Assembly: GCA_015179025.1 (NCBI GenBank)
Contig: WHUX01000024.1
Location: 432,773-496,772 of the forward strand
Reading direction: 5' to 3'
Origin: Terfezia claveryi
Taxonomy: Eukaryota; Ascomycota; Pezizomycetes; Pezizales; Pezizaceae
Length of the DNA stretch: 64,000 nt
Positions 1 through 64,000 of this stretch are shown one piece after another; within the stretch, counting starts at the first letter, position 1, and each line of letters opens with the position of its first letter. Under the pieces are notes generated by a model. It did no database searches. It saw only the letters and a program-made list of their open reading frames with translations, and was not told the DNA's origin. The position numbers and the translations under genes were made by a program.

Positions 1-185
1 TTTTTCTCAAATATATTTTAGCAGACATACATATATCCCTCAAGATCAGGCTCAGGCAGCGGGATCTGGACATGTTAATTGCCAACACCCACGCTGCTTG
101 TGCAAGAAATCTTCTACATATTAACAGGGGACAATATCTTATGCTGAAGACATGCAGAAACCGTACGAGTGATATGAATCGTCAC

Positions 186-195
186 TAGTCTGGTT
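186..195 (+). repeat. Micro-insertion TAGTCTGGTT with target duplication
   Basis: A 10 bp copy of the recurrent motif TAGTCTGGTT is flanked by AATCGTC at 177-183 and 196-202. Extending to 9 bp gives AATCGTCAC and AATCGTCGT, so seven bases match exactly. Member of the family described in the findings. Confidence 0.55.
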
Positions 196-661
196 AATCG
201 TCGTGCGTTAAATGTGTACATACCAGTTACGTACTAGCGCATACCTAAGTATCCATGAACTTCAACAGCCAGCAAAAAGCAATATCAACTTCAAGGGACT
301 GCCTAGGTCGATATATCGCTCTAGAAGCATTTATTCCCATACCAGGAAGTGTTATAGGTTTATTTTCAATGCTCTTGTAATGTAGCGATCGAATTTACCA
401 ATCAGTAGTCGTGATGCATGTGATTTCTGATTGAGTAATCATTATACTCTATGTACCTGGTTTCTATTGCCTCCGCACCCATTATATCACCACACAAGTT
501 CGTAACTGAAATCAATGGATCCAAAAGTTTACTGCTCGTATGTCACTGATAAGCATGAGGGATATCCTGTGGTCAACGTGAATCCATTTGGATCCATTCT
601 GAAATGCCAAGGAGTTTTCGCTTAGAATTGACAGACTTAGCTAATTCTAAAGAGCTCGTGT

Positions 662-673
662 GTAACCAGACTA
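662..673 (-). repeat. Possible micro-insertion remnant (GTAACCAGACTA)
   Basis: Reverse-orientation match to the TAGTCTGGTT motif. No flanking duplication was found, so this may be an old copy or chance. Confidence 0.25.
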
Positions 674-934
674 GGAACGTATATGGCAAAAAGGATTACA
701 GATAAAGCAACTAATAAGAAGCGATCATGGAGGGAAGCATAAGCAATGCAGCATGGGGTGCTAGATCTAAAACAATGAGCTTCAATTAATGAGGTTCTTG
801 AGCGGAAATGCGCATTTTTCTGGAGATTGGCTGGAATATGAGGTCACATCGGAATGTGACACTGGGTGCAGGGAGTGAATCGCTTCCAAAACTCTAGTAC
901 CGGTACTGTAGCTCCAGAATTACCTTTCCAAATA

Positions 935-1342
935 CAGTCTAACCTTGCTTACCGGACCTCGCTATAGCAGATTCCTTGTTATACCAGACGAACCAGAGGC
1001 TTCCGGAATTCTTACCAGCAAATTGCCTCTCGCTATACCGGACGGCCATACAATACCGGACCGGACAGAGTGATAGAGGAGTGCAGGGCTCTTCTTATCC
1101 CTGTCCCCATACATTTCTCCCTCGCTATACCGGACGAGGCAGGTCTGGTTGCTGAATAATCTACTCTGTTAGGCTTAATGTGACTCGAAATACCCTTATT
1201 GGAGGACAAAATGGGAGTTCTCAGAACCCACGTGACTGGTCAGCCCCTGTCTGAGGGCTAGCGCCATTTCTATACCGGAACCCTTGCTATACCGGACAGA
1301 AAGTCCTGGATTTCTGCCGTCCGTTATAGCAAGGGTAGACTG
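935..1342. mobile_element. MITE of Tc1/mariner-pogo type (copy 1)
   Basis: A 408 bp non-coding element is bounded by CAGTCTAACCTTGC on the left and GCAAGGGTAGACTG on the right, each flanked by the dinucleotide TA (933-934 and 1343-1344), as expected for Tc1/mariner-type integration. Several subterminal copies of the motif CTATACCGGAC occur inside. A second copy in inverted orientation lies at about 1553-1880. Confidence 0.75.
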
Positions 1343-1363
1343 TACCCTCTGAACTACTCGTGC

Positions 1364-1396
1364 CTAACAGGGGAACCCCTGTTAGGCACGAGTACC
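1364..1396. repeat. Short perfect inverted repeat next to the MITE
   Basis: ACTCGTGCCTAACAGGGG is followed almost at once by its reverse complement CCCCTGTTAGGCACGAGT, forming a strong hairpin between the two MITE copies. There is no poly-T tract or neighbouring gene to suggest a terminator. Confidence 0.6.
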
Positions 1397-1552
1397 TTCC
1401 CAAATGCCTTCCGAAAGATCCTGCTCATAATTATCCTCCTCTTCTAATGAGGATTCTATTGCAAAGACATATGCGATACTCTCAACTTCAGTTTGAATAA
1501 CCTGTAGCGTTTGAGCCTTTCCGGATCGAGGCATTGCGATGTGGTGATTTTA

Positions 1553-1880
1553 CTAGTCTACTGCTATAACGGACGGCAGAAATCCAGGGCTTTCTTAGTC
1601 TGGTTGGCACAACACCCTCGGGCTTTCTGTCCGGTATGGCAAGGTTCCGGTATAGAAATGGCGCTAGCCCTCAGACAGGGGCTGACCAGTCACGTGGGTT
1701 CTGAGAACTCCCATTTTGTCCTCCAATAAGGGTATTTCGAGTCACATTAAGCCTAACAGAGTAGATTATTCAGCAACCAGACCTGCCTCGTCGTATAGCG
1801 ATTGAGAAATGTATGGGGACAGGGATAAGAAGAGCCCTGCACTCCTCTATCACTCTGTCCGGTATAGCAAGGTTAGACTG
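1553..1880. mobile_element. MITE copy 2, inverted, with internal micro-insertion
   Basis: This is the reverse complement of the 935-1342 element, internally shortened and with a slightly eroded left end (TACTAGTCTACTGC instead of TACAGTCTACCC). Its right end GGTTAGACTG is followed by TA. It carries a 24 bp insertion at 1596-1619 that is absent from copy 1, so copy 1 serves as the empty-site reference. Confidence 0.75.
1596..1619 (+). repeat. 24 bp micro-insertion with 9 bp target duplication
   Basis: The insertion reads TAGTCTGGTTGGCAC followed by AACACCCTC. It is flanked on both sides by GGGCTTTCT (1587-1595 and 1620-1628). The corresponding stretch of the sister MITE, reverse-complemented, has a single GGACTTTCT, so insertion with target duplication is seen directly by comparison. 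Confidence 0.8.
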
Positions 1881-3354
1881 TAGTTGGCACAACACCTCGT
1901 AGGATTTTACAGTGTTTCGGCTAGTCCATGGCAGCTGCACTCATCAGAACAAGAGGATCTAGAACCAGGGGTAGAGCAGGAAGATGGCAACCAGTACAGA
2001 GTACTGAGCCTAAAAATGATTGGTTAACGTACAGTACTGCGATAGTGATAGATCTGAATCCTGTGACGTAAATAACGCTCATACTGTTTTGATACTTCAC
2101 GAGTTCGGTTGTGAAGGTTTGGACCTTTAAATTTTAATTACTAAGCTGCATAACAAGACTTATCTAGGCCTTGCTCAGACTTTTGAATTAAATCCAGAAT
2201 TCAGACTTTCCATTATCCTGAACGGGGCTCTTCTTATGCATGGTGAAATCATAGCACGTGCTTGTACTGCGAGAGGAGGTCACACCTGCTTTTAGAATTA
2301 AAGCTTATTAAAGCTTGAGATGCAGAGTGGACTGTCATAGTGGAATTACCTCCTTTTTTTTCATTCCTTCTCCTATAGGCCTATATCTCTTATTTTTTGC
2401 GCCTTCATCATCTCTGCTCACTCCTTCCTAATCCCACAGGGCCTTTATTTCTCTACCTTCCACCGGAACTTTACTTTTGCTTCTTATCTCTTTATAAAAT
2501 ATTAGCAATGCTCACTCGGAATAAATATGTCAATGTGCATTGTATGTCATGGTTATTATGGTGGTTCTAAGTTTTGTCGCTTTACATGTACCTTATAGTT
2601 ACATCATTAACTCGAACTTATCATAATATAAAAATAGTGAAAAACATATGTATATATATTTAAACAACTTCACTCCCGATGAAGGAGCCAATGCAGAATA
2701 TCTGGAGGATGATAATCACAAGGTGCCAGTGTAAATCGAAGAAGATGAGGCTTGTTGGTGCCATTAACTCTGCCTCTGCCTGCAGACTGCAGATTTAATA
2801 TCAGTACCTGGTATGAATACTTCCTAGTACGGAGTACGTCTGCTAGAAAGACCAGCAGAAAAAAGGAAACCACCCGGTGGGACGACTGCTTCTTTCATGG
2901 ATTAGACGAACCTAGTCTCATGCCAGGACGAACCAGAACTTGCCTTATCTAGTCTTACGTAAACACCGGTAGTTAGGCGCGTCAGGATTCCTCTGAACAT
3001 TCGCATCAACAAATCCTCTGTAGAGTACATGTATCTTTCAATTCAGATTTCAATAGGAATTGGTGAAGTTTGACAAATTATGTCTCCTTTGAAAGGCTTG
3101 AATGCCATTAAATCAGATTTGTTACATTTTCCAGTGGCTTAAGGGATACGTACTATGATGTGCATATGTAACGAAATGCGATTTTGCTTTGCAATTGGTA
3201 AATATAACCTGTAGCTATTCAACTTTGCCGAAGTATCTGAAGCCATGGGTGTAGTGATAACTAAGGTGTTAGGCTGCACTCGCCGCAGCTACATAAATGA
3301 CAACAGGGGATAACTTTCCGCAGATGAATTAATGACTTGCATGTATAGAGGGCC
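1881..3354. other. Intergenic, no gene recognised
   Basis: A degraded copy of the micro-insertion motif (TAGTTGGCACAACACCTCG) abuts the MITE end at 1881-1899. The remainder shows no convincing coding region; the short frames at 2670-2952 overlap each other on opposite strands and look like noise. Confidence 0.5.
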
Positions 3355-4400
3355 CTTTTTTTTTTTTTAAGTCTATAGACTACCCGCAATCGACCTAAGG
3401 TCATGACGGGGTCCCGAAGCCTCCCTTTGAAGGTTCGAGCTAAGCTTTCGGTACCAGAAGCGAATCCTACCTTCCGAGCCTAAGGAAAGCTTCCGCAAAA
3501 TTAAGCCCAGCCGTACCAAACTCCGAAACCATCCCCTTATCTGAAGTTCAGGTTGGAAGAAAGTCTCAAGCAGATCCTCGAAGACTTCTTTATCCCTGTC
3601 CTTCCTCTTCCGCAACCACCTCTCTCTATCATCCGCTTGCTCCCATGAGCTCCACCTCCTTCCAATCCATTCACCGGAGCTGCAAGACAAAGAAACATGC
3701 TTTCCGGTCTCCAGTACATCTTCTTCACAGAACCTACACTCGGGGTCCACTGTAGGATCCAGGACATTCCTCCACATTTGCAGTTTCCCTTTCCCAGTCC
3801 TGCATTAAGTGTAATTGAGTCGTGCCTTCCTATTCCACTTCAATACCCTTCCCATACCTGTCCCCACTACCTTCCGGCTCGCCTGTCTCTTCTTATTCCA
3901 CACTTGCCTAGCCCCTCCTTCCGTAATAACCCCTCACCTGCTCCCCTGCTCCCTGCTTCGCCAACCGATCGGCCTGCTCATTTCCAAAGACGCCGACATG
4001 AGCTTTAACCCAACTAAATCTGACAGCTTCATCCCCCTACCAATTTTAGATCTCCCGCCCTAGCTTCCTTGGACTTTCCCACTGCTACAATCGCAAAGCT
4101 TGCAGCCTCTGAGTCTGTAATGATGAGGACCTTTTCTTCCTTCCGTGCTGCCTCCAAAGCACCTCTTACCCCTGCGATTTCCCCATCCCAAACCGTAGCC
4201 ATCTTCCTAGGCCTTTGCATCCTTCTGTTCTTCCTTCCCTATCCACTACAAACCATCCCCCTCCAAACCCACCTTCTTCCAACTTGCTTCCATCGATATA
4301 GAAAATCTGGCTGCCATCTGCTGCTTCATTGATTTTTAGACCCCAGTATAGCGGGGGGCTGATATTCGGAGATAAATGACAGTTCTCAAGACCTTAGAGT
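3355..4400 (-). mobile_element. 5'-truncated LINE (non-LTR retrotransposon) with poly(A) tail
   Basis: The minus strand encodes the end of a LINE second ORF. An RNase H domain begins near 4310 with FYIDGSK, followed by ATVWDGEIAGVRGALEAA and the catalytic ITDSEAA near 4120, then [15 protein letters not shown] near 3980. These are followed by a C-terminal CCHC cluster (CRFC, then H and C) near 3700. Frames shift near 4205 and again before 3777, so the copy is dead. A run of about 15 T at 3355-3369 is the poly(A) tail on the coding strand. The upstream boundary near 4400 is approximate. RNase H after RT points to an I/Tad-like clade, which I infer rather than prove. Confidence 0.75.
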
Positions 4401-4810
4401 CTGTGGTTCCGAGTCGGTACACAATTAGATCATTTCATGATGTGACTCCTGCAATTGGTTCCATACCAACTATAGAACCAAGAAATGGTGAAATGTTTGC
4501 GAGACCTCTCAACTCGTGGCCACGGATACCAAGTACATACCCTGTGGTGGTATTGTAACTGCCAGTCATATCTCCACTTGAGTGCCTATCCTATACGTCG
4601 ATTCTCGTCTAGGCTATAAAACTTGACCTGGTAAATGGAAATGATGGCCTTAAAGCTAATATCCCAATATAAACATTGCCAAACAAACAGAGAGAACTAG
4701 ACTGAAGCATTGATATTCTTGACACATTTCGCTAAATTATTAGTACATATATCACGTCCCACCCCTCACATCAATTATGAACCCAAAAACTCTCCCTACC
4801 AATCCTCTCT
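4401..4810. other. Spacer between the LINE fragment and the Arp9-like gene
   Basis: No gene seen. It presumably includes the 3' untranslated region of the minus-strand gene that ends at 4811. Confidence 0.4.
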
Positions 4811-7397
4811 CTAAACACTATGAACCCCCCCTGGCCCCAGCTCATTATACTCCATTCTGCTCAAGAACCCCCTATTTATGCCTTGATCCACCACAAACAC
4901 CACCTTCGCCGCGACTTGGGCCCCCAAAAATGCTGCCTCCTCGAATCCTGCATCTTTCCACTCAGGGAAATACTCTGGTGCCTTTGCGAATTTCATATTC
5001 ATTGGGCTGAGGGAATGTGAGGAATGTTGCTGTCCTCCTCCCTGGTGGAGGGGGTTGGTAGTGGCTGCTACAAGAAGCGGGTTTACGCCGGATGAGGGAC
5101 CAGCTCCTGGGATCGGGGTGGAGGCGCCGGTGGGGAGGGGGGTGGAGGCGGACGAGGGAAGCTCGGAGGTGAAGATGCTGGCGGAGGAGGGGGAGATTTT
5201 ATATTTCTCAATGAGGGTTTGGAGGAGAGAATCTTTGAAGCCTAGGAACATAGATTCGTTAGCAACCTTTGATATGGAGGGTGATTGAGTCTTACCTTTA
5301 ACTCGCGATGCATTCCCCACCACAACCAAGTTATCCCACAGCTCCTGCCGTCTAGAGACATCATCCACCCTCATGATAATCCTGTACATCGCATCTGCAA
5401 TCGTTGTGATAATCCCACCCTCTGCAGCCTGGAACCTCTCAATGCCAACTTCCACCTCCCTTCGGCACTCATTTGGTCTCAGCTGGATCTGCTCTACCTC
5501 CTGCTGGTTCTTAGCTCGTTTCTCCTCTTTACGCTTTTCCTTTGCTTCGGCTTTGAGCCGTGCTTCCTCAGATTCGGGTTCACCGTCAGCTGGCCCAGCG
5601 GACGTTCCTGGACGTGAGCCTGTGGGGGGTACACCGGAAGAGGTGCCTGGTCTAGAGCCAGGAGGTACTCCGGAGGAGGTTCCTGAGCGGGAAGAGGCCT
5701 GGGGAGCGTCGGTAGAAGTTTGTTTCTCGAGGGTTGGAGCGGGAGGCGTACTAGAGTCTGCCATATGCTCATCAGGTTTCTCTTCACGGTATTCCGTTTG
5801 CTCCCAATGGTCGGCCATCTCAATATCCATAGCTTCCCCTGGCTTTCGTTTTTCAATGACCCAGAATTTATTTGTATCACGGCGCCAGTTGGGGAGGTTC
5901 TTTGCTCCCTTTGCTGCTTCTTGTTTTTCCTTCTCTTTCTTTTCTAGGTATTCGCGGGTCTTTCCACTGGCTACAATAGCTGCTACATTGGGTGCTCCAT
6001 CGTCGTCGTCTGCCTCAGTGGGTAACACGTTGATATCCTTCCCGAGTTTCTTCCCTTTCTTGACTAGATCTGAGATCTTCTCAGTCCCTTGTCCTGGGAT
6101 GTTTATCTTGCTCCCGTCCAAAATCTCACAAATGGGACTGCACTTGAGCTGCTCAGCCATATCCCTTCCCCAACCCTTCTCTTCTCCTCCTAGAATCTTC
6201 ATGAGGTGCTGTGTCATATCTTCGCCACCAACAAAGATAGTGTCTCGCTCGATTTCCCCCACAATAAAGTCCAGAACGGGTGTAATATCAGTCTTTTCAA
6301 AGCCAACGTCGATGACGGTAGCGGTGGAGATGCCATACGCCCAGCAGACAGCAAGGGCAGAATCAAGAAGGCATAGCCCAGGGGCCTTGAGTTTTTCAAA
6401 GACGAACTGTGTGACAAGCTCCCTGTCGTATCGGGTCCATATGGGGGGGCAAACGATGAGTATTGGAGTGTTTAATGTAGGGTTGATAAGTTCGTGGACG
6501 TAGGTCCTTGAAAGCTAGTCAATCACTATTCTTGACGCAAAATATGTAAATGAAACTCACAGTAACGCAAAAAAAGCGCCCCAATTCGTGACTTTCCCTT
6601 GCTGTATTGGATATACCGCACCTTCATCCTCGTCCTCATCTTCAACGAGTATTACTCCATTCTCGGTCTCTGGTATTTCTATTATGTCTTCGATTATTTG
6701 CTCTCCCTCCGCGAGGTCCTCGTCGTCGGATAATGCCATTTCTTCGGCCTCCGGGGCCTCCTCCTCACCTTCGCCTTCCTGCTCGTCCCCTTCCTCTAGT
6801 TCACCTTCCTCAAGCTCATCTTCATCATTTTCATTATCGTCCGCGTCAGGTATCTCTGTGTCATCATCCACTGTAGGCTTAGCTGTTTCCTTTGCAGGGG
6901 CTAACGCCAGTGCTGGCACTGGCGCAGCAGCCCCAGTAGCAGGTATCGCACCGCCTTCCGTCGATGTGGCCGTCTCGCTTGCTGGCTTCTCCTCTTGAAC
7001 TCCCGATCCAGTATCCTTGACATCCTCAGGTTTTGAGCACTCCTCTAGTTTTGTTACCTTCGGTGCCCCATTGCCTACCACGACATCCTTTTTTACCTTC
7101 CCAGACCCCCCCTTCTTGTTTTTGTCGTTTCTAACACCCAAGAGCTGAGCTAGGTCCTCTCCTTCCCGCAATTCTCGAACTTTGAATGGTGTCCATGTTC
7201 CCTCTTCTAGGCCGGGGTACATGCGCGATGGGAGGCGGAATTTGGCTGGAGTGAATGATTCCGGGAGACCAAGTTGTGCGAGGGTGGTTTGTGACCCAGG
7301 GGAGATAATCTGCAGTGCGTGTTTGGGTTAACTCATGATGCTGTTTGGGTTTAGATAGGGCAGTTACAAGAATGTGGTCATCACGGAAGGATGGCAT
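4811..7397 (-). CDS. arp9: Arp9-like actin-related protein, chromatin-remodelling subunit
   Basis: Minus-strand gene with exons 7368-7397, 7309-6561, 6506-5296 and 5241-4811, giving 806 codons in one open frame. The three introns (58, 54 and 54 bp) have GTAACT, GTGAGT and GTAAGA donors and end in AG; the last keeps the frame open if unspliced. The N-terminus MPSFRDDHIL joins IISPGSQTTLAQLGLP. Actin-fold segments QFVFEKLKAPGLCLLDSA and CWAYGISTATVIDVGF lie after intron 2, and EYFPEWKD...FLGAQVAAKVVF near the C-terminus matches fungal Arp9. A long acidic insertion (E/D runs encoded at 6600-6850) and a Ser/Pro/Gly-rich insertion interrupt the fold, as is common in ascomycete Arp9. Arp9 pairs with Arp7 on the HSA helix of the SWI/SNF and RSC ATPase in the nucleus. 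Assignment is by motif recognition. Confidence 0.85.
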
Positions 7398-8186
7398 TGT
7401 ATGTAAGGGGATACGGGAGTGGAGGCGGGGAGTTGTGGTGCCCTAAATATATTCATTTCGACAGAGGTCGCGTTTTGGAGGGCCCTGCCAAGAGACCCGA
7501 TGCGCAGCAACTAGATAAGATTAGACCAAAGGGCGATCCGTGGCGGATGCGAAACCTGAAAACAAGACTGATACCAGGACATATACGCAATCAGCAATCC
7601 ACCCACGGACGCCAGTCTCATCACTACACAGTTGGCATTTAGCATCTCTCGTTGTGTCCTGGGATAATTTCTGGCCTCGGCTCCGGATCCATCATTGCAC
7701 TTGCCTAAGCATCGACATACCCCTGCCTCTGCACAATCTGCACGAAACTATTCCTGAGTCCGTTAACCAAACCCGGCGGAATATCTCTGGTCAACTTTCT
7801 CTTTTCAGACTGGACCCAAACGCTGGCTACGGGACGTTAAAGGGTAAAGGTTGAGTGAGGAGTTGTGAGTGGACGTGGGAATACGGTACAACGAAATTCA
7901 TCACATCAGCACAAGTAAGTACTCAATTTAATTTTCATGCCGCCTACGCTGTCTGCAATTTTATTGTCTTGAGGTTAGGGGAAACTGACAGCTGTCTGTT
8001 CACAGCTGAACTTGGAAGTGCGTCAGATACTGAATTTTCCGGTTCCCCTGAGATATCCTGACTGAAGAACTTCATCTACCTCTACCTTTCCCTTTGAAAG
8101 GGGCTCTTTACTTAGCTAGAGTGAACCAGTGGAGGAATCTCATCTGGTTTCTGACATCACTCTCCTTACCATCTCTAACTCTCACC
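7398..8186. promoter_or_regulatory. Divergent promoter region, with likely 5'UTR intron of the plus-strand gene
   Basis: About 790 bp separates the ATG of the minus-strand Arp9-like gene from the ATG at 8187. A plausible 91 bp intron lies in the leader of the plus gene, with donor GTAAGT at 7915 and acceptor TTCACAG ending at 8005. No TATA box was identified with confidence. Confidence 0.45.
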
Positions 8187-8939
8187 ATGTATCTCGTCTT
8201 TTCCCGGCAAGACACTACGGACAAACACTCCCACCCTCCTCATGATGGTGGTGGAGACGGGGGCGGGGGGGGCATGTCCCCCGTTGGCATCGTCATGCTT
8301 GTTTTATTCCTCCTCCTCCTCGTCGCCATCGTCAGCTACATTGCCTATTCGCAACTTCGTGCCCGCCGACTAGGCCTCCCTGCTCCTACATGGCGCTCCT
8401 ATATCCCTTTCCTCAATAACTCTCGTGGCAGCAGGAGTACCCGCCCCTCGACCGGTCCCATCGGGTGGATAAAGTCCAAGACCACTCCAAGTGCAGGTGG
8501 CTTCTCAATCGGTGGACCTACGGGGTATACTGGTGCTGCTGTCCGCTCCCAACGCACCAGGGCGCAGTTTGACCAGGTGAGACAGGATGATGAGGAGGCG
8601 TGGGACGCTAGAGGATACAGAGAGTATGAGATGGATGACGATACGGAGATGCAAAGGGGGAGGATAGCGCCAGTAACGGGGGGTTATGATGGAACTTCAG
8701 CGTATGGCAATAGTGGATTAGGACCGAATGACGAGGAGCCACAGAGGGGTAGGAGTAGGAGTAGGGAACCACCTTATCCCAGTGCGGCTCCGGCGGCGGC
8801 AGTGGCACCACCGAGGCAACAGAGGTTCAGCAAACCGCAACCTAGAAGCAGTATGGATAGCTTTACAGGCGTGTCTGTAAAGGGTGGAAAAGTCAGCATT
8901 GACAGCGAGAGGAGGAGTGTCTTCAGGGAAGCTATGTAA
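8187..8939 (+). CDS. Fungal single-pass membrane protein, 'acid phosphatase-like' family
   Basis: Protein of 250 residues. The start is ATG in CACCATG; the longer frame upstream begins at TTG and is not needed. A short hydrophilic Gly/His/Asp-rich head (residues 11-30) is followed by one strong transmembrane segment, about residues 33-55 (VGIVMLVLFLLLLVAIVSYI). Then comes the conserved juxtamembrane motif QLRARRLGLPAPTWRSYIPF, and a long cytosolic-type disordered tail rich in Arg/Ser/Pro ending RRSVFREAM. This layout, and especially ARRLGLP plus the RxSxFRE tail, matches a widespread uncharacterised ascomycete family usually labelled acid phosphatase-like, although no phosphatase catalytic motif is visible. 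Single exon. Confidence 0.75.
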   Translation: MYLVFSRQDTTDKHSHPPHDGGGDGGGGGMSPVGIVMLVLFLLLLVAIVSYIAYSQLRARRLGLPAPTWRSYIPFLNNSRGSRSTRPSTGPIGWIKSKTTPSAGGFSIGGPTGYTGAAVRSQRTRAQFDQVRQDDEEAWDARGYREYEMDDDTEMQRGRIAPVTGGYDGTSAYGNSGLGPNDEEPQRGRSRSREPPYPSAAPAAAVAPPRQQRFSKPQPRSSMDSFTGVSVKGGKVSIDSERRSVFREAM

Positions 8940-10007
8940 GCTGGGACAGAAATTGGGGTAAGGGAAGATACGCAGAAAAATTGCAGGTGGTGAACGGGCA
9001 TACAAGGAGGATTCTAAATTACTCCCTGTCGTACGCACATAATTTGATACAGTAACTAGTCACCGAAACCGCTCGTTCTGCTACCAAGTCTTTGAGGCCC
9101 ATTCCCTACAGATCAGGGAAGATCATACCAGATAATCGACCCTGTTACTAGATGATTTCTATTTCATTTATTGCTCTAATTACTGTGGCCATGTGGGCTT
9201 CAGTGAGGGTACAAGTTTATGCAAGTCTTACGTCAGTTTCTCTATACCATGCAATCATACAATTTTTCTATCTCCATCATGGTATGCACGGCAGTAAAAG
9301 GGGTTGCGGCATATTGGGGGTGGGATGCTTCTTGTCGTTGAATTGTTCCTTTTTCATTTAGTGGTCGTGATTAATGATTCATATGATATTGCTCAGTTTA
9401 GTTTCTCCTCTTCTCATTTTTTGTATTATATATTCTTACCTTGGAGAATCCACAGTTATTCAGATGATACCAACCGGCCTTGGTGCTTTTTATTTTGAAG
9501 TGAGGGGATATTTCTGCTTTATATCCTCCATGAAGGTGCGGTCCCGATGACTACTCACCTAAGCCTCTTAGAACTCGTCGAATACGGACCACCAAGTCTG
9601 TGCAGAATATGTCTTGAAATCTGATTTTGGACTCATTCTCTTGTTTGATATGTCTAGGATGAGACTTTGGGAATGCATGGGGGATACTATCCATCCCTAG
9701 GCTGTGGGGGCCAAGGCTAGAGGTGTTAACTTCCCAACTTGGTTCCCCCTCGGAAAAATCCTCGCTACGAGAGTCAGATTAAAATCCACCGGGGAATCTT
9801 AGTCGGAACTTATCTTCCTTGAGAGAGTCTAACTAAACTCCGATCTTTCGAGAGGCCGGACTCAAATTCGATTCTAACAGTGCAGTTGCAGAAGTCCCAC
9901 AACGGCATGAATATTGGTTCAAGGTAGGGGGCTCACGGTGTGTTCTGTTCTCGGCTATGTTGGATAGGTGATTCGATTTATTTTAGAGCTGCGAGATACT
10001 CTGATAT

Positions 10008-10018
10008 TAGTCTGGTTG
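10008..10018 (+). repeat. 11 bp micro-insertion TAGTCTGGTTG with 8 bp target duplication
   Basis: TAGTCTGGTTG sits between two perfect copies of TCTGATAT (10000-10007 and 10019-10026). Because the insert begins with TA and the right copy is followed by TA, the duplication could be counted as 10 bp. Confidence 0.75.
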
Positions 10019-12185
10019 TCTGATATTACTGGTCTGATAGTACGGCGTATCCGGTATTGGAAAACAGATCCTTCTCCGTTGTGTTGCATTTTGAAAAAGA
10101 GAAAGTACAGAAGTATCTACAGTTACTTCATTTACTCCATCACTCGTTGGTATTTCCTTGACACAACTGCTGTCGCCTGGAGCAGAGAAGGATAGAACAA
10201 GCATTAAGAACACGCTTCGCTAAAGCTGGAAGTTGTGGTGAGTTACATATTTGCTTTCTTTCATGCAGGCTTTCTTTCTTTTGCTTTTAGTCGTGATGGG
10301 GCTCGAGCCAGCAGTGCGTGCCTTGCACCACTCGCACCGATTTATATTGATGGAGGCGACATAAATATGCTGCCAGAGTCCTAGCTGTGGGTATCTCTAC
10401 ACCTAAGTGGCTGCGGAGGATGCCATTTACATCACCTTCGCTGCAGCATCTACAACTACCCACCCCGTCAGCCATAGATACTCTACTATGGACAACTCTC
10501 GCAATATTCCAAAATGCCTCCTCTCCCTAGTATCCTGGCTTATTGACCCCTTTGATACCCTGTTTTCCTTCATTTTACCTGATTCTCGTACATTGCGAAG
10601 ATCTTTCCTTACCCAAACTTACTATTTTCTAGTCCCCTTTACTTTAGGACCGCAAGGTGGAATATTTGATATTAATATGGTGCATGATAGAATTGAATTT
10701 AATACGAGATTCCTCTTTGCCACTAACCCCTGACTTGGGGGAAGATCTGTCGAGCTGTTATGGAGGTGCAGAAGAAGCTGGAAGCATCACAAGCTTACGC
10801 TTGTCCCATCGGGACAAAAACTTATAGCAATTTTATATGATCACGACGATATAAAGTTGGTGGAATCCGATAAGTCCTGTTCAGTTTCTCCTCCCTTCCT
10901 CATTGCGCTTTAGTAACCTGTCGGCATAGAGCCACCCTGTTTGCTCAAAATGTAGATCTTAGGATCTTCGTTACTTCTTATACTCGCTGCAATTAGTCTA
11001 CTTACTCTTTCGGCTTCATCGTCCTCGACCGTCAGCTGTCCTCCCCACCCCCACCAACCTCGGATAAACCCAAATAATTGTCTCTGGACCTATCAAACTT
11101 AGGTAGTAATGGCGAGGCTGATGGTTGAAATGAACCGGTTATGATACACCTTAAAAGCAAAGAGCTAGGAGTCACTAAATTCATCCACCAAGCTTATCCT
11201 CAGCAAGCCCACCTCCAGCAAGTGGCCCACTGCTGTAACCGTATACCTCCTACCCTCCCTTAGCTCAACCAGAGTATATTCACTGTACCATATATTCCAC
11301 CTGATCCAAGTTCCTTGGGGATAATTGTTCCGGGCTCCCCACGAGAAAATAAAACTCACGGAAGGCCCGGGCCACTCTCGAGAGGCCTAGGCCCCCAGGA
11401 GACCACCCATCTCCTGGCTTGCCCTGTCCCACTGGAGAATACGGAACGGCCGGGTCACCAACGAGTGAGTGAAAATGAGGTTCACGGTATCTTGATTAAA
11501 AAGATGATGTGGCTGTCGGGTGAGCTCATTACCCTGAACTAGACACTTGACCTATGCTTAACTTGTCAATGTGCAGGTGTAAGTGCCTCGTACAAGATGT
11601 GCTTACCACTGGCAGTACCTATGGCTTCCGACATATGGTGAGCTCGCCATACACGGCATTCTTGCCACATAGCGTAGGCTCACCATTCAAGATATCTTGC
11701 TGCACAAGGTGACCTCGCCTCTCAGGGGTGCTGGTGCGCTTGCCACATGAGATAAGCTCAGGCAAGCATGTGAGCTCAGCACACAAGGAAGTCTTAGTGT
11801 CACTTTACATTCACCGACATGCAACTACCGGTAATGCACATAGTCTGTTCTGCAAGATCATCCTAAGCCTCACCCTGATCGATATCAGCTGCTAACTATC
11901 CATGGCATACTGGACTGCTATTTATTATCCAACCCGTGAACTACAGTATAGCAGTTCTGCCAAACTGATTTGGATGAATTGCATACATTATCTGCATATG
12001 ATGCAAACCGCCTATCATTAGGAGAAGCTACTTCCTTAACCAGCCTGCAACTGCATATTTTTTTTCTTAAAAAAAAACTCATTATTTTTATATATCTGAT
12101 ATAATATTTATCTAGTTAATTTTTTATTTATATGTATGTAGTTTTAGTAAAGAATCACCAGGAAACCCGAGTGGATTCAAAATAA

Positions 12186-12200
12186 TAGTCTGGTTGGCAC
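12186..12200 (+). repeat. 15 bp micro-insertion TAGTCTGGTTGGCAC with 9 bp target duplication
   Basis: The insert is flanked by TCAAAATAA (12177-12185) and TCAAGATAA (12201-12209), eight of nine bases identical. Confidence 0.7.
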
Positions 12201-12405
12201 TCAAGATAAGGCAAGTCAATCTGCCATATCTGGCGCCTATATCGCAAACAAAATGAACTAGTCCCAATTATAAAAAGAAAGCAAATAAACTCAAGTGAAA
12301 CGGAATCCCCATGCTGTCATTAACCGGCTAGTGTACCAGATGACCTCGAGAGGCCTAACTGAAGCCCGCCCCAACCAAACTCGTATGGAATATAAAATAA
12401 AAAAA

Positions 12406-12813
12406 TTAAAATAAACTCAAGTGAAGAGGGCATGTACCGAAGAACCACAGGGAGCCTAGCTTGTCCTCGTACTGGATTCCTTCGTCAAGTAGGGATGCTT
12501 CTGCTTCTTGGGTATCTAGGTCTGTTAGGAGAGCTTTTTGTTCCTTTGTCGCTTGCTTGCTTGGTAGCTCTTCGCACGTCCTTGGTGGTCCGTATCTTCT
12601 GACAGTCAGATTGTAGTGGTATCTGCACGCTCTGAGGTGTCTTTGAGTTTCTGCTGGATCTTGTTCGCTTATCTCTCTTAACCTTTGTTCGGTATCAGTG
12701 GCAATTTGCGCAACTCGTTCCGAAGTGTCGCTTGTGTTTTGGTTGAGAAGGTTTCTGAAGAGTGATTTGTTTTGGCGATTAATCTTTTTGGACCAGGATC
12801 GGTGCGTAGGCAT
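12406..12813 (-). CDS. Hypothetical protein fragment
   Basis: A 135-codon frame from ATG with protein-like, charged composition (Glu/Gln/Arg-rich, probably helical: SERVAQIATDTEQRLREI). No family recognised. It may continue through a GTACAT donor near its 3' end, since the last residues look like intron translation, but no following exon was found. It may also be a transposon-related fragment. Confidence 0.3.
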   Translation of the reverse strand: MPTHRSWSKKINRQNKSLFRNLLNQNTSDTSERVAQIATDTEQRLREISEQDPAETQRHLRACRYHYNLTVRRYGPPRTCEELPSKQATKEQKALLTDLDTQEAEASLLDEGIQYEDKLGSLWFFGTCPLHLSLF

Positions 12814-12904
12814 ATGCAGGGTTTTTCCTTTGAGCGGGTTTTTCTACTTTTGAGCAATAGAATGTAGTCTTACTGGGTCTAGGCCACACATATCTCAACT
12901 ATTG

Positions 12905-13068
12905 TTCTTTGTGCTTATTTGGTAGAGCGCCGGGCTCATAACCTGTAAGATTACGAGGTTATGCAGCGAAGGAATCGTGAAGAGAATTGTGCGTGTATAT
13001 TCAAAGTAGAGAGATATCTAGATATTGTAGCTATGGTCCTAGTCCTCTAAAAAAAAAAAAAAAAAAAA
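12905..13068 (+). mobile_element. tRNA-derived SINE candidate
   Basis: The sequence GGTAGAGCGCCGGGCTCATA near 12920 resembles the D arm (A box) and CAU anticodon arm of a methionine tRNA. The T arm is degenerate and lacks a clear GGTTCGA box. About 90 bp further on the segment ends in a run of roughly 19 A (13050-13068). A tRNA-like head plus a poly(A) tail fits a SINE or a tRNA pseudogene. No target duplication was identified. Confidence 0.35.
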
Positions 13069-13223
13069 TCCGTTTCCTATGTCTTCTCAAGATCCTTATA
13101 TCCTTCTTTCCTTAATTGAGACGGGCCTCTTCGGGATCCCTGCTTTTACCCTTGTTCCTTCAGCAGAATTCAAACTGTCCTATTCCGGCTAGTGATCATG
13201 GGCCGAGAGTAATTCCTACACCT

Positions 13224-13644
13224 TTGGGGTGCCGTGGTGACAAATTTTGGAATCCATTCCAATATGGAAGCGCAGGTAGATTTTGGGTATATGGACGCAA
13301 AGTCCTCTTGGGCATGATTTGTCTCCGTAGGGGCATTGCATCCCGTGTGGATATAATTCCTCCCCATAAGGGCATCTCAGCCCGTGTGGATATAGCTTCT
13401 CTCCATAGGGATATACTGGTAACCCACACAGGTTGAGATGCCCTCCCGAGTGGCAAGGCACCCTTGTGGGCGGGTCTCTAGCCCGTGTGGGTTCTGGGTT
13501 AACAAAACAAGACGATAGAGTCTATCTACCTACTTGTACCTTTACAGCACAAAAGGGACACCCTCAATTGATGCTCCACTTCCAAGTAGGTAGTTTGTCC
13601 ATAATTGCCTTTTTTGGTGTTCGAGACCCGCTATGCCGAGACTA
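13224..13644 (+). repeat. Direct repeat unit A, about 420 bp
   Basis: Nearly identical to 18624-19051 in the same orientation, with a few small indels. Internally it contains imperfect short repeats of CATCCCGTGTGGATATA and related phrases spaced about 40 bp apart. No coding potential and no terminal inverted repeats recognised. The unit may be a solo LTR or unclassified repeat. Confidence 0.75.
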
Positions 13645-14192
13645 CTTATGTAGATATATACGTGTAGTTGTCCATACACAATCTTTCGTGTGATTGTGTC
13701 TTTGATTCCCGGTACAAAAAGTATCTCCCAGATTAGTATGAAGTTCTTGAACGTAACTCGTATGCTTATCAGCTGTTCTTGTTTCTTGTTCTATGATATG
13801 AATTCCGCATTTGCCCTTCCTCCAGAATCGATGCCAGAAACAACAGCCTTGGCTCTTCTTTCCTGTCTACATCTATGAAGTTAACGTCTTGTGGTATGAA
13901 GGATAGTATCACTGGATCCAGAAATTCTTCAACCATCCTTATCATCATCCCCAGCAAACCCATTTACCATAGATAACACTCCCCTCATGCCACCACTGAA
14001 GTCTTGTCCATCCACACCAGCTCGATCTGTCATCCTGTCAGTCATCATGACTTTGTTCTCTTGTTCGGTTTCACTTCCTTGCTTTCAGCATTGTATTCTG
14101 AGTCTGACAATCCTGACAATCCTGATGATCTTCCTCGCTTAATGCTGATTCACAAGATGAACGTGGGGTAATCAAATCCCTCGGGGCCTATA
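13645..14192. other. Spacer, no gene recognised
   Basis: Only short opposing frames; nothing recognisable. Confidence 0.4.
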
Positions 14193-14229
14193 ATGGTTAG
14201 CTTGTGGCTTGCTCTCCCAGCTCGCCCTC

Positions 14230-15055
14230 TTCCAGCTCACCCCCTTCCATATCACCCCTGGCGTCAACGGTGGCAGGAAGCGCACCTTGGCCCCGGTTTC
14301 CTCCCAGGACGCTTGCTCACACCGTCTTTGGGGGCACACCTCTTCCTCCGTTTAGGAACTGCAGAGATCGCAATATCAATTGGATCAACACTGACAATCT
14401 GATCAGTCCCCGGAGTATGGCTCCACTCTTCTCAAGCGGTTCTCCCATGACGTTCTTGCCATGTGGGTTGATACCATAATTGTGATATTCGGATACCGCT
14501 TCTTCACCGAACCCATGAAGACCTCGCAAAGATTGCAGAGAGACTTCGACACGCCAACCCCCAGAGTCACGAAGGGAGAAGTTCCTTGTTGAACGAGATC
14601 ATCGACGATCTTCATTATCAAAGTACACTCTCCGAGTGATGGTATTCTGCTGAGAAAGTGGTTGCGGGAGTGAGTGGAATTGGATTCTTAAGTTCGTCTC
14701 GGTCGGTCCTTCTATGTGTCAGTTTCGCGCCCATTGTTCAACGCTCGTCTTCTCAATAACGATTCTGTCGGGAGGCGGCGGAGGAACCTGCAAAACTTGT
14801 CAGACAGTGCAAAAACCGGTAATTTCAGTACCCAGCAGCTTGTCTCAACGGTTCCCGGAATTCGGCTTCACTGGTTGAATTGACTTTTAATTCAAACCCT
14901 GCCCAAGGGTTACCACCATCTTGAACCAACAGGTCCAATCTCTTTTGTTGCCCGTGAATACGACCTTCAGAGGTGCACAGCCAGTGCTTTGGTAGCATAC
15001 TCCTAGTATTTGCTACGTGTGGTATTGGAGTGTTGCTGTGGTATTGTAGAACCAT
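14230..15055 (-). pseudogene. Broken gene: nuclease-like segment plus OTT_1508-type deaminase core
   Basis: The minus strand carries two pieces. At 15000-14825, KRLDLLVQDGGNPWAGFELKV followed by EAEFREPLRQAAGY resembles the D...ExK-type core of a restriction-endonuclease-like domain. At 14621-14403, TLGVGVSKSLCNLCEVFM...ITIMVSTH matches the SK-x-x-C-x-x-C half of the deaminase at 16325-17677. The frame then shifts near 14405 into a basic tail (PKRRKRCAPKDGVSKRPGRK). The HAE half is not found between the two pieces. The first ~15 codons, from ATG 15055, lie within a dispersed repeat (15007-15130), so that start is unreliable. Most likely a decayed or chimeric effector-type gene. Confidence 0.45.
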
Positions 15056-15130
15056 TGTCGTATTGTAGATTTATACCCCATTGAAAACGTTTGACCAAAG
15101 TTTTAATTCCACAACGGCCTGGGTGGGCCG
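15007..15130 (+). repeat. Dispersed repeat, copy A
   Basis: About 120 bp that recur at 15422-15550: TGCTACGTGTGGTATTGGAG..., GTATTGTAGAACC and TTTGACCAAAGTTTTAATTCC. The terminal phrase ATTCCGCAACGGCC and its variants occur again near 19070 and 22390. Confidence 0.6.
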
Positions 15131-16320
15131 TTCCGTCATGGCATATACATTCACACATTATATGCGCACTCTAAGCAGATAGCGCAAGTGATTAAACACC
15201 AAATAAACAGAACTTAGTTATGAGGAGTCCCGGTTAGTAGGTTTTGTGAATATACCACCAAGCATTATGTAATACTTCCTTCAAAGGAAGGTTCAGCAAT
15301 TATTGGATTGATTGAGTAGAGGGTTGCGCAAGCAAAGCTCCCTTTTATACCTCTCATGTTATTTAGTTACTTGTGCTCGTTCTTTATAAAGCAACTGTAA
15401 TATTGGACACACTTCTATTTTGTATTTACTACGTGTGATATATTGGAGTGTCGCTGTAGTATTGTAGAACCGTTATGGTATTGTACAAGTCGCCGTGGCA
15501 TTGAAAATATTTGACCAAAATGTCAATTCCGCAATGGCCTGGGCCCGGGGCAGTTCTGGATTCTGCAACGGCCTTAGGACATATCTATAACAGGTAGGTC
15601 TTTGTAAAAGAAATAAAAATAAATACATGAACAAATATGTTTTGTTACGGCTGAGATTATGCAGACCGGGCCGGTGCCACCCGATGGTATGTCAACCCCG
15701 CTTTCCTATATATACACGCACAATCTTGTATCTAGTTATTGTTCTCTAAGACTCGAGCGAAGTCTTGTATCGCTGGGTTACTTTACTTTATCGAATGAAT
15801 CAGTCTATATTCTTCGTACCTTTAGCCCAGTTAGGCCCGAGCCTAGTAATATTGCCCCAAATACCTATATACCGACAGATATCACCGTTATCACTAGCTC
15901 GCCCCTAACATGTTTTAAGCTACTTTGGACTTTTGAAGCCTTTAGCGGGCTTCATACAGAGAGCGCGCGAGCGAGCGAGCGAGTAAGTGACACTATTGTC
16001 GACTCTAGTGGATATGGATAAGGAATTGAAGTATTCCTTTTAAAAGCCAGCACACATTAGCATTACCTATTGGTATTCTAAAGTACATATAGAGTACCAT
16101 GAGAAGGATAACAACACAGAGTCATTTCACCCTAACCCTAACCACCACGTTGAGCCACAAGCGTCCAGTAGAATAAGAACAAATCTGCTGGCACGAGAAG
16201 TACAAATCTGTTGCTCAAGGGTACGCGCGCTTCAAGATAAAGTTAGAGACTGACAAGATTCCATGGACTGCGAGCGAAGTTTGCACCACCTTAACTGTCA
16301 TCCTGCTTGCCACCGAATAC
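15131..16320. other. Spacer with repeats, no gene recognised
   Basis: Contains repeat copy B at 15422-15550, a (GAGC)n-like run at about 15965-15982 and two telomere-like CCCTAA units at about 16130. No convincing gene. Confidence 0.45.
15422..15550 (+). repeat. Dispersed repeat, copy B
   Basis: Same order of phrases as 15007-15130, about 415 bp downstream in direct orientation. Confidence 0.6.
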
Positions 16321-16324
16321 CAGC

Positions 16325-17677
16325 TTAAATGTGAGATTGGTATTGTTCTTGGTATTGCTCTTGGCATTTCTCCCCATAGTCTCCATAGTCTTCTATTTCT
16401 TCTTCTTCTGAATCTAGTGGCTCTGAGTCGAACCTTGGGAATCTTTGGATCTTATCCAAATAAATCTCAAGTTTCTCATCGACGACCTGCTTAATTTTCG
16501 GAAGGAGTTTATCCTCAAAGCATCTCCATCCAGCATATACCTTATTATGATGCCCGGAGAATAATATCTTAACCCCATATTCCTCTTCAACAATCCTAAA
16601 GAATTCCGTACATAAGAAGCAGCTCCGTTTTGATACCCCGATTTTGATTTCTTTAGGTCGTGGTGAAATAGATAAGAGCATTTGCAGCACGTTCATTTCT
16701 GCATGGGTACAGTGTGTTACTGATGCTCTGGCATTCAATAATTGACCCTGAACTGTCGGATAGGCTGCTTGTATTTGTTCTCCCATTATTTCCAGGTTGT
16801 GTAAGTAAATCGATTTTCGATTCAAGAGTTCCTGTGCAGAGCCAGATATGGGAATGTTCTCAGGAATAGGTGCTATAGCTTCCATAATGTCCAACTTAGT
16901 TGCATGCTTTTTGATGTGATGATACAATGATATTATCAACTTATGGGCAGCAGAATGATAGTCACCAAGTTTTCGGATACAGGTAACAACCTGTGCTGGT
17001 AGGATATCTGGATCATGTATTGAGATTTTTCCGATTACCCAAGAATCTAGCAAAACCGTGCAGTAGTTATCGTCTACGTTCGAAATGATACCCCCAGCTG
17101 CTCTTTCTAGGTAATTAGTCAGAAAGCGTTGTGTAAATGTTGTATCAGAAGTATCTATGCCAATCTTTCTAAAATGTGCATTCAAGATACTTTGTGCAGG
17201 CTGGCTGAGGCCGTGGTGGCTGAGGTCGTATTTGAGTATTGGCATAAGGAGGCATATAGCTTGTTGGAGCTTTCGAGCCCTATTGGCTATCTTCCTGTGG
17301 CAATGCATGACTATGATTTCCTGAAGACTTAGAACCACTGGCTGTAATTTTTTGGAATCATTTATTCCCCCAAGGCCAGCCAATAGCCCCTTGACCTTGA
17401 TAATAAAGTCATGGTCATTTTGGGAGCATGGCTGGTTTTTCGAATAGTATATTCGAAGTTTGGGGATTTGGGCTGAGGGCATGATAATAGTACTAGCCGC
17501 GCAATCTCCCTTTGCGCCGCTAACAAGGATCAATGCTATCAGATCCATGAGGCGGAGATGCTTCCGCACGGAGTTTGGCTGATCATATCGCGGTTGCTGT
17601 GGGTTGGGCTGGATATGCTTTATTATACTGAGCACGTATACGGCCTCGTAGAATGACAGGTCTGAATGGTTCTCCAT
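16325..17677 (-). CDS. OTT_1508-like nucleic acid/nucleotide deaminase family protein
   Basis: Uninterrupted 450-residue frame from ATG. The C-terminal third has the cytidine-deaminase-fold zinc motif: H325-A-E327 in THCTHAEMNVLQML and C353-x-x-C356 in IGVSKRSCFLCTEFF, followed by FSGHHNKVYAGW. The spacing and the SK-x-x-C-x-x-C phrase are typical of the OTT_1508-like deaminases, a family expanded in fungi and proposed to act as effectors or in biological conflict. The first ~280 residues are a helical region with no recognised domain, and the tail is acidic (LDSEEEEIEDYGDYGE). No signal peptide or NLS seen. Substrate is unknown; I infer a deaminase only from the motif. A broken relative lies 1.3 kb downstream (14230-15055). 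Confidence 0.7.
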   Translation of the reverse strand: MENHSDLSFYEAVYVLSIIKHIQPNPQQPRYDQPNSVRKHLRLMDLIALILVSGAKGDCAASTIIMPSAQIPKLRIYYSKNQPCSQNDHDFIIKVKGLLAGLGGINDSKKLQPVVLSLQEIIVMHCHRKIANRARKLQQAICLLMPILKYDLSHHGLSQPAQSILNAHFRKIGIDTSDTTFTQRFLTNYLERAAGGIISNVDDNYCTVLLDSWVIGKISIHDPDILPAQVVTCIRKLGDYHSAAHKLIISLYHHIKKHATKLDIMEAIAPIPENIPISGSAQELLNRKSIYLHNLEIMGEQIQAAYPTVQGQLLNARASVTHCTHAEMNVLQMLLSISPRPKEIKIGVSKRSCFLCTEFFRIVEEEYGVKILFSGHHNKVYAGWRCFEDKLLPKIKQVVDEKLEIYLDKIQRFPRFDSEPLDSEEEEIEDYGDYGEKCQEQYQEQYQSHI

Positions 17678-17814
17678 GACAATGATAAGGAGCAGCCTAA
17701 GGCAGCTGAAGTATAAATAACGTACGTCAGTTTCGGTACAGTGAGGTCATGGGTAACAGCATTGAAAAGAGCTCACCGAGGCAATGAAAACGATAGAGAC
17801 CCCTTTGGCCGGAA

Positions 17815-18375
17815 TGGTAGTGTGACCCCTTTGGGTGTCAGTGCTGTATGCTGTATCGTTCCCCTCAAAACCACCGTTAGCTACATCCCACATGGATATC
17901 CACACTCTGAACAACCCAGCTTACCTTTGATAGAGACCCCTTTGACCGGAATCGTAGTGTTAGGACCCCTTTGGGTGTCTGTGCTGTATGCTGTATCGTT
18001 CCCCTCAAAACCACCGTTAGCTACATCCCACATGGGTATCCACAATCTGAAGCACCCAGCTTACCTTAGAGACCACTTTGGCGGAATCGTAGTGTTAGGA
18101 CCCCTTTGGGTATCTGTGCTGTATGCTGTATCGTTCCCCTCAAAACCACCGTTAGCTACATCCCACATGGGTATCCACAATCTGAAGCACCCAGCTTACC
18201 TTAGAGACCACTTTGGCGGAATCGTAGTGTTAGGACCCCTTTGGGTGTCTGTGCTGTATGCTGTATCGTTCCCTTAAAACCACCGTTAGCTGCATCCCAC
18301 ATGGATATCCACACTCAGAACAACCCAGCGGAATCGTAGTGTTAGGGCCCCTTTGGGTGTCAGTGCTGTATTGTA
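17815..18375 (+). repeat. Tandem repeat, about 132 bp unit, four to five copies
   Basis: Each unit contains GTAGTGTTAGGACCCCTTTG, CTGTATGCTGTATCGTTCCC and CATCCCACATGG. Units start near 17818, 17956, 18090, 18222 and 18333 (the last partial). The second, third and fourth are most alike, indicating local amplification. The open frame through the array (17741-18277) reflects the repeat length being a multiple of three and is probably not a gene. Confidence 0.75.
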
Positions 18376-18376
18376 G

Positions 18377-18385
18377 TAGTCTGGT
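18377..18385 (+). repeat. Micro-insertion TAGTCTGGT with 6 bp target duplication
   Basis: Flanked by TTGTAG at 18371-18376 and 18386-18391. The flanks are themselves low-complexity (GTAG repeats), so the duplication is less certain here. Confidence 0.45.
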
Positions 18386-18454
18386 TTGTAGTAGGTTGAG
18401 GATGAGGATAACGGAGAAGGTATAGGATGTAAGAAGCATGTATTCTCTAACTCT

Positions 18455-18545
18455 AATGGCCTAGGAGAAGGACCTTATAAGGTTCTCCTAGGTCCTTGCC
18501 AAGCTTCCTGCCAAGCCCGCCTATATACCCATCTAGGTAATGCAA
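18455..18545 (+). repeat. Dispersed repeat shared with 39490-39575
   Basis: TAATGGCC.AGGAGA.GGACCTTATA, TTTCCTGCCAAGCCCGCC and ATCTAGGTAATGCAA occur in the same order at both places, in the same orientation. Confidence 0.55.
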
Positions 18546-18623
18546 GCAATGCGTAAATTGGCACTAAACCTATGAGCGTAGTCACTGCGTTCTTAAACCT
18601 AGCATGTTGCAATTATGAGCCCC

Positions 18624-19051
18624 TTGGGTGCCGTACGGCACTGGGTGACAAATCTTGGAATCCATTCCAATATGGAAGCACAGGTGGATTTTGGGTATAT
18701 GGACGCAAAGTCCTCTTGGGCATGATCTCCGTAGGGGCATCGCATCCCGTGTGGACATAATTCCTCCCCATAAGGGCATCTCAGCCCGTGTGGATATAGC
18801 TTCTCTCCATAGGATATACTGGTAACCCACACAGGTTGAGATGCCCTCCCGAGTGGCAAGGCACCCTTGTGGGCGGGTCTCTAGCCCGTGTGGATTCTGG
18901 GTTAACAAAACAAGACGATAGAGTCTATCTACCTACGGTATCCTACCTATACAGCACAAAAGGGACACCCTCAATTGATGCTCCACTTCCAAGTAGGTAG
19001 TTTGTCCATAATTGCCTTTTTTGGTGCTCGAGACCGGCTATGCCGAGACTA
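18624..19051 (+). repeat. Direct repeat unit B, about 428 bp
   Basis: Second copy of the 13224-13644 unit, beginning CTTGGGTGCCG and ending GCTATGCCGAGACTA. Copy B has an extra TACGGCACTG near its start, and copy A has an extra TTGT in the TGATTTGTCTCC stretch. Confidence 0.75.
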
Positions 19052-19433
19052 GATATATATGTTCTGGGCCGTTGCGGAATCCAGGCCATTCCGGAATGGC
19101 CCGCTAGAATTTGCATGATAACATACATCTAAGCCGAGCGAATGCATGCACGAGGGCGAGGCAAGGCAAGGCAAGGCCACAGCAGGTTCACTAGGAAGTG
19201 ACTTGGCTGATAGAGAGAACCAAGAAGTGTATAAGTATATACAACACGTTGGATGCAGAACAGAAGAAGGAATGCGGCCTTACAGGCAAACCTCCATATT
19301 AGCATAACGTCGGGACCGGGGGGTACTATGCTATTAGAAGAATTATGCATTTATGGAGGTTTTGGTTGGCATCACGTGAATATGGTAAAAAATGTCCAAC
19401 TTACGAAAATCTAGCTACACATCAGCCCTGCAC

Positions 19434-19970
19434 TTAACCCGCTTCCCCTACTGCCCCGCTACTTCCACTACCTCCGCTACCTCCACTACCTCCACTACCT
19501 CCACTACCTGCACTATCTCCGCTACCTCCACTCTCTCCGCTACCTCGAAAATAAGATGTGATTGGAGTTTGCCGTTGGGGTTTCCGAAGTTGCAGAGTAG
19601 TCAAGCGGCGCTCAAGATTATGGAGATCTTGCTGTACCGCTGTGGCAGTCTCATCTACCACCTCAAATGCAAGACTGAGCATTCCCGGATCCCATTGTTG
19701 TTGAATATAGAGCTTGACTGTTGCTAGAGCCTTCTCGAAGATCGCTTGCGGGAGTTAAATGTGAGGGTTCAGATCTTCATCATCTGGCGTTGGTATGATA
19801 GAGCGGTATGGGTCTAACAGACGATCTAGAGTAACTTCTTCACTATCTTCAATAATTCCATGAACCGGACTGATGAAATGGAGGGATCAACCTCTCGACG
19901 GCGAAGTGATTTGGCTGTGTTGTTCGAGCAGGCTAGGTTCAATCTCAATTGAACTGATAGATGTATCCAT
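19434..19970 (-). pseudogene. Transposase C-terminal fragment (pogo-like tail), two in-frame stops
   Basis: One minus-strand frame from ATG at 19970 is interrupted by a TGA and a TAA. It ends with a helical segment (AIFEKALATVKLYIQQQ...LHNLERRLTTLQ) and then QRQTPITSYF, the kind of tail that closes many pogo/Fot-type transposases. A 9 bp minisatellite (CTACCTCCA on the plus strand, 19460-19550) adds a Gly/Ser run. The element is flanked by direct repeats of GACCGGGGGGTACTATGCTA near 19315 and 20181. Confidence 0.4.
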
Positions 19971-20216
19971 TGTAGATGTAGAGATCAATGTACATATCCC
20001 TGATGTAGAGATCGAAGCACAAATCTCTGCACTCTGCAAATTTTCATGAGTTGGGTCTGCCCCCATGCCACTATTGTAGATATGCAGGGTATATTGTTAG
20101 CAGTTGGCAGGATTGGGACCGGTAAAATGCTATGCATGCTATAAGAGAGTTATGCTATTTTCGCCATAATCCCAAATTGGGGACCGGGGGGTACTATGCT
20201 AATAGCCAGTTTATGT

Positions 20217-20722
20217 ACACTCAAACCTTGCTATACCGGACTGCATAAATCTGCTGCCGGTATAGCTAATATCCGTTATAGCAGCGTGGGGGCCGTTCTA
20301 GGCGGTAAAAGGGTAGAACTTCAGTGCTTCCAGAGATTGTTTACCTATACCTACGGATACTCAACCGTTGAACCTGAACTGCTGATACGGAATTCTATCT
20401 ATGTACATATCGGATTTCTCAATGCTACCAACCAAGAGGAAGGGGTCGAGTGATCCAGAGCGGCATAGGATTTGTGTGAAAAGACAAGATCCGGGGTATG
20501 CAGACATGATTTATGAAGAGTTTGGGGCTCTGTTTCCGTGAAGTTTGTGGCCGTACTACTGTTACTATTCCGTTATAGCAAATACATTTACCTGTGATAA
20601 TCCCTGTAACAATAGCAAGTAGATGCCTCACCTAAATTGCTGGAACTGGAAAATTTTGGCTTGAGTCGTCCGGTAACCAAGGGATCCGCTATAGCGAGGT
20701 CCGGTATAGCAAGGTTTGAGTG
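20217..20722. mobile_element. MITE related to the 935-1342 element
   Basis: The 506 bp element has perfect inverted ends of about 24 bp starting CACTCAAACCTTGCTATACC, flanked by TA (20215-20216 and 20723-20724). Internal and subterminal copies of CCGTTATAGC and CCGGTATAGC are shared with the MITEs at 935-1880. No coding capacity. Confidence 0.75.
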
Positions 20723-20728
20723 TACTTC

Positions 20729-20753
20729 GAGGGGCTTCTGCCAACCAGACTAA
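20729..20753 (-). repeat. 25 bp micro-insertion with 6 bp target duplication
   Basis: Reads GAGGGGCTTCTGCCAACC then AGACTAA, in reverse orientation relative to TAGTCTGG. It is flanked by TACTTC (20723-20728 and 20754-20759). The left copy overlaps the TA duplication of the adjoining MITE, so this insertion landed at the MITE edge. Confidence 0.65.
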
Positions 20754-20759
20754 TACTTC

Positions 20760-21301
20760 TAGTACTATGTTGCTATGATAAATGCAATACCGATTTTGGG
20801 CCCTTCACGTGAGTTTGTAGGCATAGCATACCTTGCATAACAAATTCCACGTGATTTTGAAGTGGCTTTGCAACTGTAGGTGATATATATATGCCTTTGG
20901 TTCCCCCTCCTTTTTCCCAATCTCTATCGAATTCTTTCTTTGCAATCCCTATGCACTTGTTCCCAATTTTCCGCTTCATCGACTATCCCACTGCCTCAGG
21001 GTTGGTGTCTTTGGCTTCTACGGCTATATACGTGGGCTCGATTTAGCGTACCAGAACTACAGAGAAATCTCACGGTCGAGAAGAACTGCCCAAACTCCTT
21101 AAGGAATTGGGAAAAATCGCCGAAGTCAAATAGGACGTTCGCTCTTGTTGTCTATATCACTGCTGTCTATTCTATACCACTCTATACTATAACTCTTCTT
21201 CCCCGACTATCCGACTGCCTCAGGGTTGTCTACAATATCTACCAGGAAGAATAAAGAATAAAGGTGTAGTCTCCATTTCGGTCAGCCGGTCATTTTCCTG
21301 G
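20760..21301. promoter_or_regulatory. Spacer and probable upstream region of the 21302 frame
   Basis: No gene recognised. The phrase CTGCCTCAGGGTT occurs twice (near 20990 and 21213), in keeping with a short duplication. Confidence 0.3.
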
Positions 21302-21610
21302 ATGGACAGTTTGCCACCTGTTCGTCGAGATGCATCAGGTTGGGCGGAAAGACGGAAGGAATTGGAGCGAGATATATCTGCTACTCACTCGAAAAATCGT
21401 CGACGTGCAATTGCTACTAACGACATGTTGAGACGAATGGAGACCCGGTGGGCGGAATTCTCTACTTTCATATTCCCCAGTGAAAGTCCGAAGATAAGTA
21501 TTCGTAACGCCAGTATTGTTGATTTTAAGCTATTCTGGGAATGGCATTTGGAAAACAGCAAGACGGGTGCCTTGTTTTTCAGAGGTCGTTGTGCCAACCA
21601 GACTAAATAA
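21302..21610 (+). CDS. Hypothetical protein, apparently truncated by a micro-insertion
   Basis: A 102-codon frame from ATG. The first ~92 residues have protein-like composition (LRRMETRWAEFSTFIFP, IVDFKLFWEWHLENSKTGALFF), possibly the N-terminus of a fungal integrase/FluG-like or DUF3435-type protein; this is a weak guess. The last codons, RGRCANQTK and the TAA stop, are supplied by the micro-insertion motif at 21582-21605. The gene therefore seems to end inside an inserted sequence. Confidence 0.35.
   Translation: MDSLPPVRRDASGWAERRKELERDISATHSKNRRRAIATNDMLRRMETRWAEFSTFIFPSESPKISIRNASIVDFKLFWEWHLENSKTGALFFRGRCANQTK
21582..21605 (-). repeat. 24 bp micro-insertion motif within the 21302 frame
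   Basis: GAGGTCGTTGTGCCAACCAG then ACTA is the reverse complement of a copy closely matching the 1596-1619 insertion. No flanking duplication was found. Confidence 0.45.
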
Positions 21611-22702
21611 CAGCAGTAAGTTTGGTTTCCGTTTTCGTTATGCCATAGAGCTGATAGGTGTAGTTTTTATACCAACTTGCGTATAAGGAAGACTTAGAAA
21701 GAGATAACAAACCTAAAGGCGTCATCAATCACCATGACATTGGTCACCTTTTAAGGTCTCAGTAGGAATGTGATTCGTGGAGAATCAGAGATGGTAGAAG
21801 GCGTGCCAGATAGATGCGACAAAGGTAGAGGCAATAACAAGCTGGCCAATCCCAAGCAATATTCATGATGTTTGAGTTTTCCTAGGATTTGCCAATTTTT
21901 ATATGAGATTTATTGCAGGATATTCTTCATCAAAACTAATAAGAAAATATGAGGTAGGGTTAAAATGGGGGCTCTCGCTCCAAGGGGGGCTCTCATGGGC
22001 TCTCTCTCTTAAGGGGCGCTCTTAACCAAAGAGGGGCTCTTTCGACCAAAGGAGGGCTCTCTCGACTAAAGGGGGTTTCTTTGCTAAACTAATTATGACA
22101 ACATGTGATCATATCTGTTACTGGGGTTGGGGCTAGGCTGGCTGGGAGGTTGACATGTAAGGAGATGGGATGGAGATGTGCCAACCAGGAGATGGAGATA
22201 GAGATAGAGGAGTTGATATTACTGGGTTAGGGTTAGATCGTGGCTTGATATTATATGTAAAAGTTTCTACTCTAAACTATTTTTGTACAATAAAGTACAA
22301 CCATGCGTTCAGGTTTTAATTTTATAAATTAAATATATACAAAAATTCTTACAAAAATAATATTCCAATATATATACCGGCATGCATTGCCTGAATTGCG
22401 CAACGGCCCAGAACATATATTTATATTACATACAATTTTTACCTATATTTTCATTTATATTTCCTCATATATTAATTTAATATATAGGTAACTATGGAAT
22501 CAATTGTCTATTCAATAAGGATCTTTTATAGTTGTATAATTACTACTATCATATAAATCTATATATATAACTATACAAGCGAATTCCCATACTCGAATAT
22601 AACTGCCCGACCTATGAACCCACCACATACGGAATGGGTCCTATGAAAGAGTTGGGATATTGTGCGCTAGGAAGGAGAAAGAGAATGCAATCAAAACTAT
22701 GC
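21611..22702. other. Spacer; AT-rich 22240-22560
   Basis: Includes a low-complexity run of GGGGCTCTC-type repeats (21965-22080) and a micro-insertion at 22178-22191. No gene recognised. Confidence 0.45.
22178..22191 (-). repeat. Micro-insertion GTGCCAACCAGGAG with 8 bp target duplication
   Basis: Flanked by ATGGAGAT (22170-22177 and 22192-22199). The usual CCAGACTA end is altered to CCAGGAG. The flank is purine-rich and locally repetitive, so the duplication could be fortuitous. Confidence 0.45.
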
Positions 22703-23691
22703 TCAGCTTAAGACGTAAGTGGCCTTATATGGGCAAGGCCCTATATACCAAGCCATAGAACTCGTCGTACTTGTGACCCAGGTATCCGTGGCGGACCCGC
22801 CTCGGGTTATGACACCAAATAACCCACCTAGCCACCCGATGGTCATAACCCCTGCAGCAATGTTCACCTGTCGCTTGTTGGGAATTCGGAAGTATTTCGC
22901 AAACCCTGTGCGTGAAATTAGTGACATGTGAGGATCCTAAGGTTCAAGGGGTAGAGGCCTACCGTTAACCACATGCCAGGTTGCTGTACCCACGAACCCC
23001 GCATAGTAAAACGAATTTAACCACCATCCAATCCTACCATGATAATTAAAGCCGTGTGTAACATATTGTAACCCCACATCAGCGCTTCCACCGTCTACAT
23101 ATAACGGCACCACCCAGAGCACAATAGCATGCGCAACCAGCGGCGGAAGTAGCAACTAGCTGCAATGCTGGTTGTGCTCCATTCCCGCTTTTCCAAGAAA
23201 CCAGGTGCCTTGCCATAGCGTTTTTTTGCAAGGAAGTGCTTGCGTAGACGGAGTCCGATGCCAGAGAGGACGTGGACGGTGAGGGCGCCGGGTATGAGGA
23301 GGGTTTCTAGGAGAGGAGTAGATTGATAGGCAGTTCGGGCAAGGAAGAGAGCATTGTCGGACGAAGATAGAGAGTTAGTTAGGAGAGGGATCAAGGATGT
23401 GGTAGTCAGGTGGAGACCGAGGAAGGATGTGAATACGTAGGAGGAATAGCGTTGAGAACGGGTGACTATGGGAGGTTAGTCAAGGTATATGGAACTCTGG
23501 AGGATGGAGGTGAATACACGCCATAGAGAGACACTGCTGGAGGGTGCATTGAATATGGAGGCTTTTGCGGGTGTGCCCCGACTTTGAGGTCGAGAATTGC
23601 TGCTACCTGTAAATGAGGCGGAAAATATGTCGGTTGGTGAATCTGCGATGGGTGAGGGTTCCAGCTCCATCATGTCAAGTGGGCACCACAT
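22703..23691 (-). pseudogene. mcp1: Mcp1-like mitochondrial membrane protein gene, one apparent frame break
   Basis: Exons run 23691(?)-23520, 23465-22963 and 22905-22703, with introns of 54 and 57 bp (GTGTAT...AG and GTAGGC...CACAG). Matches to the fungal Mcp1 transmembrane family include SQRYSSYVFTSFLGLHLT, TALIPLLTNS-type helices, LLIPGALTVHVLSGIGLRLR, LLPPLVAHAIVLWVVPLY, and TRGG near the C-terminus. Mcp1 is a mitochondrial membrane protein that recruits Vps13 and compensates for loss of the ER-mitochondria tether. Near 23157 the frame shifts between TSIAAS and LLPPLVAHA, so 1-2 bases (or 7) are missing relative to the expected reading. This is either a real inactivation, an unrecognised intron, or an assembly error. 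The start is uncertain: the longer frame begins with TTG, so the ATG at 23691 (MWCPLDMMELEPSP) is preferred. Confidence 0.65.
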
Positions 23692-23951
23692 TGGTGCGGT
23701 GGGACATGGGGTCCGGGTGACAGGGATATATTCAGCAGGGCGTGAGGAGGGCAGCAAGAGAAGAGCTGTTGGACGATTCGATGGGCAGAGGTGAAGGGGG
23801 TTCAGTTGCCAGATAACGTCATAGTGCCAAGAGTTACACCCCTCTCGTGCAAGAAGCTTTCTTATTTATTACTAATTAAGCTCCGGAAGGGACTTTAAAG
23901 GTCACGCTACCGGGGGGCCTATGGCTAAGCACGGCCTATGCATACGGAGTT
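23692..23951. promoter_or_regulatory. Divergent promoter between Mcp1-like and Etr1-like genes
   Basis: About 260 bp between two head-to-head genes that both act in mitochondria. No specific site recognised. Confidence 0.45.
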
Positions 23952-25268
23952 ATGCCATTCACCATCGTGAAGAGGACAATGGCAGTCTTCAACTCCTTTG
24001 CAAAGCGGGGTGCGAGTCACCTCGGGCAATTAACATGCCTTCCGCATCCAAGAATTCCCGCACTATTGCCGGCTCACAGGACTTACGTGACTGTATTCGG
24101 ATATACGCAGGCTAAAGCACTGGTTTATTCTGCCCATGGCCAGCCAAAGGATGTTCTGAGGTAAGCCTCTCCACTAGGCCCGCACAATATGTGGTACATT
24201 CCAATTTGGCAGTAGCTAACCAATTGAGAACAGCCTTCACAAGCATTCCGTTTCACCGCCGTATGGCATGCATCTGAACGTCAAGTTCCTCGCATCCCCA
24301 ATCAATCCCGCAGATATTAATCAAATCGAAGGTGTCTACCCCTCCAAACCCCCATTCACCCAGCTACTTGGAACGTCCGCCCCTCAGCCGTAGCCGGGAA
24401 TGAGGGGCTTTGTGAGGTGACCTCCGTAGGGAACCTAGTTGTGAACTTTAAGCCCGGCGATAGGGCAATATTTCGTGCCCCAGGTTTTGGCACTTGGAGG
24501 ACCCATGCAGTAGTTCTACATGAGAACTTGCTGACAACGGTACCCAATGACATCCCCATACTATCGGCCGCCTGCGTATCTGTAAACCCATGCACTGGCT
24601 ACCGCATGCTCACAGACTTCTGGGGTAAAGAGGGCTTAAAACAGGCTGCTATTAACGGCGAATGGGTGATTCAGAACGGAGCAAACTCCGGGGTGGGAAG
24701 AGCAGTGATCCAGATGGCGAAGATATGGAATTTAAAAACGATCAACGTCGTTCGTGGGAAGCGGTCTCCGACGGAATTAAGCAATCTGCGGAATGAGTTG
24801 AAGGAGCTGGGAGCTAATGAGGTAATTACGGATGAGGAATTGAGCTCGAAAGAGATAAAAGGGAAAATTGCATATCTTATGGGTGGTCATGGGGTTGGAT
24901 TGGGGTTGAATTGCGTTGGTGGCAAAGCAATGACTGATATGGCAAGGAATTTACGGCATTCTGGGACAATAGTCACATATGGTGCGATGGCAAGGCAGCC
25001 AATTACGATTCCTGCGAGTTTGTTCATCTTTAAGAATCTTTCATTACGGGGATTTTGGATTAGCGAGTGGGCGCAGGAATATGTTGAGGAGAGGGAAAAA
25101 ATGTTAAAGGAAATATTTGGGTGGATCAGGAAGGGGTGGTTGAAGGATGGTCCGATGGAAGAGGTTAAGTGGACAGGAGAGAGCAAGGAGGAAGAGCTAG
25201 TAGGGGCAGTATTAAAAGCTGGGCAGGGGACAGGTGCGAAGAAAATATTCGTCTTTCAGCACGATTGA
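23952..25268 (+). pseudogene. etr1: Etr1-like mitochondrial 2-enoyl thioester reductase, one apparent frame break
   Basis: Exons 23952-24160 and 24234-25268 around a 73 bp intron (GTAAGC...AACAG). The N-terminus is a basic, Ser/Ala-rich presequence, leading to YTQAKALVYSAHGQPKDVL. Exon 2 has ASPINPADINQIEGVYPSKPPF, which includes the conserved Tyr of the family active site, then VNFKPGDRAIF and the nucleotide-binding NSGVGRAVIQMAK. It ends with a full-length MDR domain (SLRGFWISEWA). The family reduces trans-2-enoyl-ACP/CoA with NADPH in mitochondrial fatty acid synthesis, which feeds lipoate production. At about 24383 one base is missing between LGT and PSAVAGNEG, shifting the frame into a stop. 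Everything else reads cleanly, so a recent mutation or an assembly error are both possible. Confidence 0.75.
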
Positions 25269-25330
25269 AGGTTAAATAGTGTGGGTAATAAATCAAAATC
25301 GAAGGTAGAAGCACCAGAACTTATATTCAT

Positions 25331-25800
25331 ATGATTCTTACAATAAAGGACCTCTGGGAGGAACTCCTGGAGGAGAAACCTCCGGTGGGCATGGACGACG
25401 AACTCAGAGCTTGGACTCGCATGCAGCAAAAAGCTTTCACAACGATATTTCTAGATTACGAAAGAGAGAGCACGAGTTATTGATTGCAGATGTAGACACG
25501 GGGAAAGAGGCATGGGAAACCATACCGTGACGCCCCCGCTGACCTCGCCAATGTTATAAAAATCGAAGAAGCTTTCGGAAAGGCTCGAAAGCGGACCAGT
25601 CAATCTATCAGCTCAAGGGTTACACATATGACATGGGGGAGGACATAGATCAACGTAAGGTAGCTCACGAAATATTGAATGGGGTTGGGAAAGAATATCG
25701 TAGTACAGAGGCCTCGTTGAGGACTGCTAGACGACTCACCGTGGATTTGGCAGCTCAACAGCTAGAGGCTGCAGAATTGGAAATGTCGCCGGGGGTACAA
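25331..25800 (+). pseudogene. Ty1/Copia gag-like fragment
   Basis: Scattered frames give DLWEELLEEKPPVGMDDELR, then IADVDTGKEAWETI, then SIYQLKGYTYDMGEDIDQRK followed by VAHEILNGVGKEYRSTEASL. The order (Trp-rich start, AWETI, helix, then iLngv..eY) fits the gag polyprotein of Copia-type elements. At least two frameshifts and a stop. No LTR seen nearby. Confidence 0.4.
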
Positions 25801-26243
25801 CTGTATATCTTACACTTCATAAGATCACAAGTTCATTGTGGGTGAGGTGGGCACCTATCTATACGCCTAGCAGCGATAATATCCGGGAGTGAGGTACGCT
25901 AGGTATCGAGATCTTTCAAGCTGCCTAATGCTAGCGGGCCAGCAGATTTCGAAGCACTGTAGCCTGTCCTTTTTTACCTGCGATGGGGAGGATGTGAAGG
26001 CAATCATATCGCGACAATGTTCCGAGTAAAGCGGTTGGAGTGATGTTCGCTGGCTTGGGTGTTTCTGACATCGTTGAATGTGCAGTACTTAGTTCAATGC
26101 TGTGATGCTTGTGGGTGGAATCCAAGAAGTGACACGTGGAACTTCCCCGTTGTGTAACCAGTCCACGTGACTTTGTAATAGCATTTCCTAATTAGGTAGT
26201 CAAGGCCTGGCACTAATTAGGGGTATGACTCTCTACGAGGGTC
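25801..26243. other. Spacer, no gene recognised
   Basis: Nothing recognisable in either strand. Confidence 0.4.
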
Positions 26244-27204
26244 TGAGGGAAGCGCTTCAAGCTCGACGACAGGGGTCCCTATTATAGTATCGCTGGATCA
26301 AGGGTATCAATATGCTATACTCAATATAAGCAAGTGGATTTAAACATCGCTATACTGAATACAAACATAGAGAATAGGAGAATGCATATGCAAACACGAA
26401 CATAGAGTTCTACAACTCCCATGGCCGATTCCTACTAACTCCTTAGCATGCAAACTGGTCAGACTAATACCCGCTCGTATTCGAATAACACTGTTCATCC
26501 TTCTAGCATTCCACTCGCCACCTTCTCCTTCACTCCAAATAGTTCCCATGGTCTCAGATACCTCCATACCATACTCTGCAAACATCATCAAGTATGAATC
26601 CCACTGTTGTTAGGGGTGAGCTGGTGATCAAGGCAATATTGTCGGAATATAGGTATTTGGGGTGAGCGAGGTGATGATCACAAACTAGCTGCACTAAGGG
26701 TGCGGTTTGAACTTAGAATATTGCTCAAAGAGCCAAAAGCTAGATACAGGATGTGTGTGTATATATAGGAAGCGGGGTTAGTCAGGCCTCAAATCCGTCA
26801 AATTGCAATACAACACCTAACGTTATCAAATCAGGTACCCCCCCCCACTCTCACAATTGTGCCGTAAAAACTGTGCTGTAGTCAGTACTTTGACTTCACT
26901 ATCAAGATGGAAGATATTATGACACGAAAGTAAGCATTGCCTATAGAACTTACAATAGCACCGCAAATTTTCATCAAAATCATATAGTTCCTTTTCGTTC
27001 TTAATGCGGTCTTCACGAGCGTCAATTTCCACAGCAAGCAGGTTTTGTATAGTGGCCAATATGCATTCTCCTATTCTCTATGTTTGTATTCAGTATAGCG
27101 ATGTTGAAATCCACTTGCTTATATTGAGTATAGCATATTGATACCCTTGATCCAGCGATACTATAATAGGGACCCCTGTCGTCGAGCTTGAAGCGCTTCC
27201 CTCA
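26244..27204. mobile_element. 961 bp element with 146 bp terminal inverted repeats
   Basis: Left arm 26244-26389 and right arm 27059-27204 are reverse complements over 146 bp, with a single difference noted (GATTTAAAC against GATTTCAAC). The termini read TGAGGGAAGCGCTTCAAGC. The interior has two short minus-strand frames (26340-26591 and 26826-27059) with no recognised domain, so the element appears non-autonomous. Long near-identical arms suggest a young Mutator-like or foldback element, but no clear target duplication was found at the edges. Confidence 0.75.
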
Positions 27205-27250
27205 CTCCTCTCTATCATACGAATACCACAGTCGTTCCTTCTAAACCCCA
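27205..27250 (+). promoter_or_regulatory. Residual promoter of the Crinkler-like gene
   Basis: Only 46 bp separate the right end of the inverted-repeat element from the ATG at 27251, so any promoter must lie largely in the element or have been displaced by it. Confidence 0.4.
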
Positions 27251-27501
27251 ATGCTTCTCACTCTCTTTTGCCTTGTTCAAGGAACACAAACTGCTTTTGC
27301 TGTTGATATTGACAGGAACAAGACTGTCAGCCATCTGAAAGGCGCTATCAAGGCGGAGGAACCAAATGTTCTTGCTTGTGTCGGTGCTCCTGATCTGAGA
27401 CTATGGAAGGTGGAAATTCCAGACGATCGCGACGACCTTATTCAGGGACAAACTTTACAAGACGACAATCAGTTGCTGTCGACACGTCGTCTCGCTCGAT
27501 A

Positions 27502-28266
27502 CAGATGACTCTCGTTACAAGCATACCAGATACAAGCATATATTGGTTACTAGCATACCTTCGGCAGTCCCACATAGTAAATAAGCATATTTCCGTTACT
27601 AGAATATTCTTATTTTTTTTGCTTAGTCACCATACATATGCTTGTAACAAGAGAAGCACTAAACCATAACTAGAGGTTGATCGATTAGAAATGTGCCAAC
27701 CAGACTAGAAATAACCCCCATACGCTTACGCTATATCTTACAACATACACAACACACGCAACACATCAACACACACAATATTCAATACAACATAAACTAC
27801 ATTTCTATGTCTTCTGCAAAGAGTTCTTGTTCCGCACCGTCAGCCATGGTCAGAGGTGGAACCTCAGAGTATACAGACATATGCAAAACAGAACCCGAGT
27901 GACATATTAAGATGGTTCGAATTCGAAAACTCAAGTAAAGAACTGACGCAGTCGCCAAGGTGATCCCTCGGTCAATACCACTACCTTCCAAGATGCACTC
28001 AAGCATGAGAAAAGACGGATCGAGATTCTTGAGATGGAACGCAGGCGGCAGCATGTGCAGCGCAGGATAACTGATTTTTTTGGGTACTTCCGGAGCCCTC
28101 CTCCTCTTCCTGATGTCTCTCTGTTATTTGTATGCATGTCCAGTATTTATTGTGTCATTCTGAAGGCTTTCCTACCTAGTAATAAATTTCTCTAGTTATA
28201 AGCATATATTGGTTATAAGCATACATTCCCCCGTCCCGACGATATGCTTGTAACAAGAGTCATCTG
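27502..28266 (+). mobile_element. Internally deleted pogo/Fot-type DNA transposon inside the Crinkler-like gene
   Basis: Inverted ends starting CAGATGACTC match over about 23 bp with one difference and are flanked by TA (27500-27501 and 28267-28268). The plus strand near 28000-28085 keeps the transposase tail: EKRRIEILEMERRR, then QHVQRRITDFF, the hallmark pogo C-terminus. The catalytic part is missing, so the copy is non-autonomous. It carries its own micro-insertion at 27693-27705. Motifs AAGCATATATTGG recur near both ends. Confidence 0.8.
27693..27705 (-). repeat. Micro-insertion GTGCCAACCAGAC with 7 bp target duplication
   Basis: Flanked by TAGAAAT (27686-27692 and 27706-27712). If the constant end is taken as CAGACTA, the duplication is the 5 bp GAAAT. 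It lies inside the pogo-type element that itself interrupts the Crinkler-like gene. Confidence 0.65.
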
Positions 28267-29191
28267 TACTGGACTGACACACCACCGAGTGACCATATTC
28301 ATGTCATCATCAAGTTGCCAGAGCCTGGTAAGTAACACTCATTCCTTTTACGCACGCATATTTGCTAACTGTTGTTCTGTCGTTATAGCTCCTCCCTCTG
28401 GTAAGTGAGACTCGGGTTTCGTCCTTCTGTGGATTCACGCCATTACCCATGCTCACCATTTCTGTTGCAGAACTGGAATCTCCAACTCAAAGGAAACGGA
28501 AACGATGGGCAGCTCTTAACTCTATTCTAGACAAGAACAAAAAGGTCAAAACCACGGCTGATGGGGCTAAATCTACTGGGTACTTTGGTCTCATTTTCAT
28601 GATATGAATCTGTACTAATAGTGATAACTAGCTATTCTTATGTCTCTTGGGAAGACATTCGGTCGGTATATGAACCGGTCATGTATGGAATGACCATTCA
28701 ACCAAAGGAGATTCCTGCAGAAGATCTAGAAAGCCTGTATAAATACCTATGCAGAGCGACCCCCGTATTTGGGCCTATTTATTCAGGCAAGGAGGCGAAG
28801 CGGCTACATTTTGTGGCACCAATCCTGATCTACCTAGGTGGTCTTTTCAACGGCAGAATGAGAATTCTCATCGAAGAGCGAATTCCGGGAAAAAATATAC
28901 ACACTGATGGCAACTTCGAGTTTGTGGTTCAGATAGGAGGTAAAAAAATATGTATTATCCAAGCAAAAAAGGATGATATGGAACAAGGCATGGCGCAAGA
29001 TCTCTTAGGTTGCGAGGCAGTTGCTGACACCGAAAACTCGGAATGTGTACTGGGCATAGTTACAAACTACCTGCTGTGGTCATTTTATTGAGTACGAGGA
29101 GGCTACTCTCACGATAGTGTCGGGAATGCCAACCAAGGAAGGGCTTAAAATGATCGCAGGGAAAATATATACTCTTCTGTCAGATGATTGA

Positions 29192-29522
29192 GACTTTTGA
29201 GGTGCTCTTTCTTTTGCTATGAAAATGACATTATGGCTATTTTTTGGGGGGGCTCTCTTAAGTAGGATTTCCTTGTCGGGTGGGTGGAGTAGCGAAAGTT
29301 GGGGATGTATAGTGAGGGGGGGTACCTAAAGGTTTCGGAGATTCGAAATCCCCTCGTAGAGAGACTAACGAGGAAAATAATCTATAAAAAGAAATAATGC
29401 CACGCGTTTGCCATCAAGAAATGACGTGAATTTCTTCGCACCCACCCAGACTGGTGGCAAGCCAGACTAACTTATCAAGTTTCACAAAACTTTTAGCTAA
29501 ATATTCGTGGTCTTCTTGGCAC
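29192..29522. other. Spacer, no gene recognised
   Basis: Contains a weak match to the CCAGACTA motif at about 29461-29469, without flanking duplication. Confidence 0.35.
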
Positions 29523-30253
29523 GGCCCAGTCATCAATGTGGACTTTTGATCAGTACTGTAGCCCGGTCCAGTCGGTTGACTCACACTAATTGGACTAGAC
29601 TGGGCCAGGACCGGGCGCGTGAAGCTAATGAAGGTTAAGTGGGTCCGAGAAATGAGAAGTGCGAACAACCCGAGGTAGTCGGGCAAACGATTAGGAGAAA
29701 AAAGGACAAGTATGGAAGGAAGCAAAGATATAAAGCCTGACAAGTTTCCCAGGAGTAAAGAAGTTCAATCCTGTTCTCGATCCCAAACTCCCTTTACCTG
29801 ATAGACATTCTCGGTCCCAAACTCCCTTTGCCTGACTCATTCTTAAAGCTACATCTCGCAACCCAACAGGATCTACCCGAGCACATTGCAACTGCAAAAC
29901 TGCCTGCACTACTAAGCGCTGTGGTTGTGTTAAGGCAAGTCGTACTTGTACCATTCACTGCCATCCTCGAGGGACTGGTAGTGGAATCTGCTGCAATAAA
30001 TCAAGCGGAGTGGATGGAGGTGGAGATGAGACAGTGACAACAGCAGAACATCTAGTTGATAGCGAGGTGGAATAGATATAGTTCTTTTTTTCATGTATTT
30101 TTTTTTTTTTTTTCCATAGTGTATAGAATTGAATAGACCGGACCCGCTCGACTGGGCGGGCCAGACAATTGGTAGGGCCAACTCATCAAGGGACCGGTCC
30201 AATCGCGAATAGACCGGGCTACTGACGAAAAACATATCATTGATGACTGGGCC
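29523..30253. mobile_element. 731 bp candidate inverted-repeat element
   Basis: The left end GGCCCAGTCATCAATG is the reverse complement of the right end CATTGATGACTGGGCC. Just inside, CAGTAGCCCGGTC-like phrases also pair, so the imperfect inverted region extends about 60 bp. The interior has a T18 run (30096-30113) and several GACCGG-rich stretches. No transposase and no target duplication seen. Confidence 0.5.
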
Positions 30254-31208
30254 GGAACATATATAAGTGCAGAACTCTCTAGTTTCTCCCTAGCTGCAAC
30301 CTCTCGACACTGTACAGTGTAACGGCGGGTCGATAACTAAGGCTGTAACTATAGACGAGATCTACAGCATAGTCACTCCCTCTTATGATTTAGTGCCAAC
30401 CAGATGGTTCTCATACTGTACCTCAGTTAATTGATACTAAACCTGGAAGCATAGTCTCTACGATTTATAATCCACAGCGGCTCATGTGATCTAGACTTAC
30501 TAGAGTACATACTAAGTAGTCACTACCACCTTCAGTCCTATATATTCCAAGTGCGGATCCGATTAAAGTCATCGGAACCCCCCCCAGTTCAAGAGAAAAT
30601 CAGGGGAGCAATCGTCAATTTGTTATTTTAAAAAACAAAAAATCAGTACTCGTGTGCGTCCTGGTTAGGGAGGCCATCATGAGCCACCCGGAAAAGCCGG
30701 GGGGGGGCTTCAGGACGAAGGGGGGTTAATCTGCTCAGTCCGCGCTTGGTAGATACAAAGCGGGCTCCATTGCTGTCATTAACCTTCAATGCCGGATGAC
30801 CCGAGGGGCCTGACTGGAGCCCATCAAGTGGAAATCTCCTTCCTAAGTAGATGGGACTCGTGATCGAACCAGGGGAAAAACCGCCACACAAGAGAGCTCG
30901 TTGATAAAGGAAACTCGTAACAGTAACAAAGTCTGTGCTTACACAAAGGAAACTAGCAAAAGTTTCTTTAACTAGACATCTCCTTGTACTTTGTTTATTT
31001 GGTGATGCCGGGAGCAGTTTTTGGGCTGCCTCGACCTTTCAAACAAAGAGTCAACACAAGGCCCGAGTACAAACCACTCGGCGAAGGGGGCACACCCCCA
31101 GTATGGACATTAGCTACGAATATAAGAACAGGAAATGAGAACGAGCACAGGTTGCTCGAGAGTGGATAGCGACTTTTTAGTGAAGGTGCTTCTTTAGCAC
31201 AAATATAA
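30254..31208. other. Spacer with a dispersed repeat
   Basis: The 30640-30900 stretch contains a B-box-like GGTTCGATCAC on the minus strand and the CTGTCATTAACC...GGCCTGACTG phrase shared with 12310-12395. It may be a SINE-like repeat, but no head/tail structure could be defined. No gene recognised. Confidence 0.35.
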
Positions 31209-31988
31209 CTATCCGACAACCATATCTTTCCTCATAATCCCTCCATCACCCAAGGCATAACACACACAATCCACGACAATTGAGTACTTCTCCAACCACA
31301 TCTCCTTCGCCTCACCCATTGTCTCGAACACAACCGTGAACTTATGCGTCATCACAAACGTACTACCATCATATCGTATCATCGACCAGTCCTCCCCTGT
31401 CGTAACAAACCCGTATAACACACCAACGTCATCATTTTTACCCTTTTTCATCACATCAATGTTATCCCTACAATCTTTCATTGCTAAAAGGCACTGTTTC
31501 CTGGCCTCTCCGGTGGACCCCCACTTCCCTTCTATGATGAGTCCAAACCTTTTTTCCGTGACCGAGATCCTGTCTAATACAACAAACTCTTCTCTACCTC
31601 CCGTCTCATCGTCCATTGATATAATCTCCTTTTCTCGGGTTAATCGAAGGTTGCGCCCAGTCTTGCGCCGAAAATCCGAAAGGATAGAAGCGAGAATGCA
31701 ATAAACAAGATCGCTAACATTGTTTTCGCTGAAATCCGCATCTGCCTCAGTCGGATATCCTTCTCTCTCAAGATGGTCCACTAGCCGATCATAGACTTTC
31801 TCCTTCATAGCATCCAATTCCACCCCTTCCAGACCATGGTTTGCGTTTTCCAGCATCTTATGAACCGGCACCGCCTTAATTTCGGAAAGTCGAATGTTAA
31901 GCCTCTTCTCTGCATCGGCAAACGTTATCTGTGAATAAGGAATATTCCACTTGCGCTTTCGCTTTTTGGTTGCATCACCGTCTCCCAT
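31209..31988 (-). CDS. Nuclear-targeted PD-(D/E)XK nuclease-like protein, Crinkler C-terminal type
   Basis: 259 residues from ATG 31988 (a longer frame would start at TTG 32006). The protein opens with MGDGDATKKRKRKW, a strong monopartite NLS, followed by a helical region. Then comes EEFVVLDRISVTEKRFGLIIEGKWGSTGE, which fits the D...ExK core of restriction-endonuclease-like folds, with a Gln (Q) 10 residues later. NLS plus nuclease-like domain is the usual C-terminal layout of Crinkler effectors, but no CRN header precedes it. The minus-strand sequence TTTTTAG just before the ATG could be a splice acceptor for an upstream header exon. A 38 bp minisatellite occupies that upstream position. The frame is intact. 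Confidence 0.5.
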   Translation of the reverse strand: MGDGDATKKRKRKWNIPYSQITFADAEKRLNIRLSEIKAVPVHKMLENANHGLEGVELDAMKEKVYDRLVDHLEREGYPTEADADFSENNVSDLVYCILASILSDFRRKTGRNLRLTREKEIISMDDETGGREEFVVLDRISVTEKRFGLIIEGKWGSTGEARKQCLLAMKDCRDNIDVMKKGKNDDVGVLYGFVTTGEDWSMIRYDGSTFVMTHKFTVVFETMGEAKEMWLEKYSIVVDCVCYALGDGGIMRKDMVVG

Positions 31989-32049
31989 TTCTAAAAACCC
32001 GACCAATCAGTCTCCAACGAGGTTAACTTAAATAACACGTAAACTTACC

Positions 32050-32228
32050 GAGTGATAAATCGGAGCCGGAAGCGCATATTGAACCAACCTGAGCAACCCT
32101 GAGCCGGAAGAGCATATTGAACCAACCTGAGCGAACCGGAGCCGGAAGAGCATATTGAACCAACCTGAGCGAACCTGAGCCGGAAGAGTATATTGAACCA
32201 ACCTGAGCAACCCTGAGCGAACCTGCAA
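32050..32228. repeat. 38 bp minisatellite, about four units
   Basis: Unit contains GAGCCGGAAGAGCATATTGA then ACCAACCTGAGC. Four near-identical units with small variants (GCAACCCT or GCGAACCT at the joint). It lies directly upstream of the nuclease-like gene on its own strand. Confidence 0.75.
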
Positions 32229-32664
32229 ATCTGGGTTGGGAGCTTGTAATGAAGCTGGCTTCTAATGTCAGTGGAGAGCGTATGTATGCTTGGAGAGGGA
32301 GCACGCCAAGTAGCGAGGGTGTTGTGTCTAGTAGAGAGAGTGGTATAGTGTAGACATGTTCCACTAAGCGAGTGGCATTTCCGTAAACTTACCGAGTGAT
32401 AAATCGTCGATGACTGTATTGATTCAAATGAAACGAAGTTGAGTACTGAGGGCTCGAACTTTCTCTCTTGTGCTCCTCTGCCGCTTGCTCACGTATCTCT
32501 CTCCTCTTTCTCCTCTACTTCTTGCTCCTCGAACTCTCTCTCTTTCTCTCTTGTGCTCCACTACCGTTTGCCCCCCCCCTCTTTCTCTCTTGTGAACCCT
32601 TCTCTTTTTCTCTTGTGTTCCTCTACTCCTTGCTTCTGGTTGCCAACTACAGTGTAGAGTACTG
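32229..32664. other. Spacer, CT-rich simple sequence
   Basis: 32460-32620 is strongly pyrimidine-rich (CTCTTTCTCTCTTGTGCTCC-like repeats). The apparent frames here are low-complexity artefacts. Confidence 0.5.
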
Positions 32665-32862
32665 AAAATAGAGCAGGTGTATTGGGGGGGGGGGGTTGAT
32701 TCTAAGATAATGAAGGTTGAACGAGATGATCAAAGAAGACAGTTGTAGTCTAGGTGTAAGAGATAAATATAGAGAGTAGAGCAGGTGTATTGGAGGTGGC
32801 TGGTTCTAAGATAATGAGGTGTTGAACGAGATGATCAAAGAAGACAGCTGTAGGCTAGCTGA
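32665..32862 (+). repeat. Direct duplication of about 95 bp
   Basis: GAGCAGGTGTATTGG...TTCTAAGATAATGA and GAACGAGATGATCAAAGAAG occur twice, at about 32670-32755 and 32778-32862. The second copy forms the 3' end of the coiled-coil frame below. Confidence 0.65.
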
Positions 32863-33069
32863 AGATTTTCCGGAACCAGATGAGCTTGTGTCCTCAACAG
32901 TCTTATTTTTTGGTTGCTGCTGGTCACTGATACTTCTCTTCAGCTCCGCTTCGATGGTATCCAGCCTATTATTTAATTTGACCTCCATGCTTTCCATCTT
33001 CTGTTCCAACTTCTCCATCAACCTCTCCATCTTCTGTTTCGAGCCGCCAAGACTCGAGCCGGCTCGCAT
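32806..33069 (-). CDS. Hypothetical coiled-coil protein fragment
   Basis: 87 codons from ATG. Heptad-like KQKMERLMEKLEQKMESMEV, then KLNNRLDTIEAELKRSI, followed by a Ser-rich tail lying in the duplicated sequence. Resembles in style the coiled-coil frame at 33582-33905; the two may be exons of one gene or repeats. Function unknown. Confidence 0.35.
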   Translation of the reverse strand: MRAGSSLGGSKQKMERLMEKLEQKMESMEVKLNNRLDTIEAELKRSISDQQQPKNKTVEDTSSSGSGKSSASLQLSSLIISFNTSLS

Positions 33070-33581
33070 AAATTGCGAGATAACTACTTACATACGCTAC
33101 ATAACTATGTAGGCCATGGAAAATAATGAGATAAACAGACATGGAAATAGGAAAGAATCAATTTGTACCCTTATCACCCAGCGAAATCGGACGATACATA
33201 GGCCTGCAATATTGTAGTAACCGAGCAATTTTTGTTTCTCTTCTTGTGTTGGTATGCGTGGTTGGTTTTGTCGGCGATTGCACTTGTAAATACTTTCCAT
33301 AATAAATGTGGCGACGCGATGGCTCATCCTGAATAGATTCCCGATTAATAAATAGCCTACAACTGTAGAGAAGAGATAATGCAGAGATAGTTGTTAAACC
33401 GACAAGATCCAGGGCGAGATACTGTATAACTGTAGTTGTGAGGGGGTGTAGTGGACTCCGGCGGAGGTGTCATTGAGGTGGAAAAAAAAAGAGTAAGGGT
33501 GGGACTGCAACATATTTTGAAGATTTTATTCCTCGGGTACCTTCGGTATTTCGCGGTCCGGGGCTCGGCTCGTGCCCAGGC

Positions 33582-33905
33582 CTACTTCTGTTCCAACTCC
33601 TCCATCTTAAGTTCAACCCTCTCCACCATCTCGTCAATCTTCTTCTCCATCTTCTGCATCTTCTCGTCCATTGTCTTCTCTAGCGTTCCCATCAGTCTTT
33701 CTCCCACCCTCTGCATCTTCTTGTCCATTTGCTTCTCCAATGCCCCAGATAACTGTGACCCAAGGTTTTCAAGTTTTTTGTCCAACTGCCGGACCACCTT
33801 CCCTTCAAGCTCTTGAGACCGCTCTTCAAACACATTCAACAGGTTTTCTTGGACATCCCCCAATCTCTCCGTTAAGTTCTTGAATAGCAGTGGTTCTAGC
33901 ATCAT
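33582..33905 (-). CDS. Hypothetical coiled-coil protein
   Basis: 107 codons from ATG 33905. Almost entirely a predicted coiled coil with many Met/Lys/Glu heptads (LEKQMDKKMQRVGERLMGTL, MDEKMQKMEKKIDEMVERVE). No domain recognised. A short coiled-coil protein is one explanation; a transposon-associated frame is another. Confidence 0.35.
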   Translation of the reverse strand: MMLEPLLFKNLTERLGDVQENLLNVFEERSQELEGKVVRQLDKKLENLGSQLSGALEKQMDKKMQRVGERLMGTLEKTMDEKMQKMEKKIDEMVERVELKMEELEQK

Positions 33906-34932
33906 GGTGACATTCAAAGCAATTGCTTCATAGGCCCTAGAGCTGGTATTGATGCCACTACCGTATCGGATACTTGGTAGATTAAAGGCGTTCCTATAGA
34001 AGGGATTAGGTTACATTGGGACAAGGACACGGATATTCCCCACAACATATTCGTAGCCATCGTATGGAAGTATTTGAGAGATGATGGTGGCGGGGTTGGT
34101 GTTCTTGGCCGTGATGAGAAGCAGGCTGGTGATTGAAGTGTGGGGGTTCTGGGCCGTGATGAGAAGCAGGCTGGTGATGGTAGCGGCGATGAACATCGTG
34201 GAACGAGGTTACTGCTGCAAGGTTTTGATTCTGGTACGTGCCCATTACAGTTTCCGATTTAGGAAATCCCAGTTATGGTGAATGCGTAGTCTCGAGACTA
34301 GTGAATGCGGTGATTCGGTACTGAGGTGCAATGATGGCTACTTAACTCGGAGACAAGACACCTGTTAGCATTATCGCCAGACTAGTAGCAATAGTCATTA
34401 CCGAGTCCACCCACCTTGAGCCTATTCACCTAGTCCCACCCTTATCGTCTTGGCTCCAACATGATACCATACCTGTGTCATATATGTATGCTTCTGAACG
34501 GGCTTCCCCTGCCCTACGTACAACACCATCCACCAAAGCGTCCAGAAAAGCGTGATGTGAGTGCAGTATTGAAGCAAGCCTTTGAGGGCAAGCAACATGC
34601 ACAGCAGGAGCTGGGCTTGAAGAGAATTAAGGCTGAGCAGGAAGTAAGATTGGAAATAGCCAAGGTTGAGAAGGAGGCAAAGTTGGAAGTTGCACGGATT
34701 CACACAGGTGATTATGACAGTTTAATGAGGGCTAAAATGCTATATTCGATGTCAACTTGAGAGGTTGAGTGATGTACATATGTACAGCTAGGCGCAGTAC
34801 CGTAGAATTCGTCCGATAAGCCTGCAGTCTTAAACAGTCACGATTACTGTCTTAAACACAGTTACTGTCTTAAATAAGGTTACTGTCTTATACTATTTAG
34901 CGAGCGCTATGTGTCTAGCTATACCTCAGCCA
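33906..34932. other. Spacer with a coiled-coil frame fragment
   Basis: At 34550-34757 a plus-strand frame reads KQAFEGKQHAQQELGLKRIK and VRLEIAKVEKEAKLEVARIH, ending TAG-free at TGA. It looks like the end of a protein whose upstream part is missing. Short inverted phrases GGGCCGTGATGAGAAGCAGG are duplicated at about 34108 and 34150. Nothing else recognised. Confidence 0.35.
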
Positions 34933-35240
34933 TTATGCTTGAACCTCATCGCCCACAGCGTCTTCCTCTCCAGAATTGGGCTCAGGCTCGTACTCATCAT
35001 CAGAATCTGAACTTGTATCATCACTTTCTGAAATCTGAGTGCCAACAGTATAGCCCTCCAATCCTCTGATGTTGATATCATAATCCTCGCTGCCATCAAG
35101 CGCAATCGTTATGCCACATTTCCGAACGACAGACTCCTTCAGTTTATTAGATAGTAGTTCCCAAGCCTCGCCAACCCATTGAGTAATAAGGATCCGGCGT
35201 TCAGAAGCAGTATAGGTATTTCCTCCAGTATGTAATTGTT
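34933..35240 (-). pseudogene. C-terminal fragment of a DDE transposase
   Basis: The minus strand reads ITQWVGEAWELLSNKLKESV, then RKCGITIALDGSEDYDINIR and GLEGYTVGTQ, ending in an acidic tail and TAA. The QWVgeAW...kCGI..alDGSED pattern is typical of the end of pogo/Tigger-like DDE_1 transposases in fungi. The catalytic part is absent upstream. Confidence 0.55.
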
Positions 35241-36091
35241 GCTAGCTTAAATTCCCGTATATACTGCTTTCTCCGCTGACCTATAATAATAGCCGGGCAA
35301 GCACTGTATGATTTTCTGCTAGTTCATTGGTAGCTTCCCCAGTTGTACATATTCACTTCTACTGCCTGCTACTCTAGACGCTCCAATTACATGCTCCTGT
35401 AGCTATACCTTGGCTTGATATGCTTCCATAGACGCAGTCACGCTTCAGGGTAATCTGGTTATGCCTCTACTCCGTACTGTATTTCTCATTTCCTGCAATT
35501 GCTCCTATAGCGTCTGCTATAGTTAATTACTATACGTCTGAATGAATGTAGGGGATAGTATCGGACTGTTTGTAGATCAGAATAAAGCTATACATGACAT
35601 TGATCTGTGGAACATCAGAGGGTGTCATAATACTCAGTACACAGATATTCTCATGTATAAACATCTTTAAGCATACAAATTGAGTTCCATACAAAAGACA
35701 GAGAGAATATACATTATTTATTAGCTAAACAGCAAAGCACTTACAAGGATCACCTCTTCTTTGGTCTATAAATTACATATATGTATGTATCGTATAATTA
35801 GATTGTATGTATGTATATTCTACTACAATAGGCAATATACCTATTGGCAGCGCATGATTATGCCAAGACCAATAAGCAGGGGTTGGCCAGACGTGAGAGA
35901 AGATTACCCTGAAGTATGACTGTGGCTACAGAAGCCAAGGTATGGCTATAGGAGCATAATTGATAGCAGGCCCCTATATCGGAGCGCATAGAGTAGTAAT
36001 ACTTGTATGACTAGAGCCTAGATATGTACAGTATATTAAACCTAGAGAACAGGTCTAAGTATGGAAGTGCGTGAGGACGGTGAGGTCTAGG
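35241..36091. other. Spacer, no gene recognised
   Basis: Moderately AT-rich, with TATGTATGTAT-type simple runs near 35780. Nothing recognisable. Confidence 0.4.
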
Positions 36092-36520
36092 TTACCAGAA
36101 TGAGCGCATAATATCAAGCACAGGAGCAAGTACAGCGATGACATTCTCGTGACCTGTTCGCTCTCCGATTGATTTCATCATGGCAACATATCCAGGATGG
36201 TACTTCTTGTCGTCTTTTTCCAGAGGTTCAGGTAACCCCTTATCCTGTAGTATCCATTGGATATCTTCCACGGTTAACCAGTCATCCTTATTTGTTCTCA
36301 GCGCTTTCTAATGGTCCGCTATTTCTACCGTAAATCGAGGTATAATGTCAGTAACCAAATCCATTCCACGATCAAAAGAGAGTTCCTGTGCAGCAAGAGA
36401 ACATTGACGGGCCAATTTGACTGATGGCCAAGGCGGATAGAGATCGTCCAAGAATTCAGTCCACTCCGGACCCCAGTATTTTTCTGTTGAGACATTGTAG
36501 TTACGACGTTATGGTGGGAA
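36092..36520 (-). pseudogene. Hypothetical protein fragment with one in-frame stop
   Basis: Minus strand, one frame: YNVSTEKYWGPEWTEFLDDL, PWPSVKLARQCSLAAQELSF, an in-frame TAG (36310 region), then LTVEDIQWILQDKGLPEPLE and GYVAMMKSIGERTGHE to a TAA. Composition and continuity indicate former coding sequence. Family not recognised. Confidence 0.4.
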
Positions 36521-36783
36521 TGGAGTTTTCCTGACATGCACAGAACCTACTTACAGCTCTAATGTTGTTTTAGTGTTTTTGTGGTTTATTGGCTAAAGAT
36601 CTGAGAGTCGGGCAGCATTTGGTTCGACTCTCGCATATGGCAAACGCTCGTTTGACGACCTAGCACAGTTGGCATTTGGGGTCGAAGCCAGACTTCAAAC
36701 ATGGACTCCGAAATTTTTGTCTGCAGACTGCATGTCAACGGCTCGCCTCAGCTTGTAGGACTGGCGAAACTCGATCTAAAAAT

Positions 36784-36822
36784 TAGTCTCGATCAGACCC
36801 GACGAGGGTCTGATCGAGACTA
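36784..36822. mobile_element. 39 bp palindromic insertion with 9 bp target duplication
   Basis: TAGTCTCGATCAGACCC, spacer GACGA, then the exact reverse complement GGGTCTGATCGAGACTA. It is flanked by TCTAAAAAT (36775-36783 and 36823-36831). The TAGTCT terminus is shared with the micro-insertion family, but the following bases differ. Confidence 0.75.
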
Positions 36823-36840
36823 TCTAAAAATGATAACCTA

Positions 36841-36865
36841 CGAGGGGCTTGTGCCAACCAGACTA
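36841..36865 (-). repeat. 25 bp micro-insertion motif
   Basis: CGAGGGGCTTGTGCCAACCA then GACTA. Together with the copy at 1881 it extends the shared sequence to CCTCGTAGG. No clear flanking duplication. Confidence 0.45.
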
Positions 36866-36909
36866 TAGCTTACTGACAAAAAGGGTAACTGGGGGATACC
36901 GGAAAGGGT

Positions 36910-37254
36910 ATGGGCCAAAAAAGGACTACCTGTGTGATTTCCCAAAAAGGCAACCATCCAATAATACCGAAAGAAGAAGTCAAAAATTCTAAATACCCAA
37001 TGCGTGCTGTGGTGGGGATGCTGTTGGCCTACAAGCTGCTAGATGAGATACCTGAGGATTTCGGGATTCGTTATGGAATTGATGTATCAACTCATGCACG
37101 TGCAAGAAGCTCTCTACCCCCATGCGGAAGAATTGTTGGAAGCATGCTAGACTGGCATATGATCATGCTTACTTATAAGATTATGACTTCTTGGGCTCAT
37201 GGGACTAGTCTACTTGGCATTGACCGAATAAAATTTTCGTATAAATGGTTATAA
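36910..37254 (+). CDS. Hypothetical protein fragment
   Basis: 114 codons from ATG. The first ~75 residues look protein-like (KKEEVKNSKYPMRAVVGMLL-type text, YKLLDEIPEDFGIRYGIDVS); the rest becomes less so. Possibly a transposon-derived helical segment. No family recognised. Confidence 0.3.
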   Translation: MGQKRTTCVISQKGNHPIIPKEEVKNSKYPMRAVVGMLLAYKLLDEIPEDFGIRYGIDVSTHARARSSLPPCGRIVGSMLDWHMIMLTYKIMTSWAHGTSLLGIDRIKFSYKWL

Positions 37255-37864
37255 GTACCACTTTTGACGGATAAATGGTTGTGTGGAGGTCCTCGAAAAA
37301 GTGGCTTGCCAAGATATCCGTATTTGAAAGGTCATGTGACAACACTACCAGATTAAGACAGTAGATAGTACGCTAGGGGATCCGTAAGGTTAAAACCTTC
37401 GGATCCACTCTAGACCTCTTCTTCTTCTCTCTCATGATAGAATAACGAGATCACCATACTTCAAACCTTCGTGATCTCCCAGTATTATATGGCCGAATAA
37501 ATTAACTTTGAATAGGTACCCCTATTCTAGAAGGAGCAATCCTGCACTTTGTGCGTTTATTGAGGCTCTATAATACCTATCTTTATGCAACTCGTTCCAT
37601 TAACTAGAGTCCGCCAATTAAAGGGTCTGCAAAAGAGAAAGAGTGAAAAAAAAAACAGAGGAAATAGCAAATCAGAAACGAAGCAAACAATAATAAGAAA
37701 ATAAACCGGTTCATCCTTTTCTAGAAACTTTTTTTTTTTTTTTTCCTTTTTTCCGTATATGGATCGGCTATGGGTGGGGTTAGTGGTAAACATTGAGAAG
37801 GGTTTGTTTTATTTGATTTGTACCTGAATTGTCATAAAATCCACCATCCTCAATTCCCGTCGTC
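37255..37864. other. Spacer, no gene recognised
   Basis: Contains a short inverted repeat GGATCCGTAAGG...CCTTCGGATCC at about 37378-37406 and a T18 run at 37729-37746. Confidence 0.4.
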
Positions 37865-39348
37865 CTAGTTTGCCCAGGCACTAACCACAGTGTCTCTCTT
37901 CCATCCGTCAAATCCCACTCCTTGGGAGTTGAAGTAACTCCAGACCCAAACCTTGATAGGCACATTCACCCAGACCGTCCCCCTTCGATTTTGAGGAATA
38001 TGCTCAGGTGAGGTTAAGTCGTCGAGGTAGAGTGTAAAGTATCGATTTTGTTGACCTGTTGAAACCGTGGAGCGGGAGATTGGAGGGTGCTCTTGTAGTG
38101 TGTCAAAGGTGTCGTTAGTGCCTTGACGGACCTCAGAGAGATAATCCCAAATGCAGGTACTAAAAATCTCTTTAGTAGTGATGATATGTTTGGAGATACA
38201 TGCTGGGATGGTGCATGTTGGGCGATTACGAAGGGTGGGTTCACGTTTCAATGCACCTGTTGTGGTATCTGTCTGATTGCGCCAAATCTCAACCGTTATT
38301 GCGATGGATTTTAGTGCTGCCTCGGATAGGTATGAAGCAAGATCAGGTGCAAGATCCTGGCTGATATTAAAGTCTTGCCTCTTGAACAAATCTCGAAATG
38401 CAGGGAGCCAATGTTTTGTCAGATTCTCATTGATTTTTAACACAATCACACACTGGACTGCATGATCTTCAAGGGCCTCTATTTCATTCCGAACCAGCCT
38501 CCAAAGCCATGACTTTGCGACAATATGAACTTCTCCAGGAGTCTGACTATACCCTGTCTCGAGGACCAGAGTTGGAATCTCTCTATCTCTGCGACCAAGG
38601 GAAGCATCAGGGCATTTGATTCGGAGACCGCCGGGTGAGAGGGGGGAAGATTGACATCGATTTGTCCCTTGTGCCAGCTAATATAACTCTTTACCTCTGG
38701 TATGATTGCCATTTTATTTCGAAGTAAGCTGCCAAGGGAGATCCAGCCATGGCTACCGGATTCATGGGTATGTGAAGGACGCCGCATGATCAGTGTGGTA
38801 TCATAGAAGTCGATTTTAATTCTGAAATTATCGAGTTGGGGTGCGAAGAGGTTGTACAGCTCAAGGTACTCAAATGGGGGTAGGTTAATAATGCACAGTA
38901 CAGTAACTTGGTTTGGGCCTACATAGGTATGGAACAGGCTATGTGTTTCCAGGTATTTGTTGAGGCATTGAAGCGTAGCGAATTCACCCCTGCTGATGGT
39001 GACCATCGTGGCTGGACTGGGGTCAGATTGAAGCACTGGTATTTCAATGGCGGTGCCAGCTGACAAGCAGGGTTCTGCTTGTAGGTACCATGCCAGTGGT
39101 GTGGTGAGAGAGCTCGGGAGTGGGACAACGGAGTGAGTTGCCTTAAAGTCTTGTTTCTTCAGTAAGGTACGTTCATGAGGTGGCGGATCAATGGGTGAGG
39201 TCAATAGTGCTGTTGGGATATATTTTGGTTGTGCTACAGTAGCTGGCGCTGTCTCTCCTGTGTTGGCCAATGTGTCAGGTGCGGTGACTGCATGACGCAT
39301 GTTTGGTCGAATACTCCGATAGCATGTATCATAGCACCAGGTGGCCAT
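37865..39348 (-). pseudogene. Hypothetical protein in two overlapping frames
   Basis: ATG at 39348 opens a 289-codon frame (MATWCYDTCYRSIRPNM...) that stops at 38479. The neighbouring frame picks up near 38520 (RLVRNEIEALEDHAVQCVIV) and runs on to 37865, ending SAWAN. The two halves have similar composition and no intron signals at the joint, so a single-base frame break near 38515 in one ~490-residue protein is likely. No signal peptide, membrane helix or known domain recognised. The upstream flank (39480-39575) is a dispersed repeat also present at 18455-18545. Confidence 0.45.
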
Positions 39349-39489
39349 GTTGTTTTAGGCAGACGTCCTCACTCGTAGACGATAGTTGTAGTACTTCGGA
39401 GGTATGCACTGTTCAGCGGTGGCACGAGTTGATCCTGGGGTTTGCTGAAGAGCCTCAGGGTGAGATATCTGGATGATGTGAATGTAACT

Positions 39490-39575
39490 TTAATGGCCGA
39501 GGAGAGGACCTTATATATGGTTCTCCCAAGTTTCCTGCCAAGCCCGCCAATATGCCTATCTAGGTAATGCAACGC
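39490..39575 (+). repeat. Dispersed repeat shared with 18455-18545
   Basis: Same phrases in the same order (TAATGGCC, GGACCTTATA, CCTGCCAAGCCCGCC, ATCTAGGTAATGCAA). Confidence 0.55.
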
Positions 39576-39644
39576 AGGCATGTGGTACAGTATCAAGTTC
39601 CTTGAAGAGTCTTAGGAATAATCTCGACTAGACTAGAAGAATCT

Positions 39645-39711
39645 ACGAGTATCTAGTCTGGTTAACGAGTTTCAATCAGACTAACGAGTTTCCCAACCAG
39701 ACTAGAGTTTC
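39645..39711. repeat. Three stacked micro-insertions sharing one duplicated target
   Basis: The target phrase ACGAGTTTC or a close variant appears four times: ACGAGTATC 39645-39653, ACGAGTTTC 39665-39673, ACGAGTTTC 39684-39692 and (AG)AGTTTC ending 39711. Between them lie TAGTCTGGTTA (39654-39664), AATCAGACTA (39674-39683) and CCAACCAGACTA (39693-39704), the first in plus and the others in minus orientation. Confidence 0.75.
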
Positions 39712-40480
39712 CCCAGATCAGAGTTTGTATGGCCATGCATGTGTGTGCTTACCTAAGCCTAGTGCATTAAATAGCTGCATAAGAGTATGCAGTAGCTTGG
39801 AAGAATGAACCTTCAGTTGGTACCCATCAGACGCGTATTCAATCTTTTCTCTCGAGCAGTCAGAGAGCTCAAGGATTTTCGAGCCCCGATAGAGCTCATC
39901 TTATTGGCGCCTCATATCAAGTTCCAGCAGAATGTACGAGTTTCTGCAGATAAGAGTCCTTCTTCGGCTGGCAACACCAACACCGTGCAGGACGAGCTTG
40001 GTCGAATTCGACAACCAGAGGGTTTCCGACTTGGCAAGAAGGCCTTTCCGACGGATTCCAAAACCAACCGTAAAAATGGCGCATAGCAACCTTTTTTTTT
40101 TTTTTTAAGAGTCTGTACGACATAATAGGGGTATTCAAAGTTTAAGTTTTCGGCCAAAAATCGTGTGCGATTTAAACGGCCGGATAAATCGCCAAACCTC
40201 GGGTCCCCCCTCAAAAATCCCGGATAAAAAAATTGGATTCGGACCATATTCACCACGTAAAGTTAATTGGAATCTGCGACCGTGCTAGTCTGGTTGGCGA
40301 CCGTGCTATTGACTGCTAGGCCGAATTTGGCTAGCTATCACGTTACACTTTGACTTATCATGTTACACTTGGCACTCATCATGTGTACGCCCCCTCCAAT
40401 ACTACTGGGTTAACTTGCTGACTCAAGGCAGTGTTTACCAGGTCCAGGTCATGGCATATAATTACTTACAGGACTTGCTA
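39712..40480. other. Spacer, no gene recognised
   Basis: Contains a T15 run at about 40091-40106 and a micro-insertion at 40286-40296. The overlapping frames at 39805-40256 on both strands are not convincing genes. Confidence 0.4.
40286..40296 (+). repeat. 11 bp micro-insertion TAGTCTGGTTG with 10 bp target duplication
   Basis: Flanked by perfect copies of GCGACCGTGC (40276-40285 and 40297-40306), each followed by TA. The insert is identical to that at 10008-10018. The duplicated target is high-complexity, so chance is unlikely. Confidence 0.85.
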
Positions 40481-43400
40481 GTCTATAGTTTTTGACCTAG
40501 TAATGATCTATGATAGTATAATAATCTATAAACATTTTGGAGTAGTGCATTTAGTAGACTACCTCTATATACCTAATAAATTAGTTTCCAATATTATTGA
40601 ATATGTTCTATAATATATATATCATAGCTAAGGAAATAACTTAGATAAAATTATAATATCTACTAATCTACTTTTAAAATTAAAAAAATACTCTACTTTT
40701 TACTATATAATACTCTTAAGTAGAAATAGTGTGCACTATGGGGTGAGTTTTTTTATTAAAAACTCAGCCAGATCTATAAAAAACAGGTTAAAAACTCACC
40801 ATTTAAGCCTATTTTAGCTAGCTTTTACCCTAAATAGGTCAAAATAATCATCAGAAATTAATGAAAACTCTATAGATCTCTAAAAATTAATAAAAAACTT
40901 GCCCCATGTTGTATGCTAAGTAGAAATATTAAGAATAAAAAACTTATCTAGTACCAGAACCTTAATTTACTATCTATATTTATATTGATATATATAATAT
41001 AAATATAAGTTGATAATTAGAATTAATATATATAAGTACTTATATTAGAGAATTTAGTAATTTCTAGCTCTTATATTATATCTACTAATTCTTTAGTATT
41101 TTAATTATCTATATCCTTAATATCTTATATAGTCTTTATATTTATATTATTAACTTACTCTAAATCTTCTATACTCTCTTCTATATCCTCTATATATTTT
41201 AGGCTTCACATACCTACTATCTTTAGCTTTAATAGTTTTAAAAGCTTTTTTGAAGGCTTCCAATATTCTATATAAGCCTAGTCTTATTTAAAATACTATA
41301 AAGCCTTAGCTTTAGTATATTCTATATTCCATTGAGTCTTTAAAATAGCTTGTATTTTATAAATAGTTTTTTTCTATTATATAACTTACTCTTTAATAAT
41401 TTTCTTAGTTATAGTCTCTTTTTTATATATTAGTTTAGCTTTTTCTACTACTTTAGCTTTAACTTTTTTCTAAGTAATTTTTTTAAACTCTATATCTACT
41501 ATTTTATAATCTATAACTCTTACTATACTAAAATACTTTTTGCTAGTTCTCTTTTATATCTTCCTATTCCTTAGCTTATTTAGTATTATTATATGAAGGT
41601 TAATATCTTAATATTTAGTAATAACCTATATTGCTATATCAATAAATATATATAGTAAAAGCTTATTAGAAGTAGTAAGCTCAGAAATTACTATCTCTAT
41701 ATTATTTAATATTATCTATAGTTAAATAAGAGTATCTAATATATAGATATTTAAGATAGTTATCTTAGATTATACTATTATAATTATGCTAGTCTTATTT
41801 AGAAGTAAGAGTAATAGAAAACTATTACAAGTTGTAAGAATATTAATTAGCTAATAGCTAAAAACTTTAAATATAGCTATAATTATTACTATTATATATA
41901 CTTAATAATTTAGTTAGTTTAATATAGTATAAGCTAGTAGGTATTATATATATACTTTATCTTATACTAGAAATAATAGTTCAAAGAAGTTAAGTTTCTA
42001 TAGAATAGCAATAGGATTTAAATGAATCTATTTATAAAAGTTATATTAGTAAGCCTTCTATAAAATACTAAAATATTTAATATTAAAAGATTAAAAAAAG
42101 TATATACTTTTGAAAGATAAATATATAATATAAATATTCTATTTAAGAGTATAATTAATAACTAGATAAGCAATATATAATATATATCTATTAATAATTA
42201 AAACTTGTAGCTGCTATTTAATTGTATATTAAGTATAAGTATTAAAATACTTTATATACTTTAATTTAAGCTTATTATTTATATATCTACTAGGTAAGAC
42301 TACAAACATTATATTATAAGTATATACTTTTTTTTTATCTATCTAATAGTAGAACTTTTAAAATATTTTGCTTTATTATATAATAAATAGAGGTAGTATT
42401 TTTTCTATAGTATTAATTGTTTCTAATATATAGTAAAATTCATATGATCTCTCTATTATTATATAGTTTTGATAGTCTATATATATTATAACTATATTAT
42501 AAGCTATATTTCGATCTCTAGTAATATCTTTTTCATTATAGTTTTATATATTTTCTTTTTAAATATTTTATCAATATATAAAATTAGCAAGTATTCTAAA
42601 AAAGTATTACTATACTTTCAGATTAGTAGTAGTCTTTCTCTTCTTTACTTAATATTAGATAAATATTAGCTTAAAATTCAAGTATCAATATATAAATTAA
42701 TTAAACTAATAAACTCTAATTACTAAAACCTTATTTATAACCTCTATATTCTTTACTATTATACTCTTCAAGTTTATAGTATTTTTTAAACTACTTTAAC
42801 TAATTAGATACTTGTTAAGTATATTTTATATAAAATATACTAATATTAACTTAGAGACTAGAAATCCTAACTTTCTTATTATATTGTAATAGCTAATAAT
42901 AGTACTCTTTTTATCTAGAAAAAATAGCTGTTTATTATAGTATAAATTAGACCTACTACCTCCTTTTCTTTTAACTTTTCAATTAAGTATAAATTTCTTT
43001 ATACTATATAGCTATACTAATTAAATAATAAGTATATTAGGCTCTCTATAAGTATATTACATTGTTTTCTATATAGCTATATCTATATATTGAAGTATTT
43101 TAGGGATTGTATTAGTGAGTTTGATTAATTTAGTACTAGTGAAATAAATAGTATAAGTAATAGAGGCTATAAGGTAGTTAACTATAAAATATATATTGAG
43201 AAAGTTGATAGAGGTATTATTGAGTAAGAGTAATTGATATAGATTATTATACTATTATAGATTATTATTAAATTAAAAACTATATATAATATTAACCAAA
43301 TAAAATTTTTATATAAGTAAATTTATTTAGTCATATAACTATTTATTTCTTAAATTTGATAGAAAAATATTTATATAGATCCTTATATAATATAGATTAC

Positions 43401-44119
43401 TATATCTATTAGTAAAGAACAGTCCTTATTAGTTCTAAAATATAGGCTATATTTATATAGTTAAATAACTTAAACTAGTAGTAAAGGTAATAGTATCTAA
43501 TTATAATAAAAGTACTTAACTAAGTTATAATAGTTTACTTTTTTAAAAAAGTATATAGGTATCTGAGTATAGTCTAGCTAGTACTAATTTAAGTACAAAA
43601 ATATATAGATAATACTATATAAACTAAGTATTTGAGTATAAAAATAAGTAAATAATAAATATCTACTATATAAATTAAACTATAATAGTTTACTTTTTTA
43701 AATAATTATTATTACTAGTAATATTTATACTCTAATAATAATATCTTTAGTAAGAATTAAAGTTTAACTAAGCCTTAAATAAAATCTATAGCTTTATAAA
43801 TATACAGTTTTATCTTATTAAATATATAAAAGCTTAAAAAAGATAAAAAAGTAGTTATAGACTTAGAATAGGTAGATAAAGATATATTAGAAGTTTTTAA
43901 AAAAGCAAAACTAAGAAAGATATAGAAAAAAATATAGAAGTCTTAGACTAAAGAGTTTAAACTATATGCTATTACTATAGTTTATAGTAGTAGAGTAAAT
44001 AAAAGGAATAAATATAATAGATATAAAATAAAATATAAGTAAAGTTATAAATATTTTAGTAAATATATAGTTAATAGTTATAGAGGTATTAGAGTAATTA
44101 GGTATTTTAAGATCTATAC
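40481..44119. repeat. AT-rich island, decayed transposon sequence (left part)
   Basis: Very AT-rich sequence dominated by TATA, CTTA and AATA phrases, with almost no CpG and no usable reading frame. Near 44030-44095 the plus strand keeps the spacing of a gag zinc knuckle with its Cys codons apparently changed to Tyr (TAT). The content matches repeat-induced C-to-T and G-to-A decay of retroelements. The right edge is interrupted by the intact chromovirus. Confidence 0.6.
44115..44119. repeat. Target-site duplication TATAC, left
   Basis: Identical to 50363-50367 on the other side of the Ty3/Gypsy element. Confidence 0.85.
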
Positions 44120-44694
44120 TGTCACAACCGTGTCCTTCGTCTTGATTTGACACTCGAACAGGCTTGTTCGGGTGTCGTGCTGTTCTGACACTCGAACAGG
44201 CTTGTTCGGGTGTCGTCGATAGGTGATTGTTATCTTAACTTCCAAGATAGGAATCTCGGGAAGCTTATTCCTTCCACAGCCTTGGCCTGGAATCATATAT
44301 ATATATCTTCGTTTCTCCTCCCTCTCATTGGATCCCCATCCAACGTCTTGTATATCCAATATAGGGCCTTGCTTCTCTCCACGTTGGTGCATCTCCCTTG
44401 TGCACCTCCTTGTCTGGCCTCGACTCTGCAGCCCTGCTGCCCACCCCGCGAACCTCCTGTCCTTGCCTTGCCTCGCCTTGTGTTTGCAGCCCAGCTGCCT
44501 CCTTTGACACACACGGTAACTGCTTCCGTGTGTCTCATGCCCCTTGCCCTCTGCCCCTCTTGCCTCTTGCCCTTGCCTCCCATCTCAGCCTTCTCCTAGT
44601 CACACACGTAGCGTTCCTACGTGTGTCTCGCCCTAGCCCCTACCCTCTTCCCGGCGTACCCCTTGGTCGCCTTGTTCCCAAGGCCCATGTTACA
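44120..44694 (+). repeat. 5' LTR of the chromovirus (575 bp)
   Basis: Begins TGTCACAACC and ends CATGTTACA. It differs from the 3' LTR mainly by transitions, plus a 38 bp internal duplication of GACACTCGAACAGGCTTGTT and following bases (present twice here, once in the 3' LTR). Confidence 0.9.
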
Positions 44695-44725
44695 CTACGT
44701 TGGATCTTTTAGACCAACCAGTACG

Positions 44726-45845
44726 ATGTCCGCGAATATTCCACTACCCACCGATAGATTCGCAGCCTGGAGGGCGACTCCGATTCCATCAGACCCGACA
44801 GAACTATCAGCATACCGAAGAACTATGATCGAAATATTTACACAGACTTATGCCATTGGCGAACAACAAGGAGCGGACCTTCAGAAAGCCGAAAAACGAA
44901 TCCGAGAAGCCGAAGACGAAATAACCCTCCTTCGAGAAGATGCAGCAGAGGACAGGATAACTATCCGGAGACTGACTCGTGCCTTGGACCTGGCCGACGG
45001 TCCAAAGAACCAGAAAACACAAGACCTACCAACCCCGCCCAAGTTTAATGGGGACTGGGGCCGGTTACGAGCATGGAAGAACTCTGTACAAATAAAACTC
45101 TCTGGGGACTCGGTGAAGTTCCCCACTATCCACCACCAGCTCTCATACGTCTATGGCCTCCTAGAGGGTAAGGCCATGGACCAGGTACAGCCCTTTGTCA
45201 AGGCAACGGGGATTGATCTGGTAGACATCCTGGCACTAATGGCAATCTTGGACCGAGCCTTCGGGAACCCGGATCCTAAAGGAACCGCCAGCAGGGCCCT
45301 GCGAGACCTCAAGCAAAAATACAACGAACTGTCAACCTATGTCGCCGAGTTCTCCAGACTAGCAGCAGAGCTCAATTGGAATGACGAAGCCAAGCTCGAC
45401 CAGTTCAAAGACGGGCTTACCTTCGAGCTAAAAAGGCTCTGGTCTACTGCCCACCGACCAAGACCCTGGAGGAACTTATTGAGCAAGCTAGCTAGGTGGA
45501 ATAGCAGACAGCGGCACTAAGAGCCCCCAAAAGACACTCCCGACCTCGACTCCCTGTACCTCCTTCTCGATAGCACGCACCCAACAACAACCCACACCGG
45601 TCAACAAGCCTGCACACCCCTCTCTGATAGCGGGTGGGGCTGCCCCCATGGACCTGTCAGTAGGTAGACCTCGTCTTACCCAGGAGGAAAGGGACCGTCG
45701 CCGCACTCAGGGTTTGTGCATTGCATGCGGAAAGGGGGACCATTTTATCGCGGCATGTCCCCTCCGCAAAAACCACTCGATGGCCGCCCACGCCATCTCC
45801 GAATCCAGGATTGAAGAGGTGGATGAGTCGGGAAAAGCCCTGTCC
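44726..45845 (+). pseudogene. gag: Chromovirus gag with zinc knuckle
   Basis: From ATG 44726 (MSANIPLPTDRFAAW). A coiled-coil stretch (LQKAEKRIREAEDEITLLRE) precedes the capsid-like region (PPKFNGDWGRLRAWKNSVQI, TASRALRDLKQKYNELSTYV). Near 45430 the frame shifts, and the continuing frame also meets a TAG in place of CAG. The zinc knuckle CIACGKGDHFIAAC lies at about 45715-45760 in a third frame. Gag forms the intracellular particle and binds element RNA; this copy cannot make a full protein. Confidence 0.8.
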
Positions 45846-45889
45846 CTTGCATAGTCACTGACACTAGCAAGGGACCTGCACTAGGTCAC

Positions 45890-48800
45890 CTGTCTTTGTC
45901 GTCTTTTTCTGTTCCTTCTATGTCTGTTGACGAGTCTCACCTGTTTGGTGAGCATTTTGTTGTACCTATCACGATATCCTTCAATGGTAAAACACTCGTC
46001 ACATCAGCTCTCGTAGACTGTGGAGCCTCAGGAATTGCCTTCATCGACCAGGTCTTTGTCAGTAAACATGCCATACCCACCTCTAAGCTCAAAACCCCCC
46101 GCCTCCTCGATGTCATTGATGGCTGACCTATCTCTTCTGGAGCCATTACCGATATCGCATGTACTCCTGCCCAGATTGGGGACCACTCCGAAAGCCTCCC
46201 TATGTTCGATACAAAGCTCAAGTATCCAATTGTCCTCGGAATCCCATGGCTTAGGATGCACGATGTATCGGTCAGCTTTGGCTTCTATACCCTGCATTTT
46301 AATAGCCCTTACTGCCAAAATACTGCGGAGAGCCGAAGGCCACCGTCGCTGGTCTGTGTGCATTACCGCCCCCCGTAATCCACCCAACTCAGGTGGTACA
46401 CCAGACTGTGTACATCGATGCCACCAATCCCCTGGTTTCCCTTGTTTTCCCTGCTCCCGATGTCCCCCTCGCACCCCAAAAACCCCTGAATATCAACTTA
46501 TTGGAGCCGGGGCTTTCACCTACCTCACTAGGAGGCACAAGCTGAAGGCGCATGCCCTCTCCATACATGACGTAAACCTGGAAATCAACAAGACAAGGTC
46601 TAAGGGGGAGTGGAAATCCATGGTTCCAGACGAATACCACGAATTCATTAACCTGTTCTCGGAAAAAGCTGCGGAAAAGCTCGCCCCCTACCGACCATAC
46701 GACCACACAATCCCGCTGGTAGAAGGTAAGACCCCCCCTTATAGACCTCTCTACGGGATGTCCCGGGTGGAACTGGAAGCTCTGAAAAAATACTTAGAGG
46801 AAAACCTCAACAAGAGCTTCATTCGCCACAGCTCCTCCTCAGCAGGTGCCCCTGTACTATTCGTGAAGAAGTCGGATGGCTCCCTTTAGTTATGTGTTGA
46901 TTATCGTGGCCTGAACGAGATAACGGTCAAAAATAGGTATCCCTTACCCCTGATCCAGGAGACATTAGCCAGGCTTTCCAAAGCAAAGTGGTTCACCAAA
47001 TTGGATCTGAGGGGGGCTTACAACCTAGTATGGATCGCCGAGGGAGAGGAGTGGAAAACTGCCTTCCGGACACGATATGGCCATTTTGAGTACAATGTGA
47101 TGCCCTTCGGCCTAACTAATGCCCCGGCCTCCTTCCAACACTTTATTAATGACACCCTACGAGACTTCCTGGATATGTTCTGCATGGCGTACCTAGACGA
47201 TATCCTAATCTATTCGGATACCCTGGCGGAGCACAAAATCCACGTCCGACGAGTCCTGGAAAAGCTGGAACAAGCAGGATTGTACTTAAAGCCCGAAAAA
47301 TGCGAATTCCATGTCCAAGAGGTGAAGTATCTGGGCTTGATAATAACAACGGAAGGCATCAGAATGGATCTTGCCAAAGTTGCAGCAATCCAGGAATGGG
47401 AAATCCCCGCTAATCTCAAGGACGTTCAGGCCTTCCTGGGTTTTGCTAACTTCTATCGCCGGTTCATTCTAGGATATTCGAAGATCGTGGCACCACTGAC
47501 AGTATTAACCAAGACCAAGGGCATGGAAAAGGGCCAACGCTTCCAGTGGGGTCTGGAAGCCCAATCTGCCTTCAAGAAACTCAAGGAAGCCTTCTGCTCA
47601 GCCCCGATCCTGGCCCACTTCGACCTCGACAGCGAGTGTATCGTAGAAACAGATGCCTCTGACTATGTGTCCACCGGAATCCTGTCCCAGCATATGAACG
47701 GCATCCTCCACCCAGTGGCATACTTTTCAAAAAAGCACTCTCCAGCGGAGTGTAATTATGAAATCTATGATAAGGAGTTAATGGCCATTGTGTGAGCATT
47801 CGAGGAGTGGAGGCCACACCTGGAGTCAGCCAAGGGGATCATTGAGGTGCTATCCGATCATAAGAATCTTGAGTACTTTACCACCACTAAGCTGCTGAAC
47901 CGACGGCAGGCTAGGTGGTCGGAGTTCTTATCTCGATTCAACTTCAAGATCAAGTATCGGCCTGGAAAGGCTGGTGGGAAACCAGACGCACTGACTAGGA
48001 GATCAGGAGATCTCCCTAAGGGGGGGGATGAAAGGCTAAAATACCAGAACTAGGTGGTACTGAAGCCGGAAAATCTTGACCTGGCCGCTAACGTTCTGGC
48101 TGAGGCTAAGGCTGAAGCTGAGATCGTGGATGTCGAGGATGATGCAGATGCTGGAAGTGATCTCCGACAACAGGTAAAAAGGGCATACGCGGAGGACCCA
48201 CTGGCCAAAGACATTATCGCCGCAGTAGATTCTGGCCAGCGCTGCCACACCAAGATTTCTCTAGCCGAGTGTACGACTCAGGACGGCCTTCTCTATCACC
48301 TGGACCGCCTCTACGTGCCTGCAGACGATGAGCTACGCCTGCGATTGATCAAGGAACACCACGACATACTGGCAGTGGGTCACTCTGGAGTGGCTAAGAC
48401 GTTAGAGTTGCTGTCCAGGTAATATACGTGGATTGACCAATGGAAGGAAGTGGAGCGGTACATACGGAATTGCCATGTCTGCAAGCATGCCAAACCCACC
48501 CGTCACACTCCTTATGGTACCCTGAAGCCCCTGGAAGTCCCAGAACAACCCTGGCAACACCTGACTATGGACTTCGTCACTGGATTGCCGGAAGACTCAG
48601 GATTCAATGCCATCTTGATGGTAGTGGATCGGTTAACGAAAATGAGGCATGTGATATCCTGTTGAGACACCTGCTCGGCTCCCAAATTGGCATCCCTCTA
48701 CCTGGATAATGTTTTCCGTTACCATGGCCTCCCAGCGTCGATTGTCTCAGACCGTGGCCCTCAGTTCGTCGCCGACTTCTGGAAAACATTCTGTGAGCTG

Positions 48801-49625
48801 TTGGGTATTGAAGTACACCTGTCTACGGCATACCATCCTCAGACTGATAGCCAGTCAGAACATATGAACGCCATCATGGAGCAATATCTGAGGGCGTACA
48901 TCAATTACCAGCAGAATAACTGGGTTTCATTGCTGGCCACCTGCGAATTCTCCGCCAACAACTACTTCTCGGAGACCCTGAAGACCTCCCCATTCCTGGC
49001 CAATTATAGCTGGCACCCTCGGTTCGTAGACTCCCTGGCACCTCTGCGCAAGGCCAGGGAGAATGCCCCAGCTAAGGAGTTCGCCATGCAGATTTCTGAA
49101 CTTCACTCTACCCTGAAAGCCGAGCTGGGATATGTGCAAGCCAGGTAAGCCGAATATGCCAATGGATCACGGTTGCCAGCTCCCAAGTATCAGCCAGGAG
49201 ATAAGGTGTGGCTCTCCAGCAGGCACTTCCGGACGGAACAGCCATCTCGCAAGCTCAATCATAAGTTCCTGGGTCCATTCGAGGTGGTGGCCGCTGTGGG
49301 CACTCATGCCTATCGACTGAGGTTCCCCAAGGATATCAAACGCCACCCGGTTGTACACGTATCGGAAATTGAGCCAGTGGCTGACGATCCCCTCCCAGGG
49401 CAGAAACACCCCCCACCCCCTCCAGTGGTTATCGAAGGTGAAGAGGAATGGGAGGTGGAGGAAGTGCTGGTCTCGCGAAAGAGGTATGGGCATCTGCAGT
49501 ACAAGGTTAAATGGGTAGGGGACGAGGAGGCTACTTGGCAACCCGCTGAGGACCTGGAAAATGCTCAGGATCTGCTCTCCCTGTTCCATCAGCGATACTC
49601 GAGGAAGCCCCGTCCGGTTGAGTGA
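45890..49625 (+). pseudogene. pol: Chromovirus pol: protease, RT, RNase H, integrase, chromodomain
   Basis: The protease motif ALVDCGASGIAFID lies at about 46000-46050. After a frame change near 46380-46490, one frame continues unbroken by indels to 49625. RT motifs include [14 protein letters not shown] and [12 protein letters not shown] (catalytic YxDD); RNase H has [10 protein letters not shown] and [18 protein letters not shown]. Integrase has the HHCC finger (HDILAVGHSGVAKT ... CHVCKHAKP) and the DDE core (TMDFVTGLP, VSDRGPQF, E in DSQSEHMNA). It ends with chromodomain EWEVEEVLVSRKRYGHLQYK. Chromodomains steer integration to marked heterochromatin. Stops at about 46127, 46376, 46888, 47793, 48051, 48420, 48663 and 49146 all fit CAA, CAG or CGA turned into TAA, TAG or TGA. 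Confidence 0.85.
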
Positions 49626-49825
49626 TCTCCCCATGTCTGAGTTGGGGTTCCTGTCCTTGTTCTTGTTGTTGTTGTCTCTATTGTCACCTGCAATGTATAT
49701 AGTGGGTCTTTGTTGTTTGGAGTTGGGGTTCTCGTTCTTGCACTTGTTGTTGTTTCCTGTGTTGATTTTGCCGGTTGCTGTGCCCAGGCCTCCGTTGCTG
49801 AAGCTCCAGCCTAAAGAGGGAATAG

Positions 49826-50362
49826 TGTCACAACCATGTCCTTCGTCTTAATTTGACACTCGAACAGGCTTGTTCGGGTGTCGTCGATGGGTGATTGTTA
49901 TCTTAGCTTCCGAGATAGGAATCTCGGGAAGCTTATTCCTTCCACGGCCTTGGCCTGGAATCATGTATATATATCTTCATTTCTCCACTCTCTTATTGGA
50001 TCCCCATCCAACGTCTTGTATATCCAATACAGGGCCTTGCTTCTCTCCATGTTGGTGCATCTCCCTTGTGCACCTCCTTGTCTCGCCTCGACTCTACAGC
50101 CCTGCTGCCCACCCCGCGAACCTCCTGTCCTTGCCTTGCCTCGCCTTGTGTTTGCAGCCCAGCTGCCTCCCTTGACACACGCGGCAACTGCTTCCGCGTG
50201 TCTCGTGCCCCTTGCCCTCTGCCCCTCTTGCCTCTTGCCCTTGCCTCCCATCTCAGCCTTCCCCTAGTCACACACGTAGCGTTCCTACGTGTGTTTCGCC
50301 CTAGCCCCTGCCCTCTTCCCGGTGTACCCCTTGGTCACCTTGTTCCCGGGGCCCACGTTACA
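49826..50362 (+). repeat. 3' LTR of the chromovirus (537 bp)
   Basis: Begins TGTCACAACC and ends CACGTTACA, preceded by the polypurine tract at about 49813-49822 and followed by TATAC. It has a single copy of the 38 bp segment duplicated in the 5' LTR. Confidence 0.9.
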
Positions 50363-51211
50363 TATACTATAAGTATAGATAAGGCTAAAAGATAAAATTA
50401 TTAAATTATAAAAAAAATTAAGAACTATAAAAAGATAAGTATTAGAAAATAAAACAAGTACTATATATAAAATTTCTAGATATATATATCTTTAAAAAGC
50501 TAGTAAAATAATAATAGTTTATATGAAAAGAAAAATAAATATTTTAATAGTTTTATTCTAAATAAGTAAATTATAATAAATAAAATAAAATAAAATATTA
50601 ATATTAGTTTTTTATATATTATAAGTAAACTATAACTATAAAAATACTTTAGAAAAGTAAATAGATAAATATAGAAAAAAGTATAAATACAGTTATAGTT
50701 TAAGTATATTATAGACTTAATAAAATTAAAGTTATATAAAATTTAGAATATTATTTAGGTTTTATTATATCAACTATATAAAAGTAATAAATTATATATA
50801 TAGTACTATTAAGAACTATTTAGAGAGTCTATTAATATTTATAACTAAGTTTAAATACTCTATTATTTTAGAAATTCTATAGGTTTAAATATATAATATT
50901 TCTATAAATTTTAGCTTTTATATTTTAAATTTTAATAGTAGATATTTTAAGTATTACTATACTATCCTATGAGCTACTATTAAAAAACTATATACTTTAC
51001 TATCTATAGTAAAAAACTCTAGCTAGATAGTAGTAGAAATACTTTTATTAAAATCTCTAAATATTAACTTTATTAAAGTAGAGGCCTTTATTTATCTTAC
51101 TAAAAGATATAAACTAAAAGTCTATATTCTATTAATTTATAAAGTTAATATTGAAATTAATAAGTTGTAATCTAAAAAAGAGTAGAAATCTTTAATTTCA
51201 AATATATACTA
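50363..51211 (+). repeat. Decayed relic of the same chromovirus family (protease to RT start)
   Basis: Highly AT-rich, but one plus-strand frame near 51055-51205 aligns residue by residue with the intact element's linker before RT: AFIYLTKRYKLKVYILLIYK against AFTYLTRRHKLKAHALSIHD, then VNIEINK. Differences are those expected from C-to-T and G-to-A changes, including W to stop. Confidence 0.7.
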
Positions 51212-51331
51212 GTGGTAGTCAAATGAGAAATTTTTTTTTTGTTGATACACAAATTTGACGCGGGTTCCCTATAGGGACTAAACCATATTGAGCTACACTA
51301 TTTGACTGCTAAATTTGAAAAAAAGTTATTG

Positions 51332-52645
51332 ATGTTTATCGGGATGCTTAACATCGCAGCTATCAACATGCCTCATTATACGGAAAAGGGCCAGGTCCAA
51401 CAACATCTTAACGATCTCGAAAGCGCAGTTATTGAGGAAATACTCGAAAATGAGCCTAGCTCAGATTCATCAGCTGATTACTATCATGACCTTCTAGAGG
51501 ATATTTTAACAGCTTCGGAGTGCATCAACATCAAGCGATACCTCATAGATAGAGGCAAAGGTACTGCAGGACACCATAAAAGTGATGATATTTTAGAGGA
51601 TATTATTAAACGGTATCTAGAGGACGCCTTTTTAGTCTACTTTCGCATGCATCGAGCAAGCTTTTGGGTTTTAATAGAAAAGCTTCGTGAAGCTCCTGAA
51701 GAGTTAGGTTTGGAAGATTACTGGCATGATCGTAAAAGACAGAATGGTAGTGGTAATAGGCCAATGCCTATATATAAGCAAGTTGCTGTTGCTTTATATA
51801 AGCTTGGTAGTGGAACTGGGAGTTTAGAGCATGACCGGATTGCATTGAATATTGGAAAAGGCACAGTACAGCAATACCTTTGGCGAACAATCAACCTTCT
51901 TGCACACTTAGGTCCTCAATATATACAGTGGCCTCAGCAGGGCCAAAGACTTGGAGAAGGTCCTATTTTCGATAAGTATATAGGCTGTATTGATAGATCA
52001 ATTATTAAACTCCGTGAGAAGCCAAAGCACAATCATGAGGCATACTTCTCACGCAAAAAGGACTATGGATTCAACTTGCAGGCAATTTGTGATTGGAATA
52101 GCAAGTTTATCTGGGCTAGAGTTTGCGGAACGGCCAGCATGCATGATTCATCAGCATTCAAATCCTCCAAACTATATCAAGAGCACAATGCAGACTTATG
52201 GATGATGCCTTCAGAGTATCTACTTGCGGATAAAGGTTACCAGCTAGATCGCCATGTTATCACTCCTTATAAAGGTGATACTGCTCAAGCTCCTGCAAAT
52301 CGGAGATTCAATGATTATCATATAGTTAAACAAGTCAAGATTGAGCATGCATTTGGGGTTTTAAAGGGATGATGGCATAGTCTGAGAGGCTTGTCAATTC
52401 GCATTGAGAGTCCAGAACAAGATCATGAGAGAGTAACAAAATGGATAACAGCCTGTATTATTTTACACAATATGCTAGCTAACTGGAATGAAGATGAAAA
52501 GTGGGTTAATGAAGTCGAGGCAGAAGACCTAGAAGAGCTTAAGGAAGAGGATGCAGTTTCTCGGAATGAAAGTATGGAAGCATCTAAACAAGCTGGCACT
52601 ACTCTGCGTGATCACCTCCGAAATCTTCTTCTTGAGTTCCATTAA
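51332..52645 (+). pseudogene. Harbinger DDE transposase (DDE_Tnp_4), one in-frame TGA
   Basis: One frame from ATG 51332. A helix-turn-helix-like region (ALNIGKGTVQQYLWRTINLL) precedes the catalytic core: first Asp in YIGCIDRSIIKLREKP, second Asp in YLLADKGYQLDRHVITPYK, Glu in QVKIEHAFGVLKG. This D-D-E spacing is that of the Harbinger DDE_Tnp_4 family, which cuts and rejoins the element ends. A TGA at 52370 stands where Arg (CGA) is expected in KGRWHSLRG; the rest is open to 52645. The first Met is chosen because the frame upstream starts at TTG. Confidence 0.85.
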
Positions 52646-54035
52646 GACTATGAATATCGAAAGGGCCATTGGAGAGGCTAGTAGAGATTGGATTGGAGAC
52701 TGGATTACTGGCTGGATTGGAGGCTGGATTGGAGGCTGGATTGGAGCCTGGATTGGAGGCTGGATTGGAGGCTGGATTGGAGACTGGATTACCGGCTGGA
52801 TTACCAGCTGGATTGGAGACTGGATTACCGGCTGGATTGGAGGCTGGATTGGAGACTGGATTACCGGCTGGATTGGAGGCGGGATAGGAGACTGGATTAC
52901 CAGCTAGATTGGAGGCTGGATTGGAGACTAGATTACTGGCTAGATTGAAGGCGGGATAGGAGACTGGATTACCGGCTGGATTGGAGGCGGGATAGGAGAC
53001 TGGATTACCGGCTGGATTGGAGGTGGGATAGGAGCTAAATATCTGGCTGGTATTAGGGGAGATTGGAGGAGGACGCGGACCATTAGCTAGAGCAAAAATT
53101 TGCATCATAGCTTGCCATTGTCTATCCATCATACGCTCTTTTGCTTCTTGATGTAAACGGCGTTCTTCCCACTCTATTCTGCACTCTTCATGCTCTATTT
53201 GGCGCTCCTCATAAGCTCATTCTGCCTCCTTTTCTTGCCACTTCATCTCAGCTCTTCGCAGCTCTAATGCATCCTCTGCCTGCTTTTGTTTTCAGCTCTC
53301 TCGAGTAATACTGACTTCTTCCAATAAGCGCTTAGCCTTTGCCTTAACTATCTTCCCATCCTTCAAATTCAACCATGAAACTCTAGATGAAGACTTAGAT
53401 ACTACTGAGTTTTGGCACGTAGATACTGAGCTCCTTAGAGGTAGACTGGGTAGGAATAGGCTCAGTGGAGAAGGAGTTCGTATAGGTTCGCTTGCTAGGG
53501 GGGGTTCGCTTGCTGGGGGGGGTTCGCTTGCTAGGGGGGGTTCGCTTGCTGGGGGGGGTTCACATGCTAGAGGGGGTTCACTAGCTGGGGGGAGTTCGCT
53601 TGCTAGAGGAGATTCACTTGCAGGGGATTGGCTCAGTGTACTGGGTTTAGCACATGATAGAATTTCCAAACTTCCGCTGAAGCTCGCATTAGGATGTTCT
53701 CCCTAAATACCATCTAACCGCTAGAAGCAAGGACATTTCTTCTCAAGTACAGCATTGATAGACTGCTCATTCTCTTCTGGACGCAGCCCCCATCCTGATT
53801 GATCTATCATTGCCCGAGCCTTCTTCCATTGACCTTTCATATTGGCTATTTTCTGTCCTATTCGTACTGCTGTAATCTGATCTTTGCTTTCAAACAGATC
53901 ATCTTTGACTTGTTTGTACCAAAGCGCTTGCTTGCCTTTCATTACCTCTAGGTTGTCCTCCATCTAGCTTATTAGCTCCTCTGTTTCTTCTTTTTCCTAT
54001 CTATATGATAAAGATGCTAATAACACTTGAGACAT
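52599..54035 (-). pseudogene. Harbinger Myb/SANT-like accessory protein, six Trp codons turned to stops
   Basis: A single minus-strand frame from ATG 54035. The N-terminal Myb/SANT-like trihelix (EEELIS.MEDNLEV-type start, WYKQVKDDLF, ITAVRIGQKIANMKGQWKKA) is followed by two low-complexity spacers. The first is about nine 18 bp units encoding ASEPPL/ASEPPP (53480-53640); the second is a 12 bp minisatellite encoding SNPA/GNPV (52690-53030). A coiled coil (EERQIEHEECRIEWEERRLH) lies between. All six interruptions are TAG or TGA at expected Trp positions; no indel is seen. In Harbinger elements this protein binds the ends and carries the transposase into the nucleus. Confidence 0.75.
52685..53032. 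repeat. 12 bp minisatellite within the Harbinger accessory gene
   Basis: Units of GGCTGGATTGGA and variants (GACTGGATTACC) are repeated about 28 times. The unit is four codons long, so length changes keep the frame (SNPA, GNPV on the minus strand). Confidence 0.85.
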
Positions 54036-54360
54036 GATTAGATAAGGGTCGTGGTAGAGGTGTTGTGTGGTAGGGATGTTTGTATAGCGGGGGTGTTGTG
54101 TGGTAGTCTCAGTTGTGTGGTGAAGTGATATGATTAGGTGTGGTGATGACTGCGACGGATGATTAAGCCGTAAATAACAAATTTTTGATCTCTCCATCAA
54201 CATCAATCGACTCCAGAGTCGATTGATGAAATTGATGCATATCAAGAGAAATTGATCTTGGCAAAGCAGGGTTGTTTGCCAAGAGCCAATCAGCGTGTAG
54301 GCCAAGATCAAAAATTATGCATTTGATGGCAAAAAATTTCTCATTTGACTACCTCTACTA

Positions 54361-54620
54361 TAAGTTTATAGACCTATTCTTAAAAAAAGTTATAAAAAGG
54401 CTTTTCTTCTACTAGCTATATAACTATACTATTCTTTTACTAGAATACAAGATTTCTTTTAATAAACTATTATATAAAATATCTCAAGTAAAATTCAAAA
54501 CCTTAAAAAAATACCTAAAAGAAAATTTTACTAAAATTTTTATTTACTATAGTTTCTTTCTAGTAAATTATTAAAAACTAATCTAAGTATTATTTATAAT
54601 TGTAAGTGATAACTAATATA
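54361..54620 (+). repeat. Chromovirus relic resumes (RT start)
   Basis: KFIDLFLKKVIKRLF and KTLKKYLKENFTKIFI align with EFINLFSEKAAEKLA and EALKKYLEENLNKSFI of the intact element. Continuous with the relic that ends at 51211 once the Harbinger is removed. Confidence 0.7.
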
Positions 54621-54645
54621 TATTATATATATAGAAGAGAATATA

Positions 54646-56884
54646 TAGTATCATATATGGTATAATGATTGACAACTATATAACAATTGATATTATCCCC
54701 TACCTCTAATGCAGTAATTACTTAATATATCCACTAACTCTTGTAATATTTTAACAATAAAAATAATAAATATAGGCTAAAATAACTCAAAAAAAACAAA
54801 TATCATACTCCCAATATACCAAAATTTACCCTGAATCTGCTATAGATATCAAATGCTTAATACCTTCTATAACTCCCCCTCTACTATAACTACCCTGATC
54901 ACCCTGACCATAGGGCCTACCATGACCTCTACTAGTAGCTATAGGTTCCCCATATATTCTTTCTATTAGATCCATTAGTATTAGCTTAAATAGTTTGGTA
55001 GATATAAGGCTGTACCCACTACAAAGTATTATAAATGATATTATATTTTCCAACCTATACAAATTAGCCCCCTCGGTATCAAACTTCAAGTGTTTTGTAG
55101 CTTTTGATCAAGCTATATTCCTGCAGCCATGCTCCCTAGCACCCTGAGTACCCCCTCTTATGCTTTTTAATGCTACAGGTACTTTCTTTACTACTTTGGC
55201 TTTCTCTTCTTCAGCCAACCTCTGTACTTCTCAGTTTGTAGCTTTATTGGCCTCGAGAGCTTTAGTAGTTACAATCCGTGCTTTTTTACCCTCAATATAG
55301 GCTCAATTGAGAGTTCAGGGGCCCTAGATTCACTTTATTAATTGAGGCTTTAGCACCTTGCTATTATGAAGCTATTTGAGCTTTTGGGAGGAAGGGTCAA
55401 TAACCTGGCATTGAATAACTCTCTTTTCAAGATAATTGACCCCTTTATTAATAGTTGCTCTTGAGTGGGAGGTCATAGTTAATTTTGAGAGGGTTGACTA
55501 TTTACTAGCCACCTTAACTGGGGTTCAGAGAGTAGGGGGGTCTAAACTAGTAGTAGTACTAGCAGCAGCAACTCGATCAAGCACCTCCTCCAGTCAAAGT
55601 GGTCATATTCCAGTGCCTTCAAATCCACTAATAATATTTGATTTGATAAGTACTTGATTACATATAATGCAAAAGCAATCCCAGAACTCCAGCTTACTAA
55701 ATGGCTTGCTAGAATTATAATATATGAAGTCCTAAAGGGCAGTGCAATAGGCTCATAACAGGGGTCCAAAACATACTATATCTAGAGGCTACATTAGGTG
55801 TGTTGAATGTGGTAAAAGATAATATATGACAATACCATAATCAAAACTATATTCAATAACAGGGTAAGCAATATAGCTGCTATGGCTATCCATAATAAGC
55901 ATATGCCAAATAGAGGGGTTCGGGGGTATTGTATAGAGGTTAAAATACTTAAATATATAATCTAAGCCTAGATTATCATGCATATAGCTACTAAGTAATC
56001 GAGTAAAGGTTGCAGGCCTTATATTACCAGTGATATACTATCTATAACAATGAACTTTATTTACTCATATAATAAATAGTGGTATTACATGACCTATAGC
56101 ACTGATACTCTCTAGTAAGGAGCAAAACTCTTGATTTCCATTAGTTAATACAACTTTACTATAGCTATTGGTATTAGCATGTACTATTACCTTTTATTGA
56201 CCAATTGCTAAGCCTATGATAATGTCCTTTTTATCGCAGTTTCATAGGTATTCAGGCTTGATTTTGTACTGCCGCATCAGACTCTATAGCATGCAATACC
56301 ATTTGGCTTACTCCTCTAATATTGCAGCAACTTTAGCTCGAGACTTCTCTAAATATTAATAATACTTGAGCTCAATCTTAAGGTGTCAGGAAAGGAAATA
56401 TCTAGCCTAATAGATGCCAGAAATGATTTTCTCTTTAGGACTGTGAGCTTGCAGAATCCGAATAGCTATTGATACTAGTATTAGTATTGTAACAGAGAAG
56501 TAAAAGTCACACATCCTTCCACACTAGTTAACTACTAGTTCCTCTTCACTAGTAGTAAGAAGTTGCTGTAATTTCTAAGCTTTAGATTATAGTACTTATA
56601 CTCCCTAGCACTTCCATTATAGTATAGTAGGATTAACTCTGAATGCCTTAGCTACTTTAAATTTAGACTCCTTGAGGTGCTTATGAGTATAGTCTATTGC
56701 TTATATTAGTTATAAATCATGTAACTTGAGCTCTAGTTATAGCTCTTTTATCTTTTTAGAAGTTTTTGGTGGCATTATGTTGATGATATCAGTTTGGCTA
56801 GTACCGATAGTAATATCTATGCAGGGGTATAAAAAAGTGATTATCATGTGATTGTCAATCATTATACTGTATATGATACTATAT
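54646..56884 (-). mobile_element. Decayed pogo-type transposon with imperfect inverted ends
   Basis: TATAGTATCATATATGGTAT then AATGATTGACAA near 54646-54676 pairs with TTGTCAATCATTATACTGTA near 56852-56880. These inverted ends surround the transposase relic described next. Exact boundaries are approximate because the surroundings are AT-rich. Confidence 0.6.
54826..56775 (-). pseudogene. Pogo-type transposase (HTH plus DDE_1), many stops
   Basis: From ATG 56775: MPPKTSKKIKELELELKLHD, then KESKFKVAKAFRVNPTIL, resembling the CENP-B-type helix-turn-helix. The DDE_1 core follows: LESISAIGHVIPLFII, HMLIMDSHSSYIAYPVIEYS, YLLPHSTHLMQPLDIVCFGP. The tail is Gly/Arg-rich. About 20 in-frame stops, mainly TAG/TAA/TGA at Gln, Arg or Trp-like positions, so the gene is long dead. 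Confidence 0.7.
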
Positions 56885-58719
56885 AATCAAAATATTATCT
56901 ATATTACAAGTAATAATTAATATATATAATAGAAGTTATATAAGTATGAAGTATTATATATATTATAGCAAAAAATAGAGAAAAATAGAGAAAAGTATAA
57001 TTTTTTTTTTTTTTTTTGTAAATTTTTTTTTAGTTTTTTTTTATATTAAGTTTAGGTAGTTATTTGTTTTTATTTGTTAGTAATTTAATTATATAAATAA
57101 ATAATATTGTTTTTAGTAATTTGTTTATTAATACTGATATTTAAATAGACTTATTTAAGTATAAGAAAAAAGAACAAATACTAATACCTAGTGTATACTA
57201 TAGGGTAAGTCAGTCTAATTTTCTAGCCCTTACAACTCATTCAGCTATTAACTTACCTCAATCTCTACCTACTACAACTGGCTTCAGACCACTTTATTGA
57301 TTAATTGGTAATCTATAGATTCTTTACTAAGATCCCTTACTAACTTCATTTATACTTATACATTTACTAACTTCAGGGATTTTCTATTCTTCTCCTATTT
57401 ATATATACATATACTGTTTCCTCCTTGTCATAGATTTCTTATCTTATTATGGATTGCCCATCTTATTACGAATTGCCAGTCTTATTACAGATTGCTTATT
57501 TTGTCTTCCAGTATAATACTGATCCCACTAATCCCCATTCTTATCCCTTTGTATAGTTTTAGCCAATATTACCATTCTTAATTATGGATTACTTCTGCTG
57601 TTATGATTTCTAGAACTATTCTTTCAAATTTTTCTTTCATATTCTTTATGCTCTATTTGTACTATTATATATCTACACATTCTATATTTAATATCCTACT
57701 TACTTGTCCCCATGTTATTTTTTTCCTAGCACCTAAATTTCTCATATTTGTTACTAATCTTTAAACCCTCCATCTACCTTATCTTAATAATAATTTATAT
57801 ATAAATGCTTTTAAGATTTCTATATCCATCTAAGAAGTACCTACAGTTCTATATCGTAAATTATTCCTATTCTCCCCAAACTCAATTTATATCCTATAAG
57901 TAATCAATAGCCAAAATAAAAAAAATAAAAAAGACTATTAACTATATATTCATTATGAAAACTAACCTATTCTAGTATCACTTGTCATAATAATCACAAT
58001 TCAATTAAAAAAATAATATATCAAGGAAACCTATATATAAAAAGAAACTTACCTATACAAGGGAAGCTAATAGAAAAAAGCAAAACTCAGATACAAAGAA
58101 CAAGGGGAAAAAATAATAAATAAAGGATAATTAACCAAATGTACCTCAGTTTACACTCTCTTAAGTATATAGACTCATACTTTGTAATTCCTATACTGAG
58201 TAGGCCATAACTTTTTCTTTAGCCTTATTGCTATTAAAAGTGTTAGGTTAATAGATAGAGAGGTAGGATACTTAGTTCCATGATATAGGGTACAGGATGT
58301 TGAAGTTCCTCTTTCCTCTCTCAATAGGCTGCCTTAGAATAAGCCAATTCCTCCTACTGACTGCATACTGAAATTGTTGAATGAGCTAGAAATCTGAGAA
58401 GTTGTATCTTCTACATCAAGATTATTTCCTTTAAACTCTTCATTTTCCTCTATACTACTTTTATACTTTGACCTTATATCACTATTTCCTAATGGTTTAT
58501 CTAGAGTAACTGGCATTATATGTTATAAACCAACTCTTACTTATGTCTCAAGAACCTTCAGCTCTTGTTTTGTATTGGTAATCCACGCACTTACCGACTC
58601 ATATATACTTGTAGCTCAATATGATTTTGATCCAGCATGAGTTTACTATACTATTATTAGCCCTTTGGTTGCTATTCCAATTCCAGTAACTCAAACCTCG
58701 ATTTTAGCCCTGACCTGTA
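56885..58719. repeat. AT-rich decayed sequence
   Basis: T-runs at 57001-57020 and 57030-57046, and generally AT-rich text to about 58150. A short minus-strand frame at 58334-58516 (MPVTLDKPLGNSDIRSK...) is unrecognised. No supported gene. Confidence 0.5.
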
Positions 58720-59337
58720 TGTAAAGTGTTGTATGGGGGACTGGAAGATCAGATTAGATAAGATAAGGATCTTATCTAATCAGATAATCTCAGGCTAGTA
58801 ATGTATACTACAAAGTAGATTACTAATAGTGTATTGTTTATTCTTACTATTAAAGTTATTACCAGTAGCATAAGATTACTGTAATAGGTAAAGTAGTATA
58901 GGAGTGCCAAAGGCACTTAGAAATTAACCAGTGGAACTTCTATATTGATTGTACTCTAACTATGTTCTTAGTTCTAACTGTCTGTCTAACTGAAGAGAAA
59001 TTTAGGGGACTATATGTGTTTCCACCGGGGCAGTGCTGGGGCAGTGCTGAGGCAGTGTACCATCATCTGACCCTTACATGTGATAAAGATCAACATCATC
59101 TGATCCTCTAGATAGTACTTCCAAATACTATCTAGTACAAAATAGGTTAAGTCTTAACTTTGACTTATACATGTGAAAGCATGTGAAAGCATGTGAAAGC
59201 ATGTGAAATATTAGCAAGGCAGACAGCACACAGAATGTTGTGTATTTTGAGATGCTTGCTGAGTAAGAAAATACATAAGAAATACATTTGTGAGGGAGAG
59301 GGTTAGTCATAGGGTATGAGTAAGCCACTTCCTTACA
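58720..59337 (-). repeat. 3' LTR of a second Ty3/Gypsy element (about 618 bp)
   Basis: On the plus strand it starts TGTAAAG and ends CCTTACA, giving inverted TGTAA...TTACA ends. Immediately beyond (59338-59351) the minus strand has a polypurine tract (AAACAGGGAGGCA) as expected before a 3' LTR. The left boundary is inferred, because the partner LTR lies outside the window. Confidence 0.6.
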
Positions 59338-59400
59338 TGCCTCCCTGTTTAGATAAAAACTCCATCCTAAGAAATAAACAGGGGAGATGGGTTATATACA

Positions 59401-62400
59401 TTAGTAGTTAACATTCAACCCATAATACCTATTGTTCCTATCCTTGTAGGAACTACTGCCTTCTGCTCCTATATCATACCTGACATTGTTATACCCTTCC
59501 TTGAAATCCTTGTCAACAACTTTCTGAGCAAAGAAATGTCTAAGCATTAACTGGGGTATGTCTAACTCTTTTCCCTTGCCTTTGTCAATCTTGACTGCAT
59601 TGGATGAAACAGGGGTAGCAAGGACTTTCTTTCTCTCATCATCAATCATTTGCAAAGTTTCTTTCCTTGTCTTATTTTTGCCAAGTTTATCCTCACCAAC
59701 CTTTCTCTTTTTGTAAGTTGCTTGCTTACTACCAGTCAACCAGAATTGTTTTTTCAATGACTCATCAATACCATCAGCATATACCCACTCATCAAATTTA
59801 TGAGGCCATCCCTTCCATTTCACCTTATATTGCAGCTTCCCTGTTCTAGGTTGTAACCTGAATTCCAATACTCTTTCTACCTCATACCTATCTTCCTTAA
59901 CTGGTCCTGGATGTTCCAGAGTCCTAGAAGGGAACAGTTGTATTGGATTAGGGAAGAAGGGCTTGAGAAGTGAGGTGTGAAAGGAATTGTTGATATTATT
60001 GAGGTCAGGGAAGTCAGTGAAGTCAAGTTTAGCATTTTGACTCCATGGTGAATATTTAGTAATAGTGAAGGGGCCTATCTATTTTGGGGATAGTTTGGAG
60101 GAGTGGTACCTTGCTGGGAGGTTCTTTGTTGATAGCATCACCTGATCATTGACTTGGTAATCAGGGGAGGCTCTTCTGTGTTTGTTGGCTTGCTGAATTT
60201 GGTCCCTTTTTGCTTTGGTAAGGTTTTCAGCAACCTGGTAAAATCTGGTTGTAGGGTTTGAATATGTAGGAATTGGGTGAGGTAGGATAGGTGGTGACAA
60301 ATTAGGCTGGTATCCTAGCTTGGTAAAAAAGGGGGAAAGTCCTCTTGTAGTACTAACTCTTGCATTCACCTCTGTTTGAACAGAAGGTGTGGCTTGTACC
60401 CAATTCATTCCCTGCTCCAGCTTCTTGGCTGCAAACATAGGAATAATTGTTCTATTCTTCCTTTCACTTGTCCCATCAGTCTGGGGGTGATATGTGGAAG
60501 ATGCTTTATGCATAATTCCATTTTTCTGCATCCAGTCTTGAACAACAGTAGACATAAACAAGGGGTCTTGGTCAGAAACAATTTCATAAGGGAAACCCAC
60601 ATTAGGCTTAATGAATCTTTCAAAGATATTAATAACCCCTAATGTATCAACATTGTCTGCAACAGGTAACAAGAATGTAAAATCAGAATGCCTGTCAGTC
60701 ATGACTAATAACTTATGAAATAACAACATATGAGGCTTATCATCTTTAGGAGTTCTGTAACCAAGTGTAAATTTAGTACATGAAATCATAACAGGTTCCA
60801 TACTAAGGAAATCCATAGCCATACTACCCCATGGGCTAATAGGTACATTCAAAGGAGTAAGGAATCCAGGGGTTTTCTGTGTGGATCCTTTGGTGATTTG
60901 ACAGGTTTCACAACTCCTCACAAATTGTTCAACCTGCTTATAAAAATCCTGAAAGATGTACTTATTGGTAAGCTCTTCTGTTGTTTTTGCAAGGCCTCCA
61001 TGTCCAGTAGTGACATGTGCTTGTTGGATAAGGGCTTCAGAGGCAGGGTTACCTTTAACTTGTAGTCCCTTGAGGATAACCATCCTCCAAGCAAAATTCT
61101 TCAAGAGGTACATAAACCCATCCTGTACCTTTACTGTAGGTACTTGTTCTCCTCTCTTGACTCTTAAGTACAGTGGTCCAAACACTGTATCTTTTTCCAA
61201 CTCTTCTCTATAATGCCATTCCAACTCATGATCTCCTATCCACTCAGCAATTACCAAATCAGGTTCCATGCTCTTTTCATCTTCATCCTGAACTCCTAGT
61301 GTCTTTTTCAGGTAGTCACTATTGTGGAAGGGCTTATTGAGGGCCTTCAGGTTGTTTTTCCTAGTATTACAGGAGCTGACAAAGTTTTTGTTCAGGTTAT
61401 GGTAGCCAAGACAATACTTGCATCTTGGTATCTCTTTTCCTCCTGTGGTAGTGACTTTTAGAAGGTTTGGGCATAGGTGAGACCAGTGACCATCTTGGTT
61501 GCATATGATGCACTTCCTGATAGTTTCTGCTGGTAATGGGTGTTGCAGTGGATAGAGTTTGTTGTCAAGGGGGCATTTGTTGCTGAGGTGAGTGGTCTCC
61601 ATGCAGTTGGTACATCTGGGAGGAGGAAATCTAGCCCTCCTAGGGCAGTTCTCCTTAAAGTGTCCAATTGCCCAACAGTTGTCACAAAGATTAATAATAG
61701 GATTTGTGTTGTTGCATTTGGAGGTTTTATGGCCCACTTTACCATATTGGGAACAAAACTCTTTGGCTTGAGTTTTGTTGGAGGAAGATGGGAGGATTGG
61801 ATCCTCAGGGAAGATGTCAGGAAGGGTGCTGACAAAGGATGCAGGTGAGGCTCCTGGAAGAGGAGGAGGCTGGAAGTGCACCTTCTTGTTGTCTGCCTCA
61901 TCCTTGCACTTAGGTGAGACTGCCCTTCTTTTCAAGGTACCTTCAAGAGTAGGGTTCCACTCCTGAAGGTTTCCCACAACCACAGAACCCCTGTCAGCCC
62001 TTCTCAAGAACTGTTCCATCTGTTCTGTAGTCATGGGTTCCCTGGGTCTTTCCCATTCCTCAGGTTCATCTGAGTCAGAGGACTCATCCACAAGGGTCCA
62101 TTCCTGTGGGTCCTCTGCCTCAGAGGCAGCAAGGGTAGAGGGAGAGGAGGTACTAGGTTCATTGTTAATAACCACTTGAAACTTGGGTTTTCTTGTAACT
62201 GACCTTCCTCTCTCTTCCTCCTGTTGTTGTTGCTGTTGGGCCTGGGCCCTGGTAGTGGTGGCAGCAGTTTGTACTGCTGCTGGCTCCTGCTGGAGCTGTT
62301 TGAGCCTGAAATTTCTTTGTGGTTTGTTAGATTCATCAGGTTCAGGATCATCCTCAACTGTGGCTTTGTACCTTTCAGCCTCAAAGACTGCATTCAGGCC

Positions 62401-64000
62401 TTCTCTGTCATGCCAGACAGGCCTGGTAGGATCGGCCTCCTGCACCTGTCTTGGTGGGAGGTTGGTAGTGGTGATTTGGAGAGGAGGGAGCCTCCTTCTC
62501 CTTTGGATGGTGTTGGGAGATTGTCTCCCAAGAATTGGTGGGGACATTGGTCTCCCAGTGGCTCCTCTAATCCTGAGCTGTTGGGGGGAAGGCATTGTTG
62601 GTGATGGAGAAAGTGGGGGAGGAGTTTTCTTGAAAGTTTGTATAGGAACAGAGAGGTGGTTGGTTACTACTGGATGTTGTAGTAAAGCAGTTGTGTGGTG
62701 AGAAGACTGTCCAGTAGAGGAGGATTTAGGGGGACTATATACTCCTCTGGATAGTACATCTGCTATGTGGTTGTCCTTGCCTGAATGTATTCTAGGGTTA
62801 GGTCAAACTGACTCATAGTCTCTTGCCACCTTCTCTTCATCTGACTTTCAGGGATACTATCTATAAATGTGACTAAGGGTTTGTGATCTGTTTGGATGAT
62901 TACTTTGTGACCCTGTAGTTCAGGCCTGAAGTACCTCAGTGAGTCAACAATTGCTAACAACTCCTTATCAGTTGTTGTGTAATTCATTTGTCCATCATTT
63001 AATTTCCTAGAGTGAAATTCTGCTGGCCTGATAACACCATTCTCCATTTGGCCAATCCATCCTGAAATCCCTGTATTACTGGCATCAGTAATTAAATAGA
63101 TTGGAAGGCCTGAGTCATGATTAATTGGTTTGAGCACTTTATTGCTCATTATCAGCTCCTTAATCTTTTTGAATGACTCATTATGCAGAGGAGTCCATAT
63201 GTGCTTCTTTGTTGACCCTTGCAATTCTGATAGTGGTTTGGCTATAGCTCCCAATTCTGGACAAAACCTTCTCAAGTAATTAACCATTCCTAGAAACTTT
63301 TGTAATTTCTTTTTGAGTCAGGGATTGGGTAATTTGTTATTGAGTTAATTTTTTCTGGATCCATTTCTAGCCCTTGTTTGGTAACAATGAATCCCAGTAC
63401 TTTTAGCCTTGGGGCAAGAATTTGGCATTTCTTTTTGTTGAAGAAAAACTTTTCCCTAGCCAATATCCTGCAGATCCCTCTTAACACTTCCTTATGTTCC
63501 TCCAGGGTATCTGTGCCAATCAGAATGTCATCTAAATAAACTATGACAGTCTTTCCAATATAGTCTCTTAATAACCAGTTCATAGCCCTCATCATGGTTG
63601 CAGGTGCATTACAATCACCTTGCTACATGACCAATGAGTCAAATTTCCCTAAATGATTTGTAAAGGTACTATGTTTTACTGATTCATGTGCATGCCTAAT
63701 ATTATAGTAGCCATCTGCCAGATCAGCTGCTGAGATAAATCTTTACCAGCTATCCAGTCTAATATTGCTTTAATATTGGGCATGGGTGTTTTATCCTTTT
63801 GTACTAGCTTATTTCTAGGTACACAGTGCATAAGAACCTGGCCTGTTGTTTGCCATTCTTATCTAAATCCTTTTTAGGCCTGGTGTAAACATAAGGATGC
63901 TGTTGAGTGAGCTAGATGGCACTATTCTTCCAGATTCTAGCTCTGTCCTCATTTTCTCAGTCACTTGATCCAGAAACCTTGTATAGTTTGTATAGTATGC
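59401..64000 (-). pseudogene. pol: Second Ty3/Gypsy pol: RT, RNase H, zinc-knuckle array, integrase, chromodomain
   Basis: Minus strand, cut by the window end. RT with VIVYLDDILIGTDTLEEHKE near 63530, then a frame slip near 63290 at an A-run. RNase H has LITDASNTGISGWIG and TTTDKELLAIVDSLRYF; a second one-base slip lies near 62780, just before the DNHIADVLSR end of RNase H. From there one frame runs unbroken to 60079. It contains about 560 residues of Pro/Gln/Ser-rich and acidic sequence with five CCHC-like knuckles, then integrase (HVTTGHGGLAKT, CETCQITKG, VSDQDPLF, HPQTDGTSERKN). After a TAG at 60079 the frame continues to a chromodomain (KLQYKVKWKGWPHKFDEWVY) and a Lys-rich tail ending at 59401. 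The MPSPQQ Met at 62595 is internal, not a start. Confidence 0.8.
61330..61800 (-). other. Zinc-knuckle array inside pol
   Basis: Five consecutive CCHC-like knuckles: CSQYGKVGHKTSKC (second Cys replaced by Tyr), CDNCWAIGHFKENC, CTNCMETTHLSNKC, CIICNQDGHWSHLC, and a longer variant CKYCLGYHNLNKNFVSSC. Located between RNase H and the integrase HHCC domain of the second Ty3/Gypsy element. Confidence 0.8.

Follow-up and report, generated by a model that had tools for sequence, protein, structure and literature searches.

A tiny TAGTCT sequence with several thousand copies in the genome of Terfezia claveryi forms inserts with 9-bp target duplications at about half of the sites analysed

Introduction

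A 64,000-nucleotide stretch of Terfezia claveryi DNA, referred to here as the window, contains short sequences that begin with TAGTCT and stand between direct repeats, which raises the question of how inserts of this size were made and from what source. The first-pass annotation of the window offered two readings: scars or extreme internal deletions of an element with TAGTCTGG termini, or extreme 5' truncations of a retroelement with the 3' end ...GTGCCAACCAGACTA. Primary insertions of such size would be far smaller than the mobile elements known to us.

Results

Abundance and flanking repeats

The dispersed insertion was confirmed and proved larger than first noted, in that the inserts belong to a tiny sequence present in several thousand copies in the T. 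claveryi genome. A whole-genome motif search counted 7569 copies of the 10-mer TAGTCTGGTT against 161 of its reversed control, and 2885 copies of the 15-mer TAGTCTGGTTGGCAC against none; the intermediate arm prefixes of 12 and 14 bases gave 4088 and 3193 copies, and the 17-mer with AA gave 1616. In the window, TAGTCTGGTTG with at most one mismatch was matched 15 times, compared with 1.30 expected.

The flanking repeats were enriched over both random and shuffled controls. An exact flush repeat of at least 8 bp accompanied 18 of the 56 TAGTCTGG sites that lie in the window or in 200 kb of contig C1. The corresponding figures were 168 of 20,000 for random sites, 3 of 908 for six shuffled hexamers, and 0 of 21 for two shuffled 8-mers. 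Sites starting with TAGTCTA or TAGTCTT carried such a repeat in 0 of 66 cases. The insert detector, which covered the range of 6-66 bp only, passed 135 of 398 sites at 8 of 9 matching positions, with about 11 of the 398 expected by chance (143 of 5000 random sites). Of the 192 pooled TAGTCTGGTT sites, 94 had no exact flush repeat of at least 6 bp; roughly half of the sites inspected showed the insertion state, with a target copy of about 9 letters and an insert of roughly 7 to 36. The inserts were clustered (13 of 98 gaps between neighbours were 100 bp or less, against 0.75 simulated), and the same target had been hit repeatedly at 39654-39704 of the window and at L047.

Individual sites were accepted when a 9-bp repeat flush with the TAGTCT end matched at 8 or more of 9 positions (Table 1). 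Seven of the 12 sites listed in the first-pass annotation were accepted (1596, 10008, 12186, 39654, 39683, 39704, and 40286), whereas those at 186, 18377, 20752, and 27707 were weak and the fifth, at 22178-22190, had a perfect repeat and a damaged constant end. Three accepted inserts had been overlooked (2913-2925, 34287-34300, and 36784-36822). The TAGTCTGG sites at 673, 29469, and 34384, all on the minus strand, fell short of 8 of 9. The copies at 1881, 21582, and 36841 that had been taken for full-length were not longer elements but a degenerate arm, another variant arm, and a 28-bp arm, respectively. Neither known RNA families at gathering score nor tRNAs were found in the window, the exact 17-mer was absent from viral contigs, window positions 1500-2000 matched no phage record, and no description of this insert family was recognised among the literature matches listed.

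Table 1. Inserts and related sites in the window, with their flanking repeats
Feature	Position	Strand	Flanking duplication or remark
One-ended insert, 24 bp, AAC arm variant	1596-1619	+	GGGCTTTCT at 1587-1595 and 1620-1628 (9/9)
One-ended insert, 13 bp, other arm family TAGTCTCATGCCA	2913-2925	+	2904-2912 and 2926-2934 (8/9)
One-ended insert, 10-11 bp	10008-10018	+	TCTGATAT at 10000-10007 and 10019-10026 (8/9)
One-ended insert, exactly 15 bp, TAGTCTGGTTGGCAC	12186-12200	+	12177-12185 and 12201-12209 (8/9)
Two-ended 14-bp palindrome TAGTCTCGAGACTA	34287-34300	.	GTGAATGCG at 34278-34286 and 34301-34309 (9/9)
Two-ended 39-bp inverted repeat, CGATCAGACC arm family, the same as C157:469556-469594	36784-36822	.	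TCTAAAAAT at 36775-36783 and 36823-36831 (9/9)
Nested insert 1 of three in one target, 10-11 bp	39654-39664	+	ACGAGTATC/ACGAGTTTC (8/9)
Nested insert 2, 10 bp	39674-39683	-	ACGAGTTTC at 39665-39673 and 39684-39692 (9/9)
Nested insert 3, 10 bp	39695-39704	-	GAGTTTCCC at 39686-39694 and 39705-39713 (9/9)
One-ended insert, 12 bp (or 11 with a 10-bp repeat)	40286-40297	+	CGACCGTGC at 40277-40285 and 40298-40306 (9/9)
Insert with damaged constant end, CCAGGA and not CCAGACTA	22178-22190	-	GATGGAGAT at 22169-22177 and 22191-22199 (perfect 9 bp)
28-bp arm TAGTCTGGTTGGCACAAGCCCCTCGTAG	36838-36865	-	No recognisable duplication; earlier 36841 "full-length" copy
Possible short insert (weak)	18377-18385	+	Flush repeat of just 6 bp
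Exact 15-bp arm (weak)	27693-27707	-	5 bp of flush repeat remaining
Weak site	186		7-bp repeat, not flush
Weak site	20752	-	6-bp repeat, not flush

Target duplication and empty sites

Among the TAGTCTGGTT sites with an exact flush repeat of at least 6 bp (n = 98), the repeat was 9 bp long at 50, 8 bp at 12, 10 bp at 12, and 11 bp at 4. The duplication described earlier as 6-10 bp thus exists beside the inserts but is about 9 bp with little variation, and its peak agrees with the 8-11 bp, typically 9, of Mutator-like elements (MULEs). No target consensus was apparent in 87 sites. Single mismatches in the duplication fell at the two positions adjoining the truncated end in 19 of 32 cases, so that the truncated side bears repair-like loss.

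Precise insertion was evident from two clear paralogous empty sites, which had neither the insert nor the second repeat copy. That for the 1596 insert lies at 1237-1341 on the minus strand (94% identity over 105 bp) and holds one copy of the 9-mer with one base different; the other corresponds to C1:65902 (89% over 84 bp), and a weaker one was found for C1:152612 (78%). No intact element in one copy against a remnant in another was seen among the few paralogous sites compared. Empty 9-bp tandem duplications showed no excess (9 of period 9, 8 of period 8, and 5 of period 10), which is neutral toward excision because MULE excision often removes one duplication copy.

One-ended inserts

Most copies were one-ended, with TAGTCT adjoining one 9-bp copy and a variable other end, as first described. 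The stop points did vary, but not as a continuum: the lengths of 87 one-ended inserts fell into two classes, 7-17 and 23-36 bp, with none at 18-22 bp, and the genome counts from the 10-mer to the 17-mer agree with these classes. Some copies were also two-ended, and several arm families had only TAGTCT in common. From the length count, 24 of 111 one-ended rows had been set aside, namely 5 not arm-like at the start and 19 longer than 36 bp, which we read as nested copies, as tandem repeats, or as two-ended forms carrying additional bases. A sample not chosen by the 15-mer (n = 30) comprised 22 inserts of 7-15 bp and 8 of 23-36 bp, two of the eight being visibly composite. Inserts of 2 or 4-6 nt matching an arm were absent; arm prefixes were matched by 7 of 11 spacers of 1 nt and by 3 of 25 spacers of 3 nt, which is chance level by estimate.

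At least ten arm variants were distinguished by our own typing, and the shared arm sequence stopped by about position 36. The positions of the length stops fit local hairpins in the main arm, but folding was no better than that of shuffled sequences (33 of 200 shuffles folded at least as well as the main arm as DNA, and 183 of 200 as well as the AAC arm as RNA), and hairpins as the cause are a suggestion only.

Two-ended inserts

In the sample not selected on the 15-mer, drawn from the window and 200 kb of C1, 30 one-ended inserts stood against 3 two-ended ones, and 46 two-ended forms with both arms intact were counted per 2885 15-mers, so that the inserts do not in general have the terminal inverted repeats at both ends that characterise MULEs. 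In the second family the count was 10 per 363. The 56 two-ended forms had 51 different centres, almost all private; 27 were wholly explained as two arms of separate lengths, with overlaps allowed, and 29 not fully. Two-ended copies look like two separately truncated arms, exactly so in about half of the cases. The outer duplication was missing from 13 of the 25 forms with flanks examined. The two arms belonged to the same variant in 20 of 23 typed forms, which is the fair figure, since a cruder count of 25 of 27 takes in 14 forms with an arm shorter than 18 nt or of the second family, whose variant is untypable. Near-perfect palindromes with exact 9-bp duplications were also present (L034, L059, L060, L061, L066, L068, L072, and L076).

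Search for a parent element

A long element with TAGTCTGG termini, as the first-pass annotation had envisaged, was not found in 264 kb: none of 1129 TAGTCT...AGACTA pairs, 67-30,000 bp apart, had matching flanking 9-mers (0.12 expected). On C1 and C2, apparent end pairs separated by 600-1130 bp (L029-L033) showed no matching outer duplication by eye. When inner sequences were compared with neighbouring copies masked (178 sites; 28 sites not comparable), one pair shared sequence beyond position 36, a 47-bp match of 89% starting at position 98, and its members, window 12186 and C1:12792, both place it exactly 98 bp from TAGTCT. MULE-domain matches numbered 21 in the genome, and no arm was present within about 1.5 kb per side at the four loci examined; two of these contain TAGTCTGTGTAGTGA, which matches in the first seven bases only and in the wrong orientation for the end of that gene.

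Hence no long parent was found in the small part of the genome covered. The earlier interpretation is partly supported: the two checks proposed with it, on the frequency of flanking repeats and on the state of empty sites, turned out in its favour, and the shape of a constant end with a truncated other end stands, whereas neither a retroelement ending in ...GTGCCAACCAGACTA nor a long TAGTCTGG-ended element appeared in the sampled sequence.

Discussion

We tentatively favour the reading that each insert is an incompletely copied small arm, attached where a chromosome broke with a 9-bp stagger, and that copying started from one side and rarely from both. The data show the 9-bp duplication, the precise insertion, the one-endedness, the length classes, the two-ended forms, and the lack of a long parent in the sample; that copying takes place at all, the hairpin form of the template, the enzyme, and the following order of steps are inferred. 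An enzyme without clear sequence preference would cut both strands 9 bp apart, and the recessed 3' end on one side would be filled in, giving the duplication. Synthesis would then continue into a small template starting with TAGTCT, whose arms of about 25-34 nt probably each make up one half of a roughly 50-nt hairpin, and would halt after about 10-15 nt or near the hairpin tip (24-34 nt); the new end would be joined to the other side by end joining. Extension would usually take place on one side, and rarely on both to yield two-ended palindromic inserts. The template may be DNA, namely one strand of a tiny self-folding element that a Mutator-like (DDE) transposase attached to the target, or a small RNA read by a reverse transcriptase; we lean slightly to DNA because the target duplication is 9-bp and preference-free.

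Arm copying would account for the 9-bp peak, the empty sites, the two length classes, the repair-like loss at the truncated side, the absence of 2 or 4-6 nt inserts, the rarity and privacy of two-ended forms with 27 of 56 resolved into arms of separate lengths, and the absence of multi-copy sequence beyond the arm at 178 sites, one pair apart. The available text of PMC2246262 provides a precedent in telomerase RNA fragments copied into breaks. On the other hand, predicted hairpins of single arms are no stabler than shuffles, the same-variant arms need an extra assumption, and neither an enzyme nor a template gene was found. The 94 of 192 sites without a flush repeat, the 29 of 56 two-ended forms that are not fully two known arms, the 13 of 25 without outer duplication, and the unexplained 47-bp match also speak against it. 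With somewhat more reserve, we suggest that this would be a new nuclear mobility, in which a free 25-50 nt hairpin template is copied into 9-bp-staggered breaks one side at a time, so that units as short as 7-15 bp would spread to several thousand places with no element body.

The main rival, which we regard as rather unlikely, explains the inserts as excision scars of a TAGTCT-ended, Mutator-like cut-and-paste transposon with a 9-bp duplication, now rare or extinct, whose imprecise exit kept 10-34 bp of one end and rarely of both. According to the available text of PMC5225508, MULEs show no sequence preference and duplicate 8-9 bp of target; in yeast, constructs that lacked a donor-site duplication now and then retained up to 13 bp of the terminal repeat of a mosquito MULE, and excision at a duplicated site was about 90% precise with loss of one copy. 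Two arms of one variant are natural for one parent with two like ends, and the clustering and reused targets are as expected from local hopping. However, excision scars would require a parent for each of at least ten arm variants, while the search gave 0 of 1129 end pairs in 264 kb and at most one inner-sharing pair at 178 sites; moreover, nothing is shared much past position 36 of the arms, no scars of 2 or 4-6 nt were seen, and the four MULE-domain loci carry no arm within about 1.5 kb per side.

A mini-MITE, in the form of a palindrome of about 50 bp that a transposase mobilised and that hairpin-related deletion of one arm reduced in nearly all copies, is improbable. The near-perfect palindromes with exact 9-bp duplications and the long one-ended class, which stops near the palindrome centre, are consistent with it, but two-ended forms hold only about 3% of the 15-mers (92 of 2885) and have 51 centres in 56; therefore, no master palindrome was widely amplified. 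The deletion would also have to stop at, or 1-2 bases from, the duplication in most copies having one. Extreme 5' truncation of an ordinary non-LTR retrotransposon or SINE ending in ...GTGCCAACCAGACTA would give the constant end, variable other end, and duplication, but is very improbable given that no longer-copy family was seen (one sharing pair beyond position 36 among 178 sites), that two-ended palindromic copies occur, and that the duplication is regularly 9 bp, whereas such elements usually produce variable duplications.

If the inserts are primary insertions, standard repeat annotation would have difficulty in detecting them, yet they number thousands in one genome and would represent a steady supply of small insertions, each with a 9-bp duplication. 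As scars, they would form an unusually complete record of excision repair, whose discrete remnant lengths report on transposase and end joining. Under either reading they can be counted, which makes them suitable for testing how cells fill and seal staggered breaks.

Among known systems, P-element excision footprints resemble the inserts in that remnants of about 10-20 bp of one or both terminal repeats lie between target duplications; there, the duplication is 8 bp rather than about 9 bp, and genomes with such footprints also contain the parent element. Telomeric or telomerase-RNA fragments inserted at double-strand breaks are likewise short and templated, and small duplications sometimes accompany them (6 of 130 rodent and 4 of 25 primate insertions in the available text of PMC2246262), but these duplications are occasional and the sequence is telomeric, whereas the present inserts have a regular duplication of about 9 bp and an unrelated sequence. 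The mitochondrial double-hairpin elements and GC clusters of fungi and sponges are also units of tens of bp able to fold into hairpins; the available text of PMC2800124 describes DNA transposition or RNA intermediates as proposed but unsettled, and flanking duplications as lacking in Allomyces. Those elements are mitochondrial, whereas the present inserts are mostly one-ended, have a 9-bp duplication and single-arm hairpins no better than shuffles, and lie on large, presumably nuclear contigs of up to 1.1 Mb, which are too long for a mitochondrial genome, so that the copies are probably not mitochondrial. The inserts differ from Mutator-like elements and their MITEs (Muta1) in that one-ended copies dominate by 30 to 3, the inserts are 7-36 bp, no parent was seen, and four MULE loci lack these ends; they resemble them, as described in the available text of PMC5225508, in a duplication of 8-9 bp at targets of no preferred sequence, in the inverted repeats that end the two-ended copies, and in a likeness to the terminal-repeat remnants occasionally left after excision.

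Abundance and target duplication of the insert family

The inserts carry a small sequence, termed the arm, with a constant end TAGTCT and a variable, truncated end. With at most one mismatch allowed, TAGTCTGGTTG was matched 15 times in the window compared with 1.30 expected. In the whole genome of the desert truffle T. claveryi (order Pezizales; 72.56 Mb, 794 contigs, with the window at C157:432773-496772), the 10-mer TAGTCTGGTT of the first arm family was present in 7569 copies against 161 for its reversed control, and the 15-mer TAGTCTGGTTGGCAC in 2885 copies against none for its control. When the window was pooled with 200 kb of contig C1, 18 of the 56 TAGTCTGG sites had a flush exact repeat of 8 bp or more; the background was 168 of 20,000 random sites, and shuffled controls gave 3 of 908 sites for six hexamers and 0 of 21 for two 8-mers. 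The first-pass annotation had reported twelve inserts in the window, each flanked by a direct duplication; seven of them reach a duplication of at least 8 of 9 positions, four others are weak, and in the twelfth the constant end is damaged.

The flush exact repeat was 9 bp long at 50 of the 98 TAGTCTGGTT sites with a repeat of at least 6 bp, and 8, 10 and 11 bp long at 12, 12 and 4 sites, respectively. Such a spread would be expected of a 9-bp duplication that is sometimes extended by chance. An exact flush repeat of at least 6 bp was absent from 94 of 192 TAGTCTGGTT sites, which counts against a regular duplication; some of these 94 sites are nested, some contain a mismatch, and some are unexplained. 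When single mismatches between the 9-mers were located in 32 one-ended inserts (a single arm beside the duplication), 19 of 32 fell at the two positions adjoining the truncated end, indicating greater precision at the constant end. The targets of 87 inserts showed no apparent consensus.

Neighbour gaps of at most 100 bp made up 13 of 98 among the first 100 listed 15-mers, whereas simulation gave 0.75 on average and never more than 5. Repeated hits on single targets occur at window 39654-39704, where one target carries three 10-bp inserts, and at a further locus, L047 (84-230), where a single ACAAAAATT target carries three inserts from two arm families in both orientations. At another locus (L037, 264-440), the arm and the CGTCAGATC duplication beside it lie within a 58-bp unit that is itself present as a tandem repeat.

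Insert lengths and arm families

With the duplication fixed at 9 bp, the 87 clean one-ended inserts no longer than 36 bp (after removal of 24 of 111 rows, of which 19 exceeded 36 bp) fell into classes of 7-17 and 23-36 bp, with none of 18-22 bp. Among 30 one-ended inserts not chosen by the 15-mer, 22 measured 7-15 bp and 8 measured 23-36 bp, two of the latter being visibly composite. Frequent stops were TAGTCTGGTT (10 bases) and TAGTCTGGTTGGCAC (15 bases), the 15 being favoured by site choice. The two length classes are supported by their agreement with the genome-wide counts of prefixes of 10, 12, 14, 15 and 17 bases (7569, 4088, 3193, 2885 and 1616, respectively). No arm-matching spacers of 2 or 4-6 nt were found, and 9-bp repeats without a spacer were not in excess. 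Several arm families exist, of which TAGTCT alone is common to all, often together with a CCCTC...GAGG tip; others were seen among the detected inserts beyond the three counted in the table.

Arm families, related repeats and other features of the window
Feature	Location	Genome count	Control	Remarks
Arm family TAGTCTGGTTGGCAC		2885	0	
Arm family TAGTCTCGATCAGACC		363	2	
Arm family TAGTCTGGTTGCACTACC		267	0	
Other repeats containing TAGTCTC	C1:111341, 113764, 132225, 149065; window 13637, 19044; C1:160875			
Open frame	window 16325-17677			450 aa, OTT_1508-like deaminase domain
Tandem repeat	window 17794-18329			~135 bp, 4 copies
Part of enoyl-reductase gene	window 24417-25268			frame 100% identical to a T. 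claveryi protein; second T. claveryi copy, 85% identity
Retrotransposon gag-like frame	window 44621-45520			
Open frame	window 51302-52372			DDE_Tnp_4 domain (PF13359), presumably Harbinger-type
Tandem repeat	window 52689-53034			36 bp, 9.6 copies
Open frame	window 60079-62595			838 aa, similar to retrotransposon polyproteins

Two-ended copies and empty sites

Two-ended copies, with an intact arm at each end (spacing of at most 30 bp), numbered 46 for the first family and 10 for the second in the genome; the window plus 200 kb of C1 contained three two-ended inserts and 30 one-ended ones. In 25 first-family forms with flanks, the outer duplication was an exact 9 bp in eight, an exact 8 bp in one, and 8-10 bp with one mismatch in three; the other 13 had none, several evidently being nested separate inserts. 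There were 51 different centres in the 56 forms. If overlaps of at most 4 bp are permitted, 27 of the 56 can be fully accounted for as an arm prefix joined to a reversed arm prefix, and 20 of 23 typable pairs had two arms of the same variant. Together, these private centres, prefix pairs and same-variant arms speak against a master palindrome having been widely amplified, and favour two arms that were truncated separately but derive from a single source.

Empty sites were sought by joining the flanks of 134 inserts and matching them to sampled sequence. An empty paralogue, with one 9-mer copy and no insert, was clear in two cases, window 1596 at 94% identity across 105 bp and C1:65902 at 89% across 84 bp; C1:152612 gave a weaker match of the same structure (78%), and its other three matches are gapped close to the junction. 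The remaining ones of the 48 junction-spanning matches, which we read as tandem repeats, self-matches and other arm copies, were left uncounted. A repeat with CTATACCGGAC-type ends, which we take to be Fot/pogo-like, occurs twice in opposite orientation, at window 940-1340 and 1560-1880; the 24-bp insert sits in one copy, and the second copy represents the corresponding empty site.

Search for a parent element

Pairs of TAGTCT...AGACTA spaced 67-30,000 bp apart in 264 kb included none with matching 9-mers (0 of 1129; 0.12 expected). With adjoining arms masked, sequence past position 36 was common to one pair only among 178 sites, a comparison that omitted 28 sites with too little sequence. This pair of one-ended sites (window 12186-12330 and C1:12640-12792) shares 47 bp at 89%, in both cases exactly 98 bp from TAGTCT, and is unexplained. 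The genome gave 21 MULE-domain matches, and no arm lay within ~1.5 kb of the four loci examined; the searches for a parent element and at MULE loci covered a small part of the genome. At two of the four MULE-domain loci, L057 (at 2787) and L058 (at 515), TAGTCTGTGTAGTGA lies ~1 kb upstream of the domain and points the wrong way to be a terminal repeat of that gene. Two other dispersed repeats, TAGTCTCTTTCTTCG... and TAGTCTCGGCATAGC..., contain TAGTCTC; they were ruled out as members because their shared sequence continues after it.

Origin of the inserts and comparison with known systems

We tentatively propose that the inserts arise by copy-in, in which a small arm would be copied into a staggered break, on one side of it or on both. 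One-endedness, the discrete stop classes, the private two-ended centres and the lack of a parent fit this proposal. The same-variant arms of two-ended forms and the local clustering fit a second origin, in which the inserts would be scars of imprecise excision of an element with two like ends; we consider this less likely than copy-in. The idea of a hairpin as arm template is weak, since the predicted folding of individual arms does not surpass that of shuffled sequence.

Among the publications listed by our literature searches, none was recognised as describing such a family. Most inserts lack the second end expected of MULEs and MITEs, and the longer copies expected of retroelements were not found in the sequence sampled; accordingly, they are assigned to neither group. 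The consensus-free 9-bp duplication resembles that of Mutator-like transposases, which produce 8-9 bp duplications with no target preference (PMC5225508). Closest in behaviour are MULE insertions and footprints, mitochondrial hairpin elements (PMC2800124) and telomerase-RNA fragments at breaks (PMC2246262).
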